Position numbers and translations under genes: made by a program. Positions 1 through 64,000 of a DNA stretch of 64,000 nt are shown here, piece after piece. The notes under the pieces were generated by a model that ran no database searches, had not been told where the DNA came from, and saw only the letters and a program-made list of their open reading frames with translations. Source of the DNA: Niastella koreensis GR20-10 (lineage in GTDB: Bacteria; Bacteroidota; Bacteroidia; Chitinophagales; Chitinophagaceae); NCBI RefSeq assembly GCF_000246855.1, contig NC_016609.1:6274744-6338743 (forward strand), written 5' to 3'. How positions within the stretch are numbered: the first letter of the stretch is position 1; each line of letters opens with the position of its first letter.

Positions 1-400
1 TATTATCCAGTTGTAAGTACGGTGTGAAAAAATTGATCTCTTCGCCTTTGTCGAGCTTGCCATATTTGCTATGGTCGAGCAGATCGCCGGAGAGCTTCGC
101 CTTATAACTGGTAGCAGGCGACAGCGGTTGTGCAGGAGAAAACACCAGTTCATCGGGATGTTCCCAACGAAAACGGCCGGCAATCTTAGGTTCAAAAGAA
201 ATATACTCAGTGGAATCCCAGTTGTTCAACAAGGAATCAGGAACAAGGGATTTATCAAAGCGGAATACCAGGTTACCGAGGGATTGTACTTCACCTTTGG
301 CATTGGTATAGCTGAGAGAAACTGCACTACGATTACAGGCGGCTATCATCGATAGCACACAAACGCCTATTGTAATCAAGGCGATCAATTGCTTACGCAT
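1..400 (-). CDS. Alpha-2-macroglobulin-family lipoprotein, N-terminal part (cut by window edge)
   Basis: The frame is open from an ATG at 400-398 to the left edge, giving the first 133 residues. It begins MRKQLIALIT and reaches a lipobox-like LSMIAAC at residues 16-22, so it should be a lipoprotein. The next segment (FRFDKSLVPD, then a W-rich FSPAQPLSPATSY stretch) resembles the N-terminal Ig-like/MG domain of bacterial alpha-2-macroglobulins, which trap periplasmic proteases. The divergent neighbour is penicillin-binding protein 1C; these two families are linked in many bacteria, where the pair is thought to guard and repair the envelope. The thioester region lies outside the window. The family call rests on the N-terminal fragment and the neighbour. 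Confidence 0.7.
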   Translation of the reverse strand, partial: MRKQLIALITIGVCVLSMIAACNRSAVSLSYTNAKGEVQSLGNLVFRFDKSLVPDSLLNNWDSTEYISFEPKIAGRFRWEHPDELVFSPAQPLSPATSYKAKLSGDLLDHSKYGKLDKGEEINFFTPYLQLDN

Positions 401-676
401 ATCGGGTTAAAAGTATTAGCGTGGTTAGGCCCAAACCGTCCCTGGTCAACAATCCAAAGCGGGTTGAGGGCGTTAAAATACAAAAAGGAATTAAATATTG
501 GAATGTTCCTTTTGTTGATAGAAAGAAAACCGGAAATTAGCAAGGAAACTAGGGAGGAAAGCTTGACGAAGCCATAGATTTGCAATTGTAAGCGAAAGTT
601 ACAATCAATTTATTCTCCTCACATGTTAATTTGTTATTAAAGTGCTATTGCCACGTGAACAGGTGAACTAACACAC
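401..676. promoter_or_regulatory. Divergent intergenic region between A2M-like gene and pbpC
   Basis: This 276-base AT-rich spacer must hold both promoters. I see no long dyad and no clear TAnnTTTG box close to either ATG. Small reading frames across it on both strands have no recognisable content and are not called. Confidence 0.4.
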
Positions 677-3061
677 ATGAAAACCCCAGACAGAAAAGCC
701 ATACAGCAATTTCTTAACCGTATAATAACCTGGCGCCCACGCCACCGTTATACCCAGATAGTCTATAAATGGAGTAAACGCCTGCTGCTTACTGTTTTTA
801 TTGCTATTATTTTATTCTTCGCACTTAACTGGGTATTCCCGGTTCCCGATAACATCGAATATTCAACTATTATCACCGATAGCAAAGGCGAGGTACTGCA
901 TGCCTTTCTTACCAAAGATGAGAAATGGCGGATGAAAACTGAGCTGGAAGAAATATCACCGCTGTTGCGCAAAACTATTATCGAAAAAGAAGACAAGTAC
1001 TTTTACCGCCATCCCGGCATCAATGCCATGGCCATTGGCCGTGCTTTTTTTAAAAACATCTTTCGCTGGAAGCGCACCTCCGGCGCCTCTACCATCACCA
1101 TGCAGGTGGCCCGCGCGCTGGAACCAAAACGAAGAACGTATTTTAATAAGGTGGTTGAAATGTTCCGCGCGCTGCAACTGGAACACAAATACACCAAGAA
1201 TGAAATATTACAATTATACCTGAACCTGGTACCCTATGGTGGTAACATTGAAGGCGTAAAATCGGCTTCTATTCTTTATTTCAAAAAGAATCCCGATCAC
1301 CTGTCCCTGGCCGAGATCACCGCCCTCTCTATTATTCCTAACCGGCCATCGTCGCTGGTAATGGGCAAACACAACGATCGTATTGTGCAGGAACGCAACC
1401 GCTGGTTGCAACAGTTTGCGAACGACAAAGTGTTCACCCAAAAAGAAATTGCCGATGCATTAAGCGAACCGCTTACTGCTACTCGGGGTACCGTTCCACA
1501 ATTGATCCCTCACCTGGCCTGGAAACTGAAACAACAGGGCGGTGATATCATTAAAACAAATATTGAACTGAATACCCAGTTAAAGACCGAAAAACTGGTA
1601 GCAGATTATTCGCGTATTCTCACCCTGAAAAACATTCGCAATGCTGCGGTGATCATCATCGATAACCAAACGCACAATGTAATTACGTATGTAGGGTCGG
1701 CCAATTTCACCGATACCATCGATGCAGGGCAGGTAAATGGCGCTCATGCCATCCGCCAGCCCGGCAGTACCCTGAAACCTTTGTTATACGGGCTTTGTAT
1801 CGATGAAGGATTGATGACACCCAAAGCCATCATCACCGATGTGGCCGTAAACTATGGCGGTTATGCGCCCGAGAATTACGACAAACAATTCAACGGGTAT
1901 GTAACCATGGAATATGCGCTGGAACATTCCCTGAACATTCCGGCAGTTAAAAGTTTGCAGTCGCTTGGCAAGGACCAGTTTATTGATAAGCTGGGCGCCT
2001 GTAATTTTAAACAGATCAAAAAAGACCAGCGCAAACTCGGTCTTTCCCTGATCCTGGGTGGTTGCGGCGCCACACTGGAAGAATTGACCGGGATGTACAC
2101 CCTCTTTGCAAACGAGGGGCGATATGTAGTGCCCAGGTATACCCAGGAAGCATTTCATCAGCCCGGTGAAGGTCAAAAGATCTTAACCCCTGCCGCCACG
2201 TTTATGATCAATGAGATCTTATCGAAAGTAAACCGCCCCGACTTTCCGCTTAACTGGCAAAGCACTGAGCACATGCCCAAGATAGCCTGGAAAACCGGCA
2301 CCAGCTATGGCCGCCGCGATGCCTGGAGTATTGGTTATAATAAAAAATATACCGTAGGCATTTGGACAGGCAACTTCTCAGCATTGGGTATTCCCGAATT
2401 AAGCGGCGCCAATATTGCTACACCCCTGCTTTTCAAGATCTTCAACACCATCGACTACGACAGCGACCAGGAATGGTTTACCCAGCCAAAAGATTGCGAC
2501 ATCCGCATGGTATGTTCAGAAACCGGTTTGCCGCCAGGCGAACATTGCGGGAACACGGTGACAGATTATTTTATTCCGCTTATTTCATCTACCCAGTTTT
2601 GCAATAATCTGCAGGAGGTAGCCATCTCGGCCGATGAAAAGTTCTCGTATTGCAAAACCTGTCAGCCGGCGGATGGATATAAAAAGAAATGGTATCGTAC
2701 GGTAACGCCCGATATGCAACGCTATTTTGAAGAACGGCATATTGTGTATGAAAAAATTCCGCCGCATAACCCCAATTGTGAGCGGGTGTTTAAGGATGGT
2801 GGCCCGGCAATTACTTCGCCCCGAAGCGGATCGGAATATTACATCAGTAAAAAACACCCTGAGCCTTTACAGTTATCCTGTAATGTAGGCAACGATGTGC
2901 ACAAAGTGTACTGGTACATCAATAACCAGTTTTATAAATCAGATGAATCGCACAACCGCCAGTTCTTTATGCCCGAAGAAGGGCCGGTTAAAATTTCCTG
3001 TACAGATGATAAGGGAAGAAACAGGGATATTTGGATAAGAGTGAAGTATGTGGACCTATAG
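677..3061 (+). CDS. pbpC: Penicillin-binding protein 1C (bifunctional glycosyltransferase/transpeptidase)
   Basis: This protein polymerises and cross-links peptidoglycan at the outer face of the inner membrane. A membrane anchor spans residues 35-53. The glycosyltransferase (GT51) domain follows with EDKYFYRHPG (catalytic Glu about residue 104), the RTSGASTITMQ motif at 133-143 and the LYLNLVPYGG motif at 190-199. The transpeptidase domain shows SxxK as GSTLKP (Ser364, Lys367), SLN at 418-420 and KTG at 539-541. A Cys-containing tail after residue 610 and the last 90 residues match the PBP1C C-terminal domain. The 794-residue length fits PBP1C. It is divergent from an alpha-2-macroglobulin-like lipoprotein. 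The ATG at 677 places the basic segment and anchor correctly. Confidence 0.93.
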   Translation: MKTPDRKAIQQFLNRIITWRPRHRYTQIVYKWSKRLLLTVFIAIILFFALNWVFPVPDNIEYSTIITDSKGEVLHAFLTKDEKWRMKTELEEISPLLRKTIIEKEDKYFYRHPGINAMAIGRAFFKNIFRWKRTSGASTITMQVARALEPKRRTYFNKVVEMFRALQLEHKYTKNEILQLYLNLVPYGGNIEGVKSASILYFKKNPDHLSLAEITALSIIPNRPSSLVMGKHNDRIVQERNRWLQQFANDKVFTQKEIADALSEPLTATRGTVPQLIPHLAWKLKQQGGDIIKTNIELNTQLKTEKLVADYSRILTLKNIRNAAVIIIDNQTHNVITYVGSANFTDTIDAGQVNGAHAIRQPGSTLKPLLYGLCIDEGLMTPKAIITDVAVNYGGYAPENYDKQFNGYVTMEYALEHSLNIPAVKSLQSLGKDQFIDKLGACNFKQIKKDQRKLGLSLILGGCGATLEELTGMYTLFANEGRYVVPRYTQEAFHQPGEGQKILTPAATFMINEILSKVNRPDFPLNWQSTEHMPKIAWKTGTSYGRRDAWSIGYNKKYTVGIWTGNFSALGIPELSGANIATPLLFKIFNTIDYDSDQEWFTQPKDCDIRMVCSETGLPPGEHCGNTVTDYFIPLISSTQFCNNLQEVAISADEKFSYCKTCQPADGYKKKWYRTVTPDMQRYFEERHIVYEKIPPHNPNCERVFKDGGPAITSPRSGSEYYISKKHPEPLQLSCNVGNDVHKVYWYINNQFYKSDESHNRQFFMPEEGPVKISCTDDKGRNRDIWIRVKYVDL

Positions 3062-3069
3062 AGAAAGGA

Positions 3070-3105
3070 TTGACAGGTTAACACGTTAACGTGTTAACCT
3101 GTCAA
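3070..3105. terminator. Perfect 36-base palindrome between convergent genes
   Basis: The 36 bases are exactly self-complementary, centred on TTAA at 3086-3089, with arms of the form TTGACAGGTTAACACG. It lies 8 bases after the pbpC stop and 8 bases before the end of the convergent DUF2807 gene. There is no uridine tract after it. It can fold on both transcripts and may act as a bidirectional terminator. Its words (gttgac, gttaac) recur in spacers at 12385, 26581 and 42780. Confidence 0.55.
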
Positions 3106-3113
3106 TGTATCAA

Positions 3114-3833
3114 CTAATCAACTTTTTTTACACTCCCGCTACCGGAAACATTAGTACTTGTTTGTGCTGCGCCTTTATAACGCACATCACCGCTGCCCGA
3201 AACATTGGCAACCAGTTTTACACTGGAATACACCTGCACATTACCACTGCCGGAAACATTCATATTAGATTCCTCAGCCATTAAGTTGAAAGCTTTTATA
3301 TTGCCGGAACCGCTTACATCCCCACTGATCTTCTTTGTTTCACCAGCCAGTTCAACTCCACCGCTGCCGGAAACGCTGGCATCAATTTCAGGAGCATCCA
3401 CCTCAATTTTAATATCGCCGCTTCCTGAGGCGCCCAACTTCAGTTTATCGTCGCTGGTGATCTTTGTTTCTGATTTGATATTGCCAGATCCGCTTGAATG
3501 AATGACATTGAACACCGGAGAAGTAACATATATATTTACATGCCGGCGCGGCTGTAGCCAGATGTTATCTTCGGTTTCAATATTCAACACATCATTTTCG
3601 ATATGCATATCGATATGCGGAATGATATTTTCCTCCGCTTCTATTTTTACGCCGGCGGGACTGCCCTGGGTCAGGAATACATCAAAATCAGAACTCAGCG
3701 CAACGCCTTTAATATCGCCGAACTGTTTGGTCTGGGTTGTCATCTGGCCATTTCCCTTTACACGGTGGCCATGAAAGAAACAAGAGTTTAACCCAATAAG
3801 TGCAATCAATAAAACAAGTGATATCTTTTTCAT
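3114..3833 (-). CDS. DUF2807 (GIN/auto-transporter adhesin head-like) lipoprotein, GSG type
   Basis: The 239-residue protein starts MKKISLVLLIALIGLNSC, a lipoprotein signal with Cys18. The rest is a DUF2807 domain, a right-handed beta-helix-like fold of unknown role found on the surface or in the periplasm of Bacteroidota. Turns carry a repeating GSG motif (for example SGSGNIKS, SGSGDIKI, SGSGGVEL, SGSGNVQV, SGSGDVRY). It lies 27 bases downstream of an equally long paralogue in the same orientation, so the two are probably co-transcribed and arose by tandem duplication. No function can be assigned from sequence. Confidence 0.85.
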   Translation of the reverse strand: MKKISLVLLIALIGLNSCFFHGHRVKGNGQMTTQTKQFGDIKGVALSSDFDVFLTQGSPAGVKIEAEENIIPHIDMHIENDVLNIETEDNIWLQPRRHVNIYVTSPVFNVIHSSGSGNIKSETKITSDDKLKLGASGSGDIKIEVDAPEIDASVSGSGGVELAGETKKISGDVSGSGNIKAFNLMAEESNMNVSGSGNVQVYSSVKLVANVSGSGDVRYKGAAQTSTNVSGSGSVKKVD

Positions 3834-3860
3834 TTGAGGCCTGGTTAGTGGTTGTTTGAA

Positions 3861-4580
3861 TTATTTTACCTGGGTAATACTGCCATTACCGGTGATATGG
3901 GTAGAAGGTTGTGCATTTCCCTTATAATGCAGATTGCCGTTGCCGGTAACAGTGACATCCAGCTTTACACTTGCATACACCTCAGCATCACCGTTGCCCA
4001 GTATTTTTACCTTCGTATCTTCCGACATCAGGTCGTAAGCCTTTAAATTTCCATTGCCGGTGAGTTTACATTCAAAGCTTTTCGACTGGCCCTTTAACTC
4101 AATGCCGCCATTACCGGTTAAATCAGCTTCCACCTCAGGCGCATCCACATCCAGGTTAATATGGCCATTGCCAGCAACTTTCAGGTCAAGCCTGGAAGAA
4201 TCGGTAATTTTTGTCTGACCAACTATATCACCTGATCCATAGGAATGGATCTCCTTAAACTGGGGAGCAGTTACATAAATTTTTATTGACCGGCGGGGGC
4301 GCAGCCATATTTCATCTTTAGTATCTATCTGTAGATTGTTATTATCAAGGTAGGTTTCAATATAAGGCAGCAGATTGCTTTCTGCTTCAATTTTTACCGA
4401 TGCCGGGCTTCCAACAGCCACATATACATCAAAATCTCCATGAGACGAAACGCCGGTAAAGCCACTTACCTGCCGGTTCTCGGTGGTAACCTGTTCATTT
4501 CCTTTTATGCGTTTGCCGGGAAGGTGGCAACTGGTTCCAATAATAGCTGTCAATACAAACAGGGCGGCCCATTTTTTCAT
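3861..4580 (-). CDS. DUF2807 lipoprotein, GNG type (tandem paralogue)
   Basis: I start at the ATG at 4580 because it gives MKKWAALFVLTAIIGTSC, a good lipoprotein signal; an in-frame ATG at 4628 would bury it. From this start the protein is 239 residues, the same length as its neighbour. The DUF2807 beta-helix has GNG where the neighbour has GSG at nearly every matching turn (GNGHINL, GNGGIEL, GNGNLKA, GNGDAEV, GNGNLHY, GNGSITQ). It is the upstream gene of a two-gene operon. Function is unknown; the Asn ladder suggests a stacked beta-helix turn. Confidence 0.85.
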   Translation of the reverse strand: MKKWAALFVLTAIIGTSCHLPGKRIKGNEQVTTENRQVSGFTGVSSHGDFDVYVAVGSPASVKIEAESNLLPYIETYLDNNNLQIDTKDEIWLRPRRSIKIYVTAPQFKEIHSYGSGDIVGQTKITDSSRLDLKVAGNGHINLDVDAPEVEADLTGNGGIELKGQSKSFECKLTGNGNLKAYDLMSEDTKVKILGNGDAEVYASVKLDVTVTGNGNLHYKGNAQPSTHITGNGSITQVK

Positions 4581-4669
4581 ATAAGTAGGTTTAGTTTGAA
4601 TATGTATTACAATATACCCGGTTTTCACAGCATTTGACGCTGAGGTAGTAAAAATGTTACAGGAGAATG

Positions 4670-4876
4670 CTATAAATAGAAACTAATAACCCATCCTTCC
4701 TGTATCAAAAATTCCAGATCGTTACGAATAGTTCTGTCATTCCATCACGCATCCGTAGAATCCCCGTTCCGGCCTGCCACCAGTTCTTTTGCCAGGTCTG
4801 AATTCAAATTTCTTTTGAACTCAACCATATACCCCTCTCCACTTTGCTGTATCGTTTCCAGTACCTGTAATGTCAT
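4670..4876 (-). pseudogene. Internally deleted remnant of an AlbA_2 (Schlafen-type) regulator
   Basis: From an ATG at 4876 the minus strand reads 43 codons with VEFKRNLNSDLAKELVA, matching the start of AlbA_2 domain proteins (usual form ..VEFK..L..DLAKE.VAFANT.GG). It reaches a TGA at 4747-4745. In the same frame directly after that stop comes TIRNDLEFLIQEGW, which resembles the winged-helix piece found at the C terminus of such proteins, then a TAG at 4672-4670. So the N and C ends seem joined with the middle lost. The rest of the 4581-5101 spacer holds no gene I can support. Confidence 0.5.
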
Positions 4877-5086
4877 CTCAGAGTAGTTTTGGATTCGCAC
4901 ACAACTTCATGTCAACAACACTAACAAGTTGTCTTTCAAGAATAAATATATTTAATAAGGAACAAATAACGAGCGGGCGGAACAACTTAAGCGATTAAAA
5001 CGGCTGGTGCCACAACCAGGCTAATAACTTCTATAATAACCCCAAATGCTTACAGCTTATAGCTTGGGGCTTGTAGCTGTATTTCT

Positions 5087-5094
5087 TACCTTCG
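5087..5094 (+). promoter_or_regulatory. Candidate -7 element of guaA, very close to the ATG
   Basis: TACCTTCG matches the Bacteroidota -7 box TAnnTTTG with one change. It ends 7 bases before the guaA ATG at 5102, so a transcript from it would have almost no leader. A word array (agcttatagcttggggctt) occupies 5050-5076 just upstream. Confidence 0.45.
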
Positions 5095-5101
5095 CACCAC
5101 C

Positions 5102-6634
5102 ATGACGGAAAAGATTCTAATTCTCGATTTCGGCAGTCAGTATACTCAATTGATTGCCAGGGCCGTCCGGGAGGCCAACGTGTATTGCGAAATAATTCCC
5201 TATCACAAAAAAGTTGAATTTGATCCTTCACTGAAAGGTATAATCCTGTCGGGTTCGCCTTTTTCTGTGAACGACGTCAATGCCCCGGAAGTAGATGTAC
5301 AAGCACTTAATCAGCAACTGCCCGTTTTAGGAGTTTGCTATGGCGCCCAGTTAACGGCCAAACAATTTGGCGGACAGGTAGCCAAAAGTAACAAACGCGA
5401 ATACGGTCGTGCCCTCATGCACAAACAAACCGACGACGTGTTGCTGAAAGATGTAATGGAGAAATCGCAGGTTTGGATGAGCCACAGCGACTCCGTTCTG
5501 CAATTACCTGCCGGGTTCAATGTACTGGCCACTACCGACGGTATCCCCTTCGCCGCCTTTAAAAAGAACGGCGAAACCAATCCCCTGTACTGCGTACAAT
5601 TTCACCCCGAAGTGTACCACTCTACAGAAGGGAAAAAAATGATTAAGAACTTCCTCGTAAATATCTGTGGCTGCAAACAGGACTGGACGCCCGCTCACTT
5701 TATCACCGATACGGTTAACGACCTGAAAAAACAGATCGGCGATCGTAAAGTGATAATGGCCCTGAGTGGAGGTGTTGACTCTACTGTTGCCGCAACATTG
5801 ATCCATAGAGCCATTGGTAAGAACCTGTACGGCATTTTTGTGGACAACGGCGTGTTGCGTAAAAATGAATTTGAACAGGTACTGGAAACCTACAACACCA
5901 TTGGCCTGAACGTAAAAGGTGTAAATGCCAAACAGTTGTTTTACGATCAGCTGGCAGGCAAAACCGATCCCGAAGCCAAACGTAAAACCATCGGCCGCCT
6001 GTTTATTGAAGTATTTCAGCAGGAAGCAAAAGCTTTTGAAGGTGTTGAGCTGTTAGGCCAGGGTACTATTTACCCCGATGTGATCGAGAGCGTTTCTGTG
6101 CATGGTCCTTCAGTAACTATCAAATCGCACCACAATGTGGGCGGTTTACCCGATATTATGCACCTGGAACTGGTAGAACCCCTCCGGTTCCTGTTTAAAG
6201 ATGAAGTACGCCGCGTGGGGGCAGAACTGGGAATTCCCAGCGATTTGTTAAATCGCCATCCCTTCCCCGGCCCCGGTTTGGCCATCCGCATTCTGGGTGA
6301 AATTACGCCTGACAAAGTGGAATTATTACAGGAAGCCGATCATCGCTATATCCAGGGATTGAAAGAACATAAATTATACGACCAGGTATGGCAGGCAGGC
6401 GCCATCTTACTACCGGTTAAGAGTGTGGGAGTTATGGGTGATGAAAGAACGTACGAATTCACCGTAGCTTTACGTGCGGTAACTTCGGTAGATGGCATGA
6501 CCGCCGACTGGGCTCACCTCCCTTATGAATTTTTGGCACATATTTCGACTGATATCATCAACAATGTAAGAGGTATCAACCGGGTGGTATACGACATCAG
6601 CAGTAAACCACCTGCAACGATAGAATGGGAGTAA
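5102..6634 (+). CDS. guaA: GMP synthase (glutamine-hydrolysing)
   Basis: GuaA aminates XMP to GMP with glutamine and ATP in the cytoplasm, the last step of guanine nucleotide synthesis. The class I glutamine amidotransferase domain has GVCYGAQ with nucleophile Cys79, and His168/Glu170 in QFHPE. The ATP pyrophosphatase P-loop is SGGVDS at 222-227. The C-terminal dimerisation domain ends KPPATIEWE, the usual finish of the family. Length 510 residues is typical. guaB, the preceding enzyme, is in this window at 47654-49156 on the other strand. A hairpin follows directly. Confidence 0.97.
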
Positions 6635-6643
6635 ACGTCTTTT

Positions 6644-6680
6644 TTAAAGAGTTACCCCGCCTGCGCGGGGTAACCTTTAA
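6644..6680 (+). terminator. Hairpin after guaA
   Basis: A ten-pair perfect stem GTTACCCCGC (6651-6660) with GCGGGGTAAC (6665-6674) around a CTGC loop extends by six more pairs through one bulged A (TTAAAG with CTTTAA). It starts 10 bases after the guaA stop. The T tract that follows is weak, so it may also stabilise the 3' end or act with a read-through transcript. Confidence 0.65.
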
Positions 6681-6738
6681 TATGTGAGGTATGAATAGCA
6701 ATAGGACAACTCAACACTTAGTCAATAAAGAATTCCCT

Positions 6739-7983
6739 ATGACGAAAAAATGGTTCGTATTATTATTTTCATGCCTTGCCATGGCCTGGGTAGCGCCAGT
6801 ATCAGCACAAATAACACCAGCACCAACCGGTACCACACAGCCGGTACAACCAACGCAACCGGTGCTGGCGCTGCAAACAGATACCGGACGCCAGCAGATT
6901 GCCATCTTTACTCCATTGTTTCTTGACTCGGCATTTGACGCCACCGGCAATTACCGGTACGATGCCAAAACCTTTCCCAAACAATCAAGCGCAGGTTTGG
7001 AATTTTGGGAAGGCGCCGAACTGGCCATCGATTCATTACAGAAAGAAGGTATTAAACTGGATATTCATGTATATGATATCAAAGCGCCACAACTGCAAAT
7101 GGATTCCCTGCTGGCCAGTGAAGAATTCAAGTCAACCGACCTTATTATAGGACAGGTTACTACTAATGAAGCAGTAAAGCTGGCCAGTGTAGCCGCCACC
7201 CTGGATATCCCTTTTATCAATACCAATCTGCCCAACGACGCAGGTATTCAGAATAATCCTCATTATGTTATCCTGAACCCGACTCTGCTCACGCATTGCA
7301 TTGGTATTTATCGTTTCCTGCAAAAGAATTATTCTTTATCCGACATCATCATATTCAGAAAGAAAGGCGCCACTGAAGACCGGTTAAAAAATTACTTTAC
7401 GGAGTTTGAAAAAACAACTGCCGTTAAGTTGAAGTTGAAATACGTTACCCTCGATGACAATTTCACCCAGGATAAACTGACGCCGTACCTCAGCACCGAC
7501 AATAAAAACATTTGTGTGGCTGGTAGCCTGGATGCCAGCTTCGCCCAAAATCTTTGCGCGGCACTGGCATTGGCCAGTGATGCCACCAATCCCAATGTGG
7601 TGGTGGGTATGCCTACCTGGGACCAGATAGATTTTGAAAAATCGCAATTCAAGAACCTCGAGATAGTTTACAGCACGCCGTTCTATGTAAACCCTGCCAA
7701 CAAACTGGCCACTACCGTGCAGGAGAACTTCAAGAATGAATTCTATTCACGCCCGTCGGATATGGTTTTCCGTGGTTTTGAAACCATCTATCACTTTGGG
7801 CATTTATTAATCCTGAATGGAAAGAACCTGGGATCAAGCCTGAGCGATAAAAAATACATGCTCTTTGGCGAATTCGATATTCAGCCGGTGATCAACAGAG
7901 CCACCATGACACTCGACTATTTTGAAAATAAGAAATTATACTTTGTGAAGAAGGTTGATGGAGTAGTGAAAACGGTTTATTAG
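6739..7983 (+). CDS. Periplasmic-binding-protein-like (receptor ligand-binding fold) secreted protein
   Basis: I choose the ATG at 6739, which gives the signal peptide MTKKWFVLLFSCLAMAW ending VSAQ; an upstream ATG at 6691 would put 16 extra residues before it. A Pro/Thr/Gln-rich linker leads to a type 1 periplasmic-binding fold: IAIFTPLFLDSAF, then GLEFWEGAELAIDSL, IIGQVTTNEAVKLASVA and IPFINTNLPND, like amino-acid ABC transporter receptors. No permease or ATPase genes are near. Proteins of this type sit beside guaA in other Bacteroidota, often with LysM repeats, which I do not see here. The ligand is unknown. Confidence 0.75.
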   Translation: MTKKWFVLLFSCLAMAWVAPVSAQITPAPTGTTQPVQPTQPVLALQTDTGRQQIAIFTPLFLDSAFDATGNYRYDAKTFPKQSSAGLEFWEGAELAIDSLQKEGIKLDIHVYDIKAPQLQMDSLLASEEFKSTDLIIGQVTTNEAVKLASVAATLDIPFINTNLPNDAGIQNNPHYVILNPTLLTHCIGIYRFLQKNYSLSDIIIFRKKGATEDRLKNYFTEFEKTTAVKLKLKYVTLDDNFTQDKLTPYLSTDNKNICVAGSLDASFAQNLCAALALASDATNPNVVVGMPTWDQIDFEKSQFKNLEIVYSTPFYVNPANKLATTVQENFKNEFYSRPSDMVFRGFETIYHFGHLLILNGKNLGSSLSDKKYMLFGEFDIQPVINRATMTLDYFENKKLYFVKKVDGVVKTVY

Positions 7984-8016
7984 TTCAAAGTTCCAGGTTC
8001 AGAGTTAAAAAACTTT

Positions 8017-8069
8017 AGGTGTGCCGCGTATCCTTACAATGTTGAGGAAAACGTGGCACACCTTTTTTT
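8017..8069 (+). terminator. Intrinsic terminator with long loop
   Basis: Stem AGGTGTGCC (8017-8025) pairs with GGCACACCT (8055-8063), lengthened inward by CGT/ACG, and runs into seven T. It ends the binding-protein gene. It sits inside the arms of a larger inverted repeat (7989-8006 with 8139-8156, 17 of 18 matches). Confidence 0.7.
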
Positions 8070-8080
8070 GCTCATAACTT

Positions 8081-8157
8081 TGAACTCGGAACTCGGAACT
8101 TGGAACTTGGAACTCGGAACTCGGAACTCGGAACTCGGAACTCTGAACTTGGAACTA
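8081..8157 (+). repeat. Eleven tandem heptamers (GGAACTC type)
   Basis: Eleven 7-base units run without a gap: consensus GGAACTC, with TGAACTC, GGAACTT and GGAACTA variants. The reverse complement of 7989-8006, just after the preceding gene, matches 8139-8156 at 17 of 18 positions. The array lies 11 bases before the exonuclease ATG. Since 7 is not a multiple of 3 the array makes a 21-base coding period (ELGTRNS), which produces a spurious N-terminal extension if an upstream start is used. Confidence 0.9.
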
Positions 8158-8168
8158 ACACTTATTTT

Positions 8169-9188
8169 ATGCCTTTAATCTCCTTTACAGACAAAGGCTT
8201 GTATTGCGAACAGGGCAACTTCTACATTGACCCCTGGCAACCGGTTGATAAAGCCGTGATCACCCATGCCCACAGCGATCACGCCCGGCCTGGCAGCCAG
8301 TCTTACTTATGCCACCGGGATAGTTTGCCTCTGCTAAAATTGCGGTTGGGTCCATACAATTATCAAACAGTTGAATGGAACGAAAGGATCTATATGAATG
8401 AAGTGATGGTATCGCTTCATCCTGCGGGTCATATCATTGGTTCTTCCCAGGTTCGGGTTGAGCACAAAGGCGAAGTGTGGGTGGTAAGCGGCGATTATAA
8501 AACGGAACCAGATGGCATCAGCGGGGTATTTGAACCCATCCCCTGTCATACGTTTATTTCGGAATCAACATTCGGGTTGCCCATCTACAACTGGAAACCG
8601 CAACACGAAATTTATCACGAGATTCAAAACTGGGTGCGCAGCAATGAGGTAGCAGGTAAAACTTCTGTGCTCATTGGGTACAGCCTGGGAAAAGCACAGC
8701 GGATATTACAGGCGCTGGAAGAAGTGACCGGTAATATTTATGTGCATGGCGCCATCTGGAATGTACAGGAAACCCTGCTGCAGACAGGTCATAAATTTCC
8801 TGCCGTACAACGCATTACTCCCGATACACCAAAGGATGCATTCAAGGGCAGCGTGGTGATAGCGCCGCCTTCGGCAGATGGCAGTGCATGGATGCGTCGT
8901 TTTACTAATAGCAGTACCGGCATTTGCAGCGGATGGATGCAGGTACGCGGCAACCAGCGACGCAGAAATGCCGATGCAGGTTTTGCCCTCAGCGATCATG
9001 CCGACTGGCAGGGACTGTTACAGGCAGTTAAAGCCACCGGCGCCCAAAAAGTATACATCACCCATGGGTTTCAATCTGTGTTTAGCCGCTACCTGAATGA
9101 AATTGGTATCGATGCATCTGAAGTGAAAACGGAATTTGGAACGGAGGAGGAAGAAGGCACATCTGAAAATGCAACAACTGAAAATTAG
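8169..9188 (+). CDS. Ligase-associated DNA exonuclease (metallo-beta-lactamase/beta-CASP fold)
   Basis: The start ATG at 8169 (MPLISFTDKGLYC) is right because everything upstream in frame is translated heptamer repeat. The metallo-beta-lactamase metal motif is THAHSDHARPGS, with further ligands in HPAGHIIGS and GDYKTEPD, and a late ALSDHADW that is typical of the CPSF/SNM1-like branch. It belongs to the exonuclease family found with ATP-dependent ligases (TIGR04122 type). The stop is 3 bases before the ligase ATG, so the two are co-transcribed. Partners are the ligase at 9192, the helicase at 14568 and PdeM at 53860. It probably trims DNA ends before sealing; the substrate is inferred. Confidence 0.88.
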   Translation: MPLISFTDKGLYCEQGNFYIDPWQPVDKAVITHAHSDHARPGSQSYLCHRDSLPLLKLRLGPYNYQTVEWNERIYMNEVMVSLHPAGHIIGSSQVRVEHKGEVWVVSGDYKTEPDGISGVFEPIPCHTFISESTFGLPIYNWKPQHEIYHEIQNWVRSNEVAGKTSVLIGYSLGKAQRILQALEEVTGNIYVHGAIWNVQETLLQTGHKFPAVQRITPDTPKDAFKGSVVIAPPSADGSAWMRRFTNSSTGICSGWMQVRGNQRRRNADAGFALSDHADWQGLLQAVKATGAQKVYITHGFQSVFSRYLNEIGIDASEVKTEFGTEEEEGTSENATTEN

Positions 9189-9191
9189 GAA

Positions 9192-10826
9192 ATGAGGGAA
9201 TTCGCACAACTCATATTTACGCTGGGTACCAGCACCAAAACAAATGATAAGCTTCAGGCCCTATCAACCTACTTTGCGCATGCCGATGAAAAGGATAAGG
9301 TGTGGGTGATTGCATTGTTCAGCGGCCGCCGGCCACGCCGCACCGTTAGCGGTACGCAGTTGGCGGTATGGTGCTGTGAATTGGTTGATCTGCCCATCTG
9401 GCTTTTCCAGGAATGTTACCATACCGTAGGCGATCTTTCAGAAACGATTGCATTACTGATACCAGAGAGTTCTTCCTCCCCCTCTATTGGAGGGGGACGG
9501 GGGGAAGCCAACCGGGAGGGGGCCTCCCATCCCCTCCATTACTACGTTGAACAATTTCAGCAACTTGAAAAAGCCGCCGAACCCGAAAAGAAAACGTTTA
9601 TCCTGCAGTCGTGGCAGGAATTAAGCAGCCGCGAACGGTTTGTATTCAATAAATTATTGTCGGGCACTTTCCGGGTGGGCGTATCGCAAAAACTAATGGT
9701 GAATGCCCTGGCCAAAACAGTTCAACTGGAGCCCAGCGTTATTGCTCACCGCATCAGTGGTAACTGGGACCCTGCCACCACTTCTTTTGACCAGTTGTTA
9801 AGCGAGCAGTCAACCCAAACCGATCATTCAAAACCCTACCCTTTCTACCTCGCGTATGCGTTGGAAGATCCTTTGCAGGAATTAGGCGAGCCAGCCGATT
9901 GGCAGGCTGAATGGAAATGGGATGGCATCCGTGGACAAATTATAAAACGCAACGACCAGTTGTTTGTATGGAGCCGCGGCGAAGACCTCATCACCGAAAA
10001 ATTCCCCGAATACACCATCCTGCAACGCAAACTGGAAAACGGCACTGTCATAGACGGAGAAATTCTACCCTATAAAGATGGACAGGTACTCAACTTCAAT
10101 GTGCTGCAAACCCGCATTGGCAGAAAGAACATCGCTAAAAAGAATTTACAGGAAGCACCGGTTGGGTTATTTGCCTACGACCTGCTTGAACTCAGTGGAG
10201 AAGACATCCGGCATTGGGCGCTCGCCGAACGGCGGGCAGCCCTGGAAACACTGGTCACTTCCCTGCAACTGCCCTGGTTGCAACTATCCCCTATTGTGAC
10301 CTTCAGCAACTGGGAGGAACTGACCACCATTCGCAAACAAAGCCGCAGCCTCAACAGTGAAGGATTGATGTTAAAACGGAGAGCATCTGCCTACCAGGTA
10401 GGCCGCAAAAGGGGCGACTGGTGGAAATGGAAAATTGACCCGCTCACCATCGATGCAGTAATGGTATATGCACAAAAAGGAACCGGCCGCCGCAGCAACC
10501 TGTACACCGATTATACTTTTGCTGTAAAAGATGGCGACAAACTGGTTCCCTTTACCAAAGCTTATTCCGGGTTGACTGATAAAGAATTCGCCCAGGTAGA
10601 TTCCTTTGTAAAAAAGAACTCCCTCGAAAAGTTTGGACCCGTTCGCACCGTAAAACCCGAGCTGGTTTTTGAAATTGCCTTTGAAGGAATTGCCACCAGC
10701 AACCGCCACAAATCCGGCGTAGCCCTCCGCTTTCCCCGCATCAGCCGCTGGAGAACCGATAAATTACCCAACGATATCAATACTTTAGAGGACCTGAAGA
10801 AAATATTGGAGCTTTATGGGAAATAA
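9192..10826 (+). CDS. ATP-dependent DNA ligase of the Lhr/Exo/PdeM repair module
   Basis: The nucleotidyltransferase motif is EWKWDGIRGQ, with the Lys that takes AMP. Later motifs VIDGEIL, GLFAYDLLEL, GLMLKRR and DWWKWKIDP follow, then an OB-fold domain. This is the PP_1105-type DNA ligase (TIGR04120) that seals nicks using ATP. The N-terminal DNA-binding domain carries a 25-residue Ser/Gly/Pro-rich insert at residues 92-116, encoded by a G-rich palindromic repeat (9465-9539). The gene follows the exonuclease by 3 bases. The C terminus (TLEDLKKILELYGK) is complete. Confidence 0.9.
   Translation: MREFAQLIFTLGTSTKTNDKLQALSTYFAHADEKDKVWVIALFSGRRPRRTVSGTQLAVWCCELVDLPIWLFQECYHTVGDLSETIALLIPESSSSPSIGGGRGEANREGASHPLHYYVEQFQQLEKAAEPEKKTFILQSWQELSSRERFVFNKLLSGTFRVGVSQKLMVNALAKTVQLEPSVIAHRISGNWDPATTSFDQLLSEQSTQTDHSKPYPFYLAYALEDPLQELGEPADWQAEWKWDGIRGQIIKRNDQLFVWSRGEDLITEKFPEYTILQRKLENGTVIDGEILPYKDGQVLNFNVLQTRIGRKNIAKKNLQEAPVGLFAYDLLELSGEDIRHWALAERRAALETLVTSLQLPWLQLSPIVTFSNWEELTTIRKQSRSLNSEGLMLKRRASAYQVGRKRGDWWKWKIDPLTIDAVMVYAQKGTGRRSNLYTDYTFAVKDGDKLVPFTKAYSGLTDKEFAQVDSFVKKNSLEKFGPVRTVKPELVFEIAFEGIATSNRHKSGVALRFPRISRWRTDKLPNDINTLEDLKKILELYGK
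9465..9539 (+). repeat. G-rich palindromic element in frame inside the ligase gene
   Basis: The 75-base tract reads CTCCCCCTC then GGAGGGGGACGGGGGGAAGC, followed by a second G-rich and C-rich pair. It is 25 codons long with no stop. The same pattern (C-run, four-base loop, G-run, second G-run) occurs inside the helicase gene at 15213 and in spacers at 12500 and 14459, all in the same orientation. Confidence 0.7.
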
Positions 10827-10940
10827 GAAACAGGTTTCAGGTTCCAGGTTAACTTGTTTTTCCCTGAAACCTGAAACATGCAACAGCTCCTTCCTGAACT
10901 TTTAACACCCAGGTATCACCACTGCCAAATTTCAAAATCG
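10827..10940. repeat. Word array with inverted repeat after the ligase
   Basis: The spacer opens with caggtttcaggttccaggtt. AGGTTTCAGG at 10832-10841 pairs with CCTGAAACCT at 10863-10872. It may serve as the ligase 3' hairpin. The rest of the spacer carries no gene. Confidence 0.6.
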
Positions 10941-10948
10941 TAAATTTG
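10941..10948 (+). promoter_or_regulatory. Candidate -7 element of the cytochrome gene
   Basis: TAAATTTG matches TAnnTTTG exactly and ends 17 bases before the ATG at 10966, a usual distance. Confidence 0.45.
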
Positions 10949-10965
10949 AAGTATAATCCCCGCGC

Positions 10966-12345
10966 ATGAAAAAATGGATGGTGCTTATTCTCATCGTGAT
11001 CAGTGGTGTAGCCTTTACCGGTGTGTTTATCAGCGAATATGAACCCGTTCCTATTCCGCCAAGTACACAACGTATGGGGGGCGATGTGCAGAAAGGATAT
11101 GAGTATCTTACAACCGGCGAATATGTAAAAGGCGGGATCCCTTTCAGGACCTGGTTGATGGGCATGGGCAAAAGCAAAACCAATTACCTGCAACGCACCG
11201 GTAATAATGCCGAGGTCTCGCACGAATACAATACAGTTACAGCAGCCAATGGCGAAGTACTGGTGGCGCCCAACTGTTTGCAATGCCATGCACAGGTGTT
11301 CGATGGTAAACTGGTAATAGGCCTGGGTAATACCTTTATGGATTTCACCCATAATGAAAAGACGAATGTAAAGAACCTGAAAATGGTGGAGAGCATGTTG
11401 AAACTCACCTCCGCCAGCAGGTACAAAGCAGCCAAACCATTTCTGGATGTAGCAGAAATCGTCACACCTTTCCTCATAACTAATATCAGGGGCGTGAATA
11501 CTGCCGATCGGCTGGCAGCCGTATTGGCATCTCACCGTGACCCTGTAACATTTAAATGGAACCCTGAAGCACAGTTGGATATTCCCGAAATGGTTATTCC
11601 ATCTGATGTACCACCATGGTGGTTGCTGAAGAAAAAGAATGCGATGTTTTATAATGGATTTGGCCGTGGCGATTTTGGCCGGTTCCTGATGGCCTCTAAC
11701 CTGCTTACCGTAAATGACACGGCAGAGTCTGCAGAAGTAGATTCACATATGCCCGATCTGCTGGCTTATATCTTTTCATTGGAACCACCTAAATATCCCG
11801 GCACTATTGATAAAGCACTGGCCGGTGACGGCGAAAAGATCTTCAACAAAAAATGTGGCGGCTGTCATGGCTCCTATGGCGCTACCGAAAAATATCCCAA
11901 CCTGTTGATCCCCGAACCGGTTATTCAAACAGACTCACTGTTGTACAAATACAATTATTCCAGTCCGCAGTTTGTTGAATGGTTTAATAAAAGCTGGTTC
12001 ACCACCGGTGATCATCCGGCACGACTGGAACCATTTATGGGGTACATTGCGCCCCCGCTCGATGGCATCTGGGTCACAGCGCCTTATCTGCACAACGGAT
12101 CTGTGCCAACGTTAGAAGCGTTGCTCAACAGCGATCTTCGTCCTAAATACTGGAGCCGCGATTTCGATAACCCCGAATACGATTATGAAAAGCTAGGCTG
12201 GAAATTCACCAAAGAAACCAAAGCCCTCGATAAATTCACCTACAATACCGATCTGCCCGGTTATGGTAACTATGGCCATACCTTTGGCGACAGGCTTACG
12301 GAGAAAGAGCGGAAGGTGGTTTTGGAGTATTTGAAAACCTTATAA
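10966..12345 (+). CDS. Di-haem c-type cytochrome
   Basis: A single N-terminal hydrophobic segment (residues 3-22) exports or anchors the protein. Two haem c sites are visible: CLQCH at 104-108 and CGGCH at 297-301. The C-terminal half has PPLDGIWVTAPYLHNGSVPTL, a motif shared by di-haem peroxidases and RoxA-like cytochromes. Length 459 residues. Its partners are unknown; no peroxidase-specific evidence or oxidase gene is near. It separates the ligase genes from the helicase without an obvious link to repair. It has its own candidate promoter. Confidence 0.8.
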   Translation: MKKWMVLILIVISGVAFTGVFISEYEPVPIPPSTQRMGGDVQKGYEYLTTGEYVKGGIPFRTWLMGMGKSKTNYLQRTGNNAEVSHEYNTVTAANGEVLVAPNCLQCHAQVFDGKLVIGLGNTFMDFTHNEKTNVKNLKMVESMLKLTSASRYKAAKPFLDVAEIVTPFLITNIRGVNTADRLAAVLASHRDPVTFKWNPEAQLDIPEMVIPSDVPPWWLLKKKNAMFYNGFGRGDFGRFLMASNLLTVNDTAESAEVDSHMPDLLAYIFSLEPPKYPGTIDKALAGDGEKIFNKKCGGCHGSYGATEKYPNLLIPEPVIQTDSLLYKYNYSSPQFVEWFNKSWFTTGDHPARLEPFMGYIAPPLDGIWVTAPYLHNGSVPTLEALLNSDLRPKYWSRDFDNPEYDYEKLGWKFTKETKALDKFTYNTDLPGYGNYGHTFGDRLTEKERKVVLEYLKTL

Positions 12346-12384
12346 TTAAAAGGTAAATACAAAATGTAGAATGAAAAATGAAAA

Positions 12385-12452
12385 AGGAAGTTGACGAGTT
12401 AACCAGGAAGTTGATAGAGTTGATAATGTTGATAGAGTTAACAAGTTAATAG
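12385..12452 (+). repeat. gttgatagagttgat word array
   Basis: The spacer 12346-12599 begins with degenerate words of 9-10 bases (gttgacgag, gttaaccag, gttgatagagttgataat, gttgatagag, gttaacaag). There is no gene in the spacer. Confidence 0.65.
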
Positions 12453-12499
12453 GTGCCCCTCTGTAGAGAGGATCATTTAAGTATTATCGCGAGGTTGCT

Positions 12500-12540
12500 A
12501 AACTCCTCTCCGCCAGCTGGCGGAAGGCCGGGAGGGGGCC
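12500..12540 (+). repeat. G-rich palindromic element, intergenic copy 1
   Basis: AACTCCTCTCCGCC, a perfect 14-base palindrome CCGCCAGCTGGCGG at 12510-12523, then GGAAGGCCGGGAGGGGGCC. Same family as 9465, 14459 and 15213. Confidence 0.6.
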
Positions 12541-12546
12541 GCAAGA

Positions 12547-12570
12547 TAAAGGCCCCGCAAAAGCGGAGCC
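12547..12570 (-). terminator. Terminator of the T9SS cargo gene
   Basis: On the minus strand GGCTCCGC, a TTTT loop and GCGGGGCC form an eight-pair stem with one G-U pair, then TTTAT. On the plus strand the same site has an A-C mismatch, which supports use on the minus strand. Confidence 0.6.
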
Positions 12571-12599
12571 CTGATGTGCAAAATAACCCTCGTGTAACA

Positions 12600-14213
12600 C
12601 TATTTAATCAGTTTATCGAACAAAGTATGATTGTCTGCTTTTACCTGCACCAGGTAAACACCGGGGAGTAGCGTTGTCAAATTACTCATGACGATGGTAT
12701 TACGGCCCAACAGTCCTTGCTGCTGCACCTTTTTTACCTGTCTGCCACTTGCATCGTACAACGCTACCTGAATCACGCCGGCTTTCTCCAGTTGCATACT
12801 TATTTGCAGAAGATCTTTAAATGGATTGGGAAATACCTCGGTACCTACCGTAAACGTATTTCCGGTTCGCACCACTACCACATTGGTGTAATAATAATTC
12901 CCGTTAAAATCTGTTTCGCGAATGCGGTAATATACCGTTCCGGTAACACCCGGGGAATATACATACGTATATGGAGTGGTTGCATCGTTAGAGGCCGCGC
13001 CTGTCAATTCACCGGCCGGGGTAAATGACAAGCCATCCAGGCTATATTCAATGGTAAATGAACGCGCATTTGCCTGTGCATAGGCAAACCAGTTCAGTTG
13101 AACCCGCCCGTTATTATATACAGCTTGTAAAGCACTCATTTTATCTGCCAGTACCGCGCACGAAGCCGCATTGGACATAGTGGGCGTATAATTGGTGGTA
13201 TCCTTTGAAGCCAGCCCGGTGTTATAGTTTATCGCAAACGTGGTACCACCAATTGAACCGGATGATTTGTTAACCGTAAGTTGTGCAGCCGGGCCATTTC
13301 CACTAATGCTTTGGTTATTTACAATGCTGCCACCAATATACAAACTGCCATTTCCCGATATCTGGCCATTATTGCTAAGTGCGCCGCCCACCCGCACATA
13401 AGCATTGCTATTATTTATTTTGAAAGCCTGACCATTTATAGTGTATGAACCACCAACCCACAGCAAGCCTTCATTCCGGGTGCTTATGGAAGTAGTAAGT
13501 GAATTACTCACCGTGATCGTCCCCGTGTTCACCAGCGAGTCAGCTACCTGACTGCTATTGATGGTATTATTGTTGCCTTTAAAAATAGCTTTGCTCTGGT
13601 TGATAAACGAACCGCTTATATTAACATCATTAAACGTTATTGTTCCCCGGTTATTAATGGTGGTGCCATTATCGGTAGTGACCCCTGACGAAAATGTGAG
13701 CACCCCATTATTAATTATCTGGGCGCTGGCCTTTACATTGGTGTTCTGGGCAAAGGTCATAGTACCGCAGGCATTATTCGTCACCACGATCGTATTGTTT
13801 TGGTTCCAGCTGGCATTCCAGTTAAATGTACCGGTGTTGGTGATCGCAGCGCCATCATCAACCGTAATGTTCCCGCCTACCGTACCCAAATTGGTAAGTG
13901 TAGCCGCAAAATTATTGGCGGTAGCCGCCAGGGTACCACCCTTCTGCACATTTACAATGGAACCCTTTTTTGCATCCAGGGTTCCGGTGTAATTCCCGCC
14001 ACTGGTTATTGTTAAAGTGGCCCCGTTGTTCAAGCTGATGTTTCCTGAAAAAGCAGTAGTGATACAAATGTTTGTACCATTATTATAAGTACCTGCAGTA
14101 TTAAGCGTACTGCCTCCAGGGCATTGGGCTATTAACGATGAGGTGGATAATACCACCCATAGTATCACCAATAACCAACGGATATTGGCGGGGGTACGGG
14201 AATCAAGTTTCAT
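12600..14213 (-). CDS. Secreted repeat-rich protein with T9SS type A sorting domain
   Basis: I start at the ATG at 14213, giving a signal peptide with LLVILWVVLSTSSLIAQ. About 330 residues of short beta-helix-like repeats rich in Asn, Gly and Thr follow (NLGTVGGNITVDDG, NNGTLT forms). A folded segment around residues 380-450 resembles fibronectin-like domains that precede sorting signals. The end, from VFPNPFKDLLQI through YDASGRQV to PGVYLVQV, is a Por secretion system type A C-terminal domain. So it is exported by the T9SS and attached to or released from the cell surface. Its role is unknown; adhesin-like by composition. Confidence 0.82.
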   Translation of the reverse strand: MKLDSRTPANIRWLLVILWVVLSTSSLIAQCPGGSTLNTAGTYNNGTNICITTAFSGNISLNNGATLTITSGGNYTGTLDAKKGSIVNVQKGGTLAATANNFAATLTNLGTVGGNITVDDGAAITNTGTFNWNASWNQNNTIVVTNNACGTMTFAQNTNVKASAQIINNGVLTFSSGVTTDNGTTINNRGTITFNDVNISGSFINQSKAIFKGNNNTINSSQVADSLVNTGTITVSNSLTTSISTRNEGLLWVGGSYTINGQAFKINNSNAYVRVGGALSNNGQISGNGSLYIGGSIVNNQSISGNGPAAQLTVNKSSGSIGGTTFAINYNTGLASKDTTNYTPTMSNAASCAVLADKMSALQAVYNNGRVQLNWFAYAQANARSFTIEYSLDGLSFTPAGELTGAASNDATTPYTYVYSPGVTGTVYYRIRETDFNGNYYYTNVVVVRTGNTFTVGTEVFPNPFKDLLQISMQLEKAGVIQVALYDASGRQVKKVQQQGLLGRNTIVMSNLTTLLPGVYLVQVKADNHTLFDKLIK

Positions 14214-14567
14214 GCGGATCGAGGGGTTGTGCGACCGTAATGAAACCAAACACAGGCCAGATTAAAGAAAACAGGAATCCTGCCGATGATTTACATTTTT
14301 CTCCACTACATAATTACCTGTACATACCACACTTATAATCAATTAACAGTTTTACTAAAATACCCTTAACAGGCGCTTGAAAACCGTCATCAGGCAGTAA
14401 ATTCTTCCCTTTACAGGAAAGATTTTCCAATTTATGGAACTAGCGGCCTGTTAAGAAAGCCCTCCCCTGCAGGGGGAGGGTTTGGGAGGGGGCCCAAAAA
14501 TTCACTAAATTACTTCGCAAAGGAAAAGGCATGCAGACGCGAATCAACTTCCGCATGCCCATGTGTT
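14214..14567. other. Divergent spacer before the helicase, with a G-rich palindrome
   Basis: This 354-base region separates the minus-strand cargo gene from the helicase. It contains the G-rich element copy at 14459-14494: CCTCCCCTGCAGGGGGAGG, then GGGAGGGGGCCC. No gene is seen. A TTACTTCGC near 14512 is a poor match to a -7 box. Confidence 0.5.
14459..14494 (+). repeat. G-rich palindromic element, intergenic copy 2
   Basis: C-run, TGCA centre, G-run and a second GGGAGGGGG block, as in the other three copies. Confidence 0.6.
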
Positions 14568-17183
14568 ATGAGGCTTCAAACAACTACCGGATATACTACG
14601 ATCGTTAACTGGCTGGCAAACAAAAACAACCATCCGTTCACCTTCCAGGAGGAAACCTGGCAACATATTATTAATGGCAAAAGCGGATTGGTAAACGCCC
14701 CCACAGGCTGTGGTAAAACATTTTCTGTATTCCTGGGCGCCCTGATCGATTTTATCAATCACCATCCGCACGACTGGAAATCAAAAGGCAATAATGGCTT
14801 ACAACTGTTGTGGATCACGCCCCTGCGGGCCCTGGCCAAGGATATTGGCCGGGCCATGGAAGAAGTGGTGAGTGAGCTGGGCATGCAATGGAAAATAGGC
14901 ATCCGCAACGGCGATACCGACATCAACGAACGGGCGCGACAAAAACGCCGCATGCCCGAAGTATTGATCATTACCCCGGAAAGCCTGCACCTGCTGCTGG
15001 CGCAAAAAGGCTATCCCGACACTTTTGAAACTCTGCAGATCATGGCCGTTGACGAATGGCATGAGCTCATCGGCTCCAAACGCGGCGTACAGGTAGAGCT
15101 TGCCGTTTCACGATTGGTAGCCTTGCGAAATGGACAATTAAAGGTCTGGGGCATCTCCGCAACCATTGGTAATCTGGAACAGGCCCAGGAGGTTTTGTTA
15201 TCATCTGTTTATAACTCCTCCCCCTCCACCGGTGGGGTCCGGGGGAAGGCAGTTATCGTCAAAGCCAACATCCGCAAAGACGTTGTTATTGAATCCATCA
15301 TCCCCGATGAAATAGAAAAATATCCCTGGTCGGGCCACCTGGGTTTAAGGCTCATCCATAAAGTACTGCCCATCATACACAACAGCCGCACTACCCTCAT
15401 CTTCATCAATACCCGCGGCATGAGCGAGCAATGGTACCAGGCATTGTTAACCGCTGCCCCCGATCTGGCAGGCGCTATAGCTTTGCACCACGGCAGTATT
15501 GAACAGGAATTGCGCATTTGGGTAGAAGAAGCCCTGCACACCGGCCGGCTCAAAGCGGTGGTATGTACCGCCAGTCTTGACCTGGGTGTTGATTTTCGCC
15601 CGGTTGAAACCGTTATACAGGTAGGGTCGCCCAAAGGAGTTGCCCGCTTTTTACAACGCGCCGGGCGAAGTGGTCATAGTCCCGGCGATGTAAGCCGCAT
15701 CTATTTTCTGCCCACCCATTCGCTGGAACTGGTAGAAGCAGCCGCCCTGAAAAATGCGGTGGAAGAAACCTTTATTGAAAGCAGGGAACCCATGCTGTTG
15801 TGCTTTGATGTACTGATCCAGTACCTGAGCACCCTCGCCATTTCAGATGGCTTTTTACCGGAACCATTGTTAAAAGAACTCCGCACCACTTATTGTTACC
15901 GCGACATAACCGACAGCGAGTGGATGGCCATCCTGGAATTTATTACCTCGGGCGGCAATGCCTTACAACAATATGATGAATATAAAAAGGTAGAGGTCAT
16001 CGATGGGGTGTTTCGTATTACCAGCCGGCGCATAGCCATGCGGCACCGGATGCACATTGGCACCATTGTAAGCGAAGCCATGATGAAAGTGAAGTTTGTG
16101 AGTGGCGGTTTTATTGGGGTAATTGAAGAATGGTTCATCACCCGTTTATCGCCCGGCGATGTGTTTACCCTGGCGGGCCGTCAACTGGAGCTGGTGACCA
16201 TTAAGGATATGACTGCGCTCGTACGTAAATCAAATGCAAAAAAATCGATAGTCCCCAGTTGGCAGGGCGGGCGTATGCCGTTGAGTGCCAATTTAGGAAA
16301 GAAGCTGCGCGAGAAGTTTGAAGAAGCAAGGGACATTCAGGAAGGCAGAGGGCAAAAGGCAAAGGGCAAAGGGAAGAATACAGAAGTAAGAGATCCGAAA
16401 ACCGGGAATCCATTGCCAGCCAGCCCCGACAAGTCGGGGATTGCCGATTCACAATTGCCGGCTAAGCTGCCTGATATAGAGTTGCAGGTTCTGGAACCAT
16501 TATTTAACCTTCAGGAAAGGCTCTCCCATGTTCCCGGTGCTAATGAATTATTAATTGAACATATTGAAACGAAGGACGGCTATCATCTTTTTGTATATCC
16601 GTTCGAGGGGCGGCTGGTGCACGAGGCCATGGCGGCCATTCTGGCCTGGCGCATCAGTAAGATAACGCCTATTACATTTTCTTTTGCTATGAATGATTAT
16701 GGGTTTGAACTGTTGAGCGATCAACCCATACCGGTGGATGATACCAATGTGTATGAACTGTTCACCCCCAATGATCTATTGGCTGATATTCAGCGAAGTG
16801 CGAATGCAACAGAAATGGCAAAACGAAAATTCCGCGATATCGCAGTTATTGGCGGACTTATTTTCCAGGGTTATCCCGGTGAACAAAAGAAAGCCCGGCA
16901 TTTACAATCGTCTGCCTCGTTATTATTCAATGTATTTTCAGAATATGAGCCGGGTAATTTACTATTGCGCCAATCCTATCAGGAAGTTTTCGATCAGCAG
17001 ATGGAAGAAGTACGGCTGCGCAATATGTTGGAAAGAATACAACGATCGACCATCATCATTACATTTCCCCAGCAGTTAACCCCATTCTGTTTCCCCATAA
17101 AAGTAGACAGTATGCGGGAAAACCTCACCTCGGAAAAACTGGAAGACAGGGTAAAAAGAATGCAGGCACAATTGAACCAATAG
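14568..17183 (+). CDS. Lhr-type DEXH helicase, ligase-associated
   Basis: This superfamily 2 helicase shows Walker A APTGCGKTF (about residues 45-53), motif Ia TPLRALAKD, the DEWH box (about 163-166), SATIGN motif III, and motif VI QRAGRSGH. The C-terminal Lhr-core winged-helix region contains SGGFIGVIEEWF and FTLAGRQLELV. It belongs to the DEXH helicase family that accompanies the PP_1105-type ligase (TIGR04121 type), and is thought to unwind or translocate on 3'-tailed DNA. Two inserts add length (871 residues against roughly 810-830 usual): a G-rich palindrome at residues 216-228 and a 45-residue linker at about 590-634. Confidence 0.9.
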   Translation: MRLQTTTGYTTIVNWLANKNNHPFTFQEETWQHIINGKSGLVNAPTGCGKTFSVFLGALIDFINHHPHDWKSKGNNGLQLLWITPLRALAKDIGRAMEEVVSELGMQWKIGIRNGDTDINERARQKRRMPEVLIITPESLHLLLAQKGYPDTFETLQIMAVDEWHELIGSKRGVQVELAVSRLVALRNGQLKVWGISATIGNLEQAQEVLLSSVYNSSPSTGGVRGKAVIVKANIRKDVVIESIIPDEIEKYPWSGHLGLRLIHKVLPIIHNSRTTLIFINTRGMSEQWYQALLTAAPDLAGAIALHHGSIEQELRIWVEEALHTGRLKAVVCTASLDLGVDFRPVETVIQVGSPKGVARFLQRAGRSGHSPGDVSRIYFLPTHSLELVEAAALKNAVEETFIESREPMLLCFDVLIQYLSTLAISDGFLPEPLLKELRTTYCYRDITDSEWMAILEFITSGGNALQQYDEYKKVEVIDGVFRITSRRIAMRHRMHIGTIVSEAMMKVKFVSGGFIGVIEEWFITRLSPGDVFTLAGRQLELVTIKDMTALVRKSNAKKSIVPSWQGGRMPLSANLGKKLREKFEEARDIQEGRGQKAKGKGKNTEVRDPKTGNPLPASPDKSGIADSQLPAKLPDIELQVLEPLFNLQERLSHVPGANELLIEHIETKDGYHLFVYPFEGRLVHEAMAAILAWRISKITPITFSFAMNDYGFELLSDQPIPVDDTNVYELFTPNDLLADIQRSANATEMAKRKFRDIAVIGGLIFQGYPGEQKKARHLQSSASLLFNVFSEYEPGNLLLRQSYQEVFDQQMEEVRLRNMLERIQRSTIIITFPQQLTPFCFPIKVDSMRENLTSEKLEDRVKRMQAQLNQ
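15213..15250 (+). repeat. G-rich palindromic element in frame inside the helicase gene
   Basis: AACTCCTCCCCCTCCACCGG then TGGGGTCCGGGGGAAGGC, adding NSSPSTGGVRGKA to the protein without a stop. It aligns with the ligase copy through CTCCCCCTC, a four-base loop, a GGnGGGG block and GGGGG.AA. Confidence 0.7.
16336..16470 (+). repeat. Composite word array and CCCCGAC palindrome in frame inside the helicase gene
   Basis: First an AAGGCAAAGGGCAAAGGG word array (16352-16373), then a perfect hairpin CCCCGAC-AA-GTCGGGG at 16434-16449. Together they encode a low-complexity linker (GRGQKAKGKGKN, then PASPDKSGIADS). Both parts occur as separate repeats in spacers (40895; 22474). Confidence 0.65.
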
Positions 17184-17891
17184 GCAATGAGCAATTTGCA
17201 AGTGGCAATTTTTTGCATACGAAACGGCCGCCGCGCAGCGGTGAATTGCTTTCGCCTTTCAACTTTCACCTTTCAGCCTGTATTTGCCTGCAGCTTGAGG
17301 CTTGAGGCTTGCAGCTGCTTTCTTTTCCACATTATCCCAAAATGAGAAAGAAAGAAGCAAATTTCCCATCAGCTCCTAAATAAAGAATGCCTGCCTTTTA
17401 TTGCCGTACCGGTAAGCACAGTAAAAAAAGCAGGCATAAGAAATTGTCACACAGCTCTAACCAACAACGTTTAAATACTTTTCAGAGGATCATAAGGTTA
17501 TTGAACAACGGCACTCTGAAACAGATTCCATAAGCTAGGGATTAATACGAGCTTAAACAGCCAGGCCTTTCCCAGGAATTGATGTGGGTACGCTGTTTTC
17601 AAAGGTGTACGATAGATGTCGGGAATGGATACGTGTTTTCGACAGGGACTATATATTGACTAAAAAGTAAAAGGCGAAAAAGAAGTTGATTGACATTGGA
17701 TTTCACCGGTTTTACTGGATATTGGAAATGACTTTTGGACGGTTGAATTCTAAGGACTCTGGACGAAACGAGGTTGCCAATCCCCGTCAATCAACTTGAC
17801 TCCAAAAATAGGTGTTGACAAGAATGTGGAAAAGAGCAATATTGCCCTATTTTATTTATACGGTTTTTACTTCTGAAACTAGTAATATTCA

Positions 17892-17908
17892 CATACCTGC
17901 CAGGTATG
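17892..17908. promoter_or_regulatory. Dyad CATACCTG-C-CAGGTATG
   Basis: A perfect eight-base inverted repeat with a one-base spacer, 185 bases before the response regulator ATG. It could be an operator or a small hairpin. Confidence 0.35.
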
Positions 17909-18033
17909 ATAACTACCTACCCCTAGTAATGTTACCTTTCAAAATGTTTATAAGTATTATCCGAAATAATATAATTTCGTAAAAATGCTATAGTATTTGT
18001 CACGAAAATTTAAGATTTTAGGGCCGAATTTGG

Positions 18034-18057
18034 ACGTCGTGTAATCCGACGTTTTTT
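18034..18057 (+). terminator. Terminator-like hairpin in the leader of the response regulator
   Basis: ACGTCG (18034-18039), loop TGTAATC, CGACGT (18047-18052), then five more T. It lies 35 bases before the ATG at 18093, so it either ends an upstream transcript or acts as an attenuator. Confidence 0.45.
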
Positions 18058-18092
18058 AGGATCCTTATCTTATTAAAAACAATACAACCCGC

Positions 18093-18767
18093 ATGAAAAA
18101 ACCTGACACCGAAGGCGTTATTAAAGTAGCTATTGCAGACGACCATGCCCTGTTCAGGGCCGGCGTTCGTACAGCCCTCGCTGCTAAAAGGGATGTAGAG
18201 TTAATTGCCGAAGCCGACAATGGCATGCAACTCTTAAACCTGCTCAGACACATTGAGCCAGACATCATTCTGTTGGACATTCAGATGCCTATTATGGATG
18301 GCATCCAAACCCTGCCTGAGATTCGCAAACTTCGGCCAGAAGCAAAGGTTATCATTCTTTCCATGCACAACGATCATTCGATGATCAGCAAGTTGATGGA
18401 AATTGGTGCTAATTCTTACCTCACCAAAAACTCCGATTCAGAAACCATTTACCAGGCCATTAAAACCTGCTACGAACAGGAATTCTTTTTTAATGAGCTT
18501 ACCAACAAAGCCCTGCTCACTGGCTTGCGTACAAAACGCACAGATATAGCCGGCCCCCAGGACGTAAATCTTTCTGAAAAAGAGATCCGGGTTTTGAAAC
18601 TCATGTGTGAAGAGAAAACGACCAAAGAAATCGCTGATATTGTTGAAATCAGCCCCCGTACCGTTGAAGCAATCCGCGACAAACTCAAAACCAAAACCGG
18701 CGCCAAGTCAATGGCCGGCCTGGTGATGTATGCGGTAAAAAACGGTATCATTGACCAGAACGTGTGA
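18093..18767 (+). CDS. NarL/FixJ-family response regulator
   Basis: Receiver domain with acidic pair Asp16/Asp17, phospho-acceptor Asp62 in LLDIQMP, and Lys112 in YLTK; then a LuxR-type helix-turn-helix (NLSEKEIRVLKLMCEEKTTKEIADIVEISPRTVE form, residues about 157-215). It is a cytoplasmic DNA-binding regulator. No kinase gene is adjacent. It is closely similar to the regulators at 55093 and 58786, including the C-terminal AGLVMYAVKNGII ending. A strong terminator follows. Confidence 0.93.
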   Translation: MKKPDTEGVIKVAIADDHALFRAGVRTALAAKRDVELIAEADNGMQLLNLLRHIEPDIILLDIQMPIMDGIQTLPEIRKLRPEAKVIILSMHNDHSMISKLMEIGANSYLTKNSDSETIYQAIKTCYEQEFFFNELTNKALLTGLRTKRTDIAGPQDVNLSEKEIRVLKLMCEEKTTKEIADIVEISPRTVEAIRDKLKTKTGAKSMAGLVMYAVKNGIIDQNV

Positions 18768-18822
18768 TCCTCCCTTTAAAGAAGAAATTCAAACAGTCAC
18801 ATCAGTCAAAATGTCTGTAAAG

Positions 18823-18854
18823 TCCGTCCCGATATATCGGGGCGGATTTTTTTT
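18823..18854 (+). terminator. Intrinsic terminator of the response regulator gene
   Basis: Stem TCCGTCCCGAT with ATCGGGGCGGA, almost no loop, followed by eight T. The core CCCGAT/ATCGGG is shared with the palindromes at 40857 and 42540. Confidence 0.85.
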
Positions 18855-18939
18855 GCCTATGGGTCCCCACACTATACCGGCCAGGTATTGAGCCGACTCG
18901 CGGTTTGTACAGAGATTTTACCGAATCTTTTTATCACCT

Positions 18940-19040
18940 AACAAGGACATAACAGGGACCTTACAGGGACATAACAGGGACCTTACAGGGAGAAAGTCCC
19001 TGTTATGTCCTTGTTAATCCCTTGTTTGGTCCTTGTTAGC
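18940..19040. repeat. ggacataacaggg direct and inverted word repeat
   Basis: A 22-base unit beginning GGACATAACAGGGACC occurs twice in tandem (18945, 18967). AACAAGGACATAACAGGGA at 18940-18958 has an exact 19-base reverse complement at 18997-19015, so the region folds into a long hairpin. More words (ccttgtttggtccttgttag) run to about 19040. Confidence 0.8.
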
Positions 19041-19140
19041 CACTGTAAATACCCGAAAGAATCCCGCTACAAACGATATAGCTTTCCGCTTCAGCTTAAT
19101 GACTTTTTGTCTTTTTGTATTCTTTCCAGAACTTCACCGC

Positions 19141-19977
19141 ATGAACAACTGGTTGTTTTTTAATGGCGAAGTAATACCGGCCAATACTCCGATCATCTCC
19201 GCCAACAACAGGGGATTGCGTTTTGGCGACGGGCTTTTTGAAACCATTAAAGTGGTGAAGCGTGAAATGCCACTATTCCATTTGCACCTGGAGCGATTGA
19301 CTAAAGGGCTGTCTGTACTGAATATGCAGTTACCGGAAAACTACACAGCCGTTTATCTTACCGAAGCCATTTTGGAGTTGTGTAACCGTAACAACATCAA
19401 CGGTGTGGCACGGGTACGCCTCACCGTCGTGCGGGGTAATGGTAACCTTTTTGCCACGGATGAACCCTTTGCCTCCATTATTATTCAGGCAGAACCATTG
19501 GCCAGTGATTACCTCGCCTTTAATGAAACAGGTTTTACTATTGATGTTTGTCCGGGTATACAAAAAAGCTGTGACCAGTTATCCAACCTGAAATCGAACA
19601 ACTACCTCCCCTATGTAATGGCGGCGCAATATGCCCGGCAACATCAGCTGAACGACTGCCTGGTGTTGAATGCGCATAACCGCATTTGCGATGGCACCAT
19701 TGCCAACGTGTTCCGGGTGCATCAAAACAGTATTTATACTCCCCCCCTGTCTGAAGGTGGCGTGGCCGGTGTAATGCGTCAATACTTATTACAGGAAATG
19801 CCCAAAGCCGGTTATACGGTAATTGAAAAAATATGTACGCCAGACGAATTAGAAACGGCCAATGAAGTTTTTTTAACGAATGCGTTGTTTGGGATACGTT
19901 GGGTTACTAAATTCCGTAATAAAGTATATTCCAATAAGCTTGTTGCAGAATTGTATAAAAGGTTCATTAGCCCATAG
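19141..19977 (+). CDS. PLP aminotransferase class IV (PabC/IlvE-like)
   Basis: I start at the ATG at 19141 (MNNWLFFNGEVIP), the usual beginning of the fold; an upstream TTG-type start at 19033 would add 36 unrelated residues. GLRFGDGLFET, the PLP-binding Lys in LKSNNYLP and ICDGTIANVF are present. The small size (278 residues) and PabC-like EVFLTNALFGIRWV ending suggest 4-amino-4-deoxychorismate lyase for folate, but branched-chain or D-amino-acid transamination cannot be excluded. No pabA/B neighbour is present. folE lies 6 kb away. Confidence 0.82.
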   Translation: MNNWLFFNGEVIPANTPIISANNRGLRFGDGLFETIKVVKREMPLFHLHLERLTKGLSVLNMQLPENYTAVYLTEAILELCNRNNINGVARVRLTVVRGNGNLFATDEPFASIIIQAEPLASDYLAFNETGFTIDVCPGIQKSCDQLSNLKSNNYLPYVMAAQYARQHQLNDCLVLNAHNRICDGTIANVFRVHQNSIYTPPLSEGGVAGVMRQYLLQEMPKAGYTVIEKICTPDELETANEVFLTNALFGIRWVTKFRNKVYSNKLVAELYKRFISP

Positions 19978-20066
19978 GTTATTAGATACGTAGGTGCTTA
20001 TGATGAAACACAATAACCTACTAACTTAATAACCCAATAACTTAATCATAATATAAATTAAGCGCC

Positions 20067-21374
20067 ATCAAAAACATAAATATTTTTTGGTTCCGAAGAG
20101 ATCTAAGATTGGACGACAACGCCGGTTTATACCATGCCTTGAAAGGCAATAACCCGGTGTTGCCCATCTTTATTTTCGACACCAACATCCTGGATCAATT
20201 ACCCAATACTTCAGATGCGCGGGTTGAATTTATTCATGATGCATTAACGGGAATGCAGGAACAGTTGAAAGAGCTGGGTTCTACCCTGGATGTATTACAC
20301 GACACCCCGCTCAACGCCTTTAAAAAACTGGTGAAACAATATACAATTGAAGCTGTATATACCAACCACGACTATGAGCCTTATGCGCAGGAACGGGACA
20401 ACAGAATTGCCAGATTTTTAGAAGAACACGGCATCGCTTTTCATACTTATAAAGACCAGGTGATCTTTGAAAAGAACGAGGTAACAAAAGACGATGGCAA
20501 ACCCTACACCGTTTTTACGCCCTATAGTAAAAAATGGAAGGTTAAACTCAATGAATTCTATTTAAAGAGTTATCCAACAAAAAAGTACTTCAGGCACTTT
20601 CATCAGCATGCCCCCAAACGCATTCCTTCCCTGCAGGCCATCGGGTTTGAAAAAACGGGCCGTGAGTTCCCAACCGATTCACCGGATAATGCGGTTATAA
20701 AACATTACGATAAAAAACGCGATTTCCCGGGAGTAAAAGGCACCAGTCACCTGGGAGTGCATTTGCGTTTTGGCACCATCAGCATCAGGCAGCTGGCGCA
20801 AAAAGCCAGTAAGCTCAACGAAACTTTTTTGAACGAGCTCATCTGGCGCGATTTCTTTCAAATGATCCTGTGGCATTTTCCGCATGTGGGCCAGGGTAAG
20901 GCGTTTAAGGCAGAATACGATCTTATAGAATGGCGAAACAATGAAGCCGAATTTACCCGCTGGTGCGAAGGCAATACCGGCTACCCTATTGTTGACGCCG
21001 GCATGCGCGAACTGAACGCCACCGGTTTTATGCATAACCGCGTGCGGATGATCACCGCCTCTTTTCTGGCCAAACATTTACTGATCGACTGGCGCTGGGG
21101 CGAAGCCTATTTTGCAGAAAAGCTCCTGGACTTTGAACTGTCAAGCAACAACGGCAACTGGCAATGGGCGGCAGGCAGCGGCTGCGATGCAGCGCCCTAC
21201 TTCAGGATCTTTAACCCCTATACGCAAACTAAAAAGTTCGATCCTGATTTTGCCTATATAAAAAAATGGGTGCCGGAGTTCGAAGAATTTACGTACCCCG
21301 GCGCTATCGTTGAACACGAAAAAGCACGCGTCCGCTGTTTGGAAACCTATAAAAAAGCGCTTACCCGGGAATAG
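20067..21374 (+). CDS. Deoxyribodipyrimidine photolyase (class I cryptochrome/photolyase family)
   Basis: The enzyme splits UV-induced pyrimidine dimers with blue light, using FAD and an antenna pigment. The conserved N terminus NIFWFRRDLRLDDNAGLYHA is encoded from 20076, but no ATG, GTG or TTG precedes it before the in-frame stop at 20052; the best start is ATC at 20067 (ATC AAA AAC), where an ATG would be expected. A TTG at 20109 would delete the first strand. The FAD domain shows ELIWRDFFQMILWHFP, GNTGYPIVDAGMREL, MHNRVRM and NWQWAAGSGCDAAPYFRIFNP. The end is 14 bases from the convergent kinase gene. Confidence 0.9.
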   Translation: MKNINIFWFRRDLRLDDNAGLYHALKGNNPVLPIFIFDTNILDQLPNTSDARVEFIHDALTGMQEQLKELGSTLDVLHDTPLNAFKKLVKQYTIEAVYTNHDYEPYAQERDNRIARFLEEHGIAFHTYKDQVIFEKNEVTKDDGKPYTVFTPYSKKWKVKLNEFYLKSYPTKKYFRHFHQHAPKRIPSLQAIGFEKTGREFPTDSPDNAVIKHYDKKRDFPGVKGTSHLGVHLRFGTISIRQLAQKASKLNETFLNELIWRDFFQMILWHFPHVGQGKAFKAEYDLIEWRNNEAEFTRWCEGNTGYPIVDAGMRELNATGFMHNRVRMITASFLAKHLLIDWRWGEAYFAEKLLDFELSSNNGNWQWAAGSGCDAAPYFRIFNPYTQTKKFDPDFAYIKKWVPEFEEFTYPGAIVEHEKARVRCLETYKKALTRE

Positions 21375-21388
21375 GATGATCCCGTTTC

Positions 21389-22378
21389 CTATACCGGCAA
21401 TTGGTAATGCTCGCATAATTTCTTTACGAACATGTTGATGTACCGCTTCAGGTAGGTTTCATTCAAAAAGGTATTGGTCCAGTTCTCAAAACGCTGGCAT
21501 TGCACGCCCAGGTAAAAGAAATACATAGCCACACTGGCGGCGGGGATCAGTTCCTTTTCGTGGTCGTGTATAGGAGTGACCGACTCGTAACCGGTTAAAA
21601 AATGTTTCAGCTTTAAGGCATGTTGTTCGGTGTCTTTTTCGGTATTGAAGAGCTGTAACATATAATAGGCAATATCCTGTACCAGCCAGCCATTGCCACA
21701 AAAATCAAAATCAAAGAAGGTGATGTCTTCGTTGTTATAAATATGCAGGTTATCGAACCAGATATCCATGTGCACAACCCCAAACCTTAACAACTCAGGA
21801 AATGTATTATCATATTGTTCCATCAAATACGCCTGCACTTTCTTCATCCACTTCATTTCTTCCGTATCTGCAGCGATGAATTGTTTTACCAACTCAAATG
21901 AATCCTTCAATAACGTGGCAGGGGTGTACTTCGGGCGTTGTAAATACATTCCTTTTGTTATTGTATGCATACGGGCCATAATAACACCCAGCTTATAATG
22001 AAGCTCCGGTGAATAATTCAACACCTTCTCTCCTTTTGCATAAGAGAATAACACGGCCATGCGCATGCCTTCTGGTGCAGGTATATGTTGAATAAAATTT
22101 CCCTGTGCATCGGGTAGTGCAAATGAAACAGGAATGTCGTTTTCTTTCAACACCCGTAACAGCCTGAGCTCTTCTGTTATTTCTAAATCAGTGCGCCAGT
22201 TATAACTGTAAACCCTGAAAACATACTGCTGCTCCCCATCTGTTACCAGGTAAGCATGATTGATAGCCGCGCGTAATAAACGGCAGGTAGTGCCTGCGCC
22301 AAACCCATACTGTTGTTGCAGATAGGCAGCCAAATGTGTTGCCGACAGCGTGGAACACACAACTGGAAAAGGTTGCAT
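21389..22378 (-). CDS. Aminoglycoside-phosphotransferase-fold kinase (APH/choline kinase-like)
   Basis: The APH fold is shown by VFRVYSYNW in the N lobe, the catalytic HxDxxxxN as HMDIWFDN (about residues 203-210) and metal-binding DFD in ITFFDFDFCGNG. It resembles the SrkA/homoserine kinase II/choline kinase branch more than drug-resistance enzymes, so a cell metabolite or protein is the likely substrate. Length 329 residues. It is a single gene convergent with the photolyase. Confidence 0.8.
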   Translation of the reverse strand: MQPFPVVCSTLSATHLAAYLQQQYGFGAGTTCRLLRAAINHAYLVTDGEQQYVFRVYSYNWRTDLEITEELRLLRVLKENDIPVSFALPDAQGNFIQHIPAPEGMRMAVLFSYAKGEKVLNYSPELHYKLGVIMARMHTITKGMYLQRPKYTPATLLKDSFELVKQFIAADTEEMKWMKKVQAYLMEQYDNTFPELLRFGVVHMDIWFDNLHIYNNEDITFFDFDFCGNGWLVQDIAYYMLQLFNTEKDTEQHALKLKHFLTGYESVTPIHDHEKELIPAASVAMYFFYLGVQCQRFENWTNTFLNETYLKRYINMFVKKLCEHYQLPV

Positions 22379-22602
22379 AATTGATTGTATTTTATATCAG
22401 CTAATTGGAAAAAATAATCCCGTGTAACGGGAGGAGCAGAGGCTGATAAAGAGTGGGCAGCGTGCAGACTTGTCCCGGCTTTAGTCGGGGAAGAGGCGCA
22501 AATATAAAGCGGGTTTATTCAATTATACAAATAATAAAAAATCGAATGCCGAAGTTCTTATCCTTCAACATTCGATATTCAATATTCAACATTCAATATT
22601 TT
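22379..22602. repeat. Spacer with CCCG/CGGG palindrome and attcaacattcaat words
   Basis: A palindrome-like CCCGGCTTTAGTCGGG at 22474-22489 is followed by a word array at 22567-22602 (attcgatattcaatattcaa type). The array ends next to the stop of the lipoprotein gene. No gene is seen. Confidence 0.6.
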
Positions 22603-23058
22603 CTAGTGCTGCGCCATTCTGATGGCGGTGCTGCGCAGCTTAAAATAGTAGTCGTCAATATCCTGTCCCGAGCGGATTGTCAAGGCAGAACCAAAATTAT
22701 CGGTTTCTTCAGAATAGGTAACACTCGGTTTGTCGTATTTACTGCCCGATGCGCGGGAAGAAAAATATGCGTTCAGGATAACGTCTTCTTTGGTAAGAAA
22801 CATGATCTGACCGGTAGAATCGCATTTGATCTTTTGTTTGGGATCGCGTTTGCCGGTTATCAGTTCTTTATAGATATTAATTTCAGATTGATCTGTAATG
22901 GCCTCAGAAAGTGTATCGCCATGGTTGAAGAATTTCAATTGTACTTTATCCACATCCTTTAACAGATCGGCAAAATATGTTTTGCCTTTGCTTTTATGGG
23001 ACATACAGCCAAAGGAAAACAAGGTAAAAACCGCTAAACCAAGGGAAACTTTCTTCAT
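22603..23058 (-). CDS. Small lipoprotein of unknown function
   Basis: Starting at the ATG at 23058 the protein has 151 residues, beginning MKKVSLGLAVFTLFSFGC, a lipoprotein signal. The mature part has no repeats or membrane segments and contains KVQLKFFNHGDTLSEAI and GSALTIRSGQDIDDYYFKLR, a small mixed alpha/beta domain by appearance. I do not recognise the family. An in-frame start 14 codons upstream would spoil the signal. mqnD lies upstream in the same direction, 100 bases away, so co-transcription is possible. Confidence 0.7.
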   Translation of the reverse strand: MKKVSLGLAVFTLFSFGCMSHKSKGKTYFADLLKDVDKVQLKFFNHGDTLSEAITDQSEINIYKELITGKRDPKQKIKCDSTGQIMFLTKEDVILNAYFSSRASGSKYDKPSVTYSEETDNFGSALTIRSGQDIDDYYFKLRSTAIRMAQH

Positions 23059-23157
23059 ATAATGACTTTTACAGTACGGCTCGCTATACAAATCATGCAC
23101 CCGGCTCCATGCTTCAAATATCTTCCCGGTGTTTCAGCAAAGGCTATACCATTTTTA

Positions 23158-24000
23158 TTATTCCGCTGTTGCTAAAAAGATTTCTTTATTGTTCGCCCCT
23201 ACTTTCTTCAATTGCTCGTAAATATCCAAAAAAGTATTCACTGCTGCTTTACCATCAGGACCCAGTTGCAAAGAATAGTTATTCACATACAGGTCGATGT
23301 GCTGGCGCATTACCGATTCGCTCATTTCCTGGGAATGTTGTTTTACATAATCAGTTATCAACGGGTAATGGGCGAATGCATATTCCAGGCTGCGTTTTAT
23401 TACCCTGTCTGCCTTTTGCTGCAGGGCGCTGTCGAATGATTTTTTTATTACAATGCCCCCCAGCGGAATGGGGTTACCGGTTTCGCGCTCCCAGTATTCA
23501 CCCAGGTCAACCAGTTTATGCAAACCCTTTTGCTGATACGTAAAGCGGTTTTCATGAATGATAACACCGGCATCTACTTCCCCACTCAACACTGCATCTT
23601 CAATAGCAGAGAACACCATGAATTTCTTTTTGGCAGCCTGCGGATAGGCCAATGAGAACAACATATGCGCCGTGGTATTTTCACCCGGAATGGCAATGGT
23701 CATCTCATTTACATCTTTATTGTTTGCTGAAGCCTGTTTGGTGATCAACAGGGGGCCTACACCTTTCCCCAGCGCGCCACCGGCATTCAGCACCAGGTAT
23801 TTTTCCAGTAAAAGCGGTAATACGCCATAACTGATCTTTGTTACATCCAGCTTACCTTTTATTGCCCATTCGTTAAGGGTTTGCACATCTTCCAGTACCG
23901 GTTCTACCGTTATACCTTCTGTATCGATCTTATTATTTACTAACGCGTCGAAAATAAACGTGTCGTTTGGACAGGGTGAAAAGCCTAAGGAAAGAGTCAT
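23158..24000 (-). CDS. mqnD: 1,4-dihydroxy-6-naphthoate synthase (futalosine pathway)
   Basis: MqnD converts cyclic dehypoxanthine futalosine to 1,4-dihydroxy-6-naphthoate in menaquinone synthesis. The N terminus LGFSPCPNDTFIFDALV is a family signature, followed by KLDVTKISYGVLP and ALGKGVGPLL, a periplasmic-binding-like fold used as an enzyme. Length 280 residues is typical. mqnB lies just upstream on the same strand (117 bases). Menaquinone is the expected respiratory quinone of this group. Confidence 0.93.
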   Translation of the reverse strand: MTLSLGFSPCPNDTFIFDALVNNKIDTEGITVEPVLEDVQTLNEWAIKGKLDVTKISYGVLPLLLEKYLVLNAGGALGKGVGPLLITKQASANNKDVNEMTIAIPGENTTAHMLFSLAYPQAAKKKFMVFSAIEDAVLSGEVDAGVIIHENRFTYQQKGLHKLVDLGEYWERETGNPIPLGGIVIKKSFDSALQQKADRVIKRSLEYAFAHYPLITDYVKQHSQEMSESVMRQHIDLYVNNYSLQLGPDGKAAVNTFLDIYEQLKKVGANNKEIFLATAE

Positions 24001-24116
24001 TTTTCTATATTACTATGTTTTGAAATTCTAAATGTCAGGTTATTAGGTTCGTACGTTATTGAGTTCGTACGTTAGGTTCCTGAGTTTTGAACTTAATAAC
24101 TTAAGAACCTACGAAC

Positions 24117-24779
24117 TTACAAACCAAAGAACTGGGAACTCACCATCTTAATCAACTGCTCATTCAATAACTGAATAGCCTCTTTCATTTTCCATTTGGA
24201 CTTATCCCGCTCACCTACCATATTGGAGATTGCACGTAATTGGATAAATGGAATTTTTTCAAGGAGGGCTACATAATGAAAGGCGGCGCCTTCCATGCTC
24301 TCAACAACCGGCTGATATTTTTGTTGCAATTGTTCAATACGCGCCGGCCTGGTAGTGATCTCATTTATAGTGACTGACTTTACCAGCGGAAGGTTGTATT
24401 GCTGCAGCAATTCCGTATGTTTATTCTCCAGGTGCTTACCGGTATAGGGATCGGTGATCTGCGGCAGTCCCATATCGAAGATATCTTTAAACTCATTATT
24501 TTCTTCCACGCCCAGATCGCCGGTTACCTCATCCTTTATCAATACCAGGCTGCCAGGAGGATAGTTAGCACGGTAACTGCCGCCAATACCTGCCTGGATC
24601 ATTAAGTGAGGCCGTTGTTTGTCAATGGCTTTTGTAAGCCAGTAGGTGGTGCTCATACTGCCGACGCCCGTATTCAGGATCTCAAAATGGTTATTACCAA
24701 TGATACAATCCCGTTCGGCTAAATAATTTATCGTGGGCTGAATTTCAAAGTTGGTGGCGGCTACCAGTAAAATTTCCAT
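24117..24779 (-). CDS. mqnB: Futalosine hydrolase
   Basis: MqnB releases hypoxanthine from futalosine. The start ATG at 24779 gives MEILLVAATNFEIQP; an in-frame TTG-type start nine codons upstream is unlikely. The nucleosidase fold shows MIQAGIGGSYRANYPPGS, and VVESMEGAAFHYVAL with the ME-E motif that binds ribose in the MTAN/phosphorylase-like family. Length 220 residues. A TACATTTG box ends 4 bases before the ATG. It is paired with mqnD. Confidence 0.92.
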   Translation of the reverse strand: MEILLVAATNFEIQPTINYLAERDCIIGNNHFEILNTGVGSMSTTYWLTKAIDKQRPHLMIQAGIGGSYRANYPPGSLVLIKDEVTGDLGVEENNEFKDIFDMGLPQITDPYTGKHLENKHTELLQQYNLPLVKSVTINEITTRPARIEQLQQKYQPVVESMEGAAFHYVALLEKIPFIQLRAISNMVGERDKSKWKMKEAIQLLNEQLIKMVSSQFFGL

Positions 24780-24783
24780 AGCG

Positions 24784-24791
24784 CAAATGTA
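24784..24791 (-). promoter_or_regulatory. -7 element of mqnB, 4 bases from the ATG
   Basis: On the minus strand TACATTTG, then CGCT, then ATG. This is a full match to TAnnTTTG and suggests a leaderless or near-leaderless mRNA. Confidence 0.5.
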
Positions 24792-25000
24792 AGCTTCAAG
24801 CCGCAAGCTGTAAGCTGCAAGCCCTGAAATTCAATGTTTCCGATTAAAATCAAAGACCCTGAGTTTTGAAGCCTTGTAGCTTGGGGCTTCAAGCTTGCGG
24901 CCCGGAGCCTGTAACATAAATTCCCGGTTCTGTCCTTTAAATCCCAACCCTTATCCGGAGAGCTTTGTGCCCGGTACCCTGAACCTTGTATCTTGTCCCT
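24792..25000. repeat. aagcttgcggc word array with inverted copy in the mqnB/PTPS divergent spacer
   Basis: GCCGCAAGCT near 24790 pairs with AGCTTGCGGC near 24892, within longer degenerate words (gctgtaagctgcaagcc against cttgtagcttggggcttcaa). A third word type (ccctgaaccttgtatcttgtccc) runs from about 24967. Confidence 0.65.
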
Positions 25001-25009
25001 GCTAAATTG

Positions 25010-25017
25010 TACCTTTG
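25010..25017 (+). promoter_or_regulatory. -7 element of the pterin operon
   Basis: TACCTTTG is a full match to TAnnTTTG, 21 bases before the ATG at 25039. A TTG at 24986 or 24993 could be the -33 box. Confidence 0.5.
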
Positions 25018-25038
25018 CGGCAAATTTTCACGACAACA

Positions 25039-25449
25039 ATGGTGTATCTGACTCGTGTTGAGCATTTTAATGCTGCTCATAAATTGTATAACCCCAACTG
25101 GAGCAAAGAGCAGAATGAGCTGGTTTTTGGAAAATGTGCCAATGAACACTGGCATGGTCATAACTACGAATTGTATGTGACCGTAAAAGGCCGGCCTAAC
25201 CCCGATACGGGTTTTGTGTGTGATGTAAAGGCATTGAGCAAGATTATTAATCAATATGTTATTGAGCAATTAGATCATAAGAACCTGAATATGGATGTGC
25301 CGTTTATGAAGGACCAGCTTTGCTCAACCGAAAACCTGGCTATCGCTATCTGGAAACAGCTGCTACCGCAATTACCTGCAGGGGTGCAATTGCATGGCAT
25401 TAAACTGTACGAAACACCCCGCATTTTTGTGGAGTATTTTGGTGAATAG
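25039..25449 (+). CDS. 6-pyruvoyl/6-carboxy-tetrahydropterin synthase family protein, copy 1
   Basis: Start ATG at 25039 (MVYLTRVEHFNAAHKLYN); a TTG 24 bases upstream overlaps the promoter box. Zinc-binding His in FNAAH and HGHNY, and the catalytic Cys in FGKCANEHWHGHNYE, are all present, as is LDHKNLN. The spacing C-x5-HGH resembles eukaryotic PTPS more than classic QueD. It acts on dihydroneopterin triphosphate, feeding either queuosine or a pterin cofactor. The paralogue at 25516 and folE at 25976 follow on the same strand, so the three form a pathway cluster starting from GTP. Confidence 0.88.
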   Translation: MVYLTRVEHFNAAHKLYNPNWSKEQNELVFGKCANEHWHGHNYELYVTVKGRPNPDTGFVCDVKALSKIINQYVIEQLDHKNLNMDVPFMKDQLCSTENLAIAIWKQLLPQLPAGVQLHGIKLYETPRIFVEYFGE

Positions 25450-25515
25450 AGCGTATATGTCGCACAGGCGACAATTGGCAAACAAAAAGCATATTTACTT
25501 TGTATTTTGAATAAC

Positions 25516-25929
25516 ATGAGCAAAAAAGTGGCAGTTTACCGAAAGGAACATTTTAATGCGGCCCACCGCTTATACAACCCTGCGTGGGATATGGCGAAGA
25601 ATGATGCGGTGTTTGGTAAATGTAATAATCCCAATTTTCATGGCCACAATTATGAAGTAGTGGTAAAAGTTACCGGGGTACCTGATCCCGAAACCGGTTA
25701 TGTGATGGACATGAAAATATTAAGCGACCTTATCAGGGACCATGTGCTTGAACAATTTGACCATAAGAACCTTAACCTCGATACAGTGTATTTTAAAACA
25801 CTGAATCCAACGGCTGAAAATATTTGTGTGGTGATCTATGATTTGTTGCGTGCGCAAATAGCCCCCCAGTTCGATCTGCAGGTACGTTTATATGAAACGG
25901 AAAGAAATTTTGTAGAGTATCCGGCATAA
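25516..25929 (+). CDS. 6-pyruvoyl/6-carboxy-tetrahydropterin synthase family protein, copy 2
   Basis: Start ATG at 25516 (MSKKVAVYRKEHFNAAHRLYN). FGKCNNPNFHGHNYEV carries the catalytic Cys and two zinc His, and QFDHKNLNLD the partner motif. It is a clear paralogue of the gene 66 bases upstream, with all active residues kept in both copies. folE follows after 46 bases. Whether the two copies make different pterins (for example one for queuosine and one for tetrahydrobiopterin-like cofactors) cannot be told from sequence. Confidence 0.88.
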   Translation: MSKKVAVYRKEHFNAAHRLYNPAWDMAKNDAVFGKCNNPNFHGHNYEVVVKVTGVPDPETGYVMDMKILSDLIRDHVLEQFDHKNLNLDTVYFKTLNPTAENICVVIYDLLRAQIAPQFDLQVRLYETERNFVEYPA

Positions 25930-25975
25930 CGCTTTGCTTCCCAACATTAAGCATAAATAATCTAAACCATCGGAA

Positions 25976-26572
25976 ATGGGCTTTAAAAAAATAGAACAAT
26001 ACGACGAGAAAATAATGCCGGGGCTTATTCACCACTACTCCGAATCACTGAAACTGCTGGGCGAGGATCCGCAACGGGAAGGGTTGGAGAAAACACCGGA
26101 ACGCGTTGCCAAAGCCATGCAGTACATGATGCAGGGTTACGATCAGGATGCCAGGGCTATTTTAAATTCAGCCAAGTTTAAAGAACCTGTCAGTGAAATG
26201 ATCCTGGTAAAAGATATTGAGTTGTACAGTATGTGCGAGCATCATATGCTGCCCTTCTTCGGCAAAGCACATATTGCCTATATTCCTAATGGATATATTA
26301 CCGGTCTTAGCAAACTGGCCCGGGTGGTTGATGTATACGCCCGCCGTTTACAGGTACAGGAACGCCTTACCACCCAAATACTGGATGCCATTAAAGAAAC
26401 TTTGAATCCACTGGGCGTGGCCGTGGTTATTGAAGCCAAACACCTTTGTATGATGATGCGCGGGGTGCAAAAACAAAATTCAGTTACCACAACATCGGCT
26501 TTCTGGGGTGAGTTTGAGAAGAACGAGACCCGTAGCGAGTTTACCAAGTTAATATCCAGCAGATTGCATTGA
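25976..26572 (+). CDS. folE: GTP cyclohydrolase I
   Basis: FolE turns GTP into 7,8-dihydroneopterin triphosphate, the substrate of the two upstream enzymes and of folate synthesis. The motifs are all there: [14 protein letters not shown], zinc-binding [37 protein letters not shown], and [11 protein letters not shown] with the second zinc Cys. Length 198 residues is usual. It is the last gene of the pterin cluster; a hairpin at 26581-26626 follows. Confidence 0.96.
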
Positions 26573-26580
26573 TTTTACAA

Positions 26581-26626
26581 GTTAACAGGTTGACGGGTTA
26601 ATAGGTTAACTTGTCAACCTGTTAAC
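26581..26626 (+). terminator. Inverted-repeat word array after folE
   Basis: GTTAACAGGTTGAC (26581-26594) has an exact reverse complement at 26613-26626; the loop itself contains further gttaatagg words. It begins 9 bases after the folE stop. No T tract follows, so termination is inferred from position. Confidence 0.5.
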
Positions 26627-26694
26627 TCTTTCAACCTGCTTTTATATATCCCCTCAGCCATTCCTTTTTTGGGAATCTTCAAAAAGATAACATC

Positions 26695-26702
26695 TAAATT
26701 TG
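26695..26702 (+). promoter_or_regulatory. Candidate -7 element upstream of fabD
   Basis: TAAATTTG, an exact TAnnTTTG match, 90 bases before the fabD ATG, with a TTTG at 26668-26671 as a possible -33 box. Confidence 0.3.
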
Positions 26703-26792
26703 TATATATCATTTCTTACCCCACTTCCGACTTCTTTTTTGGATAGTTAAAACCTTTGTGGCATTTTTGTTTTTTAAACCCCTTTTTACATT

Positions 26793-27683
26793 ATGACACA
26801 TGCGTTTGTGTTCCCGGGACAGGGCTCCCAGTTTCCGGGGATGGGAAAAGACCATTATGAAAACAGCGCTTTTGCGAAAAGATTATTTGAACAGGCGAAT
26901 GAGATCGTGGGGTTTCGTATTTCCGATATCATGTTTAACGGCACTGAAGAAGATCTGAAACAAACCAGGGTAACACAGCCCGCCATTTTTCTTCATTCTG
27001 TTATAGCCTTTAAAAGTATTGATAATGCCCGCCCCGAAATGGTGGCAGGCCATTCACTGGGTGAGTTTTCAGCATTAGTGGCTAATGGCGTTCTGAGCTT
27101 TGAAGATGGATTAAAATTAGTAAGCATCCGGGCACAGGCCATGCAAATAGCCTGCGAGTCAAATCCTTCCACCATGGCGGCCGTTCTGGGTCTCGATGAT
27201 GCCAAAGTAGAAGAAATTTGCGCCCTGGTTCAGGAAGAAACCGATGAAGTGGTAGTACCGGCTAATTATAATTGCCCCGGACAGTTGGTTATAAGCGGAA
27301 GCATTAAAGGTATTGAAGTGGCTATTGAACGCCTGAAGGCTGCCGGCGCTAAACGCGCCCTGGTATTGCCAGTAAGCGGCGCTTTCCACTCCCCTTTAAT
27401 GGAGCCAGCTAAAGCCGAATTGTCGAAAGCAATTGAAGCAATCACCTTCTATCATCCTAATTGTCCTGTTTATCAAAACGTTGTGGCGAAAGCAGTAGGC
27501 AATAAAGAAGATATTAAACAAAACCTGATCGATCAGCTCACCAGCGCGGTTAAATGGACCCAAAGCATTAAAACCATGATCACTGATGGGGGCGACCATT
27601 TCACTGAATGCGGTCCTGGTAAAGTATTACAAGGTTTGATCGGAAAGATCGACAAAAAAGTTACTACTGATGGCGTAAGCTAG
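26793..27683 (+). CDS. fabD: Malonyl-CoA:ACP transacylase
   Basis: FabD loads malonyl units on acyl carrier protein for fatty acid synthesis. It begins THAFVFPGQGSQFPGMG, the family signature; GHSLGE holds the nucleophile Ser88, QPAIF lies before it, and GAFHSPLM gives the catalytic His. Length 296 residues is typical. fabH is at 31721 on the other strand, not in an operon with it. A bidirectional terminator separates it from the convergent peptidase gene. Confidence 0.96.
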   Translation: MTHAFVFPGQGSQFPGMGKDHYENSAFAKRLFEQANEIVGFRISDIMFNGTEEDLKQTRVTQPAIFLHSVIAFKSIDNARPEMVAGHSLGEFSALVANGVLSFEDGLKLVSIRAQAMQIACESNPSTMAAVLGLDDAKVEEICALVQEETDEVVVPANYNCPGQLVISGSIKGIEVAIERLKAAGAKRALVLPVSGAFHSPLMEPAKAELSKAIEAITFYHPNCPVYQNVVAKAVGNKEDIKQNLIDQLTSAVKWTQSIKTMITDGGDHFTECGPGKVLQGLIGKIDKKVTTDGVS

Positions 27684-27754
27684 AAGAAGGCAACGAGGCA
27701 ACCGCCATCGAGGCAACGAGTAACAGCCTGACAGATAGTTACCCCCTAAACAAA

Positions 27755-27791
27755 CAAAAGTGGATCACCTATAACAGATGATCCACTTTTG
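27755..27791. terminator. Bidirectional terminator between fabD and the S41 peptidase gene
   Basis: CAAAAGTGGATCA (27755-27767) pairs exactly with TGATCCACTTTTG (27779-27791), so the stem is bordered by A on one side and T on the other for use on both strands. Flanking aaggcaacgaggcaaccg words (27686-27715) and ttgttgccttgagg (27811-27824) form an outer inverted pair. Confidence 0.8.
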
Positions 27792-27827
27792 TATTTATAA
27801 TTGTATTTAACTTGTTGCCTTGAGGCC

Positions 27828-29138
27828 TTATCGGAGCATCCCTTTAAACTTAGTTTTTCCCAGCGCCGCATTACTAAACAACACTTCTTCGGTTAAACCG
27901 AGGCGTTGTTGCGGGGTAACAGCCATGCGGGCGTAAGAACCGCTGCTGATAAAATGCAACACCGCGTTCAAACACTCTTCGCTGCCATCGCCCCAGTCCT
28001 TATCGAGGCCGTCAACCACCTGGTGGTCAAGGGCTAACCCGTTGAAATAATTTCCCTCGCCCAGTTTATTTACTGTACGGAACGACACCGGGAAAATATA
28101 CCAGTCAAATACCGGTATAGGGTAAAAACCAACCGGTTTGCCATGGGTATGGGTGGGGCCAACCAGTTCTACATCCAGATACGGCTTTAAACTGTTTATC
28201 AACAGCTCACTGGCCGATGCCGTGTTCTGGCTTACTATAAAGAAAAGCCGGCTGAGATTGAGGCTGCCCTTTTTTGCAAAATTCTCCGTGGTATTGTACG
28301 CAATGTATTTGTCGTTAAACTCTTCGGTAAGCATTATCTGGTTGTTACCAGCTGCAGGCACCAGGTAATTGGCCAGCAGGTTCTGTACAGACACATAACC
28401 ACCGCCGTTATAACGCAGGTCAACTACAACATCCTGCACATGCTCACTGCCGAACTTATTAAAGATGCGTTCAAATTCATTACTGATCTCAATGGTGTCG
28501 CCCAGGAAAGAATTGAATACAAAATAGCCGGTTTTATTACCATTGCTGTTATAAACAGAATCGAACAACAGCGGATGTTCGCGGTAAGAAGAAGCTTTTA
28601 AAGTGATGGTGGTATCGGTATTATTGGGGCGGCCAAAAACAAATGTGCCGGCAGGGCTTTGGTATACAGCCCTTATGATATCATTGGAATTGGCAACCGT
28701 AAAATTGGAAACGCCGTTGATTTGTTTGATGTGCCAGCTGCGTTTGATGCCAGCTTTGCCCGAGGGTGATTCCCGTTCTACATACGATACGCGCAGATCG
28801 TCATCGGCATAGAAAAAAATGTTCATCCCAAAGTCACCGCCAATACCGGTGCTCAGCTTGTTCCAGTCAGATTGCAGCATGGCGAAACTCCACCTGTCAA
28901 CCGGCAGATTGAACCCCGGCTCTGAGCTGTAAGCCCTGATGCCTTCCATCACTGCATTGGGATCCGTGAACAGGTGGGGATCGAGTGAAGCAGGAATGTT
29001 GTTATGCCACAGATAAATATCACGTGCGTAGTTAACAGTGGTATCAACTTTGACCTCACTGCTAATTACGTCATGATTTTTTCTGCAGCTCGCCAGTGTA
29101 ATCCCGGCTATGATAGCGCCTGCTACGATCGTTTTCAT
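27828..29138 (-). CDS. S41-family (C-terminal processing) peptidase lipoprotein
   Basis: A lipoprotein signal MKTIVAGAIIAGITLASC leads to a Bacteroidota-type S41 peptidase. A PDZ-like segment covers residues 110-190 (VERESPSGKAGIKRSWHIKQING). The peptidase core has VVVDLRYNGGGYVSVQNLLANYL and the serine loop VSQNTASASELL (SAS at 308-310). The family cleaves proteins near the C terminus in the periplasm or at the surface. It is a single gene, convergent with fabD. The substrate is unknown. Confidence 0.88.
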   Translation of the reverse strand: MKTIVAGAIIAGITLASCRKNHDVISSEVKVDTTVNYARDIYLWHNNIPASLDPHLFTDPNAVMEGIRAYSSEPGFNLPVDRWSFAMLQSDWNKLSTGIGGDFGMNIFFYADDDLRVSYVERESPSGKAGIKRSWHIKQINGVSNFTVANSNDIIRAVYQSPAGTFVFGRPNNTDTTITLKASSYREHPLLFDSVYNSNGNKTGYFVFNSFLGDTIEISNEFERIFNKFGSEHVQDVVVDLRYNGGGYVSVQNLLANYLVPAAGNNQIMLTEEFNDKYIAYNTTENFAKKGSLNLSRLFFIVSQNTASASELLINSLKPYLDVELVGPTHTHGKPVGFYPIPVFDWYIFPVSFRTVNKLGEGNYFNGLALDHQVVDGLDKDWGDGSEECLNAVLHFISSGSYARMAVTPQQRLGLTEEVLFSNAALGKTKFKGMLR

Positions 29139-29276
29139 AAAATGAAACTGAACTTTTTCTATGTGACCTAAACAGGAATAATTCTTACTTAAATATAAAT
29201 TGAAAGTAACTCACAAATCATAGGAGGGATATTAATCAGAATACTTTAACAAGTTACAAATAATTAAGGAAAAAGT

Positions 29277-29726
29277 TTAAACCGGAATGCTGCAGTTGAT
29301 CCATTCGGGGTCAAAATGCGCTTTGTATTTTTTGTAGAAATTAATGGCCGGTTCGTTCCATTCCAGTACCTGCCATACTATTCCGTTGAATTGTTTTTCT
29401 TTTGCCTCCACAATCAATTGATCGAACAGTTTTTTGCCCAGGCCCTGCCCCCGCATTTTCTCGGTAACGATCAGGTCTTCCAGGTACATCCGCTGCCCCT
29501 TCCAGGTGCTGTACCGGATGTAATACATAGCAAAACCTTCTACCTGTCCGTCAACTTCGGCAACCAGGGCCCACCAAACGGGCTGTTTGCCAAAACCACT
29601 TTCCACAAAATGTTCCATGGTAACGGTCACCTCCTGCGGTGCTTTTTCATATTCCGCCAACTCGCGGATCAGTTCCAGTAACCGGGCACAATCTTCTTTT
29701 ACTGCATGACGAATTCTTATTTCCAT
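29277..29726 (-). CDS. GNAT N-acetyltransferase (diamine acetyltransferase-like)
   Basis: The 149-residue protein has the acetyl-CoA loop MRGQGLGKKLF, the preceding strand YLEDLIVTEK, and C-terminal WNEPAINFYKKY with WINCSI. This layout matches the spermidine/spermine acetyltransferase-like branch of GNAT, but the amine substrate cannot be read from sequence. The gene lies downstream of nothing on its strand except the D-aminoacylase-like gene's promoter side and ends in an AT-rich spacer. Confidence 0.85.
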   Translation of the reverse strand: MEIRIRHAVKEDCARLLELIRELAEYEKAPQEVTVTMEHFVESGFGKQPVWWALVAEVDGQVEGFAMYYIRYSTWKGQRMYLEDLIVTEKMRGQGLGKKLFDQLIVEAKEKQFNGIVWQVLEWNEPAINFYKKYKAHFDPEWINCSIPV

Positions 29727-29770
29727 GTTTGTTTTGTAAGTATTATAAATTATTTCAAATTAACTATCAG

Positions 29771-31474
29771 TTACCGGTCGCCGGTTACCGGTAACTGGGA
29801 ACCGGGACCTTTTACAAAACGGCCGGGTTTGGCGCCGGTGTGTTCGCCATCTTTTAAAACAGGCACCCCATTCACCAGCACATGCACCATGCCGGTGGCA
29901 AACTGGTGCGGTTTGTCGTACGTGGCGTGGTCCTGGATGGCGGCCGGGTCAAAAATAACCACATCGGCATAGTTACCGGCTTTCAGTTCACCCCGTTTTT
30001 CAATACGTAAATTAGTGGCCGGCAACTTACTCAGTTTACGAATGGCTTCTGCCAGTGATAACACTTTTTCATCCCGCACATATTTACCCAGCAACCGCGC
30101 TACATTTCCATACGCCCGGGGATGACAATTAAACTGCAGAAAAACGCCATCGGGTGTGTAGGAGCCTTCATCGGAACCAAAACTTACCCAGGGCAGTTGT
30201 TGTTCCTTCTTAACGTTCTCTTCATCCATTAAAAAATAAATGGATGCAATATTAGAGCTGTCCTGCACAAGCAGGTCCATTACCGTTTCTTCCGGTGAAG
30301 TATGGCGTATAGCGGCGATCGCAGCCAGTGATTTGCCGGTGTATTTTTTCAGGCTGTCCTGCCTGAACCCTACTAACAGGATCTGATCGGGTGAACCGGC
30401 TGCTACATAAAAGTTCTCCCATTTATCTGTAGGCGTAACCATATCGCGGATGGTTTGTTTGCGAATGGCGGGGTCCTGCAAACGCTCGCGTAATTTTCCA
30501 AAGCCACCATCCTGTAAAGTGGGCGGCAGTGTAGCGGCCAACCCGGTTCCGCCAGCCAGGTAATTATACATGTCTGCCGTAATATTCACCCCTTCGGCGC
30601 GGGCCCGCTCAATACGCCGGATCACGCTGTCCATTTTGCTCCAGTTGCTTTTACCTGCAGCTTTCAGGTGATATATTTCGGCATGGATGTGTGCGCGTTT
30701 GGCAATGGTTATCAGTTCTTCCACGGCCTCGTGCAACTGCGTGCCTTCACTCCGGATATGGGAAATATAAGAACCGCCATAGCGGGATGCTTCATCGCAC
30801 AGGGCCACCAGTTCATCGGTTTTGGCAAAAAAGGCGGGCGGGTATATAAGGGAAGAACCAACACCCAGCGCGCCTTCCTTCATAGACTGCGCCACCAGTT
30901 GCCGCATGCTTTCCAGTTCGGCAGGAGTAGGATCGCGGTTATCTTCACCTATTATATAACGGCGAAGCGTGGTGGCGCCCACAAAGGAGGCCACGTTGCA
31001 CGAAACGCCTTTGTGTTGTAAAAATTCCAGGTATTCGCCCAGGCTTGTCCAGGCAACCTTGTATTTGACAGCGGTTTGAGCCTGTTCCATTTCTTTTGCC
31101 ATGGCAGGTGACAGCGGGCCCATGCTTTCCCCCTCGCCCATCACTTCCAGCGTTACGCCCTGCCTGATATCGCTTTGTGAACGGCCATCCTGGATCAATG
31201 ATTCATTGGCCCAGCTAAGCATATTGATGAAACCGGGCGCTACGGCCAGGCCTTTTGCATCAATTACCTGGCGCGAATGGGCGTCACTGAGGTTACCGAT
31301 AAACGCAATGGTATCGGCATTAACAGCTATATCGCCCGTATAAGGTTGTTTGCCATTGCCATCGTAGATGGTGCCGTTACGGATAATAAGGTCGTACTTA
31401 TTGGCTTCTGATAGTTTACAGGACTCACCAATAATAACTATGCATAGTGCTGTTAACCAGGGGTAGTGTTTCAT
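29771..31474 (-). CDS. D-aminoacylase/N-acyl-D-amino-acid deacylase-like amidohydrolase, exported
   Basis: I start at the ATG at 31474 (MKHYPWLTALCIVIIGESC), an export signal, perhaps a loose lipobox; an earlier start would translate repeat words. The amidohydrolase fold begins YDLIIRNGTIYDGNG and has SHIRSEG, AEIYHLKAAGK and a late SFGSDEGSYTPDG. The usual metal-binding HxH after APGFI is missing: the site reads GFINMLSWANESLI. Later His ligands are kept, as in a known subgroup of this family. The last residues (GSQLPVTGDR) are encoded by a gttaccggt word repeat. The substrate may be N-acyl-D-amino acids or a relative. Confidence 0.82.
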   Translation of the reverse strand: MKHYPWLTALCIVIIGESCKLSEANKYDLIIRNGTIYDGNGKQPYTGDIAVNADTIAFIGNLSDAHSRQVIDAKGLAVAPGFINMLSWANESLIQDGRSQSDIRQGVTLEVMGEGESMGPLSPAMAKEMEQAQTAVKYKVAWTSLGEYLEFLQHKGVSCNVASFVGATTLRRYIIGEDNRDPTPAELESMRQLVAQSMKEGALGVGSSLIYPPAFFAKTDELVALCDEASRYGGSYISHIRSEGTQLHEAVEELITIAKRAHIHAEIYHLKAAGKSNWSKMDSVIRRIERARAEGVNITADMYNYLAGGTGLAATLPPTLQDGGFGKLRERLQDPAIRKQTIRDMVTPTDKWENFYVAAGSPDQILLVGFRQDSLKKYTGKSLAAIAAIRHTSPEETVMDLLVQDSSNIASIYFLMDEENVKKEQQLPWVSFGSDEGSYTPDGVFLQFNCHPRAYGNVARLLGKYVRDEKVLSLAEAIRKLSKLPATNLRIEKRGELKAGNYADVVIFDPAAIQDHATYDKPHQFATGMVHVLVNGVPVLKDGEHTGAKPGRFVKGPGSQLPVTGDR

Positions 31475-31720
31475 ATAGTGAAGTTGCAGGTTACAGGTTC
31501 CAGGTTTCAGGGGGTAAGGCATAAACAGCGAATCGGTAATAAGGGCCATGCAACCTGTAACTTGTAACAGGTAACGCCTGTTTTGCCAGCGAGGTAAAGC
31601 CTGTATATGGATATTGTTCGTTAGCCATTGTTTAAAAATATTGAATATCAAATGAAAAATGTTGAATATAGAAGTAAAAATTACTTCTACATTCAACATT
31701 CAATACTCAAATTCAATATT
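31475..31720. repeat. Two word arrays upstream of the amidohydrolase
   Basis: GTTGCAGGTTACAGG (about 31485) faces CAACCTGTAACTTGTAAC (about 31552) as an imperfect inverted pair, and attcaacattcaatactcaa words fill 31628-31720 with a gaagtaaaaattacttc hairpin in the middle. No gene is seen. Confidence 0.6.
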
Positions 31721-32710
31721 TTAATATCCCCACTTAATCAGCGTGGCGCCCCAGGTAAAGCCCCCGCCAAAAGCCGCAAGCACAATGTTGTCGCCTTTTT
31801 TCAGTTGACTTTCCCAGTCCCACAAACACAGCGGAATGGTGCCGGCTGTGGTATTGCCATAGCGTTGGATATTCAGCATTACTTTATCGTGGCTCAACCC
31901 AATACGGTCGGCCGTAGCATCGATGATGCGTTTGTTGGCCTGATGAGGTACCAGCCAGGCGATATCATCACCGGTGAGGTTATTTCTTTCCAGCAGTTCA
32001 GCGCTTACATCTGCCATGCCTTTTACGGCTGCCTTGAAAACGGGCTGTCCTTCCTGGTAAATGTAATGTTCTTTGTTGGCCACTGTTTCGGCAGTAGCCG
32101 GGCGTAGTGATCCGCCTGCTTTCATGTGCAGGTGCGGACAGCCGCCGCCATCGCTTCTGAGAATACTGTCCTGTACGCCATACCCTTCGGTATTGGCTTC
32201 CAGCAATACAGCCGCTCCGCCATCGCCAAAGATGATGCAGGTAGTACGATCGCTGTAATCTACAATGGAACTCATTTTATCGCCACCGGCCACAATCACT
32301 TTTTTATAACGGCCGCTTTCAATAAGGGCAGCACCGGTAGTAAGGGCATACAAAAAGCCGCTGCAGGCTGCCAGCAGGTCAAAGCCCCAGGCATTTTTCA
32401 GCCCGGCTTTATGGCATACCAGGTTAGCGGTTGAAGGAAATATCATATCTGGGGTAACCGTTCCCACTACCAGAGCGTCAATTTCCAGGGGGCTTATGCC
32501 TCTTTTTTTCAGGATCTGTTCAACAGCAGGAGTCAGGAGATCTGAAGTTCCTTTCTGTCCTTTCAAAATTCGTCTTTCTTCAATCCCGGTACGGCTCCGG
32601 ATCCATTCGTCGTTGGTATCTACTATTTTTTCTAAATCAGCATTAGTCAGCTTGTCTTCCGGAACAAAACCACCAACTGCTGTGATGGCGGCAGTAATTT
32701 TTTGCGTCAT
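31721..32710 (-). CDS. fabH: 3-oxoacyl-ACP synthase III
   Basis: FabH starts fatty acid synthesis by joining an acyl-CoA primer with malonyl-ACP. Start ATG at 32710 ([21 protein letters not shown]). [12 protein letters not shown], the catalytic Cys116 in LLAACSGF, His in [11 protein letters not shown] and Asn in [11 protein letters not shown] complete the triad. Length 329 residues. A TATCTTTG box lies 73 bases upstream. The usual plsX/rpmF neighbours are absent here. Confidence 0.95.
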
Positions 32711-32782
32711 GCTACTTTTATACAAGTTTGATATTGAATTATTTTTAAGAACAAAGTCACTATCAATGAGTAAATAAGCTGG

Positions 32783-32790
32783 CAAAGATA
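32783..32790 (-). promoter_or_regulatory. -7 element of fabH
   Basis: TATCTTTG on the minus strand, a full TAnnTTTG match, about 72 bases before the fabH ATG. Confidence 0.45.
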
Positions 32791-33004
32791 GGGCAAAGCC
32801 AGTTATTCAGTTCACAGTTCAAAGTTCAGGGTTGAACGTTTGGAATGTCGATTACAGCTAGTACATTGCCGATTGCCTGCTGCAGACCGCCGATTCTGGC
32901 ATTATTTCTGACCTTACTATAACGTTCTCATTAACTAAAAGTTATATGAAAACCAGCCGAATTACGAAATCGGCACATTCAACAAACTATCAACCAGAAT
33001 CCGT
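32791..33004. other. Divergent fabH/ruvA spacer
   Basis: It holds a short word array at 32808-32838 (agttcacagttcaaagttcagggtt) and AT-rich DNA. No gene is seen. Confidence 0.5.
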
Positions 33005-33012
33005 TATTTTCG
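33005..33012 (+). promoter_or_regulatory. Candidate -7 element of ruvA, 4 bases from the ATG
   Basis: TATTTTCG differs from TAnnTTTG by one base and ends 4 bases before the ATG at 33017, which would give a leaderless mRNA. Confidence 0.4.
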
Positions 33013-33016
33013 CTCT

Positions 33017-33601
33017 ATGATCGCATTTGTAAGAGGACAGTTTGTTCTAAAAACACCAGCCGTTGTACACATCGAAGCCAACGGCGTGGGCTACGAGCTT
33101 CATATAAGTCTGAATACCTATTCACATATCCAGTCGCTCGACAAAGGACTGTTGTATACGCACTTGCACATTAAGGAAGATGCGCATACCCTCTATGGCT
33201 TCTTCGATGTGGCAGAAAAAGAGTTATTCCAGCAGCTCTTAAGCGTATCGGGCGTGGGAGCAGCTACCGCCCGCATGATGCTGTCTTCCCTGAAACCTGA
33301 AGAACTGTCGGCGGCTATTGTGCAGGGAAATACCAGATTACTGGAGTCAATTAAGGGTATCGGGAAGAAGTCGGCCGAACGTATCGTATTGGAACTGAAG
33401 GATAAACTCAGCAAATCCAAACCGGGTCTAAATATTTCACCTTTGATTAACAATACGCTGGAACAGGACGCGTTAAATGCCCTGATTGCACTGGGGATTG
33501 CCCGATCTTCGGCCGAACAGGCAGTACAACGCGTTGTAAAAGCGGAACCTTCTCTCAGTGCTGTTGAGGAAATAATTAAGAAAGCTCTAAAAACCATATA
33601 A
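33017..33601 (+). CDS. ruvA: Holliday junction DNA helicase subunit RuvA
   Basis: RuvA binds four-way junctions and loads RuvB for branch migration. The N-terminal OB fold starts MIAFVRGQFV and includes DAHTLYGFFDVAEKELFQQLLSVSGVGAATA; two helix-hairpin-helix motifs follow (SVSGVGAATA and SIKGIGKKSAERIV), then a RuvB-binding C-terminal domain (DALNALIALGIARSSAEQAV). Length 194 residues is typical. sprA begins 44 bases downstream on the same strand, a gene order seen in other gliding Bacteroidota. Confidence 0.96.
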   Translation: MIAFVRGQFVLKTPAVVHIEANGVGYELHISLNTYSHIQSLDKGLLYTHLHIKEDAHTLYGFFDVAEKELFQQLLSVSGVGAATARMMLSSLKPEELSAAIVQGNTRLLESIKGIGKKSAERIVLELKDKLSKSKPGLNISPLINNTLEQDALNALIALGIARSSAEQAVQRVVKAEPSLSAVEEIIKKALKTI

Positions 33602-33645
33602 GCCTATCGGACTGGAACTCTACCTAACTAATTCTTTAGAGAAGA

Positions 33646-36600
33646 TTGTTACGCTTATACAGAAACCGATTAACCATTGTGTTAATAGCTGCCTGTGTTG
33701 GTTTGAGTTCAACCGCAAGGGCTTTCTATGCCCCTTTCCAGGATACGAGCGGAAAGCAAACCCCGGCTACTGACACCCTGAAGTATCCCCTGCACGACCG
33801 GCGGGGCGACTACTTTACCTTTCCTCAGCGGAAATCCCTGGGCCTTAAAGACCCGGCAAACATCCAGGATTCCATAGTTTACGATCCCAAAACAAAACAG
33901 TACTACATCATTGAAAAGATAGGCGACTTCTATTACCGGAAGCCCACTTACCTCACTTTTGATGAGTTCATGAAATTGATGGCCAGTAAACAGGAAAGCG
34001 ATTACTTTAAGAAAAGATCTGATATCCTCAATTCGCTCAACCGCAAAATGCTGAAACCTAAAATGTCGATGACAGATAACCTGTTCAATCGCATTTTCGG
34101 GAATGGCAAAATTGAGATCAAACCCCAGGGTGAGGTGAACATCATTGCCGGTTATCAGGGTCAGAATATCAAGAACCCGGCCCTGCCCGAGCGGGCCCGC
34201 AGAAACGGGGGATTCGATTTTGACATGAACGCCAACCTTAGTGTAATCGGTAATATCGGCGACAAGCTGAAATTGCCCATCAGCTACAACACCCTGGCCA
34301 ACTTCGATTTCGACAACCAGCTAAAACTCGACTATACCGGTAACGAGGATGAGATCATAAAAAAGATAGAAGCTGGTAATATTTCGTTCTCATCAAAAGG
34401 AACCCTGATCCCCGGCGCCCAGCAATTGTTTGGGATAAAAACCCAGCTGCAGTTCGGGAAACTGTACATCACCGGTGTACTCGCCAACCAGCGATCGCAA
34501 AAACAATCGCTGGGATTACAGGGCGGATCGGCCAATACCTACTTTGAGTTCAAGGCCGATGATTATGAGGAGAACCGCCACTTCCTGTTAGCCCAGTACT
34601 TCCGCCAGAATTACAACAAAGCCATGTCCAAGTTGCCCATAGTAAGTTCGCAGGTGCAGATACTACGCGTGGAAGTTTGGGTAACCAACCGGAACGGGTC
34701 CACTACCGAAACAAGAGATGTGGTTGGTTTGATGGACCTTGGGGAGCCCAATCCCTTCTACCGGCCCGGCACCGGCAACCCGAATGCCCTGCCCAACAAC
34801 GATGCCAACCCACTTTTCCGCCAGATCATAAACGACCCCAGCAGCCGCAACTCATCGGCCATTACCAGCAAGTTGCAGTCCATGGGGTTGAGCCCGGTAC
34901 AGGACTTTGAAAAAACATTTGCGCGGAAGTTAGGACCAAGCGATTTCACCTTCAACCCACAGGTAGGTTATATCTCAGTTAACCAGCCATTGCAGCCAGA
35001 CGAGGTACTGGGCGTGGCTTATCAGTACACCTATAACGGTCACGTTTACCAGGTGGGGGAGTTTTCGCAGGATGTGCCACCCGATACCACGGTTAGCGGC
35101 GCCGGTACACAAAAAGTGTTGTTCCTGAAATTATTGAAAGCTACTTCACAACGTACCAACCTGCCCATCTGGGACCTGATGATGAAAAACGTGTACACCC
35201 TTAAAACAAAAGATGGCAGCTACCTCTCTGGTGTACAGGCAGCAGATTTTAAACTGAACGTTTTATACGAAGAACCAAGTTTAGGTCAGAAGCGCTTTTT
35301 ACCTGAAGGCGATCAACCCGGGGTGCCCTTGCTGACCCTGTTGAACCTGGACCGGTTAAATGCGCACAACGACCCCCTGCCCGATGGGGTGTTCGACTAC
35401 CTGGAAGGTTTTACCATTCAATCGCAGCAGGCGCGCATCATCTTTCCCTTTCTGGAACCCTTCGGGCGCGACCTCGATTCCGTAGCCTTCCGAAACAGTT
35501 CGTCCGACATAAAAGCCAAATACGAATACCTTCAACTCTACGATACCATTAAGGCAATAGCGCAAACCTATGCCAACCTCGACCGGTATGTGATCAGCGG
35601 TTATGCCAAGGGATCGAGCAATTCTGAAATTTCACTGGGCGCCTTTAACGTGCCGCAGGGTTCGGTAAGTGTAACTGCCGGCGGACAGGTGCTTGTGGAG
35701 AACGTGGATTATTCGGTTGACTACAACCTGGGTACGGTGAAGATCCTTAACCAGGCCATCCTGAACGCAGGCCTGCCCGTAAATGTGCAGTTTGAGAACA
35801 ATGCCGGGTATGGCATTCAGCAGCGAAACTTTATGGGATTGCGGCTCGACTATATGGCCAAACAAACCGCCCGGGAGCAGTTATCTATTGGCGCCTCGCT
35901 GGTACGGTTGGGGGAACGTCCCTTCTTTACCAAAACCAGTTACAATGAAGACCCCATTCGTAACACGATGTACGGGGTGGACTTCAACTACATGACGCAG
36001 GCACCGCGCCTTACCAGCTGGTTAGATAAACTGCCTTTTTACCATACCACCGAAATGAGTACCGTTACTGCATATGGTGAAGCGGCTTATCTGAAACCGG
36101 GTCACCCGCCACAAATTGGTAAGGGCAGTGAAAGCCAGGTATTCATCGATGACTTTGAAGGCGCGCGCAATGCCATTGACCTGCGTTTTCCATTGGTGAG
36201 CTGGGGCATTTCATCAACCCCCGCCGGTAACGGCCTGTTCCCCGAAGCTACTATGCGGGATACCGTGGACTATGGTTTCAACCGCGCCAAGCTGGCCTTT
36301 TATAATATTGAACCGGTATTGCAGGACAAAACAAGTCCCGACAACCCCATCAACAAACAGTTACTGAACGACCCGCGTGTTCGTTCGGTAAACGTGAAAG
36401 ATATTTACCCGCAAAAAACACCCGACCTGGGACAGGGAAGCCTGGTTACTTTCGATATGGCCTACTACCCTACGGAAAAAGGTCCTTATAACTACGATGC
36501 CCGTCCGGGTAGCGTTGATGCCAACGGCCGGTTATTAAATCCAAAAAAACGCTGGGGTGGTATCATGCGCGGACTTGACCAGGTTGATTTTGAAACCGGC

Positions 36601-39600
36601 AACGTAGAGTTCATCGAGTTCTGGTTGCAGGACCCTTACATCCTGAACCCCAACAGCACGGGTGGTGAACTGTATTTTAACCTGGGTAATATTTCGGAAG
36701 ACGTTTTAAAGGACGGCAAACGCTTTTTTGAAAACGGGATCAGCGGCGCCGTTACCACTGCGCGCGAAGATTCAGCCACTGTTTGGGGTAAGGTACCTGC
36801 CAACCCCATCCAGGTAACACAGGCCTTCAGTAATGATCCGGGCGACCGTCCGCTGCAGGATGCCGGTTTTGACGGGCTGGTAGATGATGCCGAGAAAGTA
36901 AAATTCCAGGGTTACTTAAATCAATTACAAAGCATTGGCGCCAACGCTTATAATGCTGCGGTAAATGACCCTTCAAGCGACGACTACGTAAACTACCGGA
37001 ATGCAAAATTCGGTTCAAACGATGGTATTCTTATCCGTTATAAAAATATCAACAACCCGCAGGGCAACTCACCCGTTGCCGGCAGCGGCGATAAATTCGT
37101 AAGCGCCTTTACACTCTATCCCGACCAGGAAGAGTTCAACCGCGATAACACGCTGAACGAACTGGAAGAGTATTTCCAGTATAAAGTTGAGCTGAAAAAG
37201 GATAGCTTTCACGTTGGAACCAACTTCATCACGGACAGTATTGTCGTTCACCCAAGCGGCAGCCCTACCGAAACCTGGTACCTGTTCCGCATCCCTATAG
37301 CTCAATACGAGAAAAAAATTGGTAACATCCCCGACTTCAAGTCAATCCGGTTCATCCGGATGTTCATGACCGGTTTTGAAGATTCAGTAGTGTGTCGTTT
37401 TGCCAAACTGGAACTGGTGCGTAACCAATGGCGTGGGTTCAACTACCAGCTGGATACAGCCAATACCTATGTGCCCATTCCCGCCAATACGCCCACTACG
37501 GTAAAACAACTGGCCGTGAATGTGGAAGAAAATTCATCGCGATACCCTGTGAACTATAAAACGCCTCCGGGCGTGGTTCGTCAGCAACAATTAAGCAACA
37601 ACAACGTAAACCTGCTGCAGAACGAACAATCACTGAGCTTACAGGTTTGTAACCTGGGCAAGGGCGATGCCAGAGGGGTGTTCAAAACCATCAACCTCGA
37701 CCTTCGCCAGTACAAGCAGTTACAGATGTACGTACACGCCGAATCGGTAAAAAGCGCAGGCGACATTAAAAACGGAGAGCTGTATGCCATTATCCGTTTG
37801 GGTAACGACCTTATCAGTAACTTTTATGAAGTAAAGATCCCCCTGAATATTACGCCCTGGGGTACCACTGATGATGACCTGATATGGCCCGCGGTCAATA
37901 ACCTGGATATGGCGCTCGACAGGCTGACCAAATTAAAAGTATCACGCAACAGCAATACTGCCAACGCTTATAAATACTACCAGGAAATTGATGCCGATGG
38001 TAAACAGTATGCAATCCTTGGTAACCCCAACCTGGGTGAAATAAGGTCATTCTTTATTGGAGTACAGAACCCTAACCGCCTGGAAGCCTGTACCGAGATC
38101 TGGTTTAACGAGCTGCGGTTAAGCGGCCTTGATGAGCATGGCGCCTGGGCAGCCACGGGCCGCCTGGACATAAAGCTCGCCGACCTGGGCACTGTATACA
38201 TCTCCGCAAGCGCCAGAACCGCCGGCTGGGGAACGCTGGAACAACGGGTGAACGAACGCTCACGCGAAGCCTACACCCAAATGGACGTTGCCACCAACCT
38301 GGAACTGGGCAAACTGCTGCCGGCTAAAGCCGGGATCTCGATCCCGGTATACGCGAGCTACCAGAAAACGGTGACCACCCCAGAATACGATCCATACGAC
38401 CTGGATATAAAACTGAAGGATAAACTAAATGGCGCCACACCTTCGCAAAGAGACTCTATACGTAACGACGCCGTCGATGTAAAAACCATTAAAACAGTCA
38501 ACTTCACCAACGTGAAGAAGATGAATGTCACCGGCAAAAAACAAAAGATCTGGAGCATCGAAAACTTCGACGTAAGCTATTCATATTACAAAGAAGAACA
38601 GCACAACCCGCTTATCGATAACAACGCCGTAGTACGGCACCGGGCCGGATTGGGTTACAATTATACCTCTACCCCCAAATACTGGGAACCGGTAAAGGGT
38701 ATGATTAAAACAAAATCGCCCTGGGTAGCTGCGGTGAAAGAATTCAATATAAATCCACTCCCTACCCTGCTTGGGTTCAGGGCAGATATTAACCGCCAGA
38801 TGGGGATCTATCGTCCGCGTGCCGTTGGTACACCCAAAAACCTGATCCCAGAAACATACGACAAGTACTTCACGTTTGACCGTACGTATAACCTGCGCTG
38901 GGATTTTACCCGTTCGCTGAACCTCGACTTCACCGCGCTGAACCGTGCATGGGTTGATGAAGACAGCGGACGCCTGGATGAAGCTGAGCGGAAACGCATG
39001 TGGAAGAACTTCTGGAAAGGTGGCCGCACTATCGAATACAACCACAAAGCAACGGTATCGTATACACTGCCTACCAGCAAACTGCCATTCCTTGACTGGA
39101 CAACCATTCGTGCAGGCTACAGTGCTACCTACGATTGGCTGGCCGCCTCTCAGCTGGCCCGCGAACTGGGTAACACCCTGTCAAACACGCAAAGTAAGAA
39201 CCTGACGGGCGAACTGGACTTTACCCGGTTGTACGCCAAATCGAGGTTACTACGCGCCTTTGATGAAGATATTCCGTCAGCGCCGAAACCGCCGGGCGGG
39301 GGTGATAAAAAAACAGATTCAACCGGTAAAAAGAAACGCGATAAAAATGGACCATTGGAGTTGAGCGGAGCTGCCAAAATTGGTGGCCGCCTGCTCACTA
39401 TGATAAAACGGATGAATATTCAATATTCGGAGAACGCCACCTCAACCATTTATGGTTATACCGATAGTACGCACATCCTGGGGATGAACTTTAAGTCGAT
39501 GGCGCCGGGACTTGGATTTATTTTCGGTAAGCAGCCCGATACCAACTTTGTGAACATGATGGCGCAGAAGGGCTGGCTATCGGCCGACTCGAATTTCAAC

Positions 39601-40782
39601 TACCAGAACCGGCAGGATTACCAGCAGAAGCTGAATATAACGGCCACGCTTATTCCCGTCAGGGACTTAACCATTGACCTTACGCTGGATAAAACATTTG
39701 GTAAAATGTACAGTGAGTTGTACAAAGACACTACCGGCACAGGTCAGCACTTTGCCCGGTTAAACCCGTACACCTCCGGTAGCTTTAGTGTAAGTTATAT
39801 TGCCCTAAAGACCATGTTCACGCCGGTAAAGCCAAATGAGATAACCACTACTTTCCAGAACTTCCAGGATTACCGGGTAATATTGTCGAAGAAACTGGCC
39901 GAGGCAAACCCTTATTCTAATAAGACGCAAACTTCCGATGGGTATTACACCGGTTATGGCCGCTATGCGCAGGATGTATTGATCCCCGCCTTTATAGCAG
40001 CTTATACCGGCACTTCGCCGGATAAGGCGCCGACAATTAAACAGGATAACCCGAATATCAAGTCGAACCCGTTCTCTGGCATTTTACCACGACCCAACTG
40101 GCGGCTTACCTATAACGGGTTAACAAGGATTCCGGGCATGGAGAAGATCTTTACCAACTTTACCGTTTCGCATGGATATACCGGTACACTGAGTATGAAC
40201 AGCTTCACCTCATCGTTATTATACCGGGATTCTGCCCGGCTGGCGTATCCTTCGTTTATTGATACCCTTACCGGTAACTATGTGCCTTACTTCCTGGTGC
40301 CGAACATCTCCATCAGCGAGCAGTTTGTACCGTTGATAGATGTGGATATGCAATTCACCAATCAACTGACGGCCCGGTTTGAATATAAAAAGTCAAGAAC
40401 GGTGAGTTTGAGTTTGATCGACTTCCAGCTCAGTGAAGCCCGTTCAACCGAGTTTACCATTGGAGCCGGTTACAGAAAACGCGGTGCTTTCTCCTGGATC
40501 AAATTCAAAGGCAAGCCGCTGCAGAACGACGCCAGCTTCAGACTGGATGTTGGGTTGCGCGACGACATCACGTCCAACAGCCGGTTAGACCAGGACCAGA
40601 GCTTACCTACCAACGGACAAAAAGTAATCACCATTAATCCGACGGTAGATTATGTGATAAGTAACCGGGTTAATTTGAAATTATATTTTGAGCAACGACG
40701 GGTTGAACCGAAGATCTCCACTTCACCGCCCATTACCACTACCAGGTGCGGGTTGCAGTTAAGGATCTCGTTAGCGCAGTAA
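33646..40782 (+). CDS. sprA: Gliding motility / type IX secretion outer-membrane translocon SprA (Sov)
   Basis: SprA is the very large beta-barrel channel through which type IX cargo crosses the outer membrane. The 2378-residue size fits. The only plausible start is TTG at 33646, which gives a signal peptide LYRNRLTIVLIAACVGLSSTARA; no ATG occurs for about 100 codons. SprA-family blocks are visible: an early KIEIKPQGEVNIIAGYQGQN, LPISYNTLANFDFDNQLKLDY, then FIDDFEGARNAIDLRFPL near residue 830 and many aromatic-ended beta strands. The tail after residue 1900 contains a Pro/Gly/Lys-rich loop. Cargo genes at 12600 and 42826 and porD at 62414 belong to the same system. Confidence 0.95.
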   Translation: MLRLYRNRLTIVLIAACVGLSSTARAFYAPFQDTSGKQTPATDTLKYPLHDRRGDYFTFPQRKSLGLKDPANIQDSIVYDPKTKQYYIIEKIGDFYYRKPTYLTFDEFMKLMASKQESDYFKKRSDILNSLNRKMLKPKMSMTDNLFNRIFGNGKIEIKPQGEVNIIAGYQGQNIKNPALPERARRNGGFDFDMNANLSVIGNIGDKLKLPISYNTLANFDFDNQLKLDYTGNEDEIIKKIEAGNISFSSKGTLIPGAQQLFGIKTQLQFGKLYITGVLANQRSQKQSLGLQGGSANTYFEFKADDYEENRHFLLAQYFRQNYNKAMSKLPIVSSQVQILRVEVWVTNRNGSTTETRDVVGLMDLGEPNPFYRPGTGNPNALPNNDANPLFRQIINDPSSRNSSAITSKLQSMGLSPVQDFEKTFARKLGPSDFTFNPQVGYISVNQPLQPDEVLGVAYQYTYNGHVYQVGEFSQDVPPDTTVSGAGTQKVLFLKLLKATSQRTNLPIWDLMMKNVYTLKTKDGSYLSGVQAADFKLNVLYEEPSLGQKRFLPEGDQPGVPLLTLLNLDRLNAHNDPLPDGVFDYLEGFTIQSQQARIIFPFLEPFGRDLDSVAFRNSSSDIKAKYEYLQLYDTIKAIAQTYANLDRYVISGYAKGSSNSEISLGAFNVPQGSVSVTAGGQVLVENVDYSVDYNLGTVKILNQAILNAGLPVNVQFENNAGYGIQQRNFMGLRLDYMAKQTAREQLSIGASLVRLGERPFFTKTSYNEDPIRNTMYGVDFNYMTQAPRLTSWLDKLPFYHTTEMSTVTAYGEAAYLKPGHPPQIGKGSESQVFIDDFEGARNAIDLRFPLVSWGISSTPAGNGLFPEATMRDTVDYGFNRAKLAFYNIEPVLQDKTSPDNPINKQLLNDPRVRSVNVKDIYPQKTPDLGQGSLVTFDMAYYPTEKGPYNYDARPGSVDANGRLLNPKKRWGGIMRGLDQVDFETGNVEFIEFWLQDPYILNPNSTGGELYFNLGNISEDVLKDGKRFFENGISGAVTTAREDSATVWGKVPANPIQVTQAFSNDPGDRPLQDAGFDGLVDDAEKVKFQGYLNQLQSIGANAYNAAVNDPSSDDYVNYRNAKFGSNDGILIRYKNINNPQGNSPVAGSGDKFVSAFTLYPDQEEFNRDNTLNELEEYFQYKVELKKDSFHVGTNFITDSIVVHPSGSPTETWYLFRIPIAQYEKKIGNIPDFKSIRFIRMFMTGFEDSVVCRFAKLELVRNQWRGFNYQLDTANTYVPIPANTPTTVKQLAVNVEENSSRYPVNYKTPPGVVRQQQLSNNNVNLLQNEQSLSLQVCNLGKGDARGVFKTINLDLRQYKQLQMYVHAESVKSAGDIKNGELYAIIRLGNDLISNFYEVKIPLNITPWGTTDDDLIWPAVNNLDMALDRLTKLKVSRNSNTANAYKYYQEIDADGKQYAILGNPNLGEIRSFFIGVQNPNRLEACTEIWFNELRLSGLDEHGAWAATGRLDIKLADLGTVYISASARTAGWGTLEQRVNERSREAYTQMDVATNLELGKLLPAKAGISIPVYASYQKTVTTPEYDPYDLDIKLKDKLNGATPSQRDSIRNDAVDVKTIKTVNFTNVKKMNVTGKKQKIWSIENFDVSYSYYKEEQHNPLIDNNAVVRHRAGLGYNYTSTPKYWEPVKGMIKTKSPWVAAVKEFNINPLPTLLGFRADINRQMGIYRPRAVGTPKNLIPETYDKYFTFDRTYNLRWDFTRSLNLDFTALNRAWVDEDSGRLDEAERKRMWKNFWKGGRTIEYNHKATVSYTLPTSKLPFLDWTTIRAGYSATYDWLAASQLARELGNTLSNTQSKNLTGELDFTRLYAKSRLLRAFDEDIPSAPKPPGGGDKKTDSTGKKKRDKNGPLELSGAAKIGGRLLTMIKRMNIQYSENATSTIYGYTDSTHILGMNFKSMAPGLGFIFGKQPDTNFVNMMAQKGWLSADSNFNYQNRQDYQQKLNITATLIPVRDLTIDLTLDKTFGKMYSELYKDTTGTGQHFARLNPYTSGSFSVSYIALKTMFTPVKPNEITTTFQNFQDYRVILSKKLAEANPYSNKTQTSDGYYTGYGRYAQDVLIPAFIAAYTGTSPDKAPTIKQDNPNIKSNPFSGILPRPNWRLTYNGLTRIPGMEKIFTNFTVSHGYTGTLSMNSFTSSLLYRDSARLAYPSFIDTLTGNYVPYFLVPNISISEQFVPLIDVDMQFTNQLTARFEYKKSRTVSLSLIDFQLSEARSTEFTIGAGYRKRGAFSWIKFKGKPLQNDASFRLDVGLRDDITSNSRLDQDQSLPTNGQKVITINPTVDYVISNRVNLKLYFEQRRVEPKISTSPPITTTRCGLQLRISLAQ

Positions 40783-40796
40783 GTAATTTTGATGAG

Positions 40797-40827
40797 GCCT
40801 CCGGGAAACCGGGGGCTTTTTCTTTTT
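40797..40827 (+). terminator. Terminator of sprA
   Basis: GCCTCCGG, loop GAAA, CCGGGGGC, then TTTTCTTTTT. It begins 14 bases after the sprA stop. Confidence 0.8.
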
Positions 40828-40856
40828 ATGGCAGGCGGCTGAAAAGAAAGGCAGTT

Positions 40857-40886
40857 GGCTCCCGATAGCTATCGGGATTCAGTGGG
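40857..40886 (+). repeat. CCCGATAGC palindromic repeat, copy A
   Basis: Thirty bases beginning GGCTCCCGATAGCT and ending ATTCAGTGGG; identical to 42540-42569 except for one base in the palindrome centre. Aaaggcaaagggcaaag words (about 40896-40914) and tttgccgtttgccgtttc (about 40956-40974), reverse complements of each other in pattern, follow. Confidence 0.8.
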
Positions 40887-40977
40887 CAGTGGTGAAAAGG
40901 CAAAGGGCAAAGAAAATCCCGGCGATGCCAGGTCGCTTATTAGCACGCGAACTATGTTTGCCGTTTGCCGTTTCACG

Positions 40978-41012
40978 AAAAAGCCCCAACGAAACCGTCG
41001 GGGCTTTTTTTA
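40978..41012. terminator. Bidirectional terminator
   Basis: AAAAGCCCC and GGGGCTTTTTTT arms with one mismatch around GAAAC, with A on the left and T on the right. It ends the small secreted-protein gene on the minus strand and can stop read-through from sprA. Confidence 0.75.
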
Positions 41013-41031
41013 TAAGTATTTTTCGTTAAGC

Positions 41032-41526
41032 TTATTTCTTAGCAGTCGGTTCCGGTTTCTTCATGAGCATCACATAGCCGCAGAGTTTCTTTTTTTGTTT
41101 GTTTACCTGAACCGGTTTTATCATGTGGTACTCGCTGAACTGCGGCGTATAAGTATAACTGATAATATTTCCATCGATATCGCCCCATTGATTTTTTTTA
41201 TATACAACCTGGCGTTCATTCCAGTCGTACATCCGTACCTCATATAATTTCGAGGTGGGGTCACCGATAAAAAAGAACTGGTAAATTGTGCCAGCCGTCA
41301 TAGGTAAAACTACGGGAAGCTCATACTCACTTTCCATTTGAACGGAAGCTTCGCGTAATAGTACATACCCCTGTTCGGTGCTGACTTTTTTTATGCTGTC
41401 AACCGCATTTTGATAGGGATTGCCCTCACAGTTCTGAAGTTTGATTACATCACCTTGAGCCCTTAAAACAGGGGAAAATAGTAAGCAAAAACATGCAATT
41501 ACGCATGCAAATAGGGAGTTGCACAT
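41032..41526 (-). CDS. Small secreted protein of unknown function
   Basis: 164 residues beginning MCNSLFACVIACFCLLFSPVLRAQ, a signal peptide with a cleavage site after the Ala-Gln region. The mature protein contains YQNAVDSIKKV, LPMTAGTIYQFFFIGDPTSKLYEVRMYDW and a basic end (KPEPTAKK). The central part resembles a small beta-sandwich, but I do not recognise the family. The strong bidirectional terminator lies 20 bases past its stop. The gene stands alone. Confidence 0.7.
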   Translation of the reverse strand: MCNSLFACVIACFCLLFSPVLRAQGDVIKLQNCEGNPYQNAVDSIKKVSTEQGYVLLREASVQMESEYELPVVLPMTAGTIYQFFFIGDPTSKLYEVRMYDWNERQVVYKKNQWGDIDGNIISYTYTPQFSEYHMIKPVQVNKQKKKLCGYVMLMKKPEPTAKK

Positions 41527-41727
41527 AGTTAATGGCTTTTATGCAGGATTTTGGAATATGTCGCAGTATAAAACTACAATAATTGCCCACTCCTGCAAGT
41601 AGTTTTGCTAAGAATTCACATATTCTAAATGAACCATGTATTCAGGAGTTTCAAAATACCTACTCCAGCCTACCAGTTTCTAGTGGGAAACTACTAAGCT
41701 CAGGAAAAGTATCTTGGGCACGGATAA
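41527..41727. other. 201-base spacer, no gene seen
   Basis: A 62-codon frame crosses it and runs into the opposite-strand SDR gene, but has no ribosome site, composition or motif to support it. A short AGTTTC/GAAACT inverted repeat is at about 41678-41697. Confidence 0.4.
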
Positions 41728-42480
41728 TTACCGATGCAGGTAATAAGAATTTGCCTGGGCTATACAAGTAAGCACCAAATCGTTAATACATACATGCGGT
41801 GGTAAAGTAGTAGTGTAATAAATAACGTCAGCTACATCGGCAGCGGTAAGGGGTTGGTAACCATCGTACATTTTATCGGCAGCTTCTGCGTTGCCTTTAA
41901 AACGAACCATTGAAAATTCGGTTTCGGCAGCACCGGGGTGAATACCGGTAACTTTTATTTTATGCTTAAGCAAATCAATCCGCATTGATTGCGAAAGCGC
42001 ATCGAGGGCGTATTTTGAGGCGCAATATCCATTTCCGCGTTCATACACTTCCTTGCCTGCAATGGATCCGATGTTAATAATATGGCCTTGCTTTCTTTCA
42101 ATCATTCCGGGCAACACGGCCTTTGTAACATACATCACGCCTTTCACGTTCGTGTCGAGCATGATCTCCCAATCTTCTGTATCAGCATCTTCAAAATAAT
42201 CACGTCCCAACGCCAATCCTGCATTGTTAATGAGGATATCAATTGTAACAAAGGCTTGCGGCAATTGTTTAATGGCAGTAAAAACTTTTTCCTTGTCCCG
42301 CACATCAAATTCGAGGCTATGCACCGGTACATTATAATTTTGTGTCAACTGTTTTTCCAATTCAGCAAGGCGGTCGGCCCGGCGGCCGGTAATAATTATT
42401 TTGTAATTATTGGCAGCGAATTTTTCGGCCATTGCTTTTCCAAAACCTGATGTAGCTCCGGTGATTAGTACTGTCTTCAT
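41728..42480 (-). CDS. Short-chain dehydrogenase/reductase (YdfG-like)
   Basis: Start ATG at 42480 (MKTVLITGATSGFGKAMAEKF). The Rossmann nucleotide loop TGATSGFG, GRRAD suggesting NADP preference, NNAG, the catalytic Ser in INIGSIAG and YCASK are all present, with HPGAAETEF after them. It most resembles YdfG-type 3-hydroxy acid dehydrogenases. Length 250 residues is typical. It has its own candidate promoter and no functional neighbour. Confidence 0.88.
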   Translation of the reverse strand: MKTVLITGATSGFGKAMAEKFAANNYKIIITGRRADRLAELEKQLTQNYNVPVHSLEFDVRDKEKVFTAIKQLPQAFVTIDILINNAGLALGRDYFEDADTEDWEIMLDTNVKGVMYVTKAVLPGMIERKQGHIINIGSIAGKEVYERGNGYCASKYALDALSQSMRIDLLKHKIKVTGIHPGAAETEFSMVRFKGNAEAADKMYDGYQPLTAADVADVIYYTTTLPPHVCINDLVLTCIAQANSYYLHR

Positions 42481-42500
42481 GTGCGGTGAGAAATTTGATG

Positions 42501-42508
42501 CGAAAGTA
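42501..42508 (-). promoter_or_regulatory. Candidate -7 element of the SDR gene
   Basis: TACTTTCG on the minus strand, one change from TAnnTTTG, about 20 bases before the ATG. Confidence 0.4.
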
Positions 42509-42825
42509 ATTAAAGAAAGGCAGCAGGCAATAGGCAGTGGGCTCCCGATAGCCATCGGGATTCAGTGGGGAAAAGGCTGCAAGCCACAAGCTTCAAGCAT
42601 AAAGCCCAAAGGTTAAAGCAAAAAGCAATACACTTCCGGATTTTGGCTTTGGCCTTTAACCTTTCCGCTTTAACCCGTTTTCTTCACTTCAACATTCGAT
42701 ATTCAATATTTGTATTCGCCTTTATCAACCCTGTCAACGTTATCAACGCTATCAACCTACCGCATAATTCAACTTAGCCTTCTTCTAGTTAACCTGTCAA
42801 CGTGTCAACACGTCAACCAATCAAC
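42509..42825. repeat. Mosaic of word arrays between SDR and the PKD cargo gene
   Basis: In 317 bases there are aaaggcagcaggcaataggcag words, the CCCGATAGC palindrome copy B (42540-42569), gctgcaagccacaagcttcaagc words (42577-42598), aaaggttaaagc words, attcgatattcaatatt (42699), and gtcaacgttatcaacgctatcaac and gtcaacgtgtcaacacgtcaac words (42729-42750, 42786-42815). No gene is seen. Confidence 0.65.
42540..42569 (+). repeat. CCCGATAGC palindromic repeat, copy B
   Basis: Same 30 bases as 40857-40886 with one substitution, same orientation, also preceded by an aaagaaaggcag word. Confidence 0.8.
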
Positions 42826-45453
42826 TTATCTTAACAATATTGCTGTTCCTTTTCTCATAACAACTTTACCGGTATAGTCAGTTCCTTTGGCCATCCAAAC
42901 ATAGGTACCCGGGTCTTGTGGTCTGCCGCTGAGCGAGCCGTCCCAACCAGACTCGGCTGAATAACCTCTGTATACCATCTGGCCCCAGCGGTTGAAAACG
43001 CAGAAATAATCGAGGGTGGCTATACCAACCGGTATTGGCCGTAATACATTGTTGCGGCTGCCACCCGGCCGGAATGCATTGGGCACAAAAATATCAGGCG
43101 CCGTTTTAAATACTTTGATATTGATGGTATCGAGATCGTAACACCCTTCGGCGGTATAAGCTTTTAACTGGTAGCTGAAATTATCATCCAGCACAGCAAC
43201 AGGGTTATAAACATCGTTCCGGTTAAGGTGCAACGGTGGTTGCCATTCATAAAAATCAGCCCCCTGCCCGTTTAATTGCAATGGCTGGCCCACCACAACG
43301 GAGGTATCTCTGCCCGCAAAAGCAATGATCTCATTTTTCACCTTCACTACAATGGTATCTCTGCCGGGTTTGGGACAGCCCAACGTATCATACACACTAA
43401 GCACATACGAAGTTGTTCTCTTGGGCCAGGCAAGTGTGTTCAAACTGTTTGGATTGCTTAAGGTACTAATGGGGCTCCAGATAAAGCGATAGCCCACCAT
43501 ACTGGCATGTATGCTGGCCGTATCGTCATAACAGATCAGCGTATCGGCTCCTGCCCTGGCTATGGGGTATGGGACGGTATACAGAGTTACATCATCTGCC
43601 GCAGAACACTTCCCAATATGCGCCACCACATGATATTTGGTGGTTGCTGTTGGCCGCACCCAGGGCTGTTTTACATTGGGATTATCAAAATAGCTGGGAA
43701 TATCCGAAGTCCATTCAAACTTCAAACCATCGGTTTGCGGATTCAACTGAACTGTATCCGTAAGGCAGATCGTACTGTCTGCTCCGGCATCGAGGGTTAC
43801 AAAATCAACCACCCGCACCCGTACATCGGCTGTATTCACACAACCATTTTCGTTTAAGGTAACGGTATAGGTAGTGGTAAGCTTGGGCCACACCAGCGGC
43901 GTGGCTGTATTTGCATTCATGATATTATAATTGGGCGCCCAGGAAAAGATCCCATTTCCACCGGCGATCAGCTGCAGGGTATCGATGCTGCATATAAGGG
44001 TATCGGTAAACGGAAGAGGAATGGCTGGTTTATCCCGCACATCGGCCGGGTTGGTGATGGTGGCCACACAACCTTTGTCACTCTCTACCGTAAGCGTTAC
44101 TGTTTTAATCCCGGTAGTGCTGTACTTCCAGGTTGGGTTTTGCAGAGTAGATACATCGGTGTTGGTGGTTTCGTCACCAAAATTCCAACTCCATTTAGCT
44201 GCATGCCCATATTTTGAAGTAGTTTGATCAATGAACTGCAAAGGCAATAACAGGCAACTGCCCTGTACCGAAAAAGCGGGGAAGAAACCGGGATACACTT
44301 TGGCCAGCGTTACTGTCTGGTCTTCACACTGCCCGGCCAGCACTACGTGCAATTTAACGGTATAAGTACCTGTATCGGCATATTGGTGCTGTACCTTGCC
44401 TTCCAGATCGGTAGTAGTTGCAGGAGGTGTACCATCGCCAAAATCCCAGGTGTATACCGAGCCGGCGGGGTTTACCTGTTCATTTTTAAAAGTTACCAGG
44501 AAGTCGTCGCAAAAAGAATAATTGGGGTTCAACAGGGCTTCCAGCGGAATACAATCCGACACCTTCACATGCACATCTTTGCGATGGATATTGATCAACA
44601 CACCCCTGCGGTATTCATATGCACAAACCGTTATCACATACTGTCCGATGGTGGAAGGCGCAATTCCACTGATAACACCTGTTTTGGAATTAATAGTTAC
44701 CTGGTTGCCAAGAGGCGCACTCCCATTAAAAGGTGACTGGTAATTCAATGATGAATAGGGCGGTGTGGAAGCTACAGCGGGGCTGGGCTGGCTCGAAGAG
44801 GCGCCAATAAAACCGTTGCAAAAGGTATAGGCAACGGAATCGGTACCATCAGGCTCAGTAGCCGCAAAACTCAAAGTAAAATTACTGCCGCGGCAAATGG
44901 CGGTAGCATCATTGGGTAAAAACCGGGGGCTTGAATTTTTATAGGCATCCGGCAAAACACTGGTGCCGGGAATTTCGCACATATAGGTAGCGCCCACAGC
45001 ATTACTGGGGGGCTGCACATTTACAATATTATTGATACGGCAACAACGCTGATAGGCAATTGTATATCCATCGCTATTAATTGGCACCGTAATAACTGTG
45101 GAAAACGAGCGCACCCGGTAACAAACATCTGTAGGTGGATTGCTGATACAGGGATTGGAAGCAGGATCGAACTTCAGAAACACATCGCCAACGTAGGGGG
45201 CCTTTGCAGTAGAATACTGCCTGTTAGTAGATTTATCGAATATGGTCAACCCAATCTCGGTGTCAAGCTGTCCACTGCTGGTGGCATTACAGTCGATATA
45301 TAACTTTAAAGTAACACGGTATTGAGAAGTATTGGCATCACTTCCCGGTCCCAGGTACTCATAAAACATCTCCCCACCTTTGATGTGCTCAGCAAAGAGG
45401 GACTGGATTGTTCCAAAAAACAATAACAAAGCTATCGCCAGGGATCTTCTCAT
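42826..45453 (-). CDS. Large secreted PKD-domain protein with type B (gliding-associated) C-terminal domain
   Basis: 875 residues with signal peptide MRRSLAIALLLFFGTIQSLFA. The N-terminal 280 residues form a Cys-rich beta domain common in gliding-associated proteins (HIKGGEMFYEYLG start, RCCRINNI). Two PKD domains show YTWDFGDGTP and WSWNFGDETTN. Repeated beta domains with DAGADSTICLTDT, RAGADTLICYDDT and FAGRDTSVVVG follow. The end, from IFVPNAFRPGGSRN through VFNRWGQMVY and GWDGSLSGRPQDPGTYVW, is the type B sorting domain. It should be secreted by the SprA system to the cell surface. Role unknown, perhaps adhesion or polymer binding. Confidence 0.9.
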   Translation of the reverse strand: MRRSLAIALLLFFGTIQSLFAEHIKGGEMFYEYLGPGSDANTSQYRVTLKLYIDCNATSSGQLDTEIGLTIFDKSTNRQYSTAKAPYVGDVFLKFDPASNPCISNPPTDVCYRVRSFSTVITVPINSDGYTIAYQRCCRINNIVNVQPPSNAVGATYMCEIPGTSVLPDAYKNSSPRFLPNDATAICRGSNFTLSFAATEPDGTDSVAYTFCNGFIGASSSQPSPAVASTPPYSSLNYQSPFNGSAPLGNQVTINSKTGVISGIAPSTIGQYVITVCAYEYRRGVLINIHRKDVHVKVSDCIPLEALLNPNYSFCDDFLVTFKNEQVNPAGSVYTWDFGDGTPPATTTDLEGKVQHQYADTGTYTVKLHVVLAGQCEDQTVTLAKVYPGFFPAFSVQGSCLLLPLQFIDQTTSKYGHAAKWSWNFGDETTNTDVSTLQNPTWKYSTTGIKTVTLTVESDKGCVATITNPADVRDKPAIPLPFTDTLICSIDTLQLIAGGNGIFSWAPNYNIMNANTATPLVWPKLTTTYTVTLNENGCVNTADVRVRVVDFVTLDAGADSTICLTDTVQLNPQTDGLKFEWTSDIPSYFDNPNVKQPWVRPTATTKYHVVAHIGKCSAADDVTLYTVPYPIARAGADTLICYDDTASIHASMVGYRFIWSPISTLSNPNSLNTLAWPKRTTSYVLSVYDTLGCPKPGRDTIVVKVKNEIIAFAGRDTSVVVGQPLQLNGQGADFYEWQPPLHLNRNDVYNPVAVLDDNFSYQLKAYTAEGCYDLDTINIKVFKTAPDIFVPNAFRPGGSRNNVLRPIPVGIATLDYFCVFNRWGQMVYRGYSAESGWDGSLSGRPQDPGTYVWMAKGTDYTGKVVMRKGTAILLR

Positions 45454-45479
45454 TAGGCTGGGCTACAACACTGTTTACG

Positions 45480-46289
45480 TTATACAAATTGGCCATGCAT
45501 CAAAAACTCTTCAACGAAAACATTACTTAGTTCAGGTTCTTCCCACATTCCCATATGGCCGGATTGTTCAAGTGTATGAATATATGACAATCCAGGCATA
45601 TAACATTGTTGCAATATCTGTTCATATGGGATCGTATTATCTAATTTTCCCATGATGAACAAAACAGGGCGGGAAAAGTTTTTGAGAACATGCGTTCGGT
45701 CAGGACGCACGATCATAGCCTGGTAGTAATTTACGAGCGACAGGCCAACAAAGTTGGTGTAGCGGGCTAATAATTTATGCACCAGTTCGGGCTGCTGTTT
45801 TTTCGATAAATCGGAGAAAAGATTGGGATAAGACTGCTCTAAAAATTTAGTGGCACCATATTGCTGAATGAATTCGATGCCCCGGCGGCGGGCAGTCTTT
45901 TTTTCTTCACTATCGGCATATGCCGTAGAATGAAACAACCCAAACGATTGCAGCCTGTCAGGGTATTTTTCTGCAAAGGCCAGCGTAATATATCCACCCA
46001 TACTATGGCCGATCATGCTGGCAGTTTTTATATTTTCCTGATCAAGGATGTAACAAATGCAGTCGGCAAAATATTCCATTGACCAGTCAGCATCATTCAG
46101 GGGCGAACGGCCACTGCCAGGAAGATCGGGGATGATTAGTTGAAATTTGTTTTTTAAATATTCTACCTGGTGCTCCCACACAGTACCATCTTCAGCAAAA
46201 CCATGTACCAACACAACCGGCTGCCCCTGCCCTTCTATCCGATAAAATACCGGTTTATCATTTAGAAGAATATTGTTTTCTGTTGCCAT
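45480..46289 (-). CDS. Alpha/beta hydrolase
   Basis: 269 residues with the oxyanion motif VLVHGFAEDG, nucleophile Ser96 in IGHSMGGY, the acid in IMGKLDNTIP and His in EQSGHMGMWEEPE. No signal peptide, so cytoplasmic. Substrate unknown; closest in form to esterase/carboxylic ester hydrolases of the BioH/MhpC type. It is followed on the same strand by the PKD cargo gene and preceded by the DUF4105 gene after 12 bases, so it may be co-transcribed with the latter. Confidence 0.87.
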   Translation of the reverse strand: MATENNILLNDKPVFYRIEGQGQPVVLVHGFAEDGTVWEHQVEYLKNKFQLIIPDLPGSGRSPLNDADWSMEYFADCICYILDQENIKTASMIGHSMGGYITLAFAEKYPDRLQSFGLFHSTAYADSEEKKTARRRGIEFIQQYGATKFLEQSYPNLFSDLSKKQQPELVHKLLARYTNFVGLSLVNYYQAMIVRPDRTHVLKNFSRPVLFIMGKLDNTIPYEQILQQCYMPGLSYIHTLEQSGHMGMWEEPELSNVFVEEFLMHGQFV

Positions 46290-46301
46290 GGCCTGAAGGT
46301 A

Positions 46302-47525
46302 CTACAATTCAATATTGATCGCTTTGGCGTTATGGAAATTGTTTGGGATGTTCGTAGTTACTCGGTTCCCCGCCGGTAAATTTCCGCGGAAATAACTCCG
46401 CACCAATATAATGCTCAGCAGTGGTAATACGGCAAGATTAATTTGTTGTGGAATAAAGAACCAGCAAAGGGTAAATAAGGCAGTAAGCATAAATACTATT
46501 CTGAAATATTGTTGCAGCCACTTTCTTTTTAAATACACCACAAAGGCAACAAAGAAATGCGTAGGCAATGCCCAAAGCACATTAAAATTATTGCGGCAAA
46601 CCGTATCAACCCTGATGATCCATAAGGTTACGGTCAATAAACCAAAGACGCCTATGCAAAGAAAAAAGAGGCTGTCAAATACGTTCAGAAAACGCTGCGC
46701 CCATTTGTTGTTGCTGAATGACAACAGGGTAGTAATAATAAATAAAATAACAAATAACAGCATGGGAGTAACCAGGTTCTCCGCAGGTGGTACAGGAGGT
46801 GCGGAAACAACTGTCTGCGTACCTGCTACCAGTGGATGACCGTCGGCCGTAGCATTGTCGAGGGCCTTCATCAGGTAATCTGGTAAAAACATCGACTGGT
46901 CGTTGGTTACCCGGGCATCGAAATTACTTCCCAAACAGAGATCTATGCCGAATTTGCTCCAGCTTTGTTTGCTTTTATCGAGATAGGTATGTATAAGGTT
47001 TCGGTAAGTAGGTCTTTTTTCGGGGAGTATATTCTTAAATACTACTGAAGCGCCTGTTTTCTGCTCAATCACATCGCGGGCGCGGGTAGTACAGTTATCG
47101 GTATGAAAGTAATAATTGTAATACCGGTTTTCTTCCAGGGCGTTTTGTTGCAGGGCTGCATACATCTTTTGTTTCTGCTCACCTGTCAATTGTAATTCCT
47201 GTTCTATCACTCCGCGGCTTTCGGCCTGGTATTCCTGTAAAAACTCCTGGTAAGAATAATTGGAAAGGGCATACCGCATAATACCCCTGGTGAATTTTGC
47301 ATAAAAGTTGGGATCGCGGTCGTCGAAAGTACCGTAATTGTATACCATGTCTATACCGCGAACGCTATCGGTAACCCGCAGGGCAGTATGACCAAATATT
47401 GAATACAGCTCCACACCCGGGCTACAGGTAAGCAGGCTGACGCGCAAATGGCTGGTATCGGACTGAGCTCGGGCATTTAAACAGAACAGCGGCAAAACAA
47501 ACAATAATAATCTACGGAACTTCAT
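46302..47525 (-). CDS. DUF4105 membrane protein
   Basis: Start ATG at 47525 (MKFRRLLLFVLPLFCLNARAQ, a signal peptide); the 41 codons before it are word-repeat sequence. The DUF4105 domain, related to the Lnb N-terminal periplasmic domain, covers residues 20-235: LLTCSPGVELYSIFGHTALRV, YNYGTFDDRDPNFYAKFTRGIMRY, NCTTRARDVIEQKTG. Five hydrophobic segments follow (about residues 255-400), so it is a cell-envelope protein with a periplasmic head. A papain-like hydrolase role has been proposed for the fold; the substrate is not known. Confidence 0.85.
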   Translation of the reverse strand: MKFRRLLLFVLPLFCLNARAQSDTSHLRVSLLTCSPGVELYSIFGHTALRVTDSVRGIDMVYNYGTFDDRDPNFYAKFTRGIMRYALSNYSYQEFLQEYQAESRGVIEQELQLTGEQKQKMYAALQQNALEENRYYNYYFHTDNCTTRARDVIEQKTGASVVFKNILPEKRPTYRNLIHTYLDKSKQSWSKFGIDLCLGSNFDARVTNDQSMFLPDYLMKALDNATADGHPLVAGTQTVVSAPPVPPAENLVTPMLLFVILFIITTLLSFSNNKWAQRFLNVFDSLFFLCIGVFGLLTVTLWIIRVDTVCRNNFNVLWALPTHFFVAFVVYLKRKWLQQYFRIVFMLTALFTLCWFFIPQQINLAVLPLLSIILVRSYFRGNLPAGNRVTTNIPNNFHNAKAINIEL

Positions 47526-47653
47526 CAGACTTAGTTTAAAAAAATTACAGGTTACAAGTTTCAAGTTACAGGTTTTAAGTTCGAGACTCATGATTAAGTC
47601 TAAAACCACCTGCCTTCCCTGGAACATGTAACCTGCAACCTGGAACAAAAAAA
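47526..47653. repeat. acaggttacaagtttcaag word array with inverted copy
   Basis: TTACAGGTTACAAGTTTCAA (from about 47546) faces CATGTAACCTGCAACCTGG (from about 47625). It fills the whole spacer between guaB and the DUF4105 gene. Confidence 0.65.
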
Positions 47654-49156
47654 CTATCTTCTACTATAGTTCGGTGCTTCTCTTGTAATTTCTATATCGT
47701 GTGCATGGCTTTCTTTCATGCCGGCATTGGTAATGCGAACAAACTGCGCCTGCTGTAAAGCTTTGATGTCTTTTGCACCGCAATATCCCATCCCGGATCT
47801 AAGGCCACCAACGTATTGATAAACGATCTCGCTCAGGTTTCCTTTAAATGCCACCCGGCCTTCAATACCTTCAGGTACATATTTCTTGATGTCGGCTTCC
47901 ACATCCTGGAAGTAGCGGTCGCCACTACCCTGGCTCATGGCACCCAGTGAACCCATTCCGCGGTATTGTTTGAATTTTCTTCCTTCATATATAATGGTAT
48001 CACCAGGGCTTTCTTCGGTCCCGGCAAAAATGCTACCCATCATTACCATATTGGCGCCGGCGGCCAGCGCCTTTACCATATCACCGGTATAACGGATACC
48101 ACCATCGGCAATTAACGGAATACCTAATTTATTTAAAACAGAAGCGGCCTCCATAATAGCTGTGATCTGCGGAACGCCGGCTCCGGCTACGATGCGGGTA
48201 GTACAAATTGAACCGGGTCCAATACCCACTTTTACGGCATCTGCACCTGCTTCGGCCATGGCCTTTGCACCGGCAGCAGTACCTACGTTACCAGATATTA
48301 CCTGCAGTTTTTTGAAACTCTTTTTCAGGGTCTTCAACGCATCCAGCACTCCTTTACTGTGGCCATGCGCGCTGTCCAGACAAACCACATCTACCCCAAT
48401 TTGCTGCAGTGCGGCAGCCCGGTCCAGCAGGTCGCGGGTAATACCCAGCGCTGCGCCCACCAGTAAACGGCCGTATGAGTCTTTTACTGCATTGGGATAG
48501 CTCACCACCTGCAGAATATCACGGTAGGTGATCAGTCCAAACAAGGTACCGTCTTTTTTAATGACGGGTAATTTTTCAATTTTATGTTGTTGTAAAATCT
48601 TCTCTGCTTTTTTAAGCGTAGTGCCTTCGGGAGCGGTCACCAGGTTTTCGTGGGTCATTACCTCACTGACAATGCGCTTATTATCAGTCTCGAAGCGCAG
48701 GTCGCGATTGGTTAAAATGCCAACCAGTTTTTTATTATTATCAACGATGGGAATACCGCCGATCCGGTTTTCTTTCATTAACCGCTGGGCATCGGCAATG
48801 GTGGCATCTTCATGCAGGGTAATAGGGTCGAAGATGATCCCCGCTTCACTTCTCTTCACTTTCCGCGCCTGTTCAACCTGTTTTTCAATGCTCATATTCT
48901 TGTGCAGAATACCTAAACCGCCTTCGCGGGCCAGGGCAATTGCCAGGTTAGCCTCTGTTACCGTATCCATGGCGGCCGATAACATGGGAACATTTAATTT
49001 AATATTTTTGGTAAGCCAGGTGCTTATATCAACTTCTCTGGGTAGTACTTGTGAATAAGCGGGAACCAGTAAAACGTCGTCAAACGTTAAACCTTCACCA
49101 AAAAACTTACTTGACTGGGGGGATTTTTTCTGTGGAGCACTATTTCTTGTTGCCAT
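47654..49156 (-). CDS. guaB: Inosine-5'-monophosphate dehydrogenase
   Basis: GuaB oxidises IMP to XMP, the step before GuaA. Start ATG at 49156 (MATRNSAPQ). [19 protein letters not shown] opens the barrel; two CBS domains are inserted at about residues 112-220; the NAD site [10 protein letters not shown] and the active-site loop [11 protein letters not shown] with Cys318 follow. The mobile flap RYFQDVE and [11 protein letters not shown] are present. Length 500 residues. A -7 box ends three bases before the ATG. Divergent from an S24-type regulator. Confidence 0.97.
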
Positions 49157-49159
49157 GTG

Positions 49160-49167
49160 CAAAGATA
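49160..49167 (-). promoter_or_regulatory. -7 element of guaB, 3 bases from the ATG
   Basis: TATCTTTG, then CAC, then ATG on the minus strand. Full match to TAnnTTTG; suggests a leaderless transcript. Confidence 0.5.
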
Positions 49168-49241
49168 GGATGGCTCCCCAATACGCTCCAAATGAAATTT
49201 TAATGACCTCATTTTTTACTTTATGATAAAATAATTAGTAT

Positions 49242-49253
49242 TTTAGCGCTAAA
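49242..49253. promoter_or_regulatory. Palindrome TTTAGCGCTAAA, likely operator
   Basis: A perfect 12-base palindrome centred 17 bases before the ATG of the XRE/S24-type regulator, in the 108-base divergent spacer shared with guaB. CI/LexA-like proteins often repress their own gene from such a site. Confidence 0.5.
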
Positions 49254-49264
49254 CTTATTAGTCT

Positions 49265-50014
49265 ATGTCAACGGCCGGTAAAAATCTGAAGTATCTGCGC
49301 AAACTGCGCGGATGGACACAGGAAGAATTTGCCACCAAATTACAGATCAAACGCTCCCTGTTGGGCGCTTATGAAGAAGAGCGGGCAGAACCCCGCATCG
49401 ATGTACTGGAACTGGTGGGTGAATTGTTCAAACTCACCCTGGATGAGTTGTTGCTGAAAGACCTGGCAGATACCCGGGGCAATTACCTGGCTAAACGACG
49501 CGCACAAAAATTAAGCGCAGGAACTAATGAAATACAGTTTGTACCGGTAAAAGCAGCCGCCGGTTACCTGGCTGGTTATGCCGACCCGGAATTTATTGAT
49601 GAACTGAACACCTTCACCCTTCCCATGCTGGCGCCCGGCCAATATCGTGCGTTTGAAATTGTGGGCGACTCCATGTTGCCAACCCCCAGCGGTTCCATTA
49701 TCGTTGGCGAAAAGGTAGAAGACATCAACGATGTAAAGAACAGCTTCACTTATATAGTTGTATCGCGCAACGAAGGTATTGTGTACAAAAGAGTGATGAA
49801 GAACAACCGCACCAAGAACAAGTACACCCTTGTGAGCGACAACCCCACCTATCAGCCTTACCAGGTAAATGGCGAAGACATCATTGAAGTTTGGAAAGCC
49901 ATGATGATCATTGGAAAGGCCAATGCACAACCGCACTGGAATGTAAATCAACTGGCCAATGTAGTTAATACATTACAGGAGCAGGTGAGTTACCTGAAAA
50001 AGAAGATAAACTAA
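49265..50014 (+). CDS. XRE-type transcription regulator with S24 (LexA/CI-like) C-terminal domain
   Basis: An XRE helix-turn-helix at residues 6-62 (LKYLRKLRGWTQEEFATKLQIKRSLLGAYEEERAEP region) is joined to an S24 peptidase-like domain at about 105-215, with the Ser motif VGDSMLPTPSGSIIVGE and a candidate catalytic Lys in GIVYKRVMK. The cleavage-site region between them contains AAAGYLAGY. A coiled-coil-like end (LANVVNTLQEQVSYLKKKIN) may mediate assembly. Such proteins include SOS and phage repressors, but this one sits among housekeeping genes. The operator at 49242 suggests autoregulation. Confidence 0.88.
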   Translation: MSTAGKNLKYLRKLRGWTQEEFATKLQIKRSLLGAYEEERAEPRIDVLELVGELFKLTLDELLLKDLADTRGNYLAKRRAQKLSAGTNEIQFVPVKAAAGYLAGYADPEFIDELNTFTLPMLAPGQYRAFEIVGDSMLPTPSGSIIVGEKVEDINDVKNSFTYIVVSRNEGIVYKRVMKNNRTKNKYTLVSDNPTYQPYQVNGEDIIEVWKAMMIIGKANAQPHWNVNQLANVVNTLQEQVSYLKKKIN

Positions 50015-50392
50015 GTTGACAGGTTGACAAGGTAACTGGTTGACGAGATAGATGTAAGCTGCCTTGCAACTTGAAACGTGTAACTCGAAACCTGGGTTCG
50101 CCCCATTTACTGCAGCATCACTTAACTGGGTAACCTGTGCCCGGTGACTGGTAACTGGCAACTGGTAACTTTTCCAGCAGCTATTATTCAGTTATATTTG
50201 TCATGAACTTCATATATGTAACAATGTTTGAAGGGGCCTGTCTACGCGCGACCAGACATTCCCGCCAGTAATTTGAATACTTCCTTTCCTATTTCCTACC
50301 CCCACGCACATCACCGGTTGTGATCAATTCAACCGGAATGGCGGCTATACCTATTGTTGAGATTACCCCCTATGTGGTAAAAGGCATTCTAT
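50015..50392. repeat. 378-base spacer with gttgacaggttgac and ggtaactggtaact words
   Basis: Word arrays at 50015-50047 (gttgacaggttgacaaggtaactgg) and 50120-50170 (gggtaacctgtgcccggtgactggtaactggcaactggtaact). A CCGGTTG/CAACCGG inverted repeat lies at 50316-50338. No gene is seen. Confidence 0.6.
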
Positions 50393-52939
50393 ATGACCGT
50401 TTTCAAAATGACTGTCTGGCAATTGCTATGCTGTTTACAACGATCTGTGTTTAAAAGCCTGATCGTTACATTATCATTCTTTATGTATACCGGGTTGTTT
50501 GCACAACCCAAAATAACCCAGGCTATACCTGTTGGCCAGGCGCCGCGCATCGATGGGGCATTAGATGATTCCGTTTGGCAAAACGCCCCGGCAGCGCTTG
50601 ACTTTGTTACCAACACACCCGTGTATGGCAAACCGGCTTCGGTAAAAACAGTCGTGCGGGTATTGTATGATAACAATGCGATATACATCGGTGCATACCT
50701 GTACGACGATCCGGCCGTTATCAGGCGCCAGTATACGCCCCGCGATAATTTGCAAAAAGCGAATGTTGATTACTTTTCTGTTTTCCTCGATACTTATAAA
50801 GACCGGCAGAATGCCTTTCAATTCCTGGTAACCGCCCGCAATGTACAAACCGATGCCCGGGTAAGCGCTAACTATACCGGTAATGAGGGAATGTATGGCG
50901 ATGCCAGTTGGGATGCAGTATGGGAAAGCAAAGTAGGGTTTCGTTCCGATGGCTGGGTGGTTGAAATGCGCATCCCGCTTTTTTCCATTCGCTTCTCGCG
51001 TAAAACAGCCGCCGACTGGGGCATCCAGTTTATGCGCTTCAGCCGCCGGTTGAATGAAACCTCCTTCTGGAACCCGGTAAACCCCGCCATAAGCGGCTTT
51101 GCCAACCAGTTTGGTGATATTACCGGGTTAAACCAACTTGTACCACCACTACGATTGAGCTTTTCACCCTATGTTAGCGGTGGCTACCGGCAAACGCCCC
51201 ACAACAACAGCCAGCAACAATATGAAACGCTTAAAAGCGGCGGCATGGATGTGAAATATGGCATCAATGAAAGCTTTACCCTCGACGCCACGCTTATCCC
51301 CGACTTTGGCCAGGTAGTGTCTGATAATGTAGTCAATAATCTCAGTCCGTTTGAGGTCAGGTTCCGGGAGAACCGCCCCTTCTTTACCGAAGGAACTGAG
51401 CTGTTTAATAAGGCCGGCATCTTTTATTCGCGCCGTATTGGCAAAACTCCCGATAAATATGATACCCTGGAAGATAAAGTCAACTCCGGGGAGCTGGATG
51501 GCTATCAACTGATAAAAAATCCATCGGTAACCCGGTTATACAATGCCGTAAAGTTTTCAGGCCGAACGGCCGGTAACCTGGGCATTGGGGTTTTTAACGC
51601 CGTTACCGAAAACGTAAAAGCCATTCTGCGTAACCGCGACACCGGAAAAGATTCTACTGTAATTACCGAACCGCTTACCAACTACAATATTATTGTGCTT
51701 GACCAGGCATTGAAAAACCGTTCTTCCATCACCTTTACCAATACCAATGTACTGCGTAACGGCCAGGAACGCGATGCCAATGTAACTGGGCTGGATATTG
51801 CCCTGTACAATAAGGCCAACCGGTATGGACTGGTGGTAAAGCCAAGATACAGCATGGTGCGGAATGGCCCCGGCAGGTACGATGGTTTTGCCAATCACCT
51901 GGAAGCCGGTAAAGTGAGCGGAAACCTGCAGTTCTCCTACACCAACGAAGTAAGAACCGCCCAATACGATCCCAACGACCTGGGTTTTCAGTTATCGCCC
52001 AACGCCTTTGCAAATACAGGTGCGGTTAGTTACAATATTTACCAGGCAACACCTGCCTTTTTAAATCAGAGTTATAGGATTGCCGTGAACCGCGATTACC
52101 TGTTCAAACCATTCACGTATCAGAAAACCTCATTCGAAGCCTCGTCATATTGGTTATTTAAAAATTTCTGGAGCCTTACGCTTACCGCCGATATTGCCCC
52201 CTGGTGGTATACCGACTTCTTTGAAATGCAAACGCCCGCCAGTCTTTTTCAAACACCCCGGCAACCATTAAAACGGGCGCCTTATTACAACCTGTTTATA
52301 GAAGGTAATACCGATAATCGCAAGGCACTAATTGTAAGCTGGTTGATTGGTGGTGCAGAAGGTCCGCTGCCGAATGATCCTTTTTACGGAATTCAGTTAG
52401 CCCTGCGGTACCGGTTCAGCGACAAGCTTATATTGGAAATGAGTTACAAACGGCAATACGATAATGGGCAATATGGTTATGCATTTGTTCGCGACCCGCA
52501 AACGCAGGCGCCCATCCTGGCCCGGCGTAAATACACCGATGTAACCGGTGTATTCAGTGGCGAATACAATTTTACCGCACGCATGAACCTTACCTTCAGG
52601 GCCCGTCATTACTGGAGCCGCTTACAAAATACCAACCTCAACAACGTGCTGGCAGATGGATACTGGACGCCCAGTTACGATCTGACGCCCCGCGATTATA
52701 ATATCAATTACAATGCGTTTAACCTGGATGTATTTTATACCTGGGACTTTCGTTTAGGCAGCCGGTTAATAATTGGCTGGAAGAACTGGCTGGGAAAAGA
52801 TTATGAATATACCCTTAGCCCCACTGGCTATAAACATTACGCTGCCAATGCCCGCCAGTTATTCAACACCCCGCATGGCAATGAATTCACTGTCCGGTTC
52901 ATTTACTTTTTGAATTATCAGCAGCTGGTGAACAAGTGA
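50393..52939 (+). CDS. DUF5916 outer-membrane protein with CBM9-like N-terminal domain
   Basis: 848 residues with a signal segment SLIVTLSFFMYTGLFAQ (the ATG at 50393 leaves a slightly long basic lead; a later start is possible). The first domain matches carbohydrate-binding module 9-like folds: APRIDGALDDSVWQNAP, VLYDNNAIYIGAYLYD, DYFSVFLDTYKDRQNAFQFLV. The rest is a DUF5916 beta barrel (DATLIPDFGQV, VRFRENRPFFTEGTELF, then many aromatic-ended strands to FIYFLNYQQLVNK). It probably binds or passes a polymer or sugar at the outer membrane. Its stop is directly abutted by the HDAC-like gene. Confidence 0.85.
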   Translation: MTVFKMTVWQLLCCLQRSVFKSLIVTLSFFMYTGLFAQPKITQAIPVGQAPRIDGALDDSVWQNAPAALDFVTNTPVYGKPASVKTVVRVLYDNNAIYIGAYLYDDPAVIRRQYTPRDNLQKANVDYFSVFLDTYKDRQNAFQFLVTARNVQTDARVSANYTGNEGMYGDASWDAVWESKVGFRSDGWVVEMRIPLFSIRFSRKTAADWGIQFMRFSRRLNETSFWNPVNPAISGFANQFGDITGLNQLVPPLRLSFSPYVSGGYRQTPHNNSQQQYETLKSGGMDVKYGINESFTLDATLIPDFGQVVSDNVVNNLSPFEVRFRENRPFFTEGTELFNKAGIFYSRRIGKTPDKYDTLEDKVNSGELDGYQLIKNPSVTRLYNAVKFSGRTAGNLGIGVFNAVTENVKAILRNRDTGKDSTVITEPLTNYNIIVLDQALKNRSSITFTNTNVLRNGQERDANVTGLDIALYNKANRYGLVVKPRYSMVRNGPGRYDGFANHLEAGKVSGNLQFSYTNEVRTAQYDPNDLGFQLSPNAFANTGAVSYNIYQATPAFLNQSYRIAVNRDYLFKPFTYQKTSFEASSYWLFKNFWSLTLTADIAPWWYTDFFEMQTPASLFQTPRQPLKRAPYYNLFIEGNTDNRKALIVSWLIGGAEGPLPNDPFYGIQLALRYRFSDKLILEMSYKRQYDNGQYGYAFVRDPQTQAPILARRKYTDVTGVFSGEYNFTARMNLTFRARHYWSRLQNTNLNNVLADGYWTPSYDLTPRDYNINYNAFNLDVFYTWDFRLGSRLIIGWKNWLGKDYEYTLSPTGYKHYAANARQLFNTPHGNEFTVRFIYFLNYQQLVNK

Positions 52940-53863
52940 TCAGAGCTCATAGATATCTTTAGCCGTTCTAAAGGTGTTGCAATGCGCTTCTACAATAGTT
53001 TTTATGTCGGGGGAGTAACCGCCGCCCATGGCCACCACACAGGGAATGCGGCGTTTTTTTAATTGCGAGAAAACCAGTTCATCCCGGCGACGGCAACCTT
53101 CCATGCTTACTTTCAGTTTGCCAAACTTATCGGTTGATAAAATATCCACGCCAGACAAATAGAAAGCAAAATCAGGTTTTATTTGGTCCAGCAGGGTGAG
53201 CAGGTTGCTTTGCAGCAGGCTCAGGTACAGCCCATCTTCGGTGCCATCGTTCAGTGCAATATCGAGATCGCTTTTTTCTTTATGAAAAGGGTAATTATGG
53301 GCGCCATGCATACTGAAAGTAAACACCCGGGGCTCATGTTCAAAAATACTGGCGGTGCCATTGCCCTGGTGTACATCCAGATCGATGATAATGATCCTGC
53401 GCGCCAGTTCTTTTTTAAGCAGGTAATTGGCGGCCACCCCAAAATCGTTCAACAGGCAAAAGCCCTCTCCCCTGTCGGTAAATGCATGATGCGTACCGCC
53501 TGCCACATTTAGCGCCACCCCATGTTCAAATGCATAATCACAACAGTCAATGGTACCCTGGGCAATCACAAATTCCCGCCGGGTTAACTGAGGCGATTGC
53601 GGAAAACCAATGTGCCGCTGCTCACGGGCCGATAAAGTTTGTTGCTGTAATTTTTGTACATACGCTTCATCATGCGTCCATAATACAATCTCATCATCAC
53701 AAGCCGCAGGTGCAAATAAATTATGCGATGTTATGGTGCCTTCGTATAACAATTGTTCGGGAATCAATTCATATTTAAGCATGGGAAACCGGTGCCCCTC
53801 CGGCAATGGGTGCGCATAAATAGGATCATATGCTATTTTCAGTAAGGGTGATGTAGGGCTCAT
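52940..53863 (-). CDS. Histone-deacetylase-family (HdaH-like) amidohydrolase
   Basis: The zinc deacetylase fold shows GGTHHAFTDRGEGFCLLND with the tandem His, IIDLDVHQGNGTA with metal-binding Asp and His, and a late GGGYS. Bacterial members deacetylate small amines or polyamine conjugates, or act on unknown acyl-lysines; the 307-residue length and absence of a signal peptide fit a cytoplasmic enzyme. Its ATG overlaps the pdeM stop by 4 bases (53860-53863), so translation is probably coupled. It is not part of the described repair module, which makes the pairing notable. Confidence 0.88.
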   Translation of the reverse strand: MSPTSPLLKIAYDPIYAHPLPEGHRFPMLKYELIPEQLLYEGTITSHNLFAPAACDDEIVLWTHDEAYVQKLQQQTLSAREQRHIGFPQSPQLTRREFVIAQGTIDCCDYAFEHGVALNVAGGTHHAFTDRGEGFCLLNDFGVAANYLLKKELARRIIIIDLDVHQGNGTASIFEHEPRVFTFSMHGAHNYPFHKEKSDLDIALNDGTEDGLYLSLLQSNLLTLLDQIKPDFAFYLSGVDILSTDKFGKLKVSMEGCRRRDELVFSQLKKRRIPCVVAMGGGYSPDIKTIVEAHCNTFRTAKDIYEL

Positions 53864-54516
53864 TGCAACTGTACGATATTGTCGTTTACGATGGCAAAAA
53901 CATTTTCTTCATCTTCCGGTCTAACGATTGCAATACCGGTAAACCGGCTGAATGCGGGCAACACGCAAAATGCTTTTGCAAAGTAAAAACAAGGAAAGCT
54001 CAACGATTGTTTGGCCGCACCCCGTAACCGGATACCCGGATGAATATGGCCAGAGAAAAAGTAGTCGGTATCATTGGGAGTTACAGTATCCAGGTCGTGC
54101 CGGAACCGGAAAGCGCCTAGCTGTAATTCCTCGTCAATAACATGAATATTACATTGCTTATACCAGCTTTCGTGCAGAATATCGTGGTTGCCTTTCACCA
54201 GGTGAACCGGCAGATCGGGAAAATCGTGCCGCCACCGTTGAAACAACTCCAGTTCTTTGTTCTGATGGCTGTGAAAAAGATCGCCCACTGCAATTATTTG
54301 CCGGGGTTGAAAATACTGGATCAGGTGTACCAGCCGCTGCAGGTCTTCCTTATACACCGCCTGGGGCACGGCAATTCCTGATTTGCGAAAATGCCCGGTC
54401 TTGCCAAAGTGAAGGTCCGAAACAATAAGGGCTTTCTCTTCTTCCCAAAAAACACTTCTGTGTGCTGATAACCAAAGTTGTTGATCTAATAATTTATACG
54501 AAACCGGCGCCTGCAT
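53860..54516 (-). CDS. pdeM: Ligase-associated metallophosphoesterase PdeM
   Basis: This calcineurin-like phosphoesterase has the metal motifs SDLHFGKTGHFRKSG, VGDLFHS, KGNHD and SGHIHPG. The early VFWEEEKALIVSDLHFGK and the 218-residue size mark it as the ligase-associated type (TIGR04123, PdeM), a Mn-dependent nuclease in the Lhr/ligase/exonuclease repair module. Here it is 36 to 45 kb from its partners (8169, 9192, 14568). It overlaps the HDAC-like gene by 4 bases. A TACCTTGC near 54526 could be a degenerate -7 box. Confidence 0.88.
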   Translation of the reverse strand: MQAPVSYKLLDQQLWLSAHRSVFWEEEKALIVSDLHFGKTGHFRKSGIAVPQAVYKEDLQRLVHLIQYFQPRQIIAVGDLFHSHQNKELELFQRWRHDFPDLPVHLVKGNHDILHESWYKQCNIHVIDEELQLGAFRFRHDLDTVTPNDTDYFFSGHIHPGIRLRGAAKQSLSFPCFYFAKAFCVLPAFSRFTGIAIVRPEDEENVFAIVNDNIVQLQ

Positions 54517-54540
54517 GCTGCAAGGTATTTCAAAATCTAT

Positions 54541-55005
54541 TTAGAGCGGTCCTTTTTCAGCAATCTTATTGCGCAGGTCTTTAGCCCAGGAAATCAGGAC
54601 TTCTTTTTCGGGAGCAGTCAGTTTGGCATCTTTATGGATCCACAGGTAGCTGTCCAGCGGCATTTCTCCCTTCTCGACCTGTTCGCCTACTTCTTCCATT
54701 TTATGGTTCTGCCGTTTTGAGGTATAGGCGCCGAATTCAGAAAAATTCAATTCGTCTTTTCCTTCGTTCACATGATGCTGCATCCACCAGCCTACCGGTT
54801 GAATATTTGTATACCAGGGATAACGGGTATTGTTACTATGACAGTCGTTACAGGCGCGTTGTAAAATATGGGCCACCGTATCGGGCACCGTATAATGGCG
54901 GCTAATGTCGTTGGGGGAAACAGCTGCCGACAGGTTACGGGCAGGACGAATAAACTGGATAACGATCAGCAATACAAGCAGAGCGGGCACTATTTTTTTC
55001 TTCAT
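54541..55005 (-). CDS. Haem-binding domain protein (cytochrome c-like, PF14376 type)
   Basis: 154 residues. An N-terminal hydrophobic segment (VPALLVLLIVIQFI) anchors it facing the periplasm. The single haem c motif is CNDCH at residues 52-56, followed by NNTRYPWYTNIQPVGWWMQHHVNEGKDELNFSEF, a signature of this family, and a late LISWAKDLR. It should carry one c-type haem; electron partners are unknown. It stands alone, 24 bases downstream of pdeM in the opposite reading order is not implied: it lies upstream of pdeM on the same strand. Confidence 0.87.
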   Translation of the reverse strand: MKKKIVPALLVLLIVIQFIRPARNLSAAVSPNDISRHYTVPDTVAHILQRACNDCHSNNTRYPWYTNIQPVGWWMQHHVNEGKDELNFSEFGAYTSKRQNHKMEEVGEQVEKGEMPLDSYLWIHKDAKLTAPEKEVLISWAKDLRNKIAEKGPL

Positions 55006-55092
55006 ACCGAACTGAATTTAGAAATGAAAATAAATAAAAGCGATGAAAATTCGTGCGGGAGTTGGTATGAGTTTACTATTCGATATTCAATA

Positions 55093-55752
55093 TTAATCTA
55101 TGAGTTTGTTGCGCATACCGTACATGATCAGGCCGGCAATGGTTTTAGCGCCTACCTTCGATTTCATGTTCTGGCGAATGGTTTCAATGGTGCGGGGGCT
55201 CAGGAATACTTCTTTTGAAATTTCCTCGGTGGTTTTATCGGCCGCCAGCAGCTTCAGGATCTTGATTTCTTTTTCGGAAAATTTTATGGGGTTGGGGTAA
55301 AACTGCCGTACCTGTTTTTTGGTTTGCAATTTCGACAGTACCGCTTTATTTACCAGATCATTAAAGTAAAAGTCATCATTCATGCAGGTGAGTATGGCCT
55401 GATAGATCTCGTCAGGGTCAGAGGTTTTGGTGAGGTAAGCGTTGGCGCCCATTTCCATCATCTTGGTGATCATTTCCTGTTCGTCGTACATGGTAAGAAC
55501 CAGGATCTTTACATCGCTGTATTCCTTACGGAGTATCCCAATCGCATTCACCCCATCTATTTCGGGCATACGAATATCCATCAGTAAAACATCTGGTTTT
55601 TTGATCTGCATTTTGTGCATCAGATCTTTACCATCTTCGGCTTCCCAAAGAATCTTCAGGTACTCTTTTCCTTTAAGAGCCATTTTAATGCCGTCGCGAA
55701 ATATCTTGTGATCGTCGGCAAGTGCTACTTTAATAACCAGTTCAGTGCTCAT
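55093..55752 (-). CDS. NarL/FixJ-family response regulator
   Basis: Receiver domain with Asp13/Asp14, phospho-acceptor Asp59 in LLMDIRMP and Lys in YLTKTSDP, then a LuxR helix-turn-helix (KFSEKEIKILKLLAADKTTEEISKEV, SPRTIETIRQNM). 219 residues. It is very like the regulators at 18093 and 58786. No kinase gene is adjacent on its strand; the nearest is at 57797, divergent. The word attcgatattcaatatt touches its stop codon. Confidence 0.93.
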   Translation of the reverse strand: MSTELVIKVALADDHKIFRDGIKMALKGKEYLKILWEAEDGKDLMHKMQIKKPDVLLMDIRMPEIDGVNAIGILRKEYSDVKILVLTMYDEQEMITKMMEMGANAYLTKTSDPDEIYQAILTCMNDDFYFNDLVNKAVLSKLQTKKQVRQFYPNPIKFSEKEIKILKLLAADKTTEEISKEVFLSPRTIETIRQNMKSKVGAKTIAGLIMYGMRNKLID

Positions 55753-56410
55753 AATGGGTAAGGTTGGCTTATTAATGGGTTATAAGTTGTTCCTTTTCTG
55801 GTCAAATATGCCCTACCGTTTAAGCCCCTTAATGGTTGAGTTTTCATACCGTCCGGGGCCCTAACCTGGGGCAATATCGCATAAAAAAACCATTTCACTC
55901 ACATCGTAAACGTTAGTTTACCACGATCAATAGAAATAGTACCAGTTTACACGCGACGTTTTTTACGTATTTACCGGTAATTCCCGAATTTTTAAAATAG
56001 AGCGTTTCCGCTATTGCGAACAGGCAGGTGGCCAATTACTTTTGTTTCAGAAGTTGATTGATAAGGAATGGCAACCTTAAAACATCCAATATCACGATCA
56101 CCGTCCATAAAAGTATTTCCAACAATCTTATGAATGCCGCCTGTCAAATCCAATATCGGTCAACTTCTTCTGATTTTTTTTAACCACTCTACTTCAGGCA
56201 ATTACCTCGTCCTAACAATACAAAGTCATACCCTTTCGAAAACATAGTTCAATTGATACCTGTTTTAAAATCAGTTGTATTGCAATCAGTGTCTGCCGGT
56301 AAATAAGAAAAGGAAAATTTTACTGTAAGCGCTGCTCTTTGCGCTGCCCCGTTTTTAAAATCCACACACGCTGCTTAAGCACTAATCCTACGATACTTAA
56401 GCAATTACAC

Positions 56411-56430
56411 TTATTCACATGTGTGAATAA
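56411..56430. promoter_or_regulatory. Dyad TTATTCACA-TG-TGTGAATAA
   Basis: A perfect nine-base inverted repeat with a two-base spacer. It resembles a transcription factor operator. It lies 242 bases before the ATG at 56672. Confidence 0.45.
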
Positions 56431-56581
56431 CCATCCCCCGATTGTAGGTTATACGAACTTTAGCAATGGTAAATATACGGTATATTACGAGAAATTTTCC
56501 CCATTTTATATCGTAATACTTCTTAGAAAATCCCCTCAAAACGCAGGCCCATAGAGCATTTCGAGCAAAATTACAGCTTTT

Positions 56582-56617
56582 ACGGGTGCTCGCAACCCGT
56601 TGTATATCTTTTTTTTT
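56582..56617 (+). terminator. Possible attenuator hairpin before the small unknown gene
   Basis: ACGGGT, loop GCTCGCA, ACCCGT, then TGTATATC and nine T. The gap between stem and T tract weakens the case. Confidence 0.3.
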
Positions 56618-56671
56618 GGAGGTTTCTTAACACCCGGAACCACTTTTTACAACCTCTAAAAACTTACTACT

Positions 56672-57061
56672 ATGATGCAGACTGAACTCCTCACTAAACG
56701 TAACATTGCTACTATTGGTGAAGAAATTACCCATGAACTCGGCGCTGAATTGGTAACCAACTACCGCAAAGCTCATCCGAATGATGTACAGGGTTACATT
56801 ATCGGAAAAGAGATCCTGAACCAGATCCTGGCTCAACCTGGTTGCGCCGGTATCCAGTTCTACAATGCTATCAACGAATTGGGACAAAAAACCCTGGTTT
56901 ACGTAGGCCTCGATCAAAATGGCAAACAACTGATTAACTACACTGTAGTGACTGAAGACGCCCAACTTCAGAAACAAAAAGGCATTGTTGCTGACAGAAG
57001 CATCCCCTCTCCTTCCGGCGACGATATTTTCGGGGATGATGGATGGTTTATTATTGATTAA
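56672..57061 (+). CDS. Small cytoplasmic protein of unknown function
   Basis: 129 residues, starting at ATGATG. No signal peptide or membrane segment. The N-terminal half is helical by appearance (RNIATIGEEITHELGAELVTNYRKA), then comes a YIIGKEILNQILAQPGCAGIQFYNAIN block, a strand pair (QKTLVYVGLDQNGKQLINYTV) and an acidic end (SGDDIFGDDGWFIID). I have the impression of a recurring Chitinophagaceae family but cannot name it. It precedes the membrane protein, kinase and regulator genes on the same strand, so a role in that signalling block is possible. Confidence 0.75.
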   Translation: MMQTELLTKRNIATIGEEITHELGAELVTNYRKAHPNDVQGYIIGKEILNQILAQPGCAGIQFYNAINELGQKTLVYVGLDQNGKQLINYTVVTEDAQLQKQKGIVADRSIPSPSGDDIFGDDGWFIID

Positions 57062-57218
57062 ATAAACCTGAATCTCTATATTTGAGGTAAAGCGCCCTGA
57101 TATAGAGAGTTTTTTCTTACATATCAGCTTATATTCTTCGCTATTACCCGTAATTCTCTTTCTTGCCTTTTTAAGGCATACCAAAAGGAAGGAATTATGG
57201 GTAATCTTTATTTATTCA

Positions 57219-57776
57219 TTGTACTCATTCCTGAATGATATAATACTCTTAAACCTGTCGGCCAAGCTCTTCCTGAGCACATACACCCTGGTTGAGTTTT
57301 TCCTTTTCAGTTATTTCATCTGGCTCATTATAGAAGGCCGCTTCTTCAAAAAAGTGATAGCTACTGTTTCAACATTGTTTATTATATTTATCTGTTATTA
57401 CTTTTTTACCACAAAATGGAACTTTTTTGATTCAGTGCCAGTAGCTTGCGAATCAATTCTGATCTTTACATTTTCCCTGTATTATTTATTCGAGCAAATA
57501 AACAAACCCAGGGTACTTTTTATATATAATACTTCCATGTTCTGGGTTATACTTGGCTTTTTGGTTTATTTGGCAGGGTCTTTCTTCATCTATACGTTCG
57601 TAGATGAGATAGATAGCAGGGACATCGGGAAATTCTGGTTCATCACATTCATATTCAATACCATAAAAAATCTATTCTTTAGCATTGCTTTTTCGCTGAG
57701 AGAAGCAAAGGACAAAAACAGCAGTAGCCTGTCCTCATACGATAATTTTTTTAAAAACCCCTATAACCCATTATAA
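57219..57776 (+). CDS. Multi-pass membrane protein preceding the histidine kinase
   Basis: From the TTG at 57219 the protein has 185 residues and about five membrane segments (TYTLVEFFLFSYFIWLII, VIATVSTLFIIFICYYFF, and FWVILGFLVYLAGSFFIY among them). The same frame stays open back to 57072 and encodes further membrane-like sequence (SSLLPVILFLAFLRHTKRK, then ELWVIFIYSLYSFL) that aligns with the N terminus of the membrane protein at 59565 ([14 protein letters not shown]). No ATG, GTG or TTG lies there, so the true start may be ATA at 57102, ATC at 57123 or ATT. The kinase begins 20 bases after its stop, so the pair is likely a split sensor. Confidence 0.75.
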   Translation: MYSFLNDIILLNLSAKLFLSTYTLVEFFLFSYFIWLIIEGRFFKKVIATVSTLFIIFICYYFFTTKWNFFDSVPVACESILIFTFSLYYLFEQINKPRVLFIYNTSMFWVILGFLVYLAGSFFIYTFVDEIDSRDIGKFWFITFIFNTIKNLFFSIAFSLREAKDKNSSSLSSYDNFFKNPYNPL

Positions 57777-57796
57777 ACCCCGCCTCTCACATATTA

Positions 57797-58642
57797 GTGA
57801 TTCTGCTGCAGGCTGTACATGGGGCCAGCCAGTTTCCGGTGGTACTGTATTTTGGCACCATTGGCATGCTGGTTCTTACCATTGGCCTCATCGTTTTCAT
57901 TATTTTCCATCAACGTAAGGTTATACGTTACCAGATGCAGTTGCAATACATGGAACAGGAGCAACAGAAAATGCTGTTGAATGCCTCCATTCGCCTGCAG
58001 GAAGAGGAGCGGCAACGAATTGCGGCCGATTTACACGACGATGCCGGCCCCCTGCTGGCTACCGCGCGTTTATACCTGAACGAGAACCTGGTGAACCTCG
58101 ATAAAACCACCCAGCTGCAAAGCATATACAACGCCAAGCAAATCATTGACGATACTATTCAGCTGATCCGTAATATCTCACACAGCCTGATGCCCCCTAC
58201 CCTTAAAAACTTCGGGTTGGAATCGGCTGTAAACGATCTGTTCCAGAAAATCAGCGGCTCGGGCAGCATGAACGCCAGCTGCCGTTTTCACGATTACCGC
58301 GAACGCCTGCACGCCGACCAGGAATTGATAATTTTCAGGGTAATCCAGGAATTGGTGAATAATATCCTGAAACACAGCAACGCCAGTTTTATTCATCTAA
58401 CCCAGAACTTGAGTGGGAACAAATTGTATATTCGCCTCCATCACGACGGCCGCGGTATTACCCAGGCGGATTTTGATAAGCTGAATAAAAGTAATGTGGG
58501 TTTGGGCCTGAAAAACATTCAGAGCAGGTTGAAACTGTTACACGGACGTATTTATTTCGAAAAAGACATTTCGCAAACATACTATAAGGTTACTATCGAA
58601 ATTCCCCGTTTGGAGGAAGAAGCGGTAGCACCTCAATTATAA
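57797..58642 (+). CDS. Histidine kinase (HisKA_3/NarX-type) without its own sensor domain
   Basis: Start GTG at 57797, 20 bases after the membrane-protein gene. One membrane segment at residues 17-37 is followed by a coiled coil, then the phospho-acceptor His80 in IAADLHDDAGPLLATARL and the ATPase domain with ELVNNILKHSNA (N box), DGRGI (G1) and GLGLKNIQSRL (G2). It has no periplasmic sensor, so sensing may be done by the adjacent membrane protein. Its partner is probably the LuxR-type regulator 143 bases downstream. Confidence 0.9.
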   Translation: MILLQAVHGASQFPVVLYFGTIGMLVLTIGLIVFIIFHQRKVIRYQMQLQYMEQEQQKMLLNASIRLQEEERQRIAADLHDDAGPLLATARLYLNENLVNLDKTTQLQSIYNAKQIIDDTIQLIRNISHSLMPPTLKNFGLESAVNDLFQKISGSGSMNASCRFHDYRERLHADQELIIFRVIQELVNNILKHSNASFIHLTQNLSGNKLYIRLHHDGRGITQADFDKLNKSNVGLGLKNIQSRLKLLHGRIYFEKDISQTYYKVTIEIPRLEEEAVAPQL

Positions 58643-58764
58643 AATATTGGTTCATATTTTGATAAGGGCTACTACTATCTTAAGATGTAGTACGGAATAA
58701 GTGTTTATACTAACGTAAAACCCATACCCCCTGAATACCTAAACACTTAAAATTTTTAGTAATT

Positions 58765-58772
58765 TAGTTTTG
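58765..58772 (+). promoter_or_regulatory. Candidate -7 element of the response regulator gene
   Basis: TAGTTTTG matches TAnnTTTG and ends 13 bases before the ATG at 58786. It implies that the regulator also has its own promoter inside the block. Confidence 0.4.
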
Positions 58773-58785
58773 CCAATATCAAACA

Positions 58786-59445
58786 ATGATGGGACCTATT
58801 AAAGTGGCTATAGCTGATGACCACAAAATATTCCGTAAAGGAGTAATATTGTCGTTAAGGCCTTATACAAACATAAAATTCGTACTTGAGGCAGAGAACG
58901 GCCAGGAACTGTTGGATAACCTGCCAACGGCCCCTGAGCAACCTGATGTGATATTAATGGACCTGCGTATGCCCCTGAAAGATGGCATCGAAACTACGAA
59001 AGTAATTGCCCGCCAATATCCTAACATCCACGTAATTGCGCTAACGATGTATGAAGATGAACGGTTTGTGAGCCATATGATGGAAATAGGCGCTAACGGC
59101 TACCTGCTCAAAAGCGCCGACCCTTCCGAGATCAAGAAGGCAATAATGGAGGTAATGAGCAAAGGGTATTACCTGAATAACTTTGTAAACAGGATACTTT
59201 TAAAAAAATCACACGCCCGGGTTAAGGTGGTGCCCAGCCTGAACAGCGAAATCACCCTCAGCGACCGCGAACGGGATGTGATAAAATATATTTGCATGGA
59301 GTTTACCGCCCATGAAATTGCACAAAAATTAGAGGTAAGTCCGCGTACTGTAGAAGCTATCAAAGACAGGTTGATGGAACGCTTTGGAGCTAAAAACACG
59401 GCTGGCCTGGTATTTTTTGCAGTTAAGAATAACCTGATTGATTAA
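58786..59445 (+). CDS. NarL/FixJ-family response regulator
   Basis: Receiver domain with Asp11/Asp12, phospho-acceptor Asp59 in LMDLRMP and Lys in YLLKSADP; then a LuxR helix-turn-helix (LSDRERDVIKYICMEFTAHEIAQKLEVSPRTVEAI form). 219 residues. It follows the histidine kinase and precedes the second membrane protein, which suggests a sensor-kinase-regulator unit. The ending KNTAGLVFFAVKNNLID matches those of the two other regulators in the window. Confidence 0.93.
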   Translation: MMGPIKVAIADDHKIFRKGVILSLRPYTNIKFVLEAENGQELLDNLPTAPEQPDVILMDLRMPLKDGIETTKVIARQYPNIHVIALTMYEDERFVSHMMEIGANGYLLKSADPSEIKKAIMEVMSKGYYLNNFVNRILLKKSHARVKVVPSLNSEITLSDRERDVIKYICMEFTAHEIAQKLEVSPRTVEAIKDRLMERFGAKNTAGLVFFAVKNNLID

Positions 59446-59564
59446 ACTCCCGGCAATATTTGACTAATAACGTAAAGCCGGCATTATGTTGATACCCTTA
59501 TTAGCAGCGTTAAAGACAATACAGACCCCTATGAAGAACCGGTTTGGCCCTGAACTCTTAGACC

Positions 59565-60290
59565 ATGGTAGAAACCGGTGGAAGTATATTTATTGCCCTG
59601 TCGTTGGTAGTTATGCTACTGTCGTTATTACCCGTGGGCATACTTTATGTTCGTAAAGTTGCGGCTACCGCTGTTCTTAACGTCCTGAAAGTTCTTTGTC
59701 TTTTCGTAATCTGCCAGTACCTCACGCTTTTCTTTATTCAACCCGGCTTCCCCAACCTGCAAATTGCCTTTAAACTCGTTGAATTTACGCTTGTATATTA
59801 CCTGTTTAATTTATTGATGACATCCGCACCCGGAAAAGACATCCTGAAAATGGTGCTGGTATCTTTCCTGTCTGTAACTATTACTATTTACGCATTAAAA
59901 GGCCTTACAGCTTATACAGATTTACTGACCATAATACAGGCCGGTATTTTAACCGTGCTGGCCGTAGTTATTTTATTACAACTCATCAACAACCGGCACA
60001 TTGTACTGGCCAGTGAACCGGCATTCTGGATTGCGGGTGGCCTCTTATGCTATAATGGAATGGTGGTATTGATGGAAGCCATGGCCGGCAGTCACACCAA
60101 CCTGTCGCAGCAAATAAAACAGGAAAAAAGTATTATTATAACGCTGGCCGATATGCTGCGAATGGTGTTCTTTATTGTAGCTGCTTCAGTTGCCGGTAAC
60201 AAGAATGATAACAATAACAAAGAGGTCGACTTTCAACCGATGCCTCCCCTGTTTCCCCCACCAGTTAACCGGCGCACCATCAAATATTAG
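59565..60290 (+). CDS. Multi-pass membrane protein, paralogue of the one at 57219
   Basis: 241 residues with about seven membrane segments ([112 protein letters not shown]). The FW..GGLL.Y.G block and the layout match the protein encoded before the kinase gene. The cytoplasmic tail is Asn/Pro-rich. No kinase follows; the next genes are convergent CoA-transferase genes, overlapping its stop by 4 bases. It may be a second sensor for the same pathway. Confidence 0.8.
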
Positions 60291-60946
60291 ATCTTCATTT
60301 CGGGAATATCGCCTTCAATTACCAGCTTACCCAATGTTTTATTGCGGATCTCCTCAACCGTTACGCCAGGCGCCCGTTCAAGCAGTTTAAACCCGCCCTG
60401 GGGCAATACATCCAGTACGGCCAGGTCGCTTACTATGCGCTTTACACATTTAACACCGGTCAATGGCAACGTGCAGGCTGGTAATACCTTCGATTCCCCT
60501 TTGGGATTGGTATGCATCATGGCCACAATGATGTTCTTGGCGCTGGCTACCAGGTCCATGGCGCCGCCCATGCCCTTTACCATTTTGCCCGGGATCTTCC
60601 AGTTGGCAATATCCCCGTTCTCAGAAACCTCCATGGCGCCCAGTACGGTCAGGTCAACCTTGCCTGCCCTGATCATGCCAAAGCTTTCAGCACTGTCAAA
60701 AAAAGCACCACCGGGGATCACCGTCACTGTTTCCTTACCGGCATTAATCAGGTCGGCATCAATATCCGATTCAACCGGGTATGGGCCCATGCCCAGGATG
60801 CCGTTCTCCGACTGCAGAATAACTTCAATACCGTCAGGTATATAATTCGACACCAGGGTTGGAATGCCAATACCAAGGTTCACATACATACCATCTTTCA
60901 ACTCCTGAGCAATGCGTTTTGCAATACCGTATTTATCTAAAGCCAT
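60287..60946 (-). CDS. scoB: Succinyl-CoA:3-ketoacid CoA-transferase, beta subunit
   Basis: The subunit holds the catalytic Glu47 in LQSENGILG, which forms the CoA thioester. [49 protein letters not shown] and [10 protein letters not shown] are family signatures. Length 219 residues. With the alpha subunit 83 bases upstream on the same strand it moves CoA from succinyl-CoA to acetoacetate, allowing ketone body or branched-chain breakdown. The spacer between them holds tagtttgtagtttgaag words. Confidence 0.93.
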
Positions 60947-61029
60947 TTTAGTTTGTAGTTTGAAGTTTGTAGTTACTGGTTGCTACCGCGCTTCGGGTTT
61001 TCCCTTCTTCATTCCTCATTTCTAATTTC

Positions 61030-61728
61030 TCATTTCTCCATCTTCACTGTCTTCCGCTCAATCCGCTTCTCGTAATTGGTTCCTTCAAAGATGCGGTGTA
61101 CATAAATGCCTGCCACGTGAATATGATCAGGATCCAGTTCACCAGGTTCAACCAGGTGTTCTACTTCTGCAATGGTAATGTTACCTGCTTTGGCAATAGA
61201 GGTGGAGAAATTGCGGGTGGTTTTGCGAAAAACCAGGTTGCCATAGCGATCGCCCTTCCAGGCCTTCACAAGTGAGAAATCGGCGTGCAGCGCGTATTCC
61301 ATCAAATACATTTTATTATTGAATTCGCGCACTTCCTTCCCCGTTGCTATTTCGGTGCCATATCCGGCTGGTGTATAAAATGCAGGAATGCCCATACCGG
61401 CCATTTGAATACGGGTAGCCAGTGTGCCCTGGGGTATAAGGTCCACTTCCAGCTCACCGCTTAACAACTGCCGTTCAAACTCAGCGTTCTCGCCCACATA
61501 CGAACTCATCATTTTTTTTATCTGGCGGGTCTTTAGCAGTAAGCCTAATCCAAAATCATCTACCCCGGCATTATTGGAGATACAGGTAAGATTTGTAACG
61601 CCTTTGCGTACAAGCGCAGCAATACAATTTTCAGGAATACCGCATAAACCAAATCCACCCAGCATAATGGTAGCATTATCCTGAATGTCGGCAATGGCGG
61701 CATCCGCATTGACAACAACTTTTTGCAT
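61030..61728 (-). CDS. scoA: Succinyl-CoA:3-ketoacid CoA-transferase, alpha subunit
   Basis: Start ATG at 61728 ([17 protein letters not shown]); a TTG three codons earlier is less likely. Signatures are [51 protein letters not shown], and [15 protein letters not shown]. Length 232 residues. It pairs with scoB to form the active heterotetramer-type enzyme in the cytoplasm. Confidence 0.93.
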
Positions 61729-61790
61729 AGCAAGCAATTTATTGATAAAAATAAGGAACTACCGCATGCAGCCAAAACAAGCCGTAGAAT

Positions 61791-62417
61791 TTATGGCCTG
61801 GGTTTGGTGTTTAGTTTTAGTAAAGTATCCCTGAATTTCAGTCTGCTGAATGCCCCCCTTCTGTTGGCCAGGTTTTCCGGCGCAATAGTTTTGGCAGGTT
61901 TTAAGGCGCCAGGTGGCGGCGGACCTGCATGAGTGGGTACTATAGGTGATAGTGGAGTTATTTTTTTTGCGCTGTCGGCAGTTTTTAGCTTTGCGCTATC
62001 AGCTGTTTTTGCTTTTGCACTGTCTGTAATTGATTTTGATTTGGCTGCAGTATCCAACGGTGCTGGTTTATTCAAACTTTCGCGAAGCTTCGCTGCCTGG
62101 CTTGATAACGAGTCGAATATTTCCCGTGCAATATCGGGACGGCTCATATAAAATTTATAGCTCTTTATAAATTCATCCTTGGAGATCTTATTCAATTCAA
62201 AAACCTGCGCGTACAATTTAAAGGTTTCCGTTTTCAGGTTTTTGGAAGAATCGTACACAATAAAGCCATCCCTGAACCGCTCGGCCTGGATCATATCCAT
62301 CAACACCTTCTGCATCTTTTCCTTACCCAATACACCTTTGGGTATCTTGTCTTTATCAGTACAACTAACCATACACCACACAATTGCGCTCAAACATACC
62401 AGTAATAGCCGGTTCAT
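61791..62417 (-). CDS. DUF4296 lipoprotein
   Basis: 208 residues with lipoprotein signal MNRLLLVCLSAIVWCMVSC (Cys19). The DUF4296 domain covers about residues 24-115 (MQKVLMDMIQAERFRDGF, KTETFKLYAQVFELNKISKDEFIKSYKFYMSRPD). The tail is a low-complexity Ala/Lys/Ser/Asp and Pro-rich linker with SAKAKTADSAKLKTADSAKK repeats. Its ATG overlaps the porD stop by 4 bases, so the two are co-translated. The role is unknown; the position after porD suggests an envelope or secretion task. Confidence 0.85.
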   Translation of the reverse strand: MNRLLLVCLSAIVWCMVSCTDKDKIPKGVLGKEKMQKVLMDMIQAERFRDGFIVYDSSKNLKTETFKLYAQVFELNKISKDEFIKSYKFYMSRPDIAREIFDSLSSQAAKLRESLNKPAPLDTAAKSKSITDSAKAKTADSAKLKTADSAKKITPLSPIVPTHAGPPPPGALKPAKTIAPENLANRRGAFSRLKFRDTLLKLNTKPRP

Positions 62418-63337
62418 TTTAATTCCTGTTTATACAAATTGGAGTTGGAGATATCTATCTTTTGTAAAATTTCCCTTGCTTTTTGCTTGTCTTCAGGAGT
62501 GCCCTTTTTAAAAATATTAATCAATTCCTTCGACTTACCCTGAAAGAAGAACTGCACGATCATCGTGTTGGGAATGTCGTTGTTCATGGTATTTACCAGG
62601 CTCAGGGAATTTAAGATGGCGCCGCGGCCGTCTGTTTCATTCTCATACATATAATCCATTCCCAGGCGGTAATAGCTGTAAAAAGCGTCGTGCATCAGGT
62701 TGTACCGGTTATTCGTAAGGTTCTCTGTTAACCAGTACCGGTTACGCAAACCATCAAATGCCTTCCAGCCCGAAATATCACGCCCCTCGGGAGCATTGTT
62801 CACAATATTCATGGCTTTCTGAAAGTATGGATCGCCGCCTCGTAACGCAAAAGAGTCGTAATCGAGTCCCAGAATAACGTAAGCATAATAAGCCAGTATG
62901 GCTGTGAGGTTCCCAACAATGGGGTCTGAACCAGACACCCGGTTTTCATTGAACTCAATTGACTGGTACTCTACATATTTAAAGATCACATTCTCATCCA
63001 TAAAATTGATGAGCGGGCAATCGTAGTTGGAATTGTATATCGGGCGGGCGGCCTGCACCGTAAGTTTGGCTTTGTATACGTTGCCGCCTTGCGCTTCGGT
63101 GATAATGAATAAAAAGTTGCATACTATCTTTTCATTGGGCTGCCAGGTATCCTTTGTCCACTTGCGGTTGTTCAAAAAATTATTGAGCGCCGCCTGGCAC
63201 GTCTGGAAGGCCTTTTTATCAGCAGGCGTACTAAGCTGCTGGGTATTAATGGTAATACGGGCTTTAAGCTCCTGGGCCAGCAAACAAACCGGCGCCATAA
63301 CCATCATAAAAAATATCCATACGATCTTTCTACACAT
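62414..63337 (-). CDS. porD: Type IX secretion protein PorD (DUF4835)
   Basis: 307 residues with signal peptide MCRKIVWIFFMMVMAPVCLLAQ. The DUF4835 signature is clear: ELKARITINTQQ, NNRKWTKDTW, CNFLFIITE, RPIYNSNYDCPLINFMDEN, IEFNENRVSGSDPIVGNLTAILAYYAYVILGLDYDSFA. In Flavobacterium and Porphyromonas this protein is needed for or linked to the T9SS. It overlaps coaBC by 8 bases and the DUF4296 gene by 4 bases, so the three form one operon; coaBC-porD order is common in the phylum. SprA at 33646 is the channel of the same system. Confidence 0.9.
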   Translation of the reverse strand: MCRKIVWIFFMMVMAPVCLLAQELKARITINTQQLSTPADKKAFQTCQAALNNFLNNRKWTKDTWQPNEKIVCNFLFIITEAQGGNVYKAKLTVQAARPIYNSNYDCPLINFMDENVIFKYVEYQSIEFNENRVSGSDPIVGNLTAILAYYAYVILGLDYDSFALRGGDPYFQKAMNIVNNAPEGRDISGWKAFDGLRNRYWLTENLTNNRYNLMHDAFYSYYRLGMDYMYENETDGRGAILNSLSLVNTMNNDIPNTMIVQFFFQGKSKELINIFKKGTPEDKQKAREILQKIDISNSNLYKQELK

Positions 63338-64000
63338 ATAGCATGTTTACGATTCTATCAACGATATCTTTAGCTACTTGTTGCTTTGGTTTGCGGTCGT
63401 ACGCAATCTCATTACCGCCTTTTTCAAAAATAGTGACCTTATTGGTATCATAGCCAAAACCGGCGCCCTCATCGTTCAGGGAGTTCAGCACAATCAAATC
63501 GGCGTTTTTTGCCGCCAGTTTATCCAAAGCATACTGGCGTTCATTGGCTGTTTCCAGGGCAAAGCCTGCCAGCAATTGTCCATTGCGTTTCAGCTGCCCC
63601 AGGCTTTTTAAAATATCCTTTGTTTTGGTCAGTTCAATAACCAGGGTACCGCTTGTTTTTTTGATCTTTTCCGGCGCTGTTTCTACCGGGGTATAATCTG
63701 CCACAGCAGCGCTCATCACAGCAATATCAACGGTGGGAAACTCAGCCACACAGGTATCATACATTTCACCGGCAGTTTGCACTTTATGAACATAAATGCC
63801 GGGGAAAGTGGTTTTAACGGAAGATGGGCCCAGTACCAGGTGCACTTCGGCGCCCCGGCCGGCCAGCTCTTCTGCAATGGCCACGCCCATTTTACCTGAG
63901 GAATGATTACCGATAAACCGCACGGGATCAATAGGTTCATAGGTGGGTCCGGCAGTTACCAGCGCCTTTTTACCCGCCAGGTCTTTTTTACCAAAGATGT
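63330..64000 (-). CDS. coaBC: CoaBC (phosphopantothenoylcysteine decarboxylase/synthetase), C-terminal part
   Basis: The frame runs to the right edge, so the start and the decarboxylase half lie outside. What is seen is the CoaB ligase domain: KKALVTAGPTYEPIDPVRF, IGNHSSGKMGVAIAEELAGRGAEV, VMSAAVADYTPVE, KTKDILKSLG, LLAGFALET and NDEGAGFGYDTNKVTIF. It joins cysteine to phosphopantothenate on the way to coenzyme A. The GTG at 63923 is not the start, since conserved sequence continues upstream of it. It overlaps porD by 8 bases. Confidence 0.95.
   Translation of the reverse strand, partial: IFGKKDLAGKKALVTAGPTYEPIDPVRFIGNHSSGKMGVAIAEELAGRGAEVHLVLGPSSVKTTFPGIYVHKVQTAGEMYDTCVAEFPTVDIAVMSAAVADYTPVETAPEKIKKTSGTLVIELTKTKDILKSLGQLKRNGQLLAGFALETANERQYALDKLAAKNADLIVLNSLNDEGAGFGYDTNKVTIFEKGGNEIAYDRKPKQQVAKDIVDRIVNMLYV

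Follow-up and report, generated by a model that had tools for sequence, protein, structure and literature searches.

Introduction

STRR, the degenerate heptanucleotide repeats of heterocystous cyanobacteria, are intergenic tandem heptads that are degenerate at set positions and occur many times per genome. Further background comes from tRNA-Leu intron heptads, SDR elements and the early polymerase-footprint papers. REP, BIME and REPIN elements are copies of a short palindrome and are tied to Y1 transposases. Heptamer repeats are known from a scatter of bacteria, and there is no agreement on their mechanism. According to PMC4692102, heptamers occur in Calothrix and Nostoc, a polymerase-slippage hypothesis has been raised for them, and the Xanthomonas GGGAATC and Nostoc GGGGAYT heptamers lie in spacers, nearer the upstream gene, in a pattern that varies between related genomes. 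TAACTGA direct repeats are placed in Beggiatoaceae, cyanobacteria and five Bacteroidetes by PMC4679880. In the open-access literature searched, we found no description of Bacteroidota arrays of the kind reported here.

The window analysed here is a 64-kb stretch of the Niastella koreensis GR20-10 genome. In keeping with the genus, FabD shows 98% identity to Niastella sp. OAS944. Like STRR, its arrays are tandem degenerate heptads between genes, at many sites per genome. They differ in belonging to another phylum, in also having periods of 8, 9 and 11, and in showing fixed-order mirrored pairs and multi-word composites, for which cyanobacteria have hardly been sampled (our control, a 250-kb portion of a single cyanobacterial plasmid, yielded 12 arrays with 1 pair and is too small a sample). 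The Xanthomonas and Nostoc heptamers share the spacer location nearer the upstream gene and the variation between related genomes, but in the available part of PMC4692102 there is one word per genome, whereas Niastella has a vocabulary whose words are replaced at orthologous spacers. The TAACTGA repeats are also heptad arrays of strain-specific spread, some of them in Bacteroidetes, but they use a single word, which in the main genome of PMC4679880 lies mostly just 5' of start codons, whereas Niastella has many words, enriched past stops. REP, BIME and REPIN elements, as far as partial texts describe them, are likewise dispersed, intergenic, palindromic and mosaic (PMC3733652, PMC2817692, PMC3116915).

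Tandem word arrays between genes

We scanned spacers of at least 40 bases in a 1.2-Mb sample of the 9.03-Mb host genome (G000), using a gene caller, an array detector and word clusters made for the present analysis, with thresholds of our own choosing. At a threshold of 11, the 207.5 kb of spacers contained 237 arrays (1.14 per kb) compared with 2 after dinucleotide shuffling, and the 969.5 kb of coding sequence contained 32 (0.033 per kb). The arrays are thus real, and an earlier sequence-only reading of the window was right that they are nearly absent from genes; equal density in genes or in shuffled spacers, which it had said would speak against its view, was not seen. If the sample is typical, the whole genome would hold about 1,800 arrays. 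The spacer arrays have periods of 7 (134), 8 (69), 11 (16), 9 (12), 6 (3) and 12 (3). Array coverage is 0.09-0.14 within 100 bp of stop codons versus 0.01-0.06 near starts, bearing out the 3' end enrichment that the reading had proposed to check, and 16 of 117 divergent spacers carry arrays. Density is patchy: in 16 genomes it ranges from none to 3.0 arrays per kb of spacer.

At 16 of the 17 sites named in that reading, an array scoring at least 9 was detected between 20 bases before and 70 bases after the position given. The exception is 27686, where no array was scored and the spacer shows GGCAACGA words by eye. The features of the window are as follows, with the strand where one was assigned and the basis in brackets.

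3070..3123: octad GTTRACNN array, itself a hairpin, between convergent genes (array score; fold z -9.1 for 3062-3113)
7984..8006, + strand: left arm of AGTTCNR-type words, below the array threshold (by eye), preceding a hairpin GTGTGCC..GGCACAC and a T run (fold z -6.3 for 7984-8130); congeners have a related hairpin with other arms
8076..8156, - strand: right arm, about 11 units of GAACTYK heptads (array score)
10831..10885: paired heptads, CAGGTTN at 10831-10850 with its reverse partner at 10863-10885 (array score; fold z -2.2)
12355..12439, + strand: arrays of heptads at 12355-12389 and of GTTGATARN nonads at 12409-12439, with octad-like words (array score; matches locus L072)
17249..17316, - strand: two heptad modules, CTTTCRC-like and GCTTGAG-like (array score; cross-locus match to L074)
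18936..19037: paired 11-mers, ACCTNACARGG at 18936-18991 with the reverse partner at 18996-19037 (array score; fold z -9.6); 11-mers of this type are also visible in G009, G004 and G001
19978..20046: octad AGTTATTA-type hairpin directly after a stop codon (fold z -3.0); the right arm alone (20007-20046) scores as an array
22564..22600, - strand: heptad TTCRAYA array (array score)
24035..24124: octad hairpin GGTTATTAGGTTCGTA / AACTTAATAACC (array score; fold z -5.3), missing in G009 and with other words in G002, G007 and G003
24791..24822, + strand: heptad AAGCYNY array (array score)
26574..26638: hairpin of GTTRACNN octads (array score; fold z -8.2), which G009 and G004 retain at this position
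27684..27827: mirrored GGCAACGA words on either side of a hairpin, GTGGATCA..TGATCCAC (by eye; fold z -7.1); the arms are unscored as an array and differ in congeners
31483..31575: heptad CAGGTTN pair (31483-31511 and 31549-31575) (array score; fold z -3.9)
31633..31718: heptad GAATRTY pair (array score; fold z -8.3)
40956..40973, - strand: heptad TTTGCCG array (array score), with reverse words at about 40896 by eye
42570..42830, + strand: composite element A (matches in G000; layout of 20 copies by eye)
47545..47646: heptad CAGGTTN pair (array score; fold z -3.9); all seven congeners displayed have CAGGTTN- or GTTACCR-type words at this spacer
50015..50170: GGTAACT heptads in an array at 50134-50170, together with GTTGACNN words (array score); folding is weak (z -1.4 for 50015-50095)
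60949..61038: heptads TAGTTTG (60949-60984) and TCATTTC (60998-61038) (array score)

Word vocabulary and composite elements

According to the earlier reading, each site uses its own word. The clusters contradict this. The 326 heptad arrays fall into 27 clusters, 9 of which hold 305, and 104 of 121 octad arrays lie in 3; 19 clusters with at least 3 arrays are common to several sites and species. The words are therefore not made up locally but form a small vocabulary common to the genome and the genus, and multi-word composites recur. The reading's view of the form proved sound: a period of 7, 8, 9 or 11, frequent mirroring and a place past gene ends are broader than any single sequence, and the arrays are not one family copied from one sequence. 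Other Bacteroidota, including another genus with its own vocabulary, show the same form with other words. The arrays belong to several word classes, and the 64-kb window has no Rfam match at gathering score.

Some positions of the words are fixed and others are free. When one site is compared between species, identity is 0.938 at fixed positions and 0.558 at free positions. In 7 of 10 classes, neighbouring units resemble each other at free positions clearly more than do units from different arrays; in the other 3 they do so hardly or not at all. Genome G002 has a long array in which GCCGATT is repeated about 13 times exactly. Local duplication, as the reading had proposed, finds support in the seven classes but little or none in the other three, and is only part of the process.

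The words sit within dispersed mosaic elements. Composite element A consists, in order, of AAGCYNY heptads, AAAGC heptads, CTTTAACC heptads, the linker CCCGTTTTCTTCACTTC, TTCRAYA heptads, TATCAACYY nonads and GTYAACNN octads. Queried with 42570-42780, the host genome has at least 49 matches, the element itself included (40 of 335 candidates scored). With at most 40 candidates scored per genome, 8 of 9 congeners gave weak pieces (E no better than 4.6e-10) and congener G001 gave no match; a search of the plasmid collection did not find the element. Twenty extracted copies, compared by eye, repeat the order of the modules but differ in unit numbers and in their end modules. The matched parts start and stop at varied positions, many of them, again by eye, near module edges. 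The best 30 cross-locus matches are 66-231 bp long with 73-97% identity, and several span non-repeat linkers.

Mirrored pairs and folding

An inverted partner lies within 150 bp of 39% of 315 arrays, compared with 4% when the word is matched to the flanks of arrays of other classes; a separate direct copy accompanies 6%. The word does return as its reverse complement, although "in most" sites was too strong. Mirrored pairs keep a single order per word class in 65 of 65 Niastella pairs (host and congeners pooled, some orthologous and non-independent) and in 75 of 75 pairs of G018, from another genus; the first pair of a class sets the order, so that 50 and 68 pairs, respectively, were able to disagree. 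The G-rich arm usually comes first, and the arm polarity of canonical terminators leans the opposite way. Since X first amounts to X after stops and X' before starts everywhere, arm order fits an intrinsic rule and a gene-end rule equally, and solo arrays lean likewise (30 vs 16 after stops, 21 vs 5 before starts). Such an order probably stems from C-rich words being selected against in 3' trailers and G-rich words in 5' leaders, or else is inherited from polar founder elements.

An arm matches the partner at its own site better than it matches arms at other sites of its class. Under letter permutation, a weak test, none of 64 pairs showed arm complementarity at free positions at p <= 0.05. 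Apart from the word of the site itself, unit order shows no mirroring in Niastella (p 0.1) and a slight one in G018 (p 0.03); the permutation result and the cross-site match agree because unit order adds no signal in Niastella.

That the spacers can fold, as the reading had suggested, holds for 12 of 13 window stretches, whose fold z against shuffled sequence lies under -2 (-2.2 to -9.6), but not for 50015-50095. The hairpin at 26573, by eye mismatched at free positions, gave a 22-bp stem on folding. The median fold z of convergent spacers is -4.5 with arrays and -3.4 without; that of tandem spacers is -2.39 with arrays (n=73) and -0.63 without (n=191), and inverted repeats of at least 14 bp occur in 19% of 88 tandem spacers with arrays versus 5% of 208 without. 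In transcript orientation G.U pairs are not in excess over A.C mismatches (57 A.C vs 39 G.U in tandem spacers), and no sign of RNA selection via G.U pairs was seen. A strict detector placed no canonical terminator between the arms of the 65 pairs, a set outside which weak-arm pairs such as 7984 lie; some other array spacers show one by eye, for example 7984-8168. Over the 12 nt that follow the right arm the T fraction is 0.39, a small rise, and by the strict detector the arm pairs show no GC-rich hairpin with a U tract directly after it, as intrinsic terminators have. Selection for 3' hairpins, the reading's other proposal, agrees with the closer match of arms within a site but not with the unit order (unmirrored in Niastella, slightly mirrored in G018), the lack of a G.U excess or the polarity opposite to terminators.

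Turnover at orthologous spacers

A word class is shared at orthologous spacers in 132 of 319 species pairs and none is shared in 187, compared with 15% sharing at random sites. Inheritance thus accounts for part of the arrays, and replacement is frequent. With the closest genomes 87.8% (G008, 7 kb compared) and 85.1% (G009, 55 kb) identical, the comparison caught neither a recent donor-recipient pair nor a clean junction of a copying event.

Discussion

We favour, at slightly better than even chances, the reading that the arrays are dispersed, modular, non-coding intergenic repeats arising by array-to-array copying and slippage, a Bacteroidota counterpart of the cyanobacterial STRR heptamers. 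The unit plan is tandem degenerate 7-, 8-, 9- or 11-base words, often paired as X...X' with X first, mainly past stop codons. An array elsewhere would be the donor from which a spacer gains its array or swaps it for another, through template switching or gene conversion with the words acting as microhomology. Slippage would alter the unit number, and arrays would last only between genes, where they are tolerated. Any cellular function would most likely be mild, folding or insulating 3' ends. Copying alone leaves the 94% identity at fixed versus 56% at free positions unexplained, which looks like sequence-specific constraint or recognition.

The dispersal and host-specific amplification of composite A, and an arm order fixed per class as with inverted ends, would also suit non-autonomous mobile elements (REP, REPIN or MITE-like), one family per word class, moved by a transposase in trans. 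Unlike REP and REPIN elements, Niastella has arrays of several word classes, not many copies of one short palindrome. The Y1 link of those elements finds a parallel in locus L212, where heptad arrays lie directly on one side of a Y1_Tnp gene, but the host genome has only one further Y1_Tnp match, in L213, without an array. There are 0-4 Y1_Tnp matches in 13 of 14 genomes and 9 in the remaining one. Their number has little relation to array density (Spearman 0.28, p 0.38, 12 genomes), and neither it nor the reverse transcriptase count (0.43, p 0.16, 12 genomes) is supported as a correlate. With the varied ends of the composite A matches, this makes mobile elements unlikely, and a small transposase-like activity of some other family may be at work. 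Recognition could instead come from a protein, for instance one of RRM type, with putative binding sites in DNA or mRNA 3' ends, kept by selection, as the fixed and free positions and their unequal identity across species would suggest. The host has 12 RRM matches, and RRM count tracks array density (Spearman 0.66, p 0.014, 13 genomes; 0.59, p 0.045, 12 genomes), a correlation that ignores kinship and is a lead only; G011 and G013 have 7 RRM matches each, yet 0.11-0.17 arrays per kb. At orthologous genes one word often gives way to another, so that most sites do not need any particular word, and we hold protein-binding sites to be an improbable explanation.

We give similarly low credence to terminators or mRNA-stabilising hairpins selected for folding, with the word arbitrary. 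The folding of the window stretches, the better folding and more frequent inverted repeats of tandem spacers with arrays, and the enrichment past stops point that way, but the vocabulary is small, array-free convergent spacers fold nearly equally, free positions lack covariation between arms (in the weak test), and unit order is unmirrored in Niastella. The A.C mismatches, the strict detector's lack of terminators between arms, the small T rise, the opposite polarity and the arrays in divergent spacers also argue against it. C-rich arms might, speculatively, serve to load Rho. Purely local replication slippage with fold-back templating, the period being set by the polymerase footprint, would produce exact long arrays such as that of G002 and the neighbour likeness in seven classes, and polymerase slippage is mentioned for heptamers in PMC4692102. 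As the sole cause it is contradicted by the dispersed composites, and the shared vocabulary, the linkers, the patchy presence in relatives and the three classes whose neighbours differ at free positions equally or nearly as much as units of different arrays weigh against it as well. We consider it very improbable on its own, while slippage still contributes.

Beyond array-to-array copying and slippage, it is possible, if doubtful, that these are polar modular elements forming a widespread, so far undescribed class in Bacteroidota. Each genus would have its own vocabulary of degenerate 7/8/9/11-base words, set out from G-rich to C-rich, and dedicated machinery (a copying enzyme or word-reading RNA- or DNA-binding proteins, RRM being one candidate) would maintain the elements, fixing some positions and leaving the rest free. 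The arrays are dense, rule-bound and replaced between species with gene order kept, so that their spread, constraint and gene-end effect are directly measurable. In Bacteroidota, they may affect assembly, small-gene calling and terminator prediction.

Distribution of arrays in the genome

The host genome is a single contig of 9,033,684 bases, in which the window occupies 6,274,744-6,338,743, and the host FabD is 98% identical to that of Niastella sp. OAS944, the nearest named relative found. Genes were called with a small caller written for this analysis, and arrays, tandem units of degenerate 7-, 8-, 9- or 11-base words (heptads, octads, nonads and 11-mers), were identified by scoring how well the sequence matches itself when shifted by 5-13 bases. 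The sample consisted of 60 stretches of 20 kb across the genome, with spacers of 40 bases or longer included. This host sample contains 237 arrays in 207.5 kb of spacer versus 2 in shuffled spacers and 32 in 969.5 kb of coding sequence, which upholds the scarcity in genes proposed in the sequence-only reading; 16 of the 17 sites listed there were detected as arrays. Scaling up from these 1.2 Mb, we extrapolate to ~1,800 arrays genome-wide. Period 7 dominates (134 spacer arrays), followed by 8 (69), 11 (16), 9 (12), and 6 and 12 (3 each). Arrays occupy 33 of 90 convergent, 100 of 379 tandem and 16 of 117 divergent spacers, and they cover a fraction of 0.09-0.14 of the sequence lying no more than 100 bases from a stop codon, compared with 0.01-0.06 near starts. 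Few coding arrays exist. Two repeats were seen inside genes of the window:

16342-16373: GGCAAAG heptad array within an Lhr-type helicase gene (14568-17183)
61965-62024: 24-base tandem repeat, ~2.5 copies, within a predicted gene

A shared vocabulary of words

The sequence-only reading assigned each site its own word and suggested a local generating process. We clustered 521 arrays, taken from the window, from the host sample and from nine congeners (454 kb). Among heptads, 326 arrays form 27 clusters, the top nine containing 305; among octads, 121 arrays form 8, the top three containing 104; 17 of 25 nonads share one cluster, and the 11-mers are more varied (34 arrays, 14 clusters). One word cluster is present in all 10 species. 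Words cluster across sites and species. Taken together, the findings rule out an independent local word per site as the whole story, and also a single repeat family, as that reading had held. In the ten classes examined, fixed positions are 81-100% constant across all units, and at free positions the commonest letter reaches just 39-74%. At these free positions, neighbouring units are clearly more alike than units of different arrays in seven classes (for example, agreement of 0.86 versus 0.41 and 0.58 versus 0.42), marginally so in one (0.48 versus 0.45) and not at all in two (0.53 versus 0.53; 0.42 versus 0.49). Local duplication is therefore only part of the story.

Dispersal and turnover

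When 185 array spacers were compared all against all, 833 pairs matched; the best 30 span 66-231 bases at 73-97% identity, several of them including non-repeat linkers. One multi-word element was used as a query:

42570-42830 (+): composite A, at least five word modules joined

A query of 42570-42780 has at least 49 host matches including itself, with 40 of 335 candidates scored. With at most 40 candidates scored per congener, weak pieces were found in eight of nine (best E 4.6e-10) and none in the other. In 20 of the 49 copies, extracted and compared by eye, module order is kept, and unit number and end modules vary. Two further host loci, L031 (8811-9062) and L038 (19103-19368), carry a longer-period repeat with AAATCCTGGGAAAACAGGG-like units, a further dispersed family. 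One congener (G005:C242:226494-227260) has at least seven word-composite matches listed in tandem, with a 114-base period.

The gene order of the window is largely common to the nine congeners (for one of them over 8 kb only). A word class is common to orthologous spacers in 132 of 319 species pairs, compared with 15% for random sites, and overlap is absent in 187, so the words are kept only in part. At 24001, octads occupy the host spacer, CAGGTTN heptads those of G002 and G006, and AAGCYNY heptads that of G003; G009 lacks an array there. At 7984, and at 27684 in most species, a related hairpin core is retained between differing flanking words, and an octad hairpin at 26573 is retained in the host, G009 and G004. 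Between same-class arrays at one site (156 pairs), identity is 0.938 for fixed and 0.558 for free positions, versus 0.941 and 0.453 at other sites (266 pairs). Two leaders in the window were also seen to be conserved:

26730-26792: leader of a fabD-like gene (GGATAGTTAAAACCTTTGTGGCATTTTTG...), near-identical in the eight congeners shown, the remaining spacer not; probably a conserved promoter plus leader
~17960-18092: leader of a 224-aa gene at 18093, looks strongly conserved in the genus; the protein is 98-100% identical in three congeners

Mirrored pairs and folding

An inverted partner lies within 150 bases of 39% of 315 arrays, versus 4% for flanks of other-class arrays, and a separate direct copy accompanies 6%. 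The proposed inverted partners are thus real, although not present at most sites as claimed. Arm order is constant per class in 65 of 65 Niastella pairs (15 classes; 60 pairs fall in the ten classes having two or more) and in 75 of 75 pairs, seven classes, in G018. That genome, from a different genus in the family, uses words of its own at a density of 3.02 arrays per kb of spacer. A G-rich arm usually comes first. In a cluster-free test, G-rich-first pairs prevail 32 to 7 among 44 host pairs, 22 to 4 among 27 congener pairs, in all 13 pairs of G018 and 6 to 0 among 7 pairs from other Bacteroidota, with ties making up the difference; a larger G018 set gave 67 to 4 of 75. In canonical terminators of the same sequence, it is more often the C-rich arm that leads (37 versus 8, 10 ties). 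Array orientation near gene ends agrees with the rule (112 versus 54 after stops, 64 versus 25 before starts). Since G-rich first arms amount to G-rich trailers and C-rich leaders, a rule carried by the element and one imposed by the gene look alike.

Same-site arms match better than other-site arms of their class in Niastella (43/54, p 2.5e-6) and G018 (65/72, p 1.7e-11). The match withstood shuffling of unit order in Niastella (p 0.1) and weakened slightly in G018 (p 0.03). In transcript orientation, G.U mismatches did not exceed A.C mismatches. Selection for 3' end hairpins had also been suggested. Fold z lies between -8 and -10 in 4 of 13 window stretches folded; because array-free convergent spacers have a median z of -3.4, folding is not special to arrays.

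Distribution in Bacteroidota and interpretation

In a phylum survey of small samples (named Bacteroidota, loci no longer than 21 kb, coding repeats still included), arrays are frequent in Cnuella, Flavihumibacter and several but not all Flavobacterium; none occurred in the small samples of Bacteroides fragilis and three of four Algoriphagus. Across 16 sampled genomes, density spans 0-3.0 arrays per kb of spacer. Counts of Y1 transposase and reverse transcriptase showed no significant correlation with density in 12 genomes. RRM counts did (0.66 over 13 genomes treated as unrelated, p 0.014), two genomes being clear exceptions. The host has twelve RRM-domain matches versus 0-3 in each of 66 sampled Bacteroidota outside the family. 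It has two Y1 matches; the better (L212) is immediately flanked on one side by heptad arrays (1879-1976), and octad arrays lie farther away on both sides.

Dispersed modular repeats, copied between sites, fit these findings. Arrays would be copied from site to site, slippage would act on top of copying, and arrays would be lost where genes would suffer. The kind is already known from the heptamer repeats of cyanobacteria, Xanthomonas and Beggiatoaceae; set against descriptions of these, the Niastella arrays differ in vocabulary, composites, constant arm order and orthologous word replacement. The constraint on fixed positions, which copying alone does not explain, is the best hint that the arrays may be recognized by something.
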